A stretch of 42,611 nt of DNA from Candidatus Giovannonibacteria bacterium RIFCSPLOWO2_02_FULL_45_28 (GTDB taxonomy: Bacteria > Patescibacteriota > Minisyncoccia > UBA11713 > 2-01-FULL-45-33), in NCBI GenBank assembly GCA_001780725.1, contig MFIM01000016.1, positions 1-42,611 on the forward strand. Direction: 5' to 3'. Made by a program: the position numbers and the translations under genes. Below, piece by piece: positions 1 through 42,611 of the stretch. How positions within the stretch are numbered: position 1 is the first letter of the stretch; the number at the start of each line of letters is the position of its first letter. The notes under the pieces are model-generated. The model did no database searches. It was not told the DNA's origin and worked only from the letters and a program-made list of their open reading frames with translations.

Positions 1-394
1 GTGATGAAAAAACTCCATAAAGCTCACTTGTCCGCCTTAGGCGGGAGGCTTTACGGAGTGCAATATGTATCTGGCCTTATGCATGCACACTTAGCAATCC
101 GATTGCTAAGTGAAATAAAACACCTTTTGGTGTCAAAAACCAAACAAAAACTCCGGTTTCATTGAACCGAAGCTTGATTGCGCGCAGTGGGTTGCTTTTT
201 TCTAGCCTAGGACTTAGGAAGGCATACCCTTGCGACATACCAACTGATGCCGCCTTCCGCTGTGTGACTCACAGCCACCGGACTTAAGCACATTATGCCC
301 GTGGAGGGGCGGATCCCCGTGCACACTGGCAGCTGCGCGCGCCTGCCTGCACTTGCTTGCTTGTCAAACCAGCTTCTCCTTTCAAAAAAAATTC

Positions 395-482
395 TGGTGG
401 GCAGGGATGGATTTGAACCACCACGCACGAGGCGACCTCGGATTTACAGTCCGGTGCCTTAGCCAGACTCGGCCACCTGCCC
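395..482 (-). tRNA. tRNA-Tyr (anticodon GTA), CCA encoded
   Basis: Reverse complement GGGCAGGTGGCCGAGTCTGGCTAAGGCACCGGACTGTAAATCCGAGGTCGCCTCGTGCGTGGTGGTTCAAATCCATCCCTGCCCACCA: 7-bp acceptor stem, anticodon loop CTGTAAA, long class II variable arm, TTCAAATCC T-loop, 3' CCA present in DNA. Confidence 0.93.
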
Positions 483-1330
483 ACGCGGGTTTGATTTTTA
501 TGGAGAGAGGGGAACTGAGCTAGAGATCGATGTCTCCGCCAGCTTCTTGTTCACCCACAAACAAACGCGTCAGGCAACGCATTGCTTTCGGTATTATTTT
601 GCCGCAGCGCTTGCGGGGTGCCGACAGACAAAACAACTTATCCTAAGATATAATAGTTGGCTGCCCAAGCCACCCATTCCCCACGTTTTGTTTCAAAGAA
701 CTCCCGTCAAAACTCTCATTTCTACGACATTCTTACATTCTCAAGAATGTCGGAATATCAGAACTTTGATGGGGTGGCAAAAGCGCGAGGACTTTTGCCG
801 GGGAAAACGAGTTGGGCGCGCCAATTGACGCAATCGGTATGGTGTGGTCACACCGGGAGGACTCGCCGCCACACGCGGCAGGACGCAACCTCCAAACGTC
901 GCACTCGAAAAAACTTTCACCCACCCACTTTCCCCCATCAAAACCTCCGAAAAATCAAGAGGCTTTGATGGAAGGGGGATGGAGCTGGGGCGTGAGGTTA
1001 AAATTCGCCCGCGCGGCTCCTTGGGTCGGATTCGGGTTGTTTCGAAACCGACCATTCGCGCCTTTGGCGCGATCCCGATAATTCAGGACAAGGATGTTGT
1101 TCCCCCGAGACACCCTTTTCTTTTTTCAAAGTCCCTCTTAGGAGGCCGAAGGACGGGGACCCATGCACCCATCCTTTGGTCTCCCAAGGACCCGCCTAGA
1201 CGCGCCAGGCGAGGCTGGTGACCACCCATGTTCACCTATTAAACTTCGGGATAATTCGTCAGCCGGGGCTATTATTTTGGTTTATGCCCGCGATACCGCG
1301 TTATCCCTGCTATCAAGCGTGACTACCTCC

Positions 1331-1358
1331 ATTATACTCCTATTAAAATATTTGTCAA
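1331..1358 (-). promoter_or_regulatory. sigma70-like promoter TTGACA-16-TATAAT
   Basis: Reverse complement TTGACAAATATTTTAATAGGAGTATAATGGAGG; perfect -35 and -10 hexamers. Confidence 0.75.
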
Positions 1359-1435
1359 GTGGCATTGACAATATGGCCCAATTTAGCCTTATTTAAGCTG
1401 TTTTCAACCGAAAACAAACAGTTTACCACAAGCCC

Positions 1436-1463
1436 TTGACATTTTTAATAAAAGGAGTATAAT
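1436..1463 (+). promoter_or_regulatory. sigma70-like promoter TTGACA-16-TATAAT
   Basis: TTGACATTTTTAATAAAAGGAGTATAATTGAGG; perfect hexamers, divergent from and similar to the 1331-1358 promoter. Confidence 0.75.
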
Positions 1464-1469
1464 TGAGGC

Positions 1470-1756
1470 AGAGAGGAGGTGAGGCTAAATGGTGTGGTAA
1501 GTGCGGTAAGTGAAGAGTGGGTGGGTTCGGTTTCGTTTTTGCAGCTTTGTTTAAGTGGTTTGTCGTTCTTGGAGGCAGAAGGTTCTCGTTTTTTTGAAAG
1601 CATTTTCTCCGAAGCCCTATGATAAAAAACCGAAGAAGAGGCTTCGTGGATGAAAAAATTTTCGGCAGAAACCCGACTAAGTGTCGGGGGAGAAAAAACA
1701 AAAAAAACATCAGTAACCCTAAGGGGGCCGCAACACGCGCGCCCCCTGGATTTTTC
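1470..1756 (+). ncRNA. candidate non-coding RNA transcription unit (family unassigned)
   Basis: Begins just after the TATAAT at 1458-1463. No substantial ORF; an RBS-like GAGGAGGTGAGG is followed only by ATG GTG TGG TAA. Internal hairpins include CCCGACtaagtGTCGGG. Ends in a GC-rich hairpin plus T-run. Confidence 0.45.
1722..1756 (+). terminator. rho-independent terminator
   Basis: AGGGGGC CGC aacac GCG C GCCCCCT followed by ggaTTTTTc. Confidence 0.65.
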
Positions 1757-2512
1757 TTAATTATATTTTTCTGTTGCTTCCCAGGCGAGATTAAAAATTG
1801 TTTTTAGAGAATCGGCAATTTCCTCACTTTCAATAATGACTCCGATCGGGTTTTTTCTTAAGGCGGATATGGCTACTCTATTTCCGTATACCGCAACATC
1901 ACAAGTAAAAGGAAATTTATCGGCCGGAATATAGCGTGCCTCGCGGAGCAATTCGTCGTCTTGTTTTTTTAAAATTTTTCCGCGCGAGCTGGTATAGATT
2001 AATTTAGAATGTATTCCGCGCCTTACTCTTCGCGGAGAATACTCTGCTGGGTGAGATGGAAATATTCTTAAAATATCGTCTGCGGAGGAAAAACCCAAAG
2101 CTTCTTTTTCTTTCGTTTTTAAAAACTCATCTTGCATTGTCCGCAGACCCTCTACTCCTTCAAAAAATCTCACCCTCGGGCGCTCGCCGGAGGAAATGTA
2201 AAGCTTACCGAGGCCGGGCAGGATTTCTTCCAGCGCGCTCTCGCGTTCTCTGGCCATTTTTTTTTCTCGCTCGGCGATTTTAATTAAATGCTCCGGATCT
2301 TCTGCGCGGAAATAACTTTTCTTTCCTTTCTCAAACGAGGTTACCAGCCCTTTTTTCATAAGAGCTTCCAATTGCACATAAGTTGTTGCGCGTTTTACCG
2401 CGGCTTTTTTAGCAATCTCCTGCGCAGTTTCCGACCCTAATTCCAAAAGCGCGAGATACACCCTCGCCTCGTTCTCCGAGAGCCCAATCTTTTTTAGTTC
2501 GTCCAACATCAA
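1757..2512 (-). CDS. TrmB-family / sugar-specific HTH transcriptional regulator
   Basis: 251 aa; N-terminal wHTH LGLSENEARVYLALLELGSETAQEIAKKAAVKRATTYVQLEALMKKGLVTSFEKGKKSYFRAEDPEHL is typical of TrmB. Confidence 0.85.
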   Translation of the reverse strand: MMLDELKKIGLSENEARVYLALLELGSETAQEIAKKAAVKRATTYVQLEALMKKGLVTSFEKGKKSYFRAEDPEHLIKIAEREKKMARERESALEEILPGLGKLYISSGERPRVRFFEGVEGLRTMQDEFLKTKEKEALGFSSADDILRIFPSHPAEYSPRRVRRGIHSKLIYTSSRGKILKKQDDELLREARYIPADKFPFTCDVAVYGNRVAISALRKNPIGVIIESEEIADSLKTIFNLAWEATEKYN

Positions 2513-2567
2513 GTACTAATTACTAATTTTCTACTAATTTACTAATAATTTATTCGTATATTTGTTC

Positions 2568-3848
2568 TTAATTCGTAATTAGTACTCGCTTTAATTTTAA
2601 GCTCCATAAATTACCGTAAGATTTGTCGCGGAAGAGGAGATGGGAATCGTCGGAGAGAAGCTTGGGGCTTGTGACGTCAAAACTTGTCGGTATGAAATCT
2701 GAAACTTTGCCGGTTGATGTATCAATTAGGACAAAGTTGTCTCGAAAAGAGATTTTGCCTTTCCACCAGTCGTCCGGAATGCCTAGCGGGAAAACATCCG
2801 ATGTTTGAAGCCCGCCAACATCGGATGTTGAGGAGCGAGGTGCTCCGCAGTACGCAATATTTTTTTGCGTCCGTAAAAACGCGCACTTTTCGGCGATTGT
2901 TTTTACGCCAAACTCCTTTACATTTCCGGTTTTTACATCAACAAATTTTAAATTAAGCAAATTACCATCCGTGTCAGAGGTTGAATAAAGCGACCCTGAA
3001 CCATCGGGATTCCAAACCGCATCAAGCCCCAATCCATCGGCGATTTTATTGAAAGCCCCGGTTGATGGGTTTAGCGTGTAAAGAAATCCTCGCGCGCCGT
3101 AGGAAGACTTAGTTTTGAGCGCTATGTTATTTGCGGTGAGCCATGAAATTTCAAAACCGGGGACATTGTTGTCAAAAATTCTTCTTTGATTTTTAAAGTC
3201 GGATGTTGCGATAAAAATATTTTGGCTGTCGCCCAGATCGTTTATAAATACCAGCGATTTTGAATCGGGAGAAAACGCAACGTCAGTAACCGAATCCGGC
3301 AGAAAATTCGTGCGCGGAGTCGTGGTTGAGTAATCAATCAAAAGTTTCCTTATCTGATTGTCTAAATTGTAAAAAACCACGGCGCGCTTTCCGTCCGGCG
3401 CCCAGACGGCGCGCAAAACTTGCGGAATTGTGAAATTTGAAATCCTGCGCTCTTCGTCCGAACCATCTGCGCGCCTTTCAAAAAGATGCCCTAAATTTTC
3501 GGGGATATTTTTGTGGTAGCGCACGGACGTTGTGCCAATCCCGGCCAATGAAGAAATATTATCGGAACTTAGGCGTATCATTGTGCCAATCGGCAAACTT
3601 CGCGCGGTTTCCGGAGAAAGGGGCAATTCGCCGCCCGGGAAAACACTCGGTGTTTTTTGGGGCGTTTCGCCACCGAGTGTTGGGGAGGGCGGCGCGCCGG
3701 AAGGCGCAGCTGAAGGAAAAATTCCCAAAAAGCCCACCCCATCTCTTTCTTCTCCATTTTTCAATCCAAACCAAACCAAAGTTCCGATAATTATTGCAAT
3801 TGCCACTCCCGCAACTATCACATTTCTTCTTGTTAAAAGATTTTCCAT
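2568..3848 (-). CDS. membrane-anchored TolB/WD40-like beta-propeller protein
   Basis: 426 aa; N-terminal TM (VIVAGVAIAIIIGTLVWFGL) and repeats such as VWAPDGKRAVVFY, VAFSPDSKSLVFIND, VWNPDGSGSLYST. Confidence 0.7.
   Translation of the reverse strand: MENLLTRRNVIVAGVAIAIIIGTLVWFGLKNGEERDGVGFLGIFPSAAPSGAPPSPTLGGETPQKTPSVFPGGELPLSPETARSLPIGTMIRLSSDNISSLAGIGTTSVRYHKNIPENLGHLFERRADGSDEERRISNFTIPQVLRAVWAPDGKRAVVFYNLDNQIRKLLIDYSTTTPRTNFLPDSVTDVAFSPDSKSLVFINDLGDSQNIFIATSDFKNQRRIFDNNVPGFEISWLTANNIALKTKSSYGARGFLYTLNPSTGAFNKIADGLGLDAVWNPDGSGSLYSTSDTDGNLLNLKFVDVKTGNVKEFGVKTIAEKCAFLRTQKNIAYCGAPRSSTSDVGGLQTSDVFPLGIPDDWWKGKISFRDNFVLIDTSTGKVSDFIPTSFDVTSPKLLSDDSHLLFRDKSYGNLWSLKLKRVLITN
2781..2848. repeat. 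palindromic element, core ACATCCGATGT / ACATCGGATGT, inside the beta-propeller CDS
   Basis: gcgggaAAACATCCGATGTTTgaagcccgccAACATCGGATGTTgaggagcgagg. Confidence 0.85.
3631..3690. repeat. palindromic element, core ACACTCGGTGT / CACCGAGTGT, inside the beta-propeller CDS
   Basis: ccgcccgggaaAACACTCGGTGTTttttggggcgtttcgcCACCGAGTGTTggggagggcgg. Confidence 0.88.
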
Positions 3849-3851
3849 GGG

Positions 3852-4004
3852 TTATTTGGCTAGTTCCGCGCTGTGCTCAGCGACTTTTTGATTAAATAAA
3901 TCTTGTATTTTTTCGGGCTCTCCTTTTTCAAAATCCACTCCGCGCAGAATGACTTCGTCATTTTTTTCTATTTTTTGTTCCGCCGATTGTAAAAATTCTT
4001 TCAT
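3852..4004 (-). CDS. small hypothetical protein (50 aa)
   Basis: Translated by hand: MKEFLQSAEQKIEKNDEVILRGVDFEKGEPEKIQDLFNQKVAEHSAELAK. Tightly packed between the HepT and beta-propeller ORFs; below the track length cutoff. Confidence 0.5.
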   Translation of the reverse strand: MKEFLQSAEQKIEKNDEVILRGVDFEKGEPEKIQDLFNQKVAEHSAELAK

Positions 4005-4007
4005 GTT

Positions 4008-4433
4008 TTATTTTTTAACATTATATTCCGATATGAATTTGATATACTTTTTGAAGTCTTCAAAATTGATGCGCAAATCTTTGAGAAACTGCCTGCGATT
4101 TAAGGTTTCATAACCGTGTACAATTCGGTTGCGTACGCCAGCCACTGGAGCAACGCGATCCGCGAACTCCTTAGGCAACACATTGTTGCCGCCTAAAACA
4201 TAAAACGTGCTTTGAAAATCATCCGAAATTGGGAATTTCAGTTCCTTAATAAAATGCTGATTGATATCCATCATTATGTCCACAGCCAACTGGAAAGCCC
4301 TTTCTAGGTGCCGAAGCTTGTCTAAATCCTCTAAAATTGCAGCGTCACCGAGCTTTAAAAGATTTTCCAACTCTTCAACGTAACCTCGAAGTTCATTTAA
4401 CTTTGCTTCCACAAATTGTTTTTCAAAAGTCAT
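4008..4433 (-). CDS. hepT: HepT-like HEPN RNase toxin
   Basis: 141 aa; contains RNRIVHGY, an exact RX4HXY motif of HepT toxins; adjacent to an MNT-type nucleotidyltransferase. Confidence 0.85.
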   Translation of the reverse strand: MTFEKQFVEAKLNELRGYVEELENLLKLGDAAILEDLDKLRHLERAFQLAVDIMMDINQHFIKELKFPISDDFQSTFYVLGGNNVLPKEFADRVAPVAGVRNRIVHGYETLNRRQFLKDLRINFEDFKKYIKFISEYNVKK

Positions 4434-4434
4434 T

Positions 4435-4845
4435 TTAGCTTATGCCTTGCACGTACTCCTTTAATCTCCGTTCTTTAAGCTCAAAAAGCGGCTTGGCTTC
4501 CACGTATCGTTTGAAGGCGTAAGCTCGCAGTTCATAAAAATTTAGGGGGTTGGTTTGATATAAAACTTGTCCGTTATCGGATATCGCGTAAAGCAAAAGT
4601 GGTGGGGCAAGATGTATATTTACCAAATCAATGCGCTGACTTTTGAGAATTGGGTTGAGATCCAGCATCATTTGAGCTTCTTCTCTGATACCAAGGTTTT
4701 TTGTGCTCAAATAAGCGATGTCCACATCGCTTTCTTTATGTGTTTTGCCTGTTACGGACGAGCCGAACAGCACAAGCAATTTAAGCCCGTATTTCTCCGC
4801 TACGTTTTTTAGCTCTTCCTTTTTCTTTTCCGTCAATTTTATCAT
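4435..4845 (-). CDS. mntA: MntA-like minimal nucleotidyltransferase antitoxin
   Basis: 136 aa; GSSVTGKTHKESDVD matches the GSX10DXD motif; immediately upstream of hepT. Confidence 0.87.
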   Translation of the reverse strand: MIKLTEKKKEELKNVAEKYGLKLLVLFGSSVTGKTHKESDVDIAYLSTKNLGIREEAQMMLDLNPILKSQRIDLVNIHLAPPLLLYAISDNGQVLYQTNPLNFYELRAYAFKRYVEAKPLFELKERRLKEYVQGIS

Positions 4846-4902
4846 CTTTTTATTTTACAACATTTTTAAGGCGTTGTCTAGTTTGTGCTCCGCGATTATT
4901 AT

Positions 4903-4929
4903 ATTTCTTCTTGTTAAAAGATTTTCCAT
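4903..4929. repeat. 27-bp direct repeat copy (second copy at 3822-3848)
   Basis: atttcttcttgttaaaagattttccat identical at 3822-3848 and 4903-4929. On the minus strand it encodes MENLLTRRN, the start of the 2568..3848 CDS. Confidence 0.9.
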
Positions 4930-4935
4930 AATTGA

Positions 4936-5415
4936 TTACATTACGTTTTCTATTCCCTCCGATCCCGGTATAATAATATTTTGTTGCGGTTGTTGCGTGG
5001 TTTGTTGCTGTGGTTGTGTTGTAGTGGTGTTTTGATTAAGGCTTTTTATATCCAACTGCAAATTCACCAGTTGCGGGTTAATTGTCCAAAGAATCAGATA
5101 GGACAAAAGCGCGAGAAGCAACCCGAAAATCGCCTGCGTAATGCGGTCTCTGGCATCTGCCTTGGAATCAATCGCTTCGGAGATCGCGTATTGGATTCCG
5201 CCGATTACAATCATGACAACCGCCAGCACTGCGGCGAGGCTTAAGATAAAAGGAATAATATTTTTGATGTACTCCGGAAATGTGCTTACCTGTTGGCCAA
5301 CGCCCGGAAGCGGCTGGAGCAAAGAATATGGAACGCCGTCGGCGGCAGAGGAAATGTAAAATCCGGAAACCAAAATCAAAAATGACAATCCAAAAATCCA
5401 AAATTTGTTTTTCAT
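4936..5415 (-). CDS. pilin-like (VirB2/TrbC-like) membrane protein
   Basis: 159 aa; signal sequence, two TM segments (IIPFILSLAAVLAVVMIVIGGIQYAIS; ITQAIFGLLLALLSYLILWTINP); Gln/Thr-rich tail; at the end of a T4SS-like cluster. Confidence 0.65.
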   Translation of the reverse strand: MKNKFWIFGLSFLILVSGFYISSAADGVPYSLLQPLPGVGQQVSTFPEYIKNIIPFILSLAAVLAVVMIVIGGIQYAISEAIDSKADARDRITQAIFGLLLALLSYLILWTINPQLVNLQLDIKSLNQNTTTTQPQQQTTQQPQQNIIIPGSEGIENVM

Positions 5416-6434
5416 TGTCGGGCTGTTACTGATAATCCCGCCTCTGCTTGCTGAAAAAGCGCGCCTTTATCTTCAATTTTTATAGAAAAATTAGTTTGCG
5501 ATTCTGTTTCCGCCGGAGCGGTGAGATCTAAAAGCCGCCGATTCCCGACTCCGTCGGCCGGTGGACTGATTTTTTCTCCGTTCGCGCTCCAGCCGATTTG
5601 CGCGCGCGCAAGAGACTCCAGGCCAAAAAAGAACGGTTCGGCCAGGATTGAAAACGAATTTCCCGCCCGCCCGAGAAACGAAACAATTGCCTGCGGTTTA
5701 ATGCCGGTAAGCGCATTAACTTCATAAAATAAAATTTCCGGCTGATATGTTCTGATGCGGATGTTTTTTTGCGTTGATGCCACGCCGCCGAGCGAGCTTG
5801 TTTTAAGCGTAACAATATATTCGCTGGATCCGACATCCGCCAATCTTAAAACAAGTTTATTTTTTCCGCCGCCAGATTGATTTTGCACTGGTTTGCCGTC
5901 CAAAGACCACTCATAAATCAGATTTTGGAGTTTTAGTTTTGCGCCTCCGGAAAAGAGGTGCGGTACGGCTATTATTTCAACAACGCTTCCCGGCGTTGGC
6001 AAAGCCGCTCCTCTGTAAAAAGCTGGCGTATAAGCTAGGGGGTGGATTATAAAATCAATGTCCGCGACAGAAACGTCCGTTTGGGTTTCAAAGACAGATC
6101 CGTCTATGGAAGTTGCTATGGCTCGTATGACCATTCCGGAACCCAAACTGCCGGCCGTGAATGTTTGTTCTATAAGTCCCCGGCCGGAGGCAATCTCTTT
6201 CCCGTTTAAAAGCCATCGGAAATTTGCCCGCGCCGCGTCAAACGCAAAGGATTTCGCCGTTGCGGTTATTGTTTGCCCGGCTTTCGGAGAAGCCGGAGAA
6301 ATGCTTAAAACAAGGTCATTCGGAGAGGTAAGAATGAGCGCGGAAGCGTGCCAAGCAGTAATAAATGCCAAAACTAACACCAAATATCTCATTACTTTTA
6401 TTATCTCATGGTTTGTTAAACGAATTAAGCTCAT
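5412..6434 (-). CDS. secreted/membrane protein with Ig/PKD-like repeats
   Basis: 340 aa; N-terminal hydrophobic segment; SPASPKAGQTITATAKSF and similar beta-sandwich-like stretches; overlaps neighbouring ORFs by a few nt. Confidence 0.5.
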   Translation of the reverse strand: MSLIRLTNHEIIKVMRYLVLVLAFITAWHASALILTSPNDLVLSISPASPKAGQTITATAKSFAFDAARANFRWLLNGKEIASGRGLIEQTFTAGSLGSGMVIRAIATSIDGSVFETQTDVSVADIDFIIHPLAYTPAFYRGAALPTPGSVVEIIAVPHLFSGGAKLKLQNLIYEWSLDGKPVQNQSGGGKNKLVLRLADVGSSEYIVTLKTSSLGGVASTQKNIRIRTYQPEILFYEVNALTGIKPQAIVSFLGRAGNSFSILAEPFFFGLESLARAQIGWSANGEKISPPADGVGNRRLLDLTAPAETESQTNFSIKIEDKGALFQQAEAGLSVTARQ

Positions 6435-8245
6435 TGTTTTTGTTGCTGAAAGTCCTCCTTCGCTTTTTTAATTGCCAGCAACTGCGCAGGATCGGAGGTG
6501 ATAATTTGATCCTCCGTGTATGAGGCAAGTATCTTTATCGCCACATGCTTTAAGCCGGCGAAAAATATTCCCTCTCCGACATCGGATTCCAATAGCAGAA
6601 ATTTCTCTTCCTCGGTTAATTTAAACACTTCTTTTAGCTGGTCAATGCTTGAAGGCGACTGTTTGAGCAGAATTTGTATTGATGAATTGTTGATAATGGT
6701 CGGACCGTAACTGGAATTAAGAAAATCTCCGACGTCTTGCGTGATTGTCGCAAGGCCAAGATAATATTTTCTGGCGCGTTTGGCGATTCCGGAAAGAAAG
6801 GAGGCCCCTTGCTCATTTTTCATAATCCACCAAGCCTCGTCCACTACCAAAAGGCGTTTTTTGATTTCTGCGCGGATCGCGTTCCATATGTAATTAATAA
6901 TTAAATACATTGCAACCGGACGGAGCTCCTCTTCCATGTCGCGGACGGAAAAAACAATAAATTTCTGGTTGATATCCACATTAGTTGGTTGATTGATGAA
7001 TCCGGCCCAGGTGCCCTTGGTAAACTTCCGCAATCTTTCTACCATGGAGCCCCCGCCTTCCATACCGGCAAGCACCAATTCCAAGTCGGAAAGAATCGGC
7101 GGTATGGCTTTGGAAAAATCGGAATCCGGCGTGATATCGCGCGATGCGTATGTTTCGGTGATTGCGCGGTCTATAATAGAATCTTCTTCCGGAGTAAGTC
7201 CGCCGAGCATAATTCTAAAAAGTCCCACCAGATTTATAATATGCGATCTCAAGACATCCGCTGGCGATTCGTCCTCGCGCGGGGTGGGCAAGTCAAAAGG
7301 ATTTATGTGGTGGTGTGAGGTCAAAGAAATATTAAAATATCTTCCGCCGACCGCTTCGGCCAGATATTCGTATTCGCGCTCCGGGTCTATAACGATAATA
7401 TCCGTATCAAACATCAAAGAGCGCAAAATTTCCAGTTTGGTTGCGTAAGACTTTCCTGCGCCCGCTTTGGCGAAAATTACGGAGTTGTAATTTTCCAAAC
7501 TAAAGCGGTCAAAAAGAACGAGGGAATTGTTGTGGGAATTTATGCCGAAAAGCACGCCCTTATTTGAAGTAAGATCAAAAGATACGAACGGAAAAACGCT
7601 TGAGGCTGGAGAAGAATTCAAATAGTTGTTTATTTGGAGCATGTCTTCTCCCTGCGGGAAAACCGAATTTACTCCGTCTTGCTGCTGAAAAAGCGCGGGC
7701 TTGGCGTAAACCAGGCGGGACTCCAGCATGGATTTGATTTCCGCCTCCACCTTATCAAGCTCCTCAATTGTGTTTCCGTAAATTGCGATATAGAGTCCGA
7801 AGTTAAAAAGACGCTCTTGCGCTTGCTGCAGTTTGTCGCGAAGAGATTCCAGATCCTGATAGGCCGTGTCCAAAATCGGATCTCTCACCAAGCCTTTTTG
7901 CTGGCGAATTGCTATTTGAGATTGTACCTCGGCGACTTTTCTTTGCAGCTTTCTCAAAACAGTAGCCGTGTTTACCGGATGAATAAATATGGAAACGTCA
8001 AAAACTTTATCTAAATTTATAATCGGGCTAAACCAGTTTGAAGAGAGAAATCTTGGAAGAGAAAAAACAAAAACTACACGCATAAGTTTTTCACCGAGCC
8101 GGACATGGTTGGCCGTAATCTCCAGCGCGGCCGGGGCGATAACGTCTTTTAATTGTAAAACTCCGGCGCGATAAATTTCCTCCGGAAAGACGGGGGTAAT
8201 TTCGGTTTCTTCTTTTTTCTTTTTAAATATATCTAAGATGGACAT
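6431..8245 (-). CDS. VirB4/TraC-family T4SS ATPase
   Basis: 604 aa; Walker A FAKAGAGKSYATKLEILRSL, Walker B-like KRLLVVDEAWWIM, IDPEREYEYLAEAVGGRYFNIS; typical of VirB4/TrbE/TraC. Confidence 0.9.
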   Translation of the reverse strand: MSILDIFKKKKEETEITPVFPEEIYRAGVLQLKDVIAPAALEITANHVRLGEKLMRVVFVFSLPRFLSSNWFSPIINLDKVFDVSIFIHPVNTATVLRKLQRKVAEVQSQIAIRQQKGLVRDPILDTAYQDLESLRDKLQQAQERLFNFGLYIAIYGNTIEELDKVEAEIKSMLESRLVYAKPALFQQQDGVNSVFPQGEDMLQINNYLNSSPASSVFPFVSFDLTSNKGVLFGINSHNNSLVLFDRFSLENYNSVIFAKAGAGKSYATKLEILRSLMFDTDIIVIDPEREYEYLAEAVGGRYFNISLTSHHHINPFDLPTPREDESPADVLRSHIINLVGLFRIMLGGLTPEEDSIIDRAITETYASRDITPDSDFSKAIPPILSDLELVLAGMEGGGSMVERLRKFTKGTWAGFINQPTNVDINQKFIVFSVRDMEEELRPVAMYLIINYIWNAIRAEIKKRLLVVDEAWWIMKNEQGASFLSGIAKRARKYYLGLATITQDVGDFLNSSYGPTIINNSSIQILLKQSPSSIDQLKEVFKLTEEEKFLLLESDVGEGIFFAGLKHVAIKILASYTEDQIITSDPAQLLAIKKAKEDFQQQKQ

Positions 8246-8246
8246 T

Positions 8247-8909
8247 TTATTGTATTGCCGGCGGCTTGCCTTTTTCTAATTCGCCCGGGTTGTATAGCCC
8301 ATAAAACAGCTCTATTAATTCTTCCGTATTTAGCGGTGTGGCGCGGACGCCGGAGCGAACAAGTCCTTGGATTACCGAGTCAACTCTCTGCCAAAGCTGA
8401 TTTTTGTATTCGTCAAATTTTTCTTGGGTTAACCCATCCCCTTTCTTGGATTGTTTTGTGCCCAACAAGCTGCCGATGCCACCCAATAATGTTGATATTC
8501 CTTCTTTCGGCGTTGTAAAAAGGGCGGGGGTGAACGGCACGACGGCGTAGAAATTTTTTGTGACAATATTCGCTGCGCGGACGAACGTTCGGACAAATTC
8601 TATGTATTCGGCGACCTGGATTTTTAATAGTTCGTTGGTTTGTTTGACCTCGGACTCGCGCAATGTTTCTATGTACGGCTCAATATTGAGTTTTCTGGAC
8701 TCTATAAAAAATTGCAGTGAGAAGTCCAGTGAATTTAAAAAGTTTTGGTATTGCATTACAACCGCCGTTTGTTCGTCCGCGCTTTTTAACGCAAAGTTCA
8801 GAGATGAGGCCATAAGCACTGCCCGCAGAGAGCCGTTTTTCAAAATCAAAACACCGTCCCGGATTTCTTCTATTTGCAAGATATCTTGCGATGGTAATGC
8901 TGTAGGCAT
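8247..8909 (-). CDS. VirB4/TraC N-terminal-like T4SS component
   Basis: 220 aa; IEEIRDGVLILKNGSLRAVLMASSLNFALKSADEQ; directly precedes the VirB4 ATPase ORF with 1 nt between them. Confidence 0.6.
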   Translation of the reverse strand: MPTALPSQDILQIEEIRDGVLILKNGSLRAVLMASSLNFALKSADEQTAVVMQYQNFLNSLDFSLQFFIESRKLNIEPYIETLRESEVKQTNELLKIQVAEYIEFVRTFVRAANIVTKNFYAVVPFTPALFTTPKEGISTLLGGIGSLLGTKQSKKGDGLTQEKFDEYKNQLWQRVDSVIQGLVRSGVRATPLNTEELIELFYGLYNPGELEKGKPPAIQ

Positions 8910-8911
8910 AG

Positions 8912-9352
8912 TCAGCGTTTTAATTTCTGTTGCACATCAAGCGACCAAGAAAGGTCTTGTAACTTGCTTTCCGTTAATTTGGGCGCTGCCCCACCGGCCC
9001 CCTTGAAGTCGCCAGCAGGGAAGAAGTCCGACTTCTTTGGGGACTTGAAGTCGGACTTCGAAGGGGTCGGCGCGGCCACTTTTCTCCACAAATAAAGCCT
9101 TGCCGAAGAAGAATAATTTAATGCGGCGGCAAGCATTTTAATAAAAGGCATCCCGTTTATTTTTAAAAACGCCAAAGATGCTACGAACGCGGCAACCGGA
9201 GCGCCCAAAATTATTACGAGCCAAAGCTGCAGGAAAACATACATTATGAAAATTATTGCTCCGCCGCCGAGAATATAAAAAAACTGTTTCGCGGTTAGTG
9301 GCCCGAAAATTTTATCTTCTACTTCTATAAATTGCGGGACTTGATGTTGCAT
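8912..9352 (-). CDS. PrgI-family (VirB3-like) membrane protein
   Basis: 146 aa; QVPQFIEVEDKIFGPLTAKQFFYILGGGAIIFIMYVFLQLWLVIILGAPVAAFVASLAFLKING. Confidence 0.8.
   Translation of the reverse strand: MQHQVPQFIEVEDKIFGPLTAKQFFYILGGGAIIFIMYVFLQLWLVIILGAPVAAFVASLAFLKINGMPFIKMLAAALNYSSSARLYLWRKVAAPTPSKSDFKSPKKSDFFPAGDFKGAGGAAPKLTESKLQDLSWSLDVQQKLKR
9019..9066. repeat. palindromic element, core AAGTCCGACTT / AAGTCGGACTT, inside the PrgI CDS
   Basis: ggaaGAAGTCCGACTTCtttggggacttGAAGTCGGACTTCgaagggg. Confidence 0.85.
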
Positions 9353-9353
9353 A

Positions 9354-10124
9354 TTATTCTATTGGTTCGCGGTAAGGATCGCTGTTTTGATAAGTTTTTT
9401 TAGGAGGCTGCGGCTCGGCGTTTAGCGCTTTTTCCAGCTCGCTTTTTGCGATAAGAGAATTTTGCGGCAACTTTTCTTTCGGAGCCGGGGAAATGTCCGG
9501 CTTCGGCGGCAAATCCGGTATTGGCATTTTTTTGACGAAGATGGGTGGAAGAATTGCGGGAGGGGGTGGAGGTTTAAATACTAACCCACCCCCTTCTTCC
9601 CCCTCCCAAAGGGAGGGTGGAAGTTCTGGCGCAACAATTTCTTCATGGGTTGGAAGAGGTTTGGGTGTCGGCGGTTGCGGGGGGGTTGTTTTAGAAATTG
9701 CGCCGCCCGTAGGCTCTGCGCCGCCATGGAAAACACTCGGTGTTTTTTTGGACTCAACACTGAGTGTTGAGGAGGGCGGAGTTGGTGGCGCGCCCAACCC
9801 ATGAATCTTCTTCAGCGATTCTCTTACCGGCTGGAAAACTTTTTTGTTGATTTCCTCCGCAATTGCTCTGGCTTTTTCCGCAGGCACTGCAAGCCGGCTT
9901 GTTAGATTTTTCACGTAATCCGATGGCGATGTAATTCCCAGCATCACTAGCCCCGTCTCATCCGCCAATTCCCCGATTTTATCAATTGTGAGTTCCGCTT
10001 TTTTGCCTACAGCTTGGACGGCGTCGGTAGTCTCAGGCGCAAACAGGGCCCCACGCAAATCTTCCGGTAATTTTTCCAAGGCTTCGGAAATAGCTTGTCG
10101 TTTTTTATTGTCTACGGTCTTCAT
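9354..10124 (-). CDS. proline-rich hypothetical protein of the T4SS-like cluster
   Basis: 256 aa; conserved-looking N-terminal helical part and a Pro-rich low-complexity C-terminus; position between TrbL-like and PrgI genes. Confidence 0.55.
   Translation of the reverse strand: MKTVDNKKRQAISEALEKLPEDLRGALFAPETTDAVQAVGKKAELTIDKIGELADETGLVMLGITSPSDYVKNLTSRLAVPAEKARAIAEEINKKVFQPVRESLKKIHGLGAPPTPPSSTLSVESKKTPSVFHGGAEPTGGAISKTTPPQPPTPKPLPTHEEIVAPELPPSLWEGEEGGGLVFKPPPPPAILPPIFVKKMPIPDLPPKPDISPAPKEKLPQNSLIAKSELEKALNAEPQPPKKTYQNSDPYREPIE
9721..9780. repeat. palindromic element, core ACACTCGGTGT / ACACTGAGTGT, inside the Pro-rich CDS
   Basis: ccgccatggaaAACACTCGGTGTTtttttggactcAACACTGAGTGTTgaggagggcgg; aligns with 3631-3690. 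Confidence 0.88.
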
Positions 10125-10128
10125 GTTT

Positions 10129-13098
10129 TTATGTTCCTAATAACCTATTTAATATTTCTTGATGCGCCGCCGAAGCGATGCCGGCAAGAGTATCTCTGAT
10201 CTGCTTCGCCATAAGGCGATTATTTTTTTCTTCCATCATTTCGGCTAAAGCCTCCGCCCTAAAGTCTTTTTCTGTTTTTAGTACTTCTTCAAAAGCATCT
10301 TCATCGCTAATCATACCGCCACTAGCAGCTTTTAAGTCTTGGAATGGTTTCGAGGTTCTAATTTTAGCTTTAACGTTTGGTATCTTGCCGGCGTCTTTTG
10401 TTGTTTGCGCAATAGAATTTGATACGGCGTCTTGAAGGGCTTTAATTTTTGCCTTGTCCCCGCCGGTGATTGCCTCAATGCTGCCCATACTGCCGGAGCT
10501 TATTATTGTTTCTACCATTTCTGGATGTTTGATGATTTCCGGAGTAATAATGGCTTTTATGGTTTCCCGTTTCAGGCCTCCTTGTTTTAGGGCAACGCTT
10601 GCCATGCGCGCGTGAGCGTCCGGATTTGCGCCCTTAACATATTCAACGACGGAGACCATTTTTGTCGGATTTCTTTGCCAAACAATACTTTGAGTTTCTG
10701 GGGGCAAATCAAGGTAAATGTCGGCAACTTCAGCGATATTTTTTTGTCCGGTTTGCTGCGCCAAAGAGGTGTAAAAATTCTTTTTCTGGTCGGCTGACAA
10801 CGCACCTGTTGCTTTTTCAACAACGGAAAGCCGCGGCTTATCTTTAGCCCATCGGATATAAAGCGCGGCTTGCTGGTCAGCGGAAAGCGTGACAACAACC
10901 TTTTCCGCTTCAGTTTGAGGAAGGGCGTCAACATATGAAGTGACGGCTGGAGTTGACACGCGCCGCAAAACTTCACTGTTGAATTTGGCCTGTTCTTCCG
11001 GATTAAGTTCGGATTTGACGGAGTTTTGATATCGGCCCAAAGCGGTGGCGTTTGTGTGCATCTTTTCAAGCCACAGTACGCGCTGGCGGTCTTCAGCCGC
11101 TTTGAAATATCTCTTTTGTTCGCCGGGATCTTTAGAATTTATAAAGTCTTCAAAAGCGGTTCCTCCTTTAAGCTCGGCATTGCGCATCTCTTGCCGCTTT
11201 TCGGCTTTGTTGTAGCTTAACTGCTCTGCGGTAATGAAGGCGGGTGAAGCCAAAATGTTCTTTGCGGAGGCTTGGGCCGCGCCGGAAAGCTTATTGAGCA
11301 CAAATTCAGCCCTCTTTTCGTCGTCCGGGAAACTTCGCAAAATTTGCGCTTGGGCCTCTGGCGAATAATTGCCGAATTGAGCTATTTGTTCTGGTGACGA
11401 AAGCCGTTTCCATGATTCAAGGTCAAACCTTGCGGCCGCAGTCGGAGGCAATTGTCTCTTGATTATACCTTCGGCCGTTGCGCGATCTTCACTGGACATA
11501 AACTTCATCATCTCTGCTTGTTGCTCCGGATTTAATTTGCTAAGTAAAGCAACTTTTTCTTGCGCTCCAAGGCCGGCAAAATACTTTGCTTGCCGCTCCG
11601 GAGTTAATTGTTTCGCGAAATCCGCCATCGCTCCTGCCCTCGCTTCTGTTCCGCCCAAACCTTTCAGCCAGCCGGAGAATCTTGTCGGGGCGGTGCCAAG
11701 AAGCGGCACACGCTCTTGCAACTTCGCCGCCGCCGGCGCAATCGCCGTTCCCAACAACCCCGTTGTGTATCTCGCTGCCAATCCCCCCACCGCTCCGGTG
11801 AGCCATTTTCTAGCAGTGGTGGCACCCTTGATTACGCTGTCAGCAAAAAGAATACCCATTTTTCTGGCCAGTAAAAACGAGGTCAACAGCATAAGCGTTG
11901 CGGTCATTATGAGAAGTATTGCTGGCGGATTGAGCAGAATATTTCCTTCTGGCACATCTTTACCGAATTGGTTTATAAAACCTATACTTATGTACAAAAG
12001 AAACATAAAAGCAGGCAGGAAAAAAGCTTGGTTTATAAATGTTTCCCACCATGACTGCCAAAGTTTTTTTTCGGTGACCGGCAAAGCATAAGATATAAAA
12101 GCGATAGGCGCCAAAACTAACAAGAGAGTTAGCATAACCGCACGCATTATCAAAAATATTGCCCCAGCTACAAGAACAAATAAAACAGCGATCATAAATA
12201 TAAGCGAGCCCATGCTAAGATAGAAAAATTCAGTTGCGCTGCCGACATCGCTGCCAGTGACCGCAGCCCATCCTACTGCGCCTACACCGCCTCCAGTAGC
12301 TAACAAAGTAAAAAATGCAACCCAGCCGCATCCGGGAATTATTAAACAAGCAGCAATTCCCACAGCAGCTCCAGCGCCCACAGCTAGTCCTCTGCCAACT
12401 TGGCTTATCTCGGCCACAACAGAGCTTTTTGGCGGTTCCATGTTCCAAACATTTTGAAGTTTTGTGCCAGCCACAATCGCGCTAGCAATAGATGTTGGTC
12501 CGGGAGAACCATTTGTGGTCATGGCTCTGTAAAATTGGAGTCCCAACACATTGCTTGCGTCAATAATTACGTACCCTATTGTCAAGCTGAAGTTAATCAA
12601 CAAGGCAACAACAATTAATTTCGGCAGAAGCGATTTTGCGCCGTAGCTGGCACTTCTTAAAATTGTAGCTATTGCTATGGTCAACAGTATTAAAATAAAA
12701 AATATATTTGCAACGTCTCTGGAAATTGTCCAACCGCTCGCGATAATACTCTGTTGCTTTAGTGTTGACAAAGAAAATTCTAGCGCACCATCAAAAACCA
12801 TAGCTGTAAGATCAACAAGTCCGGCCACCGTTTTTCCTAACGCAACTACTAAACCGTTAAAACCCCAAAGAAAGCCGGTACCAAGATAACCGATTAGCCC
12901 TGTCCCTTTTTGTTCTATTGAATTGTCGAACGAGGTTTTGACTCCCGTGGGTGTGCTTACAGCCAGCGCCAACGGCGCAATCGCAAAACTCAAAACCAAA
13001 CCCAATAATAAAATCATGGAGCATGTAACGTAAAACTTGGAGCATTTAAGTTTCAAGTTGCGAGTTTTAAGTTTTATGTTTTGCGTTTCAGGTTTCAT
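10129..13098 (-). CDS. TrbL/VirB6-like polytopic membrane protein with a long hydrophilic tail
   Basis: 989 aa; many TM segments in the first ~430 aa and a repetitive helical C-terminus; located in the cluster with VirB4 and PrgI. Confidence 0.7.
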   Translation of the reverse strand: MKPETQNIKLKTRNLKLKCSKFYVTCSMILLLGLVLSFAIAPLALAVSTPTGVKTSFDNSIEQKGTGLIGYLGTGFLWGFNGLVVALGKTVAGLVDLTAMVFDGALEFSLSTLKQQSIIASGWTISRDVANIFFILILLTIAIATILRSASYGAKSLLPKLIVVALLINFSLTIGYVIIDASNVLGLQFYRAMTTNGSPGPTSIASAIVAGTKLQNVWNMEPPKSSVVAEISQVGRGLAVGAGAAVGIAACLIIPGCGWVAFFTLLATGGGVGAVGWAAVTGSDVGSATEFFYLSMGSLIFMIAVLFVLVAGAIFLIMRAVMLTLLLVLAPIAFISYALPVTEKKLWQSWWETFINQAFFLPAFMFLLYISIGFINQFGKDVPEGNILLNPPAILLIMTATLMLLTSFLLARKMGILFADSVIKGATTARKWLTGAVGGLAARYTTGLLGTAIAPAAAKLQERVPLLGTAPTRFSGWLKGLGGTEARAGAMADFAKQLTPERQAKYFAGLGAQEKVALLSKLNPEQQAEMMKFMSSEDRATAEGIIKRQLPPTAAARFDLESWKRLSSPEQIAQFGNYSPEAQAQILRSFPDDEKRAEFVLNKLSGAAQASAKNILASPAFITAEQLSYNKAEKRQEMRNAELKGGTAFEDFINSKDPGEQKRYFKAAEDRQRVLWLEKMHTNATALGRYQNSVKSELNPEEQAKFNSEVLRRVSTPAVTSYVDALPQTEAEKVVVTLSADQQAALYIRWAKDKPRLSVVEKATGALSADQKKNFYTSLAQQTGQKNIAEVADIYLDLPPETQSIVWQRNPTKMVSVVEYVKGANPDAHARMASVALKQGGLKRETIKAIITPEIIKHPEMVETIISSGSMGSIEAITGGDKAKIKALQDAVSNSIAQTTKDAGKIPNVKAKIRTSKPFQDLKAASGGMISDEDAFEEVLKTEKDFRAEALAEMMEEKNNRLMAKQIRDTLAGIASAAHQEILNRLLGT

Positions 13099-13107
13099 GT
13101 TTCATGG

Positions 13108-14574
13108 TTATTCAATGACATTGCCCGGCGGGTTTAAGCAGTTTTGTAAATCTTCTTCGGCCTGCGATTTGTCCGCTGCGATCTGCTCGTTTTCGGAAAC
13201 TGCCTCTGCGAGCGATTTCGTTTTCGCCACATCCGTGGCGATTTTCTGCAGCATTAGATTAAACTGCTCAATTGTTTGGGCAAGCAAAAGATCGGCGCGG
13301 TCGTCTTTTAAGAGCTCAATGAAAATTGTCTGGTCTATAATATTCCCCTCCAGCGCCGCCTTCGTGGTGGTAGCTGTTTGAATTTTATTATTTACATCGC
13401 TTATCGGTTCGCTTTTGTCTTGTTTGCACGTCTTGAGTTTTCCTAAAACGATAATTTCGTCTTTTATTTTTGCCAGCGAATCTTCCTTTTTATCAATTAT
13501 TGATTGAGTAATGTTTATTGCCGAATCAATCCCGGAAAGCTGGATGCCGCTGCGTTTGAGATTGTCCAAGTCCTGCTGGAGCTGGTTGGTGATGGTGGTT
13601 GAGTAAATATTTGAACTGGAAAGCCCGCCCGGCGCGAAGAATAATCCGTTGATCATAGACTGAAACGCCGCGATTAAAATTTCATTAAATGAGTCGGCAA
13701 GGTTAAGCTGTTCAATGTCCGAATTTGTGGCTTTTGCCAGCCGGTTTTCCAGATATTTGCCCGGGGTTACGATGGGACACACGTTTCCGATCGGCTGATC
13801 CCCGACATCGGTTTCTTTCGTCGGTCCGGCCTGACTGCAGTCTTCTATTCCCAAAAATCCGTTGGCGGACACGGCCTCGTTGAGTTTTGCTTGTACTGCG
13901 ATTGCCTCCCTTTTTTCTTTTTCTGCGGCAAGTCCTAAGAAGGATACATATGGATTACTTTGCGTTTGCGTAAGCTCAATCCATCTTTGCCATCCCCCGT
14001 TGTTGAAATCGGTAAAAAAGCTTTGCAGATTTCCGGCCACCGCCGATACTGTGCATCTGAATCTTTCCTGCATTGACCTTCTCCCGCTGGCAAAAATAAG
14101 CCGGAGTCTTGGTCCGAACGGTTCGCAAAGCTGTGTGAAATTTAATTCCTTCAAAAACACTCCGCTTGCCTGGTCCGCCGCGTCAAGCAAAAAACCCTTC
14201 CAATCCTGCACAAAAAGCGGCGCCCCCCCTTGTCCGCCGGTGCGGATTAGATTAACAATATCTTGTGTAATCCTGTGCACCATGAGTTTAGCAACGCTCC
14301 AAGCCATGTCATTTGCCATGTCCTTCAAAGTGCCCGGTCTATCCTGCACCTTGGCTATTGGCACAAAATTCCCTCCGGACACAAGTCCCAAAAGACTGCC
14401 CAAACCGCCAAAAATATCTCCTATACCGCCGCCTCCGCTAATCGGTTCGTTGAATCCTTCTTCTCCTGTTATTTCTATTGCGAACACAAAACTAGGCATC
14501 ACCAGACTAGTCCCAAAAGTTAAAATGAGTGAGATTGCAACAAACGTTTTCAAAAAGTTTTTTTTATAATCCAT
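13108..14574 (-). CDS. secreted/membrane hypothetical protein of the T4SS-like cluster
   Basis: 488 aa; signal peptide FLKTFVAISLILTFGTSLVMPSFVFA; coiled-coil-like C-terminal region. Confidence 0.6.
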   Translation of the reverse strand: MDYKKNFLKTFVAISLILTFGTSLVMPSFVFAIEITGEEGFNEPISGGGGIGDIFGGLGSLLGLVSGGNFVPIAKVQDRPGTLKDMANDMAWSVAKLMVHRITQDIVNLIRTGGQGGAPLFVQDWKGFLLDAADQASGVFLKELNFTQLCEPFGPRLRLIFASGRRSMQERFRCTVSAVAGNLQSFFTDFNNGGWQRWIELTQTQSNPYVSFLGLAAEKEKREAIAVQAKLNEAVSANGFLGIEDCSQAGPTKETDVGDQPIGNVCPIVTPGKYLENRLAKATNSDIEQLNLADSFNEILIAAFQSMINGLFFAPGGLSSSNIYSTTITNQLQQDLDNLKRSGIQLSGIDSAINITQSIIDKKEDSLAKIKDEIIVLGKLKTCKQDKSEPISDVNNKIQTATTTKAALEGNIIDQTIFIELLKDDRADLLLAQTIEQFNLMLQKIATDVAKTKSLAEAVSENEQIAADKSQAEEDLQNCLNPPGNVIE

Positions 14575-15559
14575 ATCCTACAAAATGATATCCGCCATCC
14601 GACTTGGCGAAATTGAGTCCGTCGTTTTTTATCTGTCTTTGCATTGATTTGTAAAATTGTGGCGCGCGCTCCGCCTGCTTAAAATAAATTACCAATCCCA
14701 TAAGCCCCCGCGCCGGATCCTTATCCGTAACCATCATAAAGCTATCGGCCGCGGCGGTGTTTTGCAGTATATTCATAAGATCAAGATGTAATGACGCGTA
14801 ATTTGCCGGGACGCGTTGTTTTTTTAAAAAATCAATTGTTTTTTGGTAAGCCGCAATGTAAGCGCCGAGTTTTTTCAGATCTTCGTAGCGCTCGGATGCC
14901 AAAACCGCGTTTACAATATCTATCTCCGGCGTTTGAAGGCCAGCGAAAATTTTATTTAAAAAATCGCCGGTTGCGTTTAAGTATTTTTTAATTCCGTCAG
15001 CTGAAACATTTTGCTCCGCATGGACATCGGACGGCGAAAACGTATCTTTGTATAAAAGCGCGTCTCGGCTCAAAGATTCTATCAAGGATTCGGAGATTGC
15101 CTTTTGCTGGAAGGTGTCCAATGCTCCCTCTGCGGACCCCGCGGCTGTGAGGTATTGGATTGCGAATTCTTGGGCTATTTTATCGGTCAAGGTGCGTGGT
15201 GTAGTCGTGGATGCTTTACTTTGCTCCTCCGGTTTTTTTAACTTGTCGTTTGGCCCAGCCGCCAAAGGATCGCGGCCTTGCTTTATTTCTTCGCCATCAT
15301 GTGTGCCATCCCCATCGGTGTCCGGCTTCTTCGGATCGGTTTTCCAAAGAATTTCTTCCCAATCCTTGAGACCGTCGTTGTCACTGTCGCGGTTGGCGTC
15401 TTGGTAGGCGGTTAAAAACGAGGTTTGAGATTTGAAGTTTGAAGTTTGAGGTTGCAAATTTGACGTTTGCCAAATTCGCATCACAAACCAGCCCACGAGT
15501 AAAACAACAAGGGCGGCAAAAACAAGGGTTATGAAATTTTTTGATGGCAAATAACCCAT
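14564..15559 (-). CDS. membrane-anchored protein with EF-hand/thrombospondin type 3-like Ca-binding repeats
   Basis: 331 aa; N-terminal TM then DANRDSDNDGLKDWEEILWKTDPKKPDTDGDGTHDGEEIKQGRDPL. Confidence 0.75.
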   Translation of the reverse strand: MGYLPSKNFITLVFAALVVLLVGWFVMRIWQTSNLQPQTSNFKSQTSFLTAYQDANRDSDNDGLKDWEEILWKTDPKKPDTDGDGTHDGEEIKQGRDPLAAGPNDKLKKPEEQSKASTTTPRTLTDKIAQEFAIQYLTAAGSAEGALDTFQQKAISESLIESLSRDALLYKDTFSPSDVHAEQNVSADGIKKYLNATGDFLNKIFAGLQTPEIDIVNAVLASERYEDLKKLGAYIAAYQKTIDFLKKQRVPANYASLHLDLMNILQNTAAADSFMMVTDKDPARGLMGLVIYFKQAERAPQFYKSMQRQIKNDGLNFAKSDGGYHFVGYGL

Positions 15560-15594
15560 TTCACCTCCCTAATTATACCACCTTTATGTGGCAA

Positions 15595-16494
15595 TTAGGG
15601 TGTGGATGGTGATAGCGCTGGAATGGGGTTTGGAGCCGGGCCGGTGCCTATGTGGATTATTGGATAAGCCGAGCCCAAAGATGGCGGTTTTTTGCCAAAA
15701 CCTATGCCTAAAAAGCTAAAAATCGCGGATGCAACGGCGACAACAGCTCCTATCGGACCACCCACAAACAAACTAACTAGGCTTATCCCTGCCCCGAAAA
15801 AGTCGCCGCCCATCAGCGAACTTATAATACCGATGCCCGGCAAAATATTCCCAAATCCTCCTGCCGCAGAAAGCAAGGTTTCGGCCAAAGGGCCGGTTAC
15901 CTGAAAAGCGCCAAGCGGTCCGATAATCTGTGCTCCTATTATTTGCGCCCCGCTTATCGCGGGATCAAAAACGCCAGCCGCATAAATAGGATTGATTTGC
16001 AGTATACCCCCGGCTGATTCCATTAATCCGCCGATGCTAAACCCCCCGATACCCGATGGATTTCCTTTTGAACAATTGATCGGAACCGGCGCGGCGTTGC
16101 CTAAGGTCCACACACCGGGCTGGATGACACCGTAGGGATGAATGATTGTCGTGGCGGGATTTAGAAAAAATTTGCCGCCAACGGGCGGACCGATATGCAA
16201 AATGAACCCCGGTGGTGTTAAACAAGCTTGAATTTTTGTGATTTTGCCGCCGAAAGGTTTATTTAAGGGTTGAATTAAAGGAATAGCCGCTTTTGCTTCG
16301 GAAAATGGGTAAAAGAAAGACAAAAAAACCGCGAAAATCAAAAATATTGCGAAAAATCTTTGCGTTTGCGTATGCACATGCATATTATTATTATACTGCG
16401 CAAGAGCATATAAAAAAAGGCCACCGCACACAACGCGATGGCTCAAAGGCACATTACTTGTTTTTGCCGCTGTTCCAAGGTTAATCCGGAACAA
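15595..16494 (-). CDS. secreted Gly-rich hypothetical protein (true start probably the internal MHVHTQ... Met)
   Basis: Signal-like MHVHTQTQRFFAIFLIFAVFLSFFYPFSEAKA. A terminator hairpin lies inside the annotated 5' end, favouring the downstream start near 16384. Confidence 0.55.
   Translation of the reverse strand: MFRINLGTAAKTSNVPLSHRVVCGGLFLYALAQYNNNMHVHTQTQRFFAIFLIFAVFLSFFYPFSEAKAAIPLIQPLNKPFGGKITKIQACLTPPGFILHIGPPVGGKFFLNPATTIIHPYGVIQPGVWTLGNAAPVPINCSKGNPSGIGGFSIGGLMESAGGILQINPIYAAGVFDPAISGAQIIGAQIIGPLGAFQVTGPLAETLLSAAGGFGNILPGIGIISSLMGGDFFGAGISLVSLFVGGPIGAVVAVASAIFSFLGIGFGKKPPSLGSAYPIIHIGTGPAPNPIPALSPSTP
16412..16442 (-). terminator. rho-independent terminator
   Basis: Minus strand GCCATCGC gttgtgt GCGGTGGC followed by CTTTTTTTA; directly after the stop of the 16443..16583 ORF. 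Confidence 0.75.
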
Positions 16495-16583
16495 TACTTA
16501 CTTGCTACTACATTAAACAGTATTGCCTCACATCCACTTGACAAAAAAACCGACAAAAACGCTGCGAAAATCAATTTTTTCAT
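16443..16583 (-). CDS. 46-aa secreted/lipoprotein-like peptide
   Basis: Hand translation MKKLIFAAFLSVFLSSGCEAILFNVVASKYCSGLTLEQRQKQVMCL; RBS-like GGGAGAG upstream, promoter at 16623-16651, terminator at 16412-16442. Confidence 0.7.
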   Translation of the reverse strand: MKKLIFAAFLSVFLSSGCEAILFNVVASKYCSGLTLEQRQKQVMCL

Positions 16584-16622
16584 CTTTTCTCTCCCTTCTT
16601 GGATTTCTTGATTTCTAACTCA

Positions 16623-16651
16623 AGTATAGCAAATTAAAGTCCGCTTGTCAA
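16623..16651 (-). promoter_or_regulatory. promoter TTGACA-17-TATACT
   Basis: Reverse complement TTGACAAGCGGACTTTAATTTGCTATACT, with TGC ahead of the -10. Confidence 0.75.
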
Positions 16652-16658
16652 CCCAGCG

Positions 16659-18527
16659 CTACTCCACTGTAACAGATTTTGCTAAGTTGCGGGGTTTATC
16701 CACGTCCAAACCCAAAAGAGCCGCAGTGTGGTAAGCGAAAAGCTGAAGAGGAATCACTGAAAGAATTGGCGTGAGCATCTCCAGAGTCTGCGGAATGAAA
16801 ATAACATCGTCGGCGAGTTTGCCAATTTTTTCATCCCCTTCCGTGGCCACCGCCAAAACGCGCCCATTTCTTGCTTTAATCTCCTGAATGTTTGAGAGTA
16901 TTTTTTCATAAACAGGATCTTTCGGCGCCAAAGCCACTGTCGGAAAATTTTCGTCAATGAGAGCTATGGGTCCGTGCTTCATCTCACCGGAAGCGTAACC
17001 CTCGGCATGCCTGTAAGAAATCTCTTTTAATTTAAGCGCTCCTTCCAAAGCCACCGGAAAGTTGTATTTTCTCCCCAAATACAGAAAGTTTTTGTACTTA
17101 GAATACTTTTCAGCAAGTTTTTTAACTCCCGCGTCACCGGCCAAAACTTTTTTCATTTTCGCCGGCAAGGCTTTGAGTTCCATTACCAGTTTTTGGCCTA
17201 GCACATCCGAGACGGCGCCGCGCTCGCGGCCTAAAAATAACGCAAGAAGCACAAGCGCGCCCAACTGCGAGATAAAAGCCTTGGTTGATGCAACGCCTAT
17301 TTCCGGTCCGGCGTGATTATAAATACCCGCGTCGGACTCTCTGGCAATAGTTGAACCTACAACATTGACTACGCCCAAAGTTAAAGCGCCCCGCTTTTTC
17401 GCTTCGCGCAGAGCCTCCAGCGTGTCTGCGGTTTCTCCAGATTGAGAAACAAAAATGGCAACCGTATCCGGATCTATCACCGGATTAGAATATCTAAACT
17501 CCGAAGCATACTCAACAGAAGCCGGAATTTTCGCCAATTCTTCAAAATAATATTTGCCCACAAGTCCGGCGTAATAAGAAGTCCCGCAGGCAGAAATTAT
17601 AATTTTTTTCGCTTGAAGCAGACGGTCTCGGACAGCAACAATTCCTCCCAGTTTGGCGCTGCCCTCTTCCAAAAGCCGTCCCAACAGAACGTTTTCCAGC
17701 GCAGACGGCCCTTCAAAAATTTCTTTCCGCATAAAGTGGGGGTGTCCGCTTTTCTGCGCCTCCGAAATATCCCAATCTATTTTATCTATAGGTTTTTGTA
17801 ATGTTTTTTTGGAAAGGTTTCCGCCAAAGGCGGATCCGCCTAGGGTGGAGAAAATTTCCATTTTTGATGGAGTAAGAACCGCCGCCTCATTATCATGAAG
17901 ATAAATCACGTTTTTTGTAATACCCACAACAGCCGACGCGTCGGAGGCGACCAAATATTCGCCGTCGCCTATACCCAAAATAATCGGCGAGCCGCGCCGC
18001 GCAACGACAATTTTTTCCGGATCGTGTTTTGAAATAACAGCAAGGCCGAAAGTTCCGTTAACGTGCCGCAAACCTTCCAACACCGCGTCTTCTAAAAATA
18101 TTTGCCCAGCCGATAAAAATGGCCTCTCAAAAAGATGAGCCAAAATCTCCGTGTCCGTTTCCGACAAAAAAGAATGTCCCTCCCGAATAAGCGCTTCACG
18201 AAGCTCAGCGTAATTTTCTATGATACCGTTGTGCACAACGAAAATTCCACTTTGGCAATCGGCGTGGGGATGGGCGTTTCTGTCAGACGGCTTGCCGTGA
18301 GTCGCCCAGCGCGTGTGGGCAATGGCGGATTTGCCGCTCCAAGATTTCCGCGACAATCTGCTCTCAAGCGCGGAGACGCGCCCGGCCGTCTTTTCAAATC
18401 TGATTTTAACGCCGTCCCAAAGCGCTACACCCGCTGAATCATATCCGCGGTATTCCAAAGCTTTCAGTCCATCTATAACAATGGGCAGAGCGTTTTTCTT
18501 GCCAATGTATCCGACTATACCGCACAT
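16659..18527 (-). CDS. glmS: glutamine--fructose-6-phosphate aminotransferase (isomerizing)
   Basis: 622 aa; N-terminal MCGIVGYIG, SIS domains, C-terminal NLAKSVTVE. Confidence 0.97.
   Translation of the reverse strand: MCGIVGYIGKKNALPIVIDGLKALEYRGYDSAGVALWDGVKIRFEKTAGRVSALESRLSRKSWSGKSAIAHTRWATHGKPSDRNAHPHADCQSGIFVVHNGIIENYAELREALIREGHSFLSETDTEILAHLFERPFLSAGQIFLEDAVLEGLRHVNGTFGLAVISKHDPEKIVVARRGSPIILGIGDGEYLVASDASAVVGITKNVIYLHDNEAAVLTPSKMEIFSTLGGSAFGGNLSKKTLQKPIDKIDWDISEAQKSGHPHFMRKEIFEGPSALENVLLGRLLEEGSAKLGGIVAVRDRLLQAKKIIISACGTSYYAGLVGKYYFEELAKIPASVEYASEFRYSNPVIDPDTVAIFVSQSGETADTLEALREAKKRGALTLGVVNVVGSTIARESDAGIYNHAGPEIGVASTKAFISQLGALVLLALFLGRERGAVSDVLGQKLVMELKALPAKMKKVLAGDAGVKKLAEKYSKYKNFLYLGRKYNFPVALEGALKLKEISYRHAEGYASGEMKHGPIALIDENFPTVALAPKDPVYEKILSNIQEIKARNGRVLAVATEGDEKIGKLADDVIFIPQTLEMLTPILSVIPLQLFAYHTAALLGLDVDKPRNLAKSVTVE
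17820..17850. repeat. palindromic insert inside glmS (peptide LGGSAFGGN)
   Basis: tCCGCCaaaGGCGGatCCGCCtagggtgg. Confidence 0.65.
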
Positions 18528-18561
18528 GCCAAATTTATATTAACGTTATTACATTAATTAA

Positions 18562-18592
18562 AACAAAAAGGCCAGCGTATAGTTACGCCGGG
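18562..18592 (-). terminator. rho-independent terminator after the GDPD gene
   Basis: Minus strand CCGGCGTA acta TACGCTGG CCTTTTTGTTTT. Confidence 0.65.
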
Positions 18593-19309
18593 TTATTGCA
18601 AAGTAATTTCCCATAAAATCTCTTTCGCGTAAGCAGGGCAGTCAGAGAATATGCCGTCCAAATCAAGAAATAAAGCCAAAGTAATCTGGGATTTGGGATG
18701 GAAGGATTTATCGGAATAAGCATAGATCAAAAATCTTTTTTTGCGAAAATATTCTACCATCTCCCGATTCAAATTCAAAGCCGCCAAATTAAAATGGATA
18801 CTCTTTGCTTTCAAAATCTTGCCGACTGCGGCAACCAGCCACCATGACAAATTGCGTTCAACCGGATCCCACAAAAGACCGATCTTTGCGCGCGGCTTTT
18901 TTCCTTCTAAAAATCTGATTTTAAAAAGTTCAAGCCACAAAAAAGAGGAGAATACGATTTTGTCGCGGCAGCGAAGACCTTGAGTCATTTCCAAAATTTC
19001 GTGAATCAATCCCTTTTCTTTAATTTCAAGATGAAGCTGCATTTGCTCTCCCAAGAAAAACCGCTCATTGGACAAAGGAAGATGGGCTCCCTTAACTTTA
19101 ATACTGAGAAAATCTTCAAAGGCGAGCGCTGCGCGGCATTCTTCTTCGGTGCGAATTGGGTCGTGCGATAAAACCAGTTTTCCGCAAAATTTGCATCGCC
19201 TTATATCCGTCTCAACAGCTTCCGCTCCCATTTTATGCGCCGCCACAAACGCTTCGCGCGTGTTTTCTTTCTCTGAAGCCGACGCCCCGCGATGAGCGAT
19301 GATAAGCAT
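18593..19309 (-). CDS. glycerophosphodiester phosphodiesterase family protein
   Basis: 238 aa; IAHRGASASEKENTREAFVAAHKMGAEAVETDIRRCK, LVLSHDP, LHLEIKEKG. Confidence 0.88.
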   Translation of the reverse strand: MLIIAHRGASASEKENTREAFVAAHKMGAEAVETDIRRCKFCGKLVLSHDPIRTEEECRAALAFEDFLSIKVKGAHLPLSNERFFLGEQMQLHLEIKEKGLIHEILEMTQGLRCRDKIVFSSFLWLELFKIRFLEGKKPRAKIGLLWDPVERNLSWWLVAAVGKILKAKSIHFNLAALNLNREMVEYFRKKRFLIYAYSDKSFHPKSQITLALFLDLDGIFSDCPAYAKEILWEITLQ

Positions 19310-19350
19310 TTTTCAGATCCGATTCTTCCCAAAACCTAACACGTTTTTAC

Positions 19351-19380
19351 AAAAACAAAAAGCGGGGCTATTTGCCCCAC
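19351..19380 (-). terminator. rho-independent terminator
   Basis: GTGGGGCaaatAGCCCCGC then TTTTTGTTTTT on the minus strand. Confidence 0.7.
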
Positions 19381-19395
19381 TCAATACTACATGTT

Positions 19396-19836
19396 TTATT
19401 TAAATGCCCTTTCAAGATGAAAAAACCAAGGGACAACAACGCCGTAATCAATGTAATGAAGTATCGTGCCGGCGATTAGCGCGTCTGGAACTATGTAATA
19501 AAATCCCAGTTCTGGATATAGTTTGGTCCACATTATCAGCGCTAAGGCATTAAGCAATGGGGCCGCTGTTGCATAAATATTTTTAACAACAGCGCGAGAA
19601 AGTTTTTTGGACGCACCGATTCTCTTAAGCAAATTCATTAATAAACCGCCTCCGAATTCAAGCAAAAGAATGCCGATGGCAATCGCGCTTACGAGCGTTA
19701 TAAATATCGCTGGGAGCAAAGCGATGCCCATATTGGAAACGCCATTCAAACGAGGAATAGATGGGAATACGAATGCCACACATAGCGCGTCTAGCATAAC
19801 CACAGCAATAAACGCAATCGCGTAAATTTTTGACAC
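19396..19836 (-). CDS. hypothetical membrane protein
   Basis: 146 aa with four hydrophobic segments; promoter-like TTGACG-17-TATTTT upstream on the minus strand. Confidence 0.6.
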   Translation of the reverse strand: MSKIYAIAFIAVVMLDALCVAFVFPSIPRLNGVSNMGIALLPAIFITLVSAIAIGILLLEFGGGLLMNLLKRIGASKKLSRAVVKNIYATAAPLLNALALIMWTKLYPELGFYYIVPDALIAGTILHYIDYGVVVPWFFHLERAFK

Positions 19837-19896
19837 AGATACTCTCCCCCAACTTGCAAGACTCTACCAAAAAAATACTCTTAGATTATCCGCACG

Positions 19897-20007
19897 TCAA
19901 GCGCCCTCGCCTGCATTTAACAAAAAAGCGGGGCTATTTGCCCGCTCAGATATAAGGAAAATCACGACCAAAATTACTAAAAATGCCATCGCTATACCGC
20001 CCAACAT
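19897..20007 (-). CDS. 36-aa single-TM small protein
   Basis: Hand translation MLGGIAMAFLVILVVIFLISERANSPAFLLNAGEGA; strong RBS GGAGGGGG. Confidence 0.35.
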   Translation of the reverse strand: MLGGIAMAFLVILVVIFLISERANSPAFLLNAGEGA

Positions 20008-20019
20008 AATGCCCCCTCC

Positions 20020-22893
20020 TTAAACCACAATGTTGACGAGTCTTCGTGGAACGAAGATAATCTTTCGTGGTTTTCTGTTTTCTAGAGCGAGCTTAACTTT
20101 TTCGCGCGCGAGAGTCAAGCGCTCGGCTTCGGATTGCGAAATATTGACTGGGACTTCAAATTTGTCGCGCACTTTGCCGTTTATTTGGATAATAAGCTCA
20201 AAAGTATTTTCTTCAACGAGCTTCGGGTCGTATTTCGGCCAAGGCTCAAAATGGATAGACGCTTTGTTGCCCAAGCGCGACCAAAGTTCTTCGGCAAGAT
20301 GTGGCGCAAACGGAGCAAGTAGCTTTAAAAATACGCTGAAATTTTCAGAGGAAGCTCCGACTTTTTCCATTTCATTTAAAAGCACCATTAATGCGGAAAC
20401 GGCGGTATTAAAATGAAATTCCTCAATATCTTCTCCGACTTTCTTTATGGTTTTATTCAGCGCTCGCGCAAAATCGCCTCGCTCCTCAACACTCGGTGTT
20501 GAATCCCGAAAAACACCGAGTGTTTTCCCGCGAGGCGAGGCAAATTTCCAAACTCTGTCCAAAAATCTCCGGATGCCTAAAATGCCCTGCGGGTTCCACG
20601 GATACGAACCGGCTTCATTATATGGGCCGATGAAAGCCAAATACATCCGCACCGTATCCGCTCCGAATTTGGCAACATATTCATCCGGATCAATCACGTT
20701 GCCTTTTGATTTGGACATTTTCTGACCGTCCGGACCCAAAATAATGCCGCGGTTTCTTCTGTCTTTGTATGGTTCGTCTCCCAGTTCTTTCGGAATAAGC
20801 CCCGAATCAAACATTGCTTCATACCAAAAGCGGGAATATAAAAGGTGCATTGTCGTGTGCTCGGCTCCCCCGGAATATAAATCAACCGGCATCCAGTTTT
20901 CCATTTTTCTCTTTTGGGCAAATTCTTTTTCATTTTTTGGGTCGCAATATCTCAAAAAATACCAGGAAGAATCAACAAAGGTGTCCAGCGTGTCTGTCTC
21001 GCGTTCCGCAACGCTTCCGCATTTCGGACATTTAACTTTTAGCCATTTTTCAGCTTTAGCAAGCGGAGACTTCCCATCCGAACGCGGTTTGTAATCCTTT
21101 ATCTCGGGCAATAAAACCGGCAAATCTTTTTCCGGCGCGGCCAGCGCACCGTCTTTTAGACAATAAATTATCGGAATCGGCGCCCCCCAATAACGCTGCC
21201 GCGATACCACCCAATCGCGCAAGCGGTATTGCGTTTTTATTTCCCCACCGACAAATTCTGTTATTGTTTTTTTTGCTTTCTCCGAATCCATCCCGTCAAA
21301 TTTTCCGGAATTAACCATTATACCGCTTCCGGCATACGCCTCTCCCAAAATTAGGCGCCTAAAAACAAGACTGTGCAGTTGATCTTTTACCTTATCAAGA
21401 ACCTCTGTCTTGCTAAGCCATTCCAACGAAAATTTTTCTTTCTCTGTATTTTCCAATCTTGGAGGCGTTTTCTCATTGTTTAGCAATTGAAAATGCAAAC
21501 CCGTGGCGTTAATGTTTCTGTTCACGTTTTTCGAAAATGCCACATAGTGGTGGTGTATTTTTTCTGAAACCGAAACCAGTTTCAGGTTTTTATAGCCGGT
21601 TTCTTCTTGAATTTCGCGGCACGCAGCGGCTTCGTAGTTTTCAGCGCCGTCTATCCCGCCTCCGACAAAAAGATTCCCGCCGAGCTTGGGTCCCCAGTTT
21701 ATAGATAAAAATTTTCCCGTTTTAGAATCCTCAACAACAGCTACAATGCTTTTTCTAAATTCCTCGTTTTCACGCAACTCGCCGGTAACCGGCTCAACAA
21801 CAGTTCTCGTCTGCAGACCAAATTTTTTTGCGAACTCAAAATCGCGCTGGTCGTGCGCGGGGACAGCCATAATCGCGCCAGTTCCGTAGCCCATAAAAAC
21901 ATAGTCGGCAACCCAAATCGGAATTTCTTCCTTATTTGCCGGATTTACGGCTTTGATGCCTTTTAATTCAACTCCGGTTTTCTCTTTTTCTGCTTTCTGC
22001 CTTTGCAATTGCGTTTTCTTTTTTGCTACGTCAATATATCTTTCAACCTCTTTGAGGTTAGAAATCAGAGGTTTGAGGTTAGAAATTAGAGGGTGTTCCG
22101 GAGCAAGCACCATATAAGTCGCCCCGAAGAGAGTATCCGGACGCGTTGTAAAAACCTTTATTTTAAATTCCAAATTCTTAATTCTAAATTCTATTTCCGC
22201 CCCTTCCGATTTCCCTATCCAATTTCTCTGCGCTTCTTTTATTTCTTCCTTCCAATTTAACTTGTCCAAACCAAACAAAAGCCGATCGGCGTAATTCGTA
22301 ATTTTCAGCATCCACTGTTTCATCTGTTTCTGTTCAACTTCCGCTCCGCATCTCTCGCAACAGCCGCCGACTATTTGTTCATTGGCGAGCACGGTTTTAT
22401 CTTTCGGACACCAATTAACGGAAGTTTCGGCTTGATATGCCAGCCCTTTTTTAAAAAACTGCAAAAAAATCCACTGTGTCCATTTGTAATATTCCGGATC
22501 GGAAGTTATAACTTCGCGCGACCAATCAAAAGATGCACCCATGGATTTGATTTGCTTGCGCATGTAATCAATGTTGCCGTATGTCCATTTTTTAGGATTT
22601 AATCCGCGCTTTATGGCAGCATTCTCCGCAGGAAGCCCGAAAGCGTCAAAACCTATCGGGAATAAAACATTTTTTCCTTCCATTCTTTTTTTTCGCGCAA
22701 AAATGTCGGGCACGGAAAAAGCATACCAATGCCCGGTATGCAGATTGCCGGACGGGTACGGAAATTCAACCAAAACATAAAAATTTCTAGCCCGAGGCCA
22801 GTCAGCCTTGGGTTGGTCATTCGTTTCGTAGATTTTTGATTTCTCCCACTCTTTCTGCCATTTTTTCTCTATTTTTTTGTGGTCATACGGCAT
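20020..22893 (-). CDS. leuS: leucyl-tRNA synthetase with a Nudix domain inserted in the CP1 editing region
   Basis: 957 aa; FPYPSGNLHTGHWYAF, TTRPDTLFGATYMVLAPEHPL, GTGAIMAVPAHDQRDFEFAKKFGL, KMSKSKGNVIDP. Internal Nudix box GGIDGAENYEAAACREIQEETGY. Confidence 0.97.
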   Translation of the reverse strand: MPYDHKKIEKKWQKEWEKSKIYETNDQPKADWPRARNFYVLVEFPYPSGNLHTGHWYAFSVPDIFARKKRMEGKNVLFPIGFDAFGLPAENAAIKRGLNPKKWTYGNIDYMRKQIKSMGASFDWSREVITSDPEYYKWTQWIFLQFFKKGLAYQAETSVNWCPKDKTVLANEQIVGGCCERCGAEVEQKQMKQWMLKITNYADRLLFGLDKLNWKEEIKEAQRNWIGKSEGAEIEFRIKNLEFKIKVFTTRPDTLFGATYMVLAPEHPLISNLKPLISNLKEVERYIDVAKKKTQLQRQKAEKEKTGVELKGIKAVNPANKEEIPIWVADYVFMGYGTGAIMAVPAHDQRDFEFAKKFGLQTRTVVEPVTGELRENEEFRKSIVAVVEDSKTGKFLSINWGPKLGGNLFVGGGIDGAENYEAAACREIQEETGYKNLKLVSVSEKIHHHYVAFSKNVNRNINATGLHFQLLNNEKTPPRLENTEKEKFSLEWLSKTEVLDKVKDQLHSLVFRRLILGEAYAGSGIMVNSGKFDGMDSEKAKKTITEFVGGEIKTQYRLRDWVVSRQRYWGAPIPIIYCLKDGALAAPEKDLPVLLPEIKDYKPRSDGKSPLAKAEKWLKVKCPKCGSVAERETDTLDTFVDSSWYFLRYCDPKNEKEFAQKRKMENWMPVDLYSGGAEHTTMHLLYSRFWYEAMFDSGLIPKELGDEPYKDRRNRGIILGPDGQKMSKSKGNVIDPDEYVAKFGADTVRMYLAFIGPYNEAGSYPWNPQGILGIRRFLDRVWKFASPRGKTLGVFRDSTPSVEERGDFARALNKTIKKVGEDIEEFHFNTAVSALMVLLNEMEKVGASSENFSVFLKLLAPFAPHLAEELWSRLGNKASIHFEPWPKYDPKLVEENTFELIIQINGKVRDKFEVPVNISQSEAERLTLAREKVKLALENRKPRKIIFVPRRLVNIVV
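20475..20537. repeat. palindromic element, core ACACTCGGTGT / ACACCGAGTGT, inside leuS, opposite orientation to the other two copies relative to its gene
   Basis: CGCCTCGCtcctcAACACTCGGTGTTgaatcccgaaaAACACCGAGTGTTttcccGCGAGGCG. Confidence 0.9.
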
Positions 22894-22954
22894 ATATTGA
22901 CAATTATACCCGCAGAGCTATGTTTAAGCCAGAATCCAAGATAAGGAAGTTTTT

Positions 22955-23155
22955 ATGATTATGACAGAAGGGTCTTTGAAAGAATTTTTGGAGGCTGTTG
23001 AAAAACGGATTGCGGCAGAAGCCGCAATCGGCGTCCGCAAACATGCTAGAAAAAACATTATAAAAATAGTTGAAGAGGAGTTGAGAGGTTGCGTATCTAT
23101 CGGCACACTTCTGCCACCAGTAGATACGGTTCTCGGCAGCGATTGGGATATTTGA
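22955..23155 (+). CDS. 66-aa hypothetical protein upstream of P5C dehydrogenase
   Basis: MIMTEGSLKEFLEAVEKRIAAEAAIGVRKHARKNIIKIVEEELRGCVSIGTLLPPVDTVLGSDWDI; plausible helical protein, same strand, 10 nt before the next CDS. Confidence 0.6.
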   Translation: MIMTEGSLKEFLEAVEKRIAAEAAIGVRKHARKNIIKIVEEELRGCVSIGTLLPPVDTVLGSDWDI

Positions 23156-23165
23156 GGAGGAAAAA

Positions 23166-24821
23166 ATGACACTGATGTTAAACGCTTTGCCGCAAATCAG
23201 AGAACCAGAAAATTCTCCATTTATTTGTTTTGAAAAGGGCTCTAAAGAAAGAACGCTCCTTGAGCAAGAAATTGAAAACATAAGAAAAAGCAAACCGGAA
23301 ATACTGCCGCTTTGGATCGGCGGTCCGGTTACCACAAAAAACGAACAGCGCCGCTGCATACCGCCGCACAATTACGACCGGACGCTTGCGACCTATCATA
23401 CAGTTTCGGAACAACATGTTACCACAGCAATTAAAACTGTTCTTAAGGCAAAAAAAAGATGGATGCAGCTTCCATGGCCTTACCGCTTGATCATTTTCCA
23501 GTCGGCGGCCCGCCTGCTTGAAACAAAATATCTTTGCAAAATGGTGGCGGCCGTGATGGAAGACTACAGCAAGAACCCATATGAGGCACTAATTGATGTC
23601 CAGGAGTTAGTGGATTTCTGGAGATTCAATAGCTATTACGCGGCCAAACTTTATGCCGAACAGCCGAAAAGCAATCTGGATACCAGCAACATGGTTGATT
23701 ACCGTCCGTTGGAAGGTTTTGTTTACGCCGCCCCCCCGAATAATTTTGTGGCCATTGAGGGTAATCTGCCCACAGCGCCACTTATCATGGGAAACGTCGT
23801 AATCGCAAAGCCGTCTTCGGACGTCGTGTACTCTTTCCATCTCGTTTTGAAAATACTTTTGGAAGCGGGTTTGCCGCCGGACGTTATGGCGGTTCTCCAC
23901 GGCGACTCGCAAATGATTAGCGACATTGTTTTAGGCAATCCCATGCTCTCCGCAGTACATTTTACTGGTGGAACTGATACATTCAGAAAAATGCGCTGGA
24001 CCATTGCTCAAAATGAATATAATAAACGGCTCTACAAAGGGATGGTCAGAACCGTCGGAGAAACCGGGGGCAAGGACCCGATCGTTGTTTTTGACAGTCA
24101 TGACCCAGTCGCAACCGCATCCGCAATTGTCATGGGCGGATTCGGGGCTCAAGGAAGAAAATGCTCCGCGACTTCGCGAGTTTATATGACCGAAGACAAG
24201 TGGCCCGAGGTACAGACGCCGCTTCTGGATTTTATGCGCGCCATCAAAATCGGAGATCCGGCGGATTTCAAAAATTTTATGGGCTCCGATATCAATGAAG
24301 CGGCGCACAAAAATTACTTGAGATATGTAGAGTACGCATATCATTGCCCGTCCACGGAAGCCGTTTATACGGAAGGGACCCTTACGGCGGGCTCGGGCGG
24401 GTGGTTTCACAAGCCGATGATAGTATTAACGAAAGATCCGCATCATAAATTGATGAAAGAAGAAATGTTTGAACCGATAGTCACGGTCTGTGTGCTTCCA
24501 AGAAAGAATTATAAACAACAAGTATTGAAACTTTGCGATAAAACTTCTGAATTCGGACTTACTGGAGCGATTCACACAAGTCATATGTATGAATTTTGCG
24601 AGGCTCTTGAAGCTCTGCGGTATGTTGCCGGGAATATGTACAATCACAAAACAACGGGAGCCATGGTCGGCGCACAGCCTTTCTCGGGAGCCAGGCAATC
24701 AGGAACTAACAGCAAAGTTGGATGGTGGCCAAATCTACTGCAATGGACAGAATTGAGCACTCTCGGATTTACCTTCAATAAGCCAACAGACTTCGCTCCT
24801 TCTTATTTGGACAGGGATTAA
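23166..24821 (+). CDS. L-glutamate gamma-semialdehyde (1-pyrroline-5-carboxylate) dehydrogenase
   Basis: 551 aa; aldehyde dehydrogenase fold with GETGGKD, GAQGRKCSATSRVYM (catalytic Cys context), FEPIVTVCV; most like ALDH4/group 1 P5CDH. Confidence 0.88.
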   Translation: MTLMLNALPQIREPENSPFICFEKGSKERTLLEQEIENIRKSKPEILPLWIGGPVTTKNEQRRCIPPHNYDRTLATYHTVSEQHVTTAIKTVLKAKKRWMQLPWPYRLIIFQSAARLLETKYLCKMVAAVMEDYSKNPYEALIDVQELVDFWRFNSYYAAKLYAEQPKSNLDTSNMVDYRPLEGFVYAAPPNNFVAIEGNLPTAPLIMGNVVIAKPSSDVVYSFHLVLKILLEAGLPPDVMAVLHGDSQMISDIVLGNPMLSAVHFTGGTDTFRKMRWTIAQNEYNKRLYKGMVRTVGETGGKDPIVVFDSHDPVATASAIVMGGFGAQGRKCSATSRVYMTEDKWPEVQTPLLDFMRAIKIGDPADFKNFMGSDINEAAHKNYLRYVEYAYHCPSTEAVYTEGTLTAGSGGWFHKPMIVLTKDPHHKLMKEEMFEPIVTVCVLPRKNYKQQVLKLCDKTSEFGLTGAIHTSHMYEFCEALEALRYVAGNMYNHKTTGAMVGAQPFSGARQSGTNSKVGWWPNLLQWTELSTLGFTFNKPTDFAPSYLDRD

Positions 24822-24830
24822 TTTTATTAG

Positions 24831-24858
24831 CCCTCGGACATCCGAGGGTTTTTATTTT
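24831..24858 (+). terminator. rho-independent terminator after P5CDH (possibly bidirectional)
   Basis: CCCTCGGA ca TCCGAGGG TTTTTATTTT. Confidence 0.85.
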
Positions 24859-25703
24859 AAATTAAAAATTCTGATTGCGTTTTCGGTTGTAGTGCGCGCG
24901 ACTTCTTCGAAGTCTTTGTTTAAAATTTTGGCGATTTTTTTAGCGACTTCTTCAACGTATAGTGGCTCGTTGCGCTTGCCGCGGTAAGGCAAGGGCGCAA
25001 CATACGGGGCGTCGGTTTCTAAAAGAATACGCTCCGGCGGAATAAATTTAATTAATTTTTCGTACTCGCGCGCGAAAGTAACAACCCCGCCGAAAGAAAA
25101 TGAAAAGCCGAGAGCCATAAGTTTTTGCGCGTCTTCGGTTGTGCCTGAGAAAAAATGGATAATGCCCGGAGGAGAAGTTAGAAGTTGGCGATTAGAATTT
25201 AGAATTTGGATTAAATCAGTAAACGCCTCTCTGCAATGAATCATCAACGGCTTCCCAGCTTCGCGCGCCAACTCAATTTGTTTGATAAATACCTCAGCTT
25301 GTTTCTTTTTTGTGTCCTCCGTCAATCTATAATAATCCAGTCCGCACTCGCCGATAGCTACAACTTTTGTATCTTGGGCGAGCTTTTTGTAGTAGTCGTA
25401 GTTGAAATCTTCACCTCGGCTAGTAAAACCCCCCTTGTCCTCCGAAGCTTTGGCGAAGGAGGAGCCCAACTCCTTCTCATCATGAAAACTTTTTTCTGTA
25501 TGAATCGGATGAAGCCCGACTGTCGCAAAAACCCCCTCATGCTTATGCGCTAATTCGCACGAATTAGCCGAGGTGTCGCGCTGTGTGCCAATGTTTATCA
25601 TCCAAATCCCCGCCTCCAGCGCACGCCGAATTACCGCATCGCGATCTTTTTCAAATGCCGAAAATTGCGTGTGAGTATGAATGTCTACAAGTTTTGATTT
25701 CAT
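24852..25703 (-). CDS. tatD: TatD family hydrolase
   Basis: 283 aa; VDIHTHTQFS, GECGLDYYR, IHCREAF, LETDAPYVAP. Confidence 0.95.
   Translation of the reverse strand: MKSKLVDIHTHTQFSAFEKDRDAVIRRALEAGIWMINIGTQRDTSANSCELAHKHEGVFATVGLHPIHTEKSFHDEKELGSSFAKASEDKGGFTSRGEDFNYDYYKKLAQDTKVVAIGECGLDYYRLTEDTKKKQAEVFIKQIELAREAGKPLMIHCREAFTDLIQILNSNRQLLTSPPGIIHFFSGTTEDAQKLMALGFSFSFGGVVTFAREYEKLIKFIPPERILLETDAPYVAPLPYRGKRNEPLYVEEVAKKIAKILNKDFEEVARTTTENAIRIFNLK
25438..25463. repeat. palindromic insert inside tatD (peptide SSFAKASEDKGG)
   Basis: TCCTCCGAAGCTTTGGCGAAGGAGGA. Confidence 0.7.
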
Positions 25704-27298
25704 TGAATGCGCGGGAATAGGTGCGCAAATTCCTTAGCGCTAAACTCTTTCCACTCTTCACGGGATGTCGGTTCAACGCCCAAACTTAGTAAAATTTTAT
25801 CGGCTGTTTCCGGCATAAACGGTTTTATCATCCAAGCTACCGAAGCCAAAGAATAAGCCAGATGCCACAAAACAACTTTTGCCTCCTCCGGCTGCGATTT
25901 TACCATTTTGTATAATTTATAATCTTCAATGTATTCGTCTAACCTTCCCAAATAAATCCAGATGTTTTTTATGGCTTGAGATATTTCATACGCCGCCATA
26001 GCTTTCTGGTAAGCCAGCCAAAGAACATTATCCACCAAAAATGACGGCGAGGCCTGCTCAAACGACCATCGTTTTTTTTCGCCGGTTGTTAAAAATTCAA
26101 GATTTTTTTTAATCGGATAACGGGCCAGAGCCCCCTCCTCCGGCTTGGAAATTGCGGGATATAAACTGATCATTTTCAGCGTGCGCGCCAAAAGATTTCC
26201 CAAACCATTCACCAGTAAACCGCTATAGATCTCGCTAAAGTGCTTATCGGAATAATCGCTGTCGCCGAACACCGAAGTCTCGTGCGCCAAATAAAACCTC
26301 ACCGCCTCCGAGCCGTATTTTTCAATTAAAGGAATGGGGTCAATCACATTGCCCAAAGATTTGGACATTTTTTCTCCTTTCACATTTACCCAGCCGTGCA
26401 CAAAAATTATTTTGGGCAGAGAAAGCCCGGCCGACATAAGCATCGCCGGCCAAAAAATCGTGTGGAACTTCATTATATCTTTGCCTACAACGTGAATGTC
26501 GGCGGGCCAAAAACGCTCAAATTTGGAAGTCCGATTTCCAGTGGAAGTCGGACTTCCAAAGCTTTCTCCGTAACCCAGCGCCGTAATATAATTCGCAAGC
26601 GCGTCGCACCAGACATACATTGTCTGTGTTGCGTCGCTTGGCACTGGCACGCCCCAAGCAATATCTTTGGAAGGCCGCGAAAAGCTTACGTCGCCGATTT
26701 CTTTCAACATATTTAATGTTTCTTCTTTACGAAAAGAGGGAAGAATTTTCATGTCTTCCTTAGAGATTGCTTCCAGCAATCGGTTAGTATATTTTGATAA
26801 TTTAAAAAAATAATTTTCTTCTTCTATCGCCTCCGGCGGTTTTTTGTGGATCGCGCAGACATTACCCTCCATGTCTTTTTCCGTAATAAAAGCTTCGTGG
26901 CCGACGCAATAAAGTCCTTTGTAAAAACTTTTATAAATATCTCCGGCTTCGGCTAATTTTTTCCAAAGCAGCTGCGCGCCCGGCCAATGGCGCTCTTTAT
27001 CCGATGTTCTGATAAAATCGTCGTTAGAAATATTTAGTTTTTTGAGCAAATCCTGAAAAACCACAGCTAACCCGTCAACAAATTCTTTGGGTGTTTTTTG
27101 GGCCTCCCCGGCTGCGCGCGCGATTTTTGCCCCATGCTCATCCGTTCCGGAAAGAAAAAAAACATCTTTATCGCGGAGCCGCGAGTGTCTCGCGACAACA
27201 TCAGCCTGCAGCGCCTCCAGCGCAAACCCCAAATGCGGCGGCGCATTAAGATAAGGAATGGAAGTTGTGATATAAAATTTGTCTTTCTCCGTTTTCAT
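25700..27298 (-). CDS. metG: methionyl-tRNA synthetase
   Basis: 532 aa; TTSIPYLNAPPHLGFALEALQADVVAR, GTDEHG, HGWVNVKGEKMSKSLGNVIDP. Confidence 0.96.
   Translation of the reverse strand: MKTEKDKFYITTSIPYLNAPPHLGFALEALQADVVARHSRLRDKDVFFLSGTDEHGAKIARAAGEAQKTPKEFVDGLAVVFQDLLKKLNISNDDFIRTSDKERHWPGAQLLWKKLAEAGDIYKSFYKGLYCVGHEAFITEKDMEGNVCAIHKKPPEAIEEENYFFKLSKYTNRLLEAISKEDMKILPSFRKEETLNMLKEIGDVSFSRPSKDIAWGVPVPSDATQTMYVWCDALANYITALGYGESFGSPTSTGNRTSKFERFWPADIHVVGKDIMKFHTIFWPAMLMSAGLSLPKIIFVHGWVNVKGEKMSKSLGNVIDPIPLIEKYGSEAVRFYLAHETSVFGDSDYSDKHFSEIYSGLLVNGLGNLLARTLKMISLYPAISKPEEGALARYPIKKNLEFLTTGEKKRWSFEQASPSFLVDNVLWLAYQKAMAAYEISQAIKNIWIYLGRLDEYIEDYKLYKMVKSQPEEAKVVLWHLAYSLASVAWMIKPFMPETADKILLSLGVEPTSREEWKEFSAKEFAHLFPRIQ
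26522..26561. repeat. palindromic element, core AAGTCCGATTT / AAGTCGGACTT, inside metG
   Basis: TTTGGAAGTCCGATTTCCagtGGAAGTCGGACTTCCAAAG. Confidence 0.82.
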
Positions 27299-28338
27299 TT
27301 CTTAAGAGCAACGCGTTTGGCTGAAACGTCGTTCAAAAATTCAACCAAAACGGCGGCGACTGGAACTGCAAGCACAAGGCCGAAAAATCCGCCCAAGGTG
27401 CCGCCAATAGCGAGCGAAAGCACGACCAAAAGCGGCGGGACGCCGACTGTTTTTCTGACGACCAAGGGATAAATAAGGTGGTTTTCAAATTGCTGCACAA
27501 TTACATAAAGCCCCAAAACCATCAGCCCCAAAATCGGCTTCTGGACAAAAGCAACAGCAATTGCCGGAATCGCCGCCATAACCGGCCCGAAAACCGGTAT
27601 TACCTCAAATGTGGCGGTAAGAATCGCAAGAAGTATTGCGTATTTCACGCCTAAAATAGTAAGACCTAAAAAAACAATTACACCCACAAGCACCCCCAAA
27701 AGAATCTGTCCCTGCAACCATCTTCCTATTTTGCGCTGCGAACGTTGCCAAAGGTCTAAAATATACGCTTCGTGCTCCAAAGGCGTTACGATACGTAAAA
27801 AATTTTCAATTCCGTGCTCTTGCACCGAAAGATAAAAAGAAATCACAATCAACAAAATCAAATAAAGTACTCCGCCGAAAATCGTTGTGCCAGCGGAAAA
27901 AATGCCGGCAGTAAAGATCGGGATAGAGCGTTCTAAGGAAAGCGAAAGGCTAGTTAAAAAATCTGTAAGCGCTACGGGGAGCTCCGGTAAGAAAGGGAAT
28001 AATTGACTCCCGGGTCCCAGGGCCTGTTCAATGTAAGCAGGCAGAGTATTTACAAAATCCAAAATATCTCCAAAAAGAGGCGGTATTATGAGATAAAAGA
28101 TTAAAGAAAACAAAAAAAATGCAGAAAAATAAATTAGGATTACAGAAATAATGCGCGGGATTCTAAACTTAGAGAAAAAATGATTTGCCGGCTCAATTGC
28201 TGAAGCAATAACAATGGAAATCAAAATAACGGCAAGAATATCGTGCAACACCCAAAGCGCCCAAAGCAAAATTACCAAAAGCGCAGCCTTAAGCATCGTC
28301 CAAAATGAAATTTCTATGATTTGTTCTCTTTGAAGCAT
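27295..28338 (-). CDS. AI-2E family transporter/permease
   Basis: 347 aa; polytopic; FEVIPVFGPVMAAIPAIAVAFVQ, QFENHLIYPLVVRKTVGVPPLLVVLSLAIGGTLGG. Confidence 0.9.
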   Translation of the reverse strand: MLQREQIIEISFWTMLKAALLVILLWALWVLHDILAVILISIVIASAIEPANHFFSKFRIPRIISVILIYFSAFFLFSLIFYLIIPPLFGDILDFVNTLPAYIEQALGPGSQLFPFLPELPVALTDFLTSLSLSLERSIPIFTAGIFSAGTTIFGGVLYLILLIVISFYLSVQEHGIENFLRIVTPLEHEAYILDLWQRSQRKIGRWLQGQILLGVLVGVIVFLGLTILGVKYAILLAILTATFEVIPVFGPVMAAIPAIAVAFVQKPILGLMVLGLYVIVQQFENHLIYPLVVRKTVGVPPLLVVLSLAIGGTLGGFFGLVLAVPVAAVLVEFLNDVSAKRVALKK

Positions 28339-28341
28339 GGT

Positions 28342-29613
28342 TTAAAGTGTGTTTAAAACATTTTCGTAATCAGCGGTATTTTCTTCCGGCGTAATGGCCG
28401 CCAAATTGATTTTATCCCGCCTAAATACATCTTTAACTATACCAATAATATCACGCCGCCCGACTTTCTCAATTTTTGCCAAAATATCCTGCGGAGCCAT
28501 AATGCGCCCGTAAAAAAGCTCCTGCGAGGCCAGAAATGTGGCGACATCATCTGTGGTTTCAAAGGCCAAAGCCATAGAGCCACGGATAAATTCTTTGGCG
28601 AAATCCAACTCACGCTGCGCGACGCCTTTTGATTTTATGTGTTTTAAAATCTCAACGATTTTTTTCACAGTCTTTAAAAAATTCGCGTGCGACACTCCGG
28701 CGGTAGTCAGCAAATAACCCGTGTCGGTAGCTTCGTCTGCGGACGCGCCGACATAATAAGCCAATCCTGCTTTTTCACGGATCTCGCGCCACAAGTAGCT
28801 GGACATATTGCCCCCCAAAATGGTCGCGAGAACTTGAAGAGCGTATCGCCTTTCATCATACATGTCGTAAGCGCGCAAAGCTAAACGGAGATGCGTTTGG
28901 TCCACGTCTTTTTTTTTGAATTGGATGCCAGGTTTTTTTTGGCGTTCAAAAACTTCGGCTTTATGCAATTTCTTGCCTTGCGGCATTTTTAAAAAAGCTT
29001 TTTCAATTTTTCCGAAAGCGATCTCGGAATCAATATTTCCGGCAACTACAACAACCGCGTTCGCCGTAACATAATGGCTTTCCTTATATTTTAAAATTTC
29101 TTTGCGCGCTATTCCTTTTACTGTCTCCGGCGTGCCGGAGATATCCCAGCCAGCTGGCTGGTCCCCGTACATAAGCTCTTCAACAAGCTGGTAAGCTTGG
29201 CGCTGCGGATTGTCTTCATACATTGCAATCTCCTGCAAAATCACCCCGCGCTCGCGCTCTACTTCTTCTTTTTTAAACAAAGGCTCAATTAAAATATCCG
29301 AAACAATACCCAAACCGATATCAAAATGCTTGGCGGCGGCTTTCACATAGTAACCCGTGTATTCTTTGGAGGTAAAAGCGTTTTTTTGCGCTCCAATCCG
29401 GTCAAGCTCTCTCCAAATCTGCCCGGGCCTTGGGCGGCTTTTGGTGCCCTTAAAAAATAAGTGTTCTAAAAAATGCGAGATGCCGCTTATTTTTTTTGTT
29501 TCGTATTTTGAACCAGTCCCGAAAAGCGCCCACAGCGTCACCGCTTCTGTGTCCTTCATCGGCGCCACAACACACCGAAGACCGTTTTTGAAAGTTCTCT
29601 TCTGGAATTTCAT
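28342..29613 (-). CDS. M16 family zinc peptidase
   Basis: 423 aa; HFLEHLFFKGT (HXXEH) and ERGVILQEIAMYEDNPQ. Confidence 0.95.
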   Translation of the reverse strand: MKFQKRTFKNGLRCVVAPMKDTEAVTLWALFGTGSKYETKKISGISHFLEHLFFKGTKSRPRPGQIWRELDRIGAQKNAFTSKEYTGYYVKAAAKHFDIGLGIVSDILIEPLFKKEEVERERGVILQEIAMYEDNPQRQAYQLVEELMYGDQPAGWDISGTPETVKGIARKEILKYKESHYVTANAVVVVAGNIDSEIAFGKIEKAFLKMPQGKKLHKAEVFERQKKPGIQFKKKDVDQTHLRLALRAYDMYDERRYALQVLATILGGNMSSYLWREIREKAGLAYYVGASADEATDTGYLLTTAGVSHANFLKTVKKIVEILKHIKSKGVAQRELDFAKEFIRGSMALAFETTDDVATFLASQELFYGRIMAPQDILAKIEKVGRRDIIGIVKDVFRRDKINLAAITPEENTADYENVLNTL

Positions 29614-29640
29614 TCTTTAAATTCTAACACAAAGTTATAA

Positions 29641-29666
29641 AAATAAAAAGGGCGATTTCGCCCCCA
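29641..29666 (-). terminator. rho-independent terminator
   Basis: GGGGGCGaaatCGCCC TTTTTATTT on the minus strand. Confidence 0.75.
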
Positions 29667-29685
29667 ACCTTCTTGTATATTGTTC

Positions 29686-29889
29686 TTATAAGATCTTGGT
29701 CTTGTCTTTTCCTGATAACTTTTTATTTTGATCTTCCAGATCGATCATCTTGTTCGCTACGATAATTAAAACTAGCCCTACTAGGCCCAAAAAGAAACAA
29801 ATAAGTGCAACCGGAGAATCTTTAACCAAAGCAACTATGAACCCACCCATTAATGCAAGTATGCCCAATATCCGCAAGAGTGCTTCCAT
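29686..29889 (-). CDS. small two-TM membrane protein (67 aa)
   Basis: MEALLRILGILALMGGFIVALVKDSPVALICFFLGLVGLVLIIVANK; promoter at 29920-29948 and terminator at 29641-29666. Confidence 0.7.
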   Translation of the reverse strand: MEALLRILGILALMGGFIVALVKDSPVALICFFLGLVGLVLIIVANKMIDLEDQNKKLSGKDKTKIL

Positions 29890-29919
29890 AACAATTACCT
29901 CCCATTAATTTCTGGTTCT

Positions 29920-29948
29920 AGACTAGCATGCTTTTAAATACTTGTCAA
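29920..29948 (-). promoter_or_regulatory. promoter TTGACA-17-TAGTCT
   Basis: Reverse complement TTGACAAGTATTTAAAAGCATGCTAGTCT. Confidence 0.6.
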
Positions 29949-30121
29949 ACGCAAAATAAAAAGTGCGTTGGTTGCCCCGTTTAAAACATAAAGCGAATTA
30001 ATCATCGCTCATTAAATAAACATGAAAAGCGCTCGCAAAAACAGCTCGACAACTTTATGTCGGTTCTGCTTGATGTGTCGCGAGTGCAAATTAATTAGTT
30101 CGGCAATCGCACCATGAAAAA

Positions 30122-30415
30122 TTAAAGAGTGATCGTATGTAAACTTAGTTCTCGCGGACGGTAGTCTTGCAAAATATCTTGGGCTTCCTTTTCTTCCAAA
30201 ACCAAGTCAATAACTTCACGGATATTTCGCAAGGCTTCATCAAGCGTTTTGCCCTGACTATAGCAACCTTCTAAAATAGGACACTCCACCACATACAAAC
30301 CGTCTTCGTCTTTTTCTACAAAAAGAGGCAGTTGCAAATTGCGATATTTAGATAAAATATCTGATTGAGCCATTAACGTTATATTAGCAAGATTGGTTGA
30401 AAAAATCAAACACAA
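30122..30415 (-). CDS. HicB-like (UPF0150) protein without adjacent HicA; start probably the internal MAQSDIL Met
   Basis: LPLFVEKDEDGLYVVECPILEGCYSQGKTLDEALRNIREVIDLVLEE. Confidence 0.8.
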   Translation of the reverse strand: MCLIFSTNLANITLMAQSDILSKYRNLQLPLFVEKDEDGLYVVECPILEGCYSQGKTLDEALRNIREVIDLVLEEKEAQDILQDYRPRELSLHTITL

Positions 30416-30429
30416 AAACCCGCCAAAAG

Positions 30430-32190
30430 CTATTCCGTTGTCACCCTAAAGACTTCTTCAATCGTTGTAAAACCTTGGACTGCTTTGATGATGCCGTCTT
30501 CAACCATCGTCATCATGCCTTCTTTTTTTGCTTGAGCCTCAACTTGATCAGAGGTTGAATTTTGCATGAGAAGCTCCTTAATAGTAGGGGTCATTTGCAG
30601 AGCCTCGTGAATGCCTAAGCGGTCTAAATATCCGTCTGGGCATTCCGGACCGGGCCTCGGCTTATAAAAAGAAATATCTTTCCACACCGTCTTCGGCGGC
30701 ACGATTTTTTCTTTTTTCAGGAAATTCAACACCCTTTCCAAATCCACATTTTCGCCCAATTTTTTCAGCTCGGCTTCCGTCAGCGTGTATTGCTCTTTTT
30801 CTTTGCACAATCGCCTCACAAGTCTTTGGGCAATAATAACGTTTATTGTGGAAGCAATCAAAAAAGGCTCAATTTGCATATCCAAAAGCCTCGGGAGTGC
30901 GCCGGCAGCCGAGTTGGTGTGCAGGGTTGAAAGCACCAAGTGTCCGGTGAGCGCCGCGTTTATTGCCAAAGACGCCGTTTCCGTGTCCCTTATCTCGCCC
31001 ACCATGACAATATCGGGGTCTTGGCGAACGAGCGACCGGAGGCCGTTGGCGAAAGTCAAGCCTATATCCGGCCGCACTTGCGTTTGGTTTATCCGCGGCA
31101 TGCGGTATTCTATCGGATCTTCCACGGTTGAAATATTTACTCCCGGCACGTTGAGCAAAGACAAAATCGTGTAAAGCGTAGTGGTTTTGCCGCAGCCGGT
31201 CGGTCCGGTTGCCAAAATCATCCCCAGCGGTTTTTTTATGTTTTTATATAAAACCTCCAAAGCGTCGCCGTGAAACCCCAAATCTTCCAGAGTAAAACCC
31301 TTAGCCGACTCCGGCAAGAGGCGCATTACAACTTTCTCGCCGTCAAAAACAGGGAGCACGGAGATGCGTAGAGAAAATTTGTAATCCGGAGTTTCTATTT
31401 TCAACCTGCCGTCTTGCGGGAGGCGATGTTCGTCTAATCTTAAATTAGCCAGCACTTTTATTCTGGCAACGATGCCGGAGGCGACTTGCCTCGGAAGCAC
31501 CATGGTATCGTGCAAAATTCCGTCAATGCGGTATCTTATCAAAACCTCTTTCTCCATCGGTTCTATATGAATATCGGAAGCGCGCTGCAAAATCGCGTGG
31601 CGGATAAGGGTGTCAACTATGCGCACGATCGGCAAATCCTCGGCTGCTTTTTTTAAATCCTCCAAGTCGGCGCCTTCTATGCCGACATCTTTGGAAATGG
31701 TCGCGAGCGTCTCTGTAGACACTTCGCTTTTAATTATTTCTCCAAATTCAGCTTCCAGGCTTTTTTGGTATTGCGCCAGCGCGTATTTCATTGAAGCTAC
31801 GTTGGTAAGGCGCGGTAAAATTTTTAAGTTAGACTTTTTTTTGATAAATTCTATTGTTCCAAGGTCTTCCGGATCCAGCATTGCCACCTCAAGATTCTTG
31901 CCGCTTTTTTTAAAAGAAACAATGTTGTGTTTTTTTGCAATCGGTTCCGGAATTACGGATAGCACTTTCGGATCAATTTTTTCTTCCTCCAAATTTACGA
32001 AAGGTATGCCTAAAATATAGGCCTTTAGCCGGGCCAGTTCTTCTTCTTTGATTTTGCCCAAACCCAAAAGAATGTCTTCTATTTTCTTGCCGCTCTCCGC
32101 CGCTTCGGCCTCTGCTTTTTCTATATCCACCTTTGTAACCAGCTCCGAATCCAAAAGGAAGGCTTTGAGTTGTTGCTGTTCAATTTTCAT
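30430..32190 (-). CDS. pilB: GspE/PilB family type IV pilus assembly ATPase
   Basis: 586 aa; MshEN-like N-terminus, ATGPTGCGKTTTLYTIL Walker A, GEIRDTETASLAINAALTGHLVLSTLHTNSA. Confidence 0.95.
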   Translation of the reverse strand: MKIEQQQLKAFLLDSELVTKVDIEKAEAEAAESGKKIEDILLGLGKIKEEELARLKAYILGIPFVNLEEEKIDPKVLSVIPEPIAKKHNIVSFKKSGKNLEVAMLDPEDLGTIEFIKKKSNLKILPRLTNVASMKYALAQYQKSLEAEFGEIIKSEVSTETLATISKDVGIEGADLEDLKKAAEDLPIVRIVDTLIRHAILQRASDIHIEPMEKEVLIRYRIDGILHDTMVLPRQVASGIVARIKVLANLRLDEHRLPQDGRLKIETPDYKFSLRISVLPVFDGEKVVMRLLPESAKGFTLEDLGFHGDALEVLYKNIKKPLGMILATGPTGCGKTTTLYTILSLLNVPGVNISTVEDPIEYRMPRINQTQVRPDIGLTFANGLRSLVRQDPDIVMVGEIRDTETASLAINAALTGHLVLSTLHTNSAAGALPRLLDMQIEPFLIASTINVIIAQRLVRRLCKEKEQYTLTEAELKKLGENVDLERVLNFLKKEKIVPPKTVWKDISFYKPRPGPECPDGYLDRLGIHEALQMTPTIKELLMQNSTSDQVEAQAKKEGMMTMVEDGIIKAVQGFTTIEEVFRVTTE

Positions 32191-32195
32191 TGTAA

Positions 32196-32570
32196 CTAAG
32201 AATGATGATTCAAAATGACCTCAATTTTTGCCAAAAGCTCGTCCGGTTTATAATTGGCTTTAACCAAATAGGTTGTGGCGCCCAAAGCAAGAGCCCGCTC
32301 AACCTCGGCGCTGCCTTCCAGATTTGTTAAAACCGCCACCGGAATGTTTTTTGTAGCAGAATCTTTTTTTAGCTCTTCCAGAACCTCAAACCCGTTTTTT
32401 TTGGGCAATATCAAATCAAGCAAAATCAGATCCGGCAGTTCCTTTTTGGCCATCTTAAGGCCGGCCTCGCCGTCAAGAGCTTTTAATATGCTGTAGCTGT
32501 TTTGCTCTAGCATTTCGCCCATTGTGCGCTGCAAAGCCTCCTCATCCTCTATAAAAAGTATTTTTTTCAT
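32196..32570 (-). CDS. response regulator (receiver domain only)
   Basis: 124 aa; KKILFIEDEEALQRTMGEML, PDLILLDLILPKKNGFEVLEEL, VLTNLEGS. Confidence 0.94.
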   Translation of the reverse strand: MKKILFIEDEEALQRTMGEMLEQNSYSILKALDGEAGLKMAKKELPDLILLDLILPKKNGFEVLEELKKDSATKNIPVAVLTNLEGSAEVERALALGATTYLVKANYKPDELLAKIEVILNHHS

Positions 32571-33559
32571 GAAGTTTTATTAATTGGTAATGAGAACCAA
32601 AATGTCGACCCTTTTGACTCTTGCGAGGAAAATCCTATTTCGCCACCGGACTGCTGAATAATAGCTTTGGCAATAAAAAGTCCGACACCGGACCCGCCGG
32701 TTTGGTACCTGGCCGCGGAGGGCGAACGGAAATATTTTTCAAAAACGCGTTTTTGCTCGGCGGGCGATATGCCATGTCCCTCGTCGCTAATTTTCCATAA
32801 AATTTTATTTTCTTTGTTTTCCAAGCTAATGGTGATTTTGCCGCCGTTTATGCTGTAGCGTATGGCGTTGTCCAGCAAATGTTCCGTTACTCTGCCGATA
32901 CGCTCTTCGTCCGCGAAAACTTCGGGCAATTCGCCGTCTGCCAATAAAGAAATTTGAGCGTTATAGGCCGAGGCATATTTATTATACTCCTCTATTATTT
33001 TTGAAGTGAGATTTTTTAAGGAAAATTTTTGAGGGCGGAGTATCAAATCGTTGTCCTCTATGCGGTTTACCTCCAAAAGGTCGTTTACGGCGCGGATCAT
33101 CCGGTCATTTTGCTGCATGATTGTTTCCAGATAATTGCCCGTGGAATAGGCTTTGCTGCTTTGCCCTTGAAGCAGCAGGCTTAACTGCCATTTTATCGCA
33201 GAAAGCGGAGAGCGCAACTGGTGCGACATAATGCTTATAAATTCGGATTTGGAGCGCGAGGATAGCGCTACTTTTTCAAAGGCTTTGACCACCAGATTGC
33301 CGAGCGCGAATAAAATCGCAGTAAGAACAAGCACGGTAAGCGCCGCAAGCTCCGGCTCTTGGTAGCGGCTTGCCACTACGTAAGTTACAAGCATCGCCAA
33401 GATAATTATAATGCCCATGATTAAAAATAAAAATTGCGGACATTGCCAAAGGCCGACCCGATATTCGGAGCAAACCTTTTTAAGATTTATGTTATCCGTC
33501 CAACTCGCAACCATACGGATAAGTATAGCATTGAAAAAACATATAAAAAAATCCCTCAA
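32567..33559 (-). CDS. sensor histidine kinase
   Basis: SEFISIMSHQLRSPLSAIKWQLSLLL H-box; EYNKYASAYN..., DEGHGISPAEQKRVFEKYFRSPSA, GGSGVGLFIAKAI. True start possibly MVASWTDN.... Confidence 0.94.
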   Translation of the reverse strand: MRDFFICFFNAILIRMVASWTDNINLKKVCSEYRVGLWQCPQFLFLIMGIIIILAMLVTYVVASRYQEPELAALTVLVLTAILFALGNLVVKAFEKVALSSRSKSEFISIMSHQLRSPLSAIKWQLSLLLQGQSSKAYSTGNYLETIMQQNDRMIRAVNDLLEVNRIEDNDLILRPQKFSLKNLTSKIIEEYNKYASAYNAQISLLADGELPEVFADEERIGRVTEHLLDNAIRYSINGGKITISLENKENKILWKISDEGHGISPAEQKRVFEKYFRSPSAARYQTGGSGVGLFIAKAIIQQSGGEIGFSSQESKGSTFWFSLPINKTS

Positions 33560-33566
33560 ATGGGGA
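33545..33566 (-). terminator. rho-independent terminator after the 33569 gene
   Basis: Minus strand TCCCCATTTGAGGGA followed by TTTTTTTATAT. Confidence 0.6.
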
Positions 33567-33568
33567 CT

Positions 33569-34612
33569 TTAGTCTGTGTGATGGTTTAGTCCTTCATACA
33601 GAAGTTTTTGCGCTTTGCGCCATCCGCCACGGATAAGAAGGCGAATCAAATCTTCTTTGATTTCTTGTTCGGAGCCTTTGAAAAAATCAAGCAAGATATT
33701 TGCCGGAATGCCTGCAGTTTTTTTCTTATCTTTGTAGCCATGTAGATCGTTATTTTCTATCAAACAAACAAATTGATACGCCCCAATTTTTTGATTCCAC
33801 TGAAGTTCAATTTCCATTTCCGGCCTGCGTTGGCTTCCTGCCAATAACAGCATGTGCGCCTCTTCAAAATCCAAATTATATTTTTGGAGAACGCCGATGT
33901 TTGCCGAGCAGAGCCATTCTTTGAAAGCCTCCGAAGCGTCCGTTTCGCACGATGCAGAACCAAGTGCCGCTTGTTCACACATATGATAAAAATCTTCGGC
34001 CTTTTTATCGCTTGTGCCTTTGAGCTCAAGCGCGCTGCCAATTTTTTCGTTTGGATCAGCAAAGCCGTCTTTTGAAAAGACCGCTTCCACGGCAGGCAAA
34101 GCAAGTACAGATTTTTTTTGAAAATGGCGAATCAAGCAATTCATAATTATACCTGCCCAGACACAACAGACCGCCTCGCGCCACCAAGAAAGCGAAAAGC
34201 ACAGTCCATACAGCAGACTGTCGCCCCACATTGATTCGCGCTCAAAAAGATCAAATGGCTTGAAACTTTCTTCAGTTAGCAAAATATTTTCTTTGTCGGA
34301 TGTTCCGCATAAAATTCCGGTTTTTTGCGGATCAGTATAAGATAGAAAATCCCAGTCTTTGAGCGGCGGGGGCATGTTCACCAATTTCAATGCGGCCTCA
34401 AAATTTGACGGCTTCCTGTATTTTTGGAGTGAAATGTTCCGTATTTCTTTTTTAACTCTTTCTAGTTGTTCTCCGAATTCGGCAACTGTTGCCGAAAAGT
34501 TCTGATTTAAAAAATGCAAAACTTTTTCTTTTATATCCTTTTCGTCGCCGGATCTGTCGCCAAAACCGCACGCTCTTACAAGCCGCGAATAGTCCAGAGC
34601 ATTTTTCGCCAT
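33569..34612 (-). CDS. hypothetical protein (347 aa)
   Basis: Long ORF with its own terminator and a promoter-like TTGATT...TAGATT upstream; no recognisable family. Confidence 0.7.
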   Translation of the reverse strand: MAKNALDYSRLVRACGFGDRSGDEKDIKEKVLHFLNQNFSATVAEFGEQLERVKKEIRNISLQKYRKPSNFEAALKLVNMPPPLKDWDFLSYTDPQKTGILCGTSDKENILLTEESFKPFDLFERESMWGDSLLYGLCFSLSWWREAVCCVWAGIIMNCLIRHFQKKSVLALPAVEAVFSKDGFADPNEKIGSALELKGTSDKKAEDFYHMCEQAALGSASCETDASEAFKEWLCSANIGVLQKYNLDFEEAHMLLLAGSQRRPEMEIELQWNQKIGAYQFVCLIENNDLHGYKDKKKTAGIPANILLDFFKGSEQEIKEDLIRLLIRGGWRKAQKLLYEGLNHHTD

Positions 34613-34686
34613 ATTAAAGTCCTTTCTTTAATCAAAGACGCTCTACCGGCAATCTAGCACAATAAATTTTTAAATCAACAGCGCGC

Positions 34687-34715
34687 TTGACACGACGCCT
34701 CGTCTTTGCTAGACT
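34687..34715 (+). promoter_or_regulatory. promoter TTGACA-17-TAGACT with TGC extended -10
   Basis: TTGACACGACGCCTCGTCTTTGCTAGACT. Confidence 0.75.
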
Positions 34716-34758
34716 GGAAATAGTCCATTCATAAGATGGACTTTTAATTTTAAGGCGT

Positions 34759-35292
34759 ATGAGCAAAACAGGGAGCGATTCTTATAAAAGAGGCATTATA
34801 ATGATACCAAGCGAGCGAATTATCAGCAGGATATTTTTAATTAGAGGTAGAAAGGTGATGATAGACCAAGACCTTGCCGAATTGTATGTGGTTGAAACTA
34901 AAGCGCTTAACCTAGCAGTCAAAAGAAACCTTGCCCGTTTCCCGTCAGATTTTATGTTTCAACTATCAGAGAAGGAGTTTAAAAACTTGAGGTCACAAAT
35001 TGAAACCTCAAGGTGGGGCGGGAGACGCTATGTGCCTTATGCTTTTACCGAACAAGGCGTGGCAATGCTTTCCAGTATTTTAAATAGCGACAGAGCTATA
35101 CAAGTAAATATCCAAGTTATAAGAACTTTTACTAAATTAAGAGAATTGTTGGCAACAAACAAAGAGTTAAGAGTAAAAATAGAAAATATGGAAAAAAAAT
35201 ACGATGCCGAATTGAGGCAGGTTTTTGACGTATTAAAACAGCTTCTTATTCAAGAAAGTAAACCAAAAGGACAAATAGGTTTTACAAAATAA
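34759..35292 (+). CDS. ORF6N domain-containing DNA-binding protein
   Basis: 177 aa; RIFLIRGRKVMIDQDLAELYVVETKALNLAVKRNLARFPSDFMFQLSEKEF and YAFTEQGVAMLSSILNSDRAIQVNIQVIRTF. Confidence 0.92.
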   Translation: MSKTGSDSYKRGIIMIPSERIISRIFLIRGRKVMIDQDLAELYVVETKALNLAVKRNLARFPSDFMFQLSEKEFKNLRSQIETSRWGGRRYVPYAFTEQGVAMLSSILNSDRAIQVNIQVIRTFTKLRELLATNKELRVKIENMEKKYDAELRQVFDVLKQLLIQESKPKGQIGFTK

Positions 35293-35302
35293 TATTAATC
35301 AC

Positions 35303-36562
35303 ATGTTAGACCTGAAAAATTTCAACGCGGCTTTGGACCAGCTTACTGCCGAAAAAGGCATCTCCAAGGAAAAAATCATGGAGACTATTGATATGGCCTT
35401 GGCCGCCGCATATAAGCGCGATTACGGCAAAAAAACGCAGGTTGTCCGCGCGAAATTTGATCCAGCAACAGGCAAGGCCGAGTTTTGGCAGGTAAAAACC
35501 GTGGTGGACGAGTCAATGATAAAATCCGAAGAGGAAATTGCCAAAGAGGAAGCGGCAAAAGCCGCCGGCGGTTTTGAAGCTCTTAGCGAAAGGCAGGAAG
35601 CAAGAGAGGCTGCAAGAGAGGCTTTGGGCGGCGAGGCTGAAGATGCGGCTGACGGGGAAATAAAAAAAATCCGCTTTAATCCCGACCGGCACATTATGCT
35701 GAACGAAGCCAAAAAATTAAAAAAGGGCGCCGCCTTGGGCGACGAACTAGTTTTTCCTTTGGAATCAAAAGAAGACTACGGCAGGATTGCCGCGCAAACC
35801 GCCAAACAGGTTATTTTGCAAAGAGTCCGCGAGGCGGAAAGAGATTCGGTTTTTGACGAATTTAAAGAAAAAGAAGGGAACGTTATCTCCGGAATCGTTC
35901 AGCGCATAGAAGGCCGCGCGGTATTTTTGGACTTGGGGCGCGCAATCGGCGTTTTGCCTCCGGATGAGCAGGTGCGGGGCGAGCGTTACCGCGTGGGAGA
36001 GCGCATTAAAACCCTGCTTTTGTCGGTTGAAAAAACTCCGCGCGGCCCCGGGGTTTATCTTTCTAGATCCCACCCTAAACTGGTCGCCAAGCTTTTTGAA
36101 ATTGAGGTGCCGGAAATCGCTTCAGGCGTAGTTGAAATTAAAAACGTCGCCAGAGAAGCCGGCAGCCGCACCAAAATCGCCGTGGCTTCCAAGGAAGAAA
36201 ACATTGATCCGGTTGGTTCCTGCGTCGGACAACGCGGCGTGCGCGTGACAACGGTTATCGCCGAGCTCGGAGGAGAAAAAATTGACATTGTGCCGTGGTC
36301 TGAAGACAAGGAAAAATTTATTGCGAGTTCCGTCTCCCCGGCGAAAGTTTTGGAAGCAGAAGTGGATGAAGCGAGAAAGCAAGCCAAAGTAACGGTTTCC
36401 GAAGATCAGCTTTCTTTGGCTATCGGAAAGGGCGGACAAAATGTCCGGCTTGCCGCAAAACTAACCGGATACAAAATTGACATCCGTTCCCGCTCCGGCG
36501 AAACCGTCGCTGAAGCCACCTCCGAAGGCGAGGTGGTCGGCGAAGGGATTGCGGCAGAGTAA
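35303..36562 (+). CDS. nusA: transcription termination/antitermination factor NusA
   Basis: 419 aa; N-terminal NusA domain, S1 domain (GNVISGIVQRIEGRAVFLDLGRAIGVLPPDEQ), KH domains (DPVGSCVGQRGVRVTTVIAELGGEKIDIVPWSED; SLAIGKGGQNVRLAAKLTGYKIDI). Confidence 0.97.
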   Translation: MLDLKNFNAALDQLTAEKGISKEKIMETIDMALAAAYKRDYGKKTQVVRAKFDPATGKAEFWQVKTVVDESMIKSEEEIAKEEAAKAAGGFEALSERQEAREAAREALGGEAEDAADGEIKKIRFNPDRHIMLNEAKKLKKGAALGDELVFPLESKEDYGRIAAQTAKQVILQRVREAERDSVFDEFKEKEGNVISGIVQRIEGRAVFLDLGRAIGVLPPDEQVRGERYRVGERIKTLLLSVEKTPRGPGVYLSRSHPKLVAKLFEIEVPEIASGVVEIKNVAREAGSRTKIAVASKEENIDPVGSCVGQRGVRVTTVIAELGGEKIDIVPWSEDKEKFIASSVSPAKVLEAEVDEARKQAKVTVSEDQLSLAIGKGGQNVRLAAKLTGYKIDIRSRSGETVAEATSEGEVVGEGIAAE

Positions 36563-36576
36563 ATATTTAAATATTT

Positions 36577-36789
36577 TTAACAAAAGTTTGATTTTGGAAT
36601 TTTTGATTGTTTGACTATCGCAAGTAAAGTGCCTACGGGAATTGATTTTGATTTACCGTGCAAAGGCACAGGAACAATTGTATTTGTTTTTAGATTTTTC
36701 CAAATCATGTGGCTGCCTTTTTGGCGCGCCAAAACAAATCCGTGAATTTTAAGGATTTTAACCAATTTAGCAGCATTTATTGATTTCAT
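36577..36789 (-). CDS. hicA: HicA family toxin
   Basis: 70 aa; VKILKIHGFVLARQKGSHMIWKNLKTNTIVPVPLHGKSKSIPVGTLLAIVKQ. Confidence 0.9.
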   Translation of the reverse strand: MKSINAAKLVKILKIHGFVLARQKGSHMIWKNLKTNTIVPVPLHGKSKSIPVGTLLAIVKQSKIPKSNFC

Positions 36790-36792
36790 TGG

Positions 36793-37080
36793 TTATCGCG
36801 ATACGGCAACCTCAATCTCATCAATGATTGGGCGCGAAACGTAAAAAGGAATTGATGCTTTTTCTTCCAGTAGCTCTTCAAGCCAGAGCTCTAAGATTTC
36901 TTTCGCTTTTATCTTGGCTTCTTCAAAGGTTCGTCCAAAAGTAACACAGCCGGGAAAATCAGGAAACGAAACATTATAACCACCCTCTTCCGCAGGCTCA
37001 AAAACAGCATAATAAGAAAGAACTTTTTGCTTCATGATTGAATGGTAGCAAATCTTTTGCGCACGGTCAATTTGACACAA
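36793..37080 (-). CDS. hicB: HicB family antitoxin (start probably MKQKVLSYYAV)
   Basis: VLSYYAVFEPAEEGGYNVSFPDFPGCVTFGRTFEEAKIKAKEILELWLEEL; adjacent to hicA. Confidence 0.9.
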   Translation of the reverse strand: MCQIDRAQKICYHSIMKQKVLSYYAVFEPAEEGGYNVSFPDFPGCVTFGRTFEEAKIKAKEILELWLEELLEEKASIPFYVSRPIIDEIEVAVSR

Positions 37081-37099
37081 CTTTTCTCTGCGCTACAAT
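37072..37099 (+). promoter_or_regulatory. promoter TTGACA-16-TACAAT
   Basis: TTGACACAACTTTTCTCTGCGCTACAAT upstream of the ORF starting at 37134. Confidence 0.65.
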
Positions 37100-37133
37100 C
37101 TCAATTAGGAAAATTAAGCAATGGGGTGATTTT

Positions 37134-37448
37134 ATGTTTATGGTTGTTGTAAAAAGACAGATTCCCGGCATTGGACCGACTAAGGTTTGCGAGTTCCCCA
37201 GAGACATTAATGATTTAGACGAGGCGGAAAAAGAGCTGGATTGGCTCTTTAGAATATTTACAAAAAACAACTACGAACTTGAGAGGCGTGATTGGAATTT
37301 TCCGCGCAATTCAACAATGATATTCGAGAAAAAACTTACTGCACAGACGCCCAATATCGATTGGGAAGATGTTTGGATAATCACGTTGGAGCCATGTGTG
37401 GATCAGGAAACAATAACAAAGCATATTAATTCCGCTCTAATAAAATAA
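37134..37448 (+). CDS. hypothetical protein (~104 aa)
   Basis: Start moved to Met at 37134 (MFMVVVKRQIPG...) because the longer ORF would begin upstream of the promoter; terminator follows at 37452-37479. Confidence 0.6.
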   Translation: MFMVVVKRQIPGIGPTKVCEFPRDINDLDEAEKELDWLFRIFTKNNYELERRDWNFPRNSTMIFEKKLTAQTPNIDWEDVWIITLEPCVDQETITKHINSALIK

Positions 37449-37451
37449 CAA

Positions 37452-37479
37452 GCGCCGTAGTCGGCGCCTTTTATTTTTT
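37452..37479 (+). terminator. rho-independent terminator
   Basis: GCGCCGtagtCGGCGC CTTTTATTTTTT. Confidence 0.85.
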
Positions 37480-37498
37480 CCCGGAAGTTGAGCCGCTA

Positions 37499-37527
37499 TT
37501 GACTTTTTATTTTAGATGACATATAAT
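37499..37527 (+). promoter_or_regulatory. promoter TTGACT-17-TATAAT
   Basis: TTGACTTTTTATTTTAGATGACATATAAT. Confidence 0.7.
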
Positions 37528-37568
37528 TAAAGCAGGTGGTTTTTCTTTGAACAAGGAGAGAATTAGAT

Positions 37569-38192
37569 ATGGAGAATCGTTCGTTTTTTGATTTTGTAAA
37601 GTCTATCAGTTTTTCTAACGCAGACAAAGAAAGGTCAATTCTATATCTATCAATTTTGGTGGAAAATGGCATCGAAACCTTCATTGATGCCCTAAAAGAC
37701 GAATCGGCCAGTCCGAAAGAGCAAGCCGAGCTAGAAGTTGCCAAGCTTGTTTTCTTTGTAACCGAAAAAGATCTCCAACAAAATAAGTTTTTTGATACCG
37801 CGCTTAGAATCGCGGTGGCCAAAGATGCCGTGCGTGGGGATAAGGAAGGCCTAGACCACGTAGAGCTTTTTTTTAAAAGACTCTCCGATATTTTTCCACA
37901 GGGGATGGCAGATCGTCTTTTTCTTTATGCCTATGACCGAATTAAAGAGGATGCGGCTACCGGCAAACCCATTCTTCCGCCGTACGAAGAATTAAAACAG
38001 CATTCTATTGAGAGAGCAAAAATTTTGGGTCTTGAGACTACTGCTAAAACCTCAAAACGATCCTACCGAAGCGAAGGAACTAGCACGGACATTGTTCCGT
38101 GCCCCAAATGCAGCGATAAAAAACGCGTTGATAAAAACACCAAACGATTTCGCTGCAAGAAATGCGGCCTCAATCAAACATATCCATTTTAA
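37569..38192 (+). CDS. hypothetical protein with C-terminal zinc ribbon
   Basis: 207 aa; C-terminal CPKCSDKKRVDKNTKRFRCKKCG; own promoter and terminator. Confidence 0.75.
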   Translation: MENRSFFDFVKSISFSNADKERSILYLSILVENGIETFIDALKDESASPKEQAELEVAKLVFFVTEKDLQQNKFFDTALRIAVAKDAVRGDKEGLDHVELFFKRLSDIFPQGMADRLFLYAYDRIKEDAATGKPILPPYEELKQHSIERAKILGLETTAKTSKRSYRSEGTSTDIVPCPKCSDKKRVDKNTKRFRCKKCGLNQTYPF

Positions 38193-38194
38193 AA

Positions 38195-38223
38195 AGCGCC
38201 CCAACTCGGCGCCTTTTATTTTT
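38195..38223 (+). terminator. rho-independent terminator
   Basis: GCGCCccaactcGGCGC CTTTTATTTTT. Confidence 0.8.
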
Positions 38224-38249
38224 CCAATAAGTCGTGTTAGAATTAACAA

Positions 38250-38762
38250 ATGAATTGGAAACAAAATATTCCGCTCATCGTCGGCGTTGCGGTGCCGATT
38301 TTGATGATTCTTTTTGTCGCCGGGAGCATTTATTTGCCCACGTTATTTATTAAACCAAAATACGATTTTATTTATTCGTATCCTGATGGTTATTACTCAA
38401 ATGGCACCTATTCTGTTAATGGAGGCGTAATAATAAAACACACCGCTACGGAGCCGACACGCTACCAACCACCACAAGAGCCAAAACTTTTTTACTATAA
38501 CAATGCATTAAATGAAAGCAGAGAAATGCCTTTTGAAGAAACCGGCAAACTTAAACTTGATCCGAGCTCGGTTTCGCCGGACGGTTTCGAAATACAATTT
38601 GGCCGCAGAAACAACTGGCTTTTTCCGCTGTTCTTTTCCGGCGGTTACGATTACAACTCAAAATATATTGTCGGCCATGGCTTTAGCAAAAAATTAAATT
38701 TGAAATCCGGCAACTCTTATTATTATGGCGATTTTAAATTTTTAGGCTGGGTGTTAAAATAG
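38250..38762 (+). CDS. hypothetical single-TM membrane protein
   Basis: 170 aa; N-terminal IPLIVGVAVPILMILFVAGSIYLPTLFI. Confidence 0.6.
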   Translation: MNWKQNIPLIVGVAVPILMILFVAGSIYLPTLFIKPKYDFIYSYPDGYYSNGTYSVNGGVIIKHTATEPTRYQPPQEPKLFYYNNALNESREMPFEETGKLKLDPSSVSPDGFEIQFGRRNNWLFPLFFSGGYDYNSKYIVGHGFSKKLNLKSGNSYYYGDFKFLGWVLK

Positions 38763-38766
38763 TATT

Positions 38767-39771
38767 ATGCTGGATAAAAACTTCGTATTACAGCAGATAA
38801 AACTATGGATAGAGGAGCGCATTGTTACTCAAGAAGATGTGTCGGCGCTGTTCGGCGCCCCAACGGCAAAAGCAGAGCCCGTTGGCGCCGCCGCGCCGGG
38901 CAGCGATTTGCTTTCGCATAAATTGGGCATCTCCGAAATACTTTATGCAATGGGCGCGCTTTTGGTGGTTTTGGGCATCGGAATTTTGATTGCCCAGCAT
39001 TGGTCTGAGTTGAGCTCTTTTACAAAAATTATTGCAACGCTCGGGTCGGCTGTCGCGGCATATATAGTTGGCGCAGTAATGAATCGGGACGAGAATCTAT
39101 CAAAAATAGGACAGGCGTTTTTTATGATCTCCGGACTGATTATGCCGCTTGGCTTTGGCGTAACTTTGGATGCGATGAACATAGATTTCAGCACTTTCGG
39201 GTCGCAGAGTTTGATGTCGGCAGTTTTACTTGCGCTTTATATTTTATCGGCGCTGATTTTTAAAAAAGATATTTTATATTTTTTCACAATTGTTTTTGGC
39301 ACATGGTTTTATTTTAGCTTTACGAGCTATTTAGTCGGAACTAACCCGTTTTTTGACACGCTCAAATTCTACGAATACAGAATTCTTTTGGCGGGGCTTG
39401 TTTATTTGTTGCTGGGCTATTATGTTGCCGCAAAAAATAGAGAAGTTGCAGCAAGCAGGCTGTACGCTCTGGGAACGCTCGGTTTTCTTGGCGCAGCTTT
39501 TGCGCTTGGCGGATGGAAACCGGAACAAAATATTTTTTGGGAGTTAGCATTTCCCGGACTTGTTTTCGTTTTTATATTTTTGAGCATTTACGTTAAAAAC
39601 AGCGCCCCGCTAACGCTTGGCGCTCTTTATCTGATGGCTTACATCATAAAAATTACCGGAGAATATTTCTATGACAGTTTGGGGTGGGAACTTTCGCTTG
39701 TTATTGCCGGATTGCTTTTGATTCTCATTGGTTACCTTGCTTTCCGACTGAAAAAACAATACATAACATAA
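38767..39771 (+). CDS. DUF2157-like polytopic membrane protein
   Basis: 334 aa; helical N-terminus followed by about 10 TM segments ([27 protein letters not shown]...). Confidence 0.65.
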
Positions 39772-39772
39772 T

Positions 39773-41839
39773 ATGACCATAGAATATTTTGCAATCGGGA
39801 CGTCGGCTATTTCAATACTTTTTGCGCTAGTTCTGCGAAGAAGCGTGAAAAAAGAACCCGAAGGGGACGAAAAAATGCGGGAGATCGCCGAGGCTATCCG
39901 TGAAGGATCCCGCGCGTTTTTAAAAAGGCAGTTTAAGTCGGTGTTTGTGGTGGGCGTGGCGGTTGCACTTGCGCTTTGGTATTTTTTGGGAAATTTAATT
40001 GCTCTCGGTTTTGTCGTTGGAGCCACTGCTTCTTCGCTCGCCGCTTTTTTGGGAATGCAGACGGCGGTCATGGCAAACGTGCGCGTTACGGAAAGCGCGA
40101 AATCCGGGATCCAAAAAGCGTTCTCGCTTGCTTTTAAGGGCGGGTCCGTAACCGGATTTTTGGTTGTCGGACTCGGCCTTTTGGTTGTATCCGGTTTTTG
40201 GTGGTGGACAAAAGATCTCGCCGCGCTCATAGGCGTCGGGTTCGGAGGGTCCTTAATTTCAGTTTTTTCGCGCTTGGGCGGAGGAATTTATACTAAAGCC
40301 GCCGACGTCGGAGCAGACCTCGTCGGTAAAACAGAAGCTGGCATCCCCGAAGATGATCCGCGCAACCCAGCTGTGATTGCCGACAATGTCGGCGACAATG
40401 TCGGGGATTGCGCAGGAATGGCCGCAGATCTTTTTGAAACTTACGCGGTAACCTTAATTGCCGCCATGCTTTTGGGCGGGTCAATTTTCGCCGGAGCGGA
40501 CGCGGCAGTTCTTTTGCCGCTGATTTTGGGCGGGGTTGCGATTTGGGCTTCCATAATAGGATTTTTCTTTGTTCGCGTGTCCGGCATTACTAACCTGCCT
40601 GCCGGCAAGGCAGGAATAATGTTAGCCATGTACAAAGGTCTGGTGGCAGCCGGGATTTTGTCCGCTGCAGGATTTTATTGGGCAATCGGAGAACTGGTGG
40701 CAAGACCGGGCGAGATGGGGTGGAGCAATACTTTTGCCAAAGTTGTAAAAGTGCCCGGAGACGCTGTTTGGTATTTTTTCTCCGCGCTTGTGGGGCTCAT
40801 CGTTGTTTTAGGAATGGTTTTAATCACGGAATACTACACTTCAAAAAAATTCCGGCCCGTTAAATCCATCGCGGAAAGTTCAAAATCCGGACACGGCACA
40901 AATATTATTATGGGGCTTGCCGTGTCTCTGGAATCAACCGCATTGCCGGCGCTGCTCATTGCTTTTGCGGCTTACGCCGCTTACATTTTCGCCGGGCTTT
41001 ACGGCGTAGCGCTTTCGGCTGTTTCAATGCTTTCAATGGCGGGGATTATTATAGCAATTGATTCCTTTGGACCAATTACGGATAACGCCGGAGGGATTGC
41101 CGAGATGGCAGGGCTTCCAAAAAATGTGCGCGAAGTGACGGATCCGCTAGACGCCGTCGGCAATACAACCAAAGCGGTCACAAAAGGCTACGCCATCGCT
41201 TCGGCAGGACTTGCGGCAATGGTTTTGTTTTCCGCTTACGCTTCGGATTTGGCCGCGGCCGGAAAAAGCGCGGTTTTTGACCTCTCCGATCCCTTAGTAA
41301 TAGCCGGCCTACTTATCGGAGGAATGCTTCCTTATATATTCGGATCCTTGGCAATGCGCTCGGTTGGGAAAAGCGCGGAGGCGGTGGTTTTGGAAGTAAG
41401 AAGACAATTTAAAGAGTTTCCCGGAATAATGTCGGGCTCGCAAAAACCAGACTACGCAGCAACGGTGGACATTGTGACGCGCGCCGCACTTAGAGAAATG
41501 ATTTTGCCGGCAATTTTGCCGATTTTTGCAACAATCATCGTTGGTTTTTTGCTGGGACCTAAAGCTTTAGGCGGGCTTTTGATCGGAGTAATCATTACGG
41601 GATTTTTCGTTGCAATATCAATGACTTCCGGCGGCGCAGCCTGGGACAACGCCAAAAAATTTATTGAGGAGGATCAGCCAGGAGGCGGATATGGAGGCAA
41701 AGGCTCGGATGCGCATAAAGCTGCCGTGACCGGAGACACCGTCGGTGATCCGTACAAAGACACCGCAGGCCCCGCAATTAACCCGATGATTAAGGTAGTC
41801 AACATAGTCGCCCTTTTGCTCGTCCCGTTTTTGAAATAA
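39773..41839 (+). CDS. hppA: membrane-bound proton-translocating pyrophosphatase
   Basis: 688 aa; [72 protein letters not shown]. Confidence 0.97.
40594..40614. repeat. palindromic insert inside hppA (peptide NLPAGKAG)
   Basis: CCTGCCTGCCGGCAAGGCAGG, palindromic apart from a one-base indel. Confidence 0.72.
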
Positions 41840-41939
41840 TTGAACCACGGCACTCCCTTGAGCGGGTTTTACTTTTGTGCTACATTAGGCAAAGGTTGTT
41901 AAAGATTGTTTGAAAGGAAAGGATCGGAAGGAGGAGGGG

Positions 41940-42161
41940 GTGGCGAAGAAAGCAGACAAAAAGACGAAGTTAGACGAGCTTTGGGAGAAAGTTGAAGCGG
42001 CGAGAGAAAGATTTGACGAAGCGAAAATGGCAAAAAATTTAACATATAATCTCTGGCAGAAAGACGAAGATAAACTGCGAGCCGCGGGGGAAAAACTCAA
42101 TGAGGCATTGCAAGAGCTGTACGATCACGAAAAAAAGTTAAGCCAAAAAGAAGAGCTCTAA
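41940..42161 (+). CDS. small charged hypothetical protein (GTG start)
   Basis: RBS GGAGGAGG immediately before GTG; VAKKADKKTKLDELWEKVEAARERFDEAK...; promoter TTGAGC-17-TACATT at 41858-41886. Confidence 0.6.
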   Translation: MAKKADKKTKLDELWEKVEAARERFDEAKMAKNLTYNLWQKDEDKLRAAGEKLNEALQELYDHEKKLSQKEEL

Positions 42162-42212
42162 TCCGGGCTTTTGTTTTTTGCCAAATAAATAAATTTATGC
42201 TACGATGCCGGA

Positions 42213-42545
42213 ATGGAAAACAGCGACAGAGTAGAGAACCGCAGCAACGACGATCTTGCGCGAAAAACGATTGAATACGTTAAAAAAGAGGGCATCGCCG
42301 AGGCCAATAGAATTTCTCAAGAAAAATTGCGCGTTGAGCTCAAAGAAGCTGTTGATAATCTGGATGGCCTGAATAAGAAGTTTGCGTCCGTTGGCTTTGG
42401 CAGCGCAGATAAAAAAATGTACGAGTTCAAAAGAAGAACGGAGAAAGAAAATATTGCACATTTAAAAAACCTTATCAAAATGAACATGAGTCCGGAAGAG
42501 AAAGAAAATCTAAAAAAACTTTTTCCGTTTGCAAAACAAAGATAA
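42213..42545 (+). CDS. hypothetical protein (110 aa)
   Basis: Charged helical ORF; promoter-like TTGCCA-17-TACGAT at 42178-42206. Confidence 0.55.
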   Translation: MENSDRVENRSNDDLARKTIEYVKKEGIAEANRISQEKLRVELKEAVDNLDGLNKKFASVGFGSADKKMYEFKRRTEKENIAHLKNLIKMNMSPEEKENLKKLFPFAKQR

Positions 42546-42563
42546 CTTTGTTAATATCCACTC

Positions 42564-42611
42564 ATGGAAGACGAGGTTTACAACACTTATCTAATACCAA
42601 CGGTCATTGAG
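42564..42611 (+). CDS. clpP: possible ATP-dependent Clp protease proteolytic subunit, 5' end only
   Basis: MEDEVYNTYLIPTVIE..., resembling the ClpP N-terminus (xxLIPTVIE); truncated by the window end. Confidence 0.5.
   Translation, partial: MEDEVYNTYLIPTVIE

Follow-up and report, generated by a model that had tools for sequence, protein, structure and literature searches.

Double-hairpin elements resembling REP doublets lie in one codon register within genes of Candidatus Giovannonibacteria

Palindromic elements in the window

The window, i.e. the whole stretch of 42,611 nt analysed here, contains the palindromic sequences listed in Table 1. They lie within open reading frames for a PrgI-family protein, two tRNA synthetases and two proteins without a Pfam match. 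The order of parts in the element is outer stem, GGGAA, a 13-nt palindromic arm, an 11-nt loop, the reverse-complement arm, GAGGA and again the outer stem. The latter comprises approximately 8–10 bp and varies in sequence among the copies while complementarity is kept; the arms belong to the classes ACAC, ACAT and AAGT. In copy 4 a single mismatch exists between the two arms. In an initial annotation one common layout had been assigned to six segments. This holds true for five of them, with arms and feet as described there, but the sixth represents a second type of palindrome (type B in Table 1), which has no feet, outer stem or 11-nt loop, is not matched by model R1 and has only the AAGTC/GACTT core in common with the element. 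The outer stem, the nesting of copies and the constant codon register described below were not part of that annotation.

Table 1. Palindromic elements of the window and the reading frames that host them
Feature	Position	Strand	Description	Support
Copy 1	2778..2844	+	arms of class ACAT; outer stem AATGCCTAGC/GCGAGGTGCT contains wobbles; antisense in ORF 2568-3848	model R1, E 1e-15; fold
Copy 2	3627..3696	+	loop of 14 nt between ACAC arms, the second of which is partly worn; in ORF 2568-3848, like copy 1	model R1, E 3e-12
Copy 3	9008..9074	+	AAGT arms; antisense in PrgI-family ORF 8912-9352	model R1, E 6e-14; Pfam for host
Copy 4	9717..9783	+	ACAC arms; antisense in ORF 9354-10124	model R1, E 8e-16
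Copy 5	20473..20539	-	ACAC arms, 9-bp outer stem; sense in leuS 20020-22893	model R1, E 2e-19; orthologous site in 2 other genomes of another genus, inner parts flipped
Host of copies 1 and 2	2568..3848	-	426 aa, no Pfam match	
Host of copy 3	8912..9352	-	PrgI family (PF12666)	Pfam
Host of copy 4	9354..10124	-	256 aa, no Pfam match	
Host of copy 5	20020..22893	-	leucyl-tRNA synthetase (leuS)	
Type B palindrome	26522..26561	.	18-bp inverted repeat, 3-nt loop; in methionyl-tRNA synthetase ORF 25700-27298	sequence, fold; Pfam for host

A strict layout test was passed by four of the window copies, whereas 100 order-2 Markov sequences gave 0.15 on average and 3 at most, and the z-scores of the DNA folds ranged from -3.6 to -7.9. 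The dispersed layout is far from what chance would produce. A scan with model R1 found about 30 copies in the home genome, and since copies recur genome-wide a chance origin is excluded. The curated covariance models of Rfam identified one tRNA in the window and nothing that corresponds to the element. As an example of the peptide across the boundary between host and element, the predicted leucyl-tRNA synthetase reads ...KTLGVFRDSTPSVEER.

Pairing, codon register and distribution

Across the copies 94.7% of the cells were paired, and 22 out of 23 base pairs had changed on both sides, the kind of compensatory change that characterizes REPINs. The covariation score was 0.698, versus 0.243 for shuffled and at most 0.14 for slid controls. 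The previously noted exchange of the four variable arm positions (ACAC, ACAT, AAGT) under retained pairing is real. It can also be followed at an orthologous site, where AACAC/GTGTT in the home genome stands against AACGC/GCGTT in genome G001. As in REPINs, the two inverted hairpins can pair into one long hairpin. The arm class is associated with the outer stem (for example, GCCAGCC goes with AAGT and GCCCGGC with AAACC), and copies occur within the arms of other copies. In leuS of three genomes from two genera, the outer stem TCGCCTCG is retained while feet and loop have been inverted independently, that is, on two levels. Loss of the middle yields single-hairpin forms, such as L145:379. Lone outer-stem palindromes were counted 8 times versus 2.4 (control maximum 11) and are not clearly enriched; some of them are deleted elements. 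The idea that the outer stems are pre-existing target palindromes was dropped for this lack of enrichment.

Almost all distinct copies (99 of 102) are read in one and the same codon register, in both orientations, where 49.2 would be expected among stop-free frames. The register that is kept is the one which is self-symmetric about the dyad; therefore, either orientation gives nearly the same stop-free, hydrophilic linker. We infer that selection is the cause of this register. A peptide motif, [KT][SPL][GD][VF], recurs (KSDF, TLGV, KPGF), and at a given site the element-encoded peptides vary freely from one ortholog to the next, an outcome of the ortholog comparison that favours the idea of inserted palindromes. 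Translational bypassing and introns were considered as well and rejected, because the copies are free of stop codons and keep to a single register.

The element was found in all ten genomes of the home family (Ca. Giovannonibacteria) and also in Andersenbacteria, Sungbacteria and Nomurabacteria. With 123 of the 124 tabulated copies inside ORFs, its location differs from the mainly extragenic one of REPINs. The copies are located at linkers of unrelated genes, and among the hosts are UvrA, UvrB, UvrC, a pseudouridine synthase and several tRNA synthetases. This wider set upholds the earlier suggestion of an in-frame residence in unrelated genes in either orientation. The same linker may be occupied in orthologous proteins of several genera, and empty orthologs exist as well, for instance UvrA of genomes G002, G005, G003 and G007. 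A clean pair of an empty and a filled site, searched also in G001 for a boundary or for the target-site duplication that goes with the terminal inverted repeats of a DDE-transposase MITE, was not found; the orthologs had unrelated linkers or other copies. Nor was an insertion event seen, and viral contigs gave no match to the element. SbcD of the hairpin nuclease SbcCD was absent over the cut-off in 18 out of 18 element-bearing genomes and in 55 out of 55 relatives. Its lack was rejected as a marker of element-bearing genomes, since the relatives show no SbcD over the cut-off either; its absence may permit hairpins without discriminating these genomes.

Known palindromic elements and RAYT transposases

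Dispersed elements consisting of two hairpins, with stems that are variable yet complementary, occur in fungal mitochondria. These are organellar, no transposase is known for them to our knowledge, and they resemble the element by description only. Integron attC sites were discarded, as the resemblance is restricted to AAC...GTT and is missing from the AAGT class. The initial annotation had named Rickettsia palindromic elements as precedent. Likened by description, these are in-frame palindromes within functional genes, as found here, and the comparison stands as an analogy but not as membership. We know of no GGGAA/GAGGA chassis among the Rickettsia elements. Two of them, RPE-4 and RPE-6, carry CGTC tags (PMC3733652), and such a tag is absent from the element, with its feet GGGAA and GAGGA.

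REP elements are extragenic by name, and the element looks like a protein-coding relative of those REP hairpins that are moved by REP-associated transposases (RAYTs). With REPIN/BIME and their RAYTs it has in common an inverted pair of REP-type hairpins plus spacer, foldable into a single long hairpin, changes that compensate each other across the stem, and single-hairpin forms after loss of the middle (PMC3116915, PMC6006769); RAYTs whose REPs match the element are present in part of the genomes. In contrast to REPINs, it is nearly always intragenic and in one codon register, has GGGAA and TCCTC as feet where those have GT[AG]G, and shows an additional variable outer stem, several hairpin classes on a common chassis, and nesting. 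Some REP subclasses are also without GT[AG]G (PMC6006769). The general phenomenon is not new, as REP dimers inside genes have been described in other bacteria: GTAG and CGTC dimers reside in unrelated genes at presumed linkers, encode 20–30 aa and have uvrA, uvrB, tRNA synthetases and pseudouridine synthases among their hosts (Di Nocera et al. 2013, PMC3733652), the same types of hosts as here. However, intragenic copies are there a minority within mostly intergenic families, whereas here they are the rule and the tags are different. Cognate REPs lie inside tnpAREP genes of subclass 2.4 without breaking the frame (PMC6006769). Many RAYTs of the genomes studied here likewise hold REPs within their ORF, but for subclass 2.4 the transposase gene is the only in-frame host described, and here a related paired form resides in many host genes.

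The annotation had also hinted at a REP-type tyrosine transposase, and this was correct. The home genome has eight Y1_Tnp (RAYT) genes and the genomes of the family have two to eight each. According to an automatic test, recurring cognate REPs exist at 35 of 56 RAYTs, often within the RAYT ORF too. Arm cores were found 26 times in 66.8 kb near RAYTs versus 11 lone cores in 600 kb of background. All five common arm classes occur at RAYTs of the family, where they top the REP hairpins, ACAT by way of a variant differing in 1 nt, though not in each single genome. RAYTs with a common core cluster together: four genes with AAGT (support 90/69), two with AAACCTGG (100/99) and two with AAACCGGG (100/96). 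Outside the family the connection to RAYTs is weak. A Nomurabacterium RAYT there has the AAGCCCGGCTT core of its own genome's element; among nine outside genomes an exact local match to a RAYT exists for one arm class only, and in one which holds six copies no Y1_Tnp was found. Across the genomes of the family, arm classes and RAYTs co-occur weakly (p 0.011 by counts and 0.14 by shares). The REPs flanking RAYTs are single long hairpins without GGGAA/GAGGA, and the tetranucleotide GT[AG]G is absent from the 5' foot of the element. A search of solved structures with one RAYT as query found nothing.

Origin and significance of the element

On balance, we lean towards a REPIN-like element residing within genes, whose spread is probably due to RAYTs and whose stems co-evolve through template switching at hairpins. 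A chassis of the purine feet GGGAA and GAGGA plus the short outer stem would bear two inverted REP-type hairpins with 13-nt arms. Spread would occur by single-strand transposition, with a RAYT (Y1, HUH) acting in trans on the arm hairpins it recognises. Each arm class would be served by its own RAYT clade, and the arms would switch on a constant chassis because their classes answer to different clades. Judged by the products, resident hairpins would switch template during replication, writing one arm onto the other, which leads to paired changes, and inverting the loop or the entire inner part.

It is possible, although rather unlikely, that another enzyme moves this REP-like element and that its arm cores resemble the REPs of RAYTs through shared recruitment from, or invasion by, the same hairpins. 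The missing GTAG foot, the six copies in a genome without a Y1_Tnp found and the single exact match outside the family would fit, and CGTC REPs including RPE-4 and RPE-6 are likewise without a dedicated transposase (PMC3733652); yet this does not account for the recurrence of all five common arm classes at family RAYTs, grouped by RAYT clade. We consider it improbable that the palindromes are old, vertically inherited and now immobile linkers, diversified solely by template switching at the hairpins and by exchange among copies. Occupation of one linker across several genera and the common leuS outer stem speak for such inheritance, but at other shared linkers outer stem, arm class and orientation are all different, some orthologs are empty, copies are nested, and the association of arm class with outer stem is what spreading subfamilies would produce.

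Strong paired changes and stable folds would also be seen in an RNA element acting on the mRNA, in stability or pausing, regardless of position. This is very improbable: the copies keep one codon register whichever way they lie, hence antisense copies form a different RNA, and neither the residence at linkers of unrelated genes nor arm cores matching transposase REPs nor nested forms agree with it. The single register and the recurring motif might finally suggest that the peptide is the selected linker and the palindrome its by-product. To this we give hardly any credence, as peptides differ freely between orthologs at one site, 23 bp of pairing including the outer stem exceed what a peptide needs, and the predicted many copies with kept peptide and lost pairing are not seen.

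A further reading, of rather low probability, is a modular, coding-compatible mobile element. Its chassis would accept as "address" the hairpin that belongs to one or another RAYT paralog, insert into the tips of its own and other hairpins, and be held in the sole register that is stop-free both ways and has third codon positions pairing with each other. If so, it would be adapted for a spread through genes and not between them. With several RAYT clades and matching arm classes in one family, the question whether RAYTs move REP doublets becomes directly testable. The elements account for many odd lineage-specific linkers in proteins of Parcubacteria, which is relevant to annotation and structure prediction, and they could supply proteins with new linkers. 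A large, almost wholly intragenic family in genome-reduced bacteria, read in a single register whatever its orientation, would show that mobile DNA can be tuned to harmlessness within coding sequence.

Anatomy and paired variation of the element

Of six palindromic segments for which the initial annotation had claimed one shared layout, five are copies of a single element (see the table). With all copies aligned in one orientation, an outer stem of approximately 8–10 nt is followed by the foot GGGAA, a 13-nt arm, an 11-nt loop, the reverse-complement 13-nt arm, the foot GAGGA and the complement of the outer stem. Arms and feet had been described correctly, whereas the outer stem had been overlooked. 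Every arm is a small hairpin of its own (5 bp, 3-nt tip); thus, a single strand can fold as two small hairpins or as one 13-bp hairpin within the outer stem. The z-scores of the single-strand DNA folds were between -3.6 and -8.8, and a strict test of the layout gave 4 matches in the window versus 0.15 by chance. The sixth segment, in the metG ORF, belongs to a separate palindrome type (type B, GGAAGTCCGACTTCC-n(3-6)-GGAAGTCGGACTTCC). It is a simple inverted repeat of 18 bp that lacks the feet and the outer stem. Type B lies within genes, has its core in common with the AAGT arms and resembles the REPs of two RAYTs (REP-associated Y1 transposases; L199 and L228).

Coordinates of the element copies and other features (window = contig MFIM01000016.1; home = genome of the window; G001 and G005, other family genomes; L and C numbers, loci and contigs)
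Feature	Location	Remark
Copy 1	window 2781-2848	
Copy 2	window 3631-3690	
Copy 3	window 9019-9066	
Copy 4	window 9721-9780	
Copy 5	window 20475-20537	in leuS, ORF 20020-22893 (-)
NUDIX domain (PF00293)	window 21382-21756	residues 380-504 of the leuS ORF, E 2.5e-11
Type B palindrome	window 26522-26561; home L016, L036, L038, L040	window copy in metG, ORF 25700-27298
CCTGCCTGCCGGACGGGCAGG-kind palindromes	L148; L106:2178-2265; L071 near 1480	GC-rich
AAGTTTGAAGTTTG-like repeat runs	window 13037-13104, 15410-15477, 22051-22090	degenerate, 14-nt period, near gene ends
RAYT with own REP hairpin in frame	home C19 1-15500 (L193); L192; L194; L195	same hairpin before and after the gene
ACAC core at RAYT	G001 L197	
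AAGT core at RAYTs	four, including home C19:6504	
AAACCTGG core at RAYTs	two	
AAACCGGG core at RAYTs	two	
ACAT variant core at RAYT	G005 L203	

The stems indeed vary while their complementarity stays. In an alignment of 135 distinct rows, itself fitted to the paired structure, pairing is kept in 94.7% of cells, 22 of 23 base pairs show two-sided changes and the covariation score is 0.698, compared with 0.243 for shuffled structures and no more than 0.137 for slid ones. A gap-free recount over 104 copies of exactly 67 nt agrees with this, the inner stem being Watson-Crick paired to 98.7% (65% shuffled) and the outer stem to 83% (48% shuffled). The chief arm cores are ACACTCGGTGT, AAGTCCGACTT, AAACCTGGTTT, ACATCCGATGT and AAACCGGGTTT; the feet are the least variable part. 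In one pair of orthologs the two sides have changed together, from AACAC/GTGTT to AACGC/GCGTT, and as read in the gene both changes are synonymous.

Host genes and codon register

The in-frame location inside unrelated ORFs was likewise confirmed; 123 out of 124 copies lie within long ORFs. Among the 102 distinct 67-nt copies with the register question open, 99 use one and the same register in both orientations, versus 49.2 expected under any stop-free register (z 10). On geometric grounds, no other register is self-symmetric about the dyad; therefore both orientations give a nearly identical peptide (PAGKKSDFFGDLKSDFEEAG and PASSKSDFKSPKKSDFFPAG), with third codon positions paired among themselves. 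Since one register serves both orientations, the copies are very likely translated, and bypassing or splicing is unlikely.

Hosts with Pfam matches include leuS, argS, a valS- or ileS-type synthetase, uvrA, uvrB, uvrC, a Mur ligase, a cysteine-desulfurase-like aminotransferase, a pseudouridine synthase, a CCA-adding-type enzyme and a PrgI-family protein; metG, also matched, hosts the type B palindrome only. In the leucyl-tRNA synthetase a NUDIX domain directly follows the editing domain, which is an unusual insertion. The CCTGCCTGCCGGACGGGCAGG-kind palindromes, in or beside elements, encode LPAGQAG-like peptides and may form a further family of in-frame palindromes in these bacteria.

Distribution and candidate mobiliser

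A genome scan with a covariance model, as suggested in the initial annotation and built here on 12 copies from the home genome, found further copies: approximately 30 in the home genome (886 kb) and some in each of the 10 genomes of its family in GTDB. Of 45 genomes elsewhere in the class, one was a weak case. When 84,980 species were scanned with a degenerate pattern, the family was identified as Candidatus Giovannonibacteria, and the element was located also in Andersenbacteria, Sungbacteria, Nomurabacteria and one further bacterium; none was found in the viral contigs scanned. Copies outside the family have identical feet and different arm sequences, and the clearly coding ones have loops mostly of 5, 8 or 11 nt. 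At two loci (L155 and L154 in G005; L058 and L056, respectively, in the home genome), two genera have near-identical elements and host peptides while other loci differ, reflecting either recent transfer or binning contamination. Most of this group seems to lack the hairpin nuclease SbcD, with no match over the cut-off in the element-bearing genomes tested (G055-G063, G000-G009) or in 55 class relatives.

The search for a REP-type tyrosine transposase, as suggested initially, gave as candidates Y1_Tnp (PF01797) genes of RAYT size, 8 in the home genome and 2–8 per family genome. By an automatic criterion, 35 of 56 RAYTs have recurring hairpins, distinct for each RAYT and typically just upstream of the start, within the ORF and just past the stop; REP stems vary by RAYT clade. 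Some of these hairpins have element arm cores as their tops (see the table). Around RAYTs, 26 arm cores occur in 66.8 kb, whereas 600 kb of background from G001 contain 11 lone ones. RAYTs with a common core cluster in the tree. A match of arm class to the resident RAYT across the family genomes is suggestive only (p 0.011 by counts, 0.14 by shares). In nine genomes outside the family, one Nomurabacterium RAYT bears the arm core of its own genome's element, one Andersenbacterium RAYT is one base short of a match and the remaining RAYTs have none; Y1_Tnp was undetected in two of these nine, which show copies.

The nearest known kind is the REPIN, an inverted REP doublet that shows compensatory changes and whose movement is ascribed to RAYTs (PMC3116915). 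Intragenic REP dimers are already on record, including uvrA and tRNA synthetases (PMC3733652) as for the Parcubacteria element, and in-frame REPs inside RAYT genes are known for one subclass (PMC6006769). However, foot sequence, outer stem, intragenic habit, register and nesting differ; therefore we liken the working of the element to that of REPINs but do not class it as a member. In the open-access literature searched, no description of such elements in Parcubacteria was found.

Site history and proposed working

Orthologous proteins from several genera carry the element at the same linker, for instance in UvrA and cysteine desulfurase, where arm class, orientation and outer stem often differ and other orthologs are empty. 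At the leuS site the outer stem TCGCCTCG is common to the home genome and to G002 and G005 of another genus. Feet and loop are both forward in the home genome and both reversed in G002; in G005 the feet are reversed and the loop is forward. The simplest reading is in-place inversion at two levels, for which template switching between inverted repeats suffices.

A motif search placed 36 of the 124 copies inside another copy or next to its feet. Nested copies that could be parsed usually have 13 or 10 nt between successive feet, so that each level lengthens each side by approximately 18 or 15 nt while keeping the register. One orthologous site holds a simple form in the home genome and a nested form in G001, with an identical outer frame.

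Lone outer-stem palindromes showed no clear enrichment; it is therefore more likely that the outer stems are carried along by the element or originate with it. TnpAREP cleavage requires a guide at the foot of the hairpin (PMC8266576). We propose that a RAYT may catalyse single-strand movement of the element, that template switching would produce the paired changes and the inversions, and that selection for tolerance at linkers would yield the fixed register.
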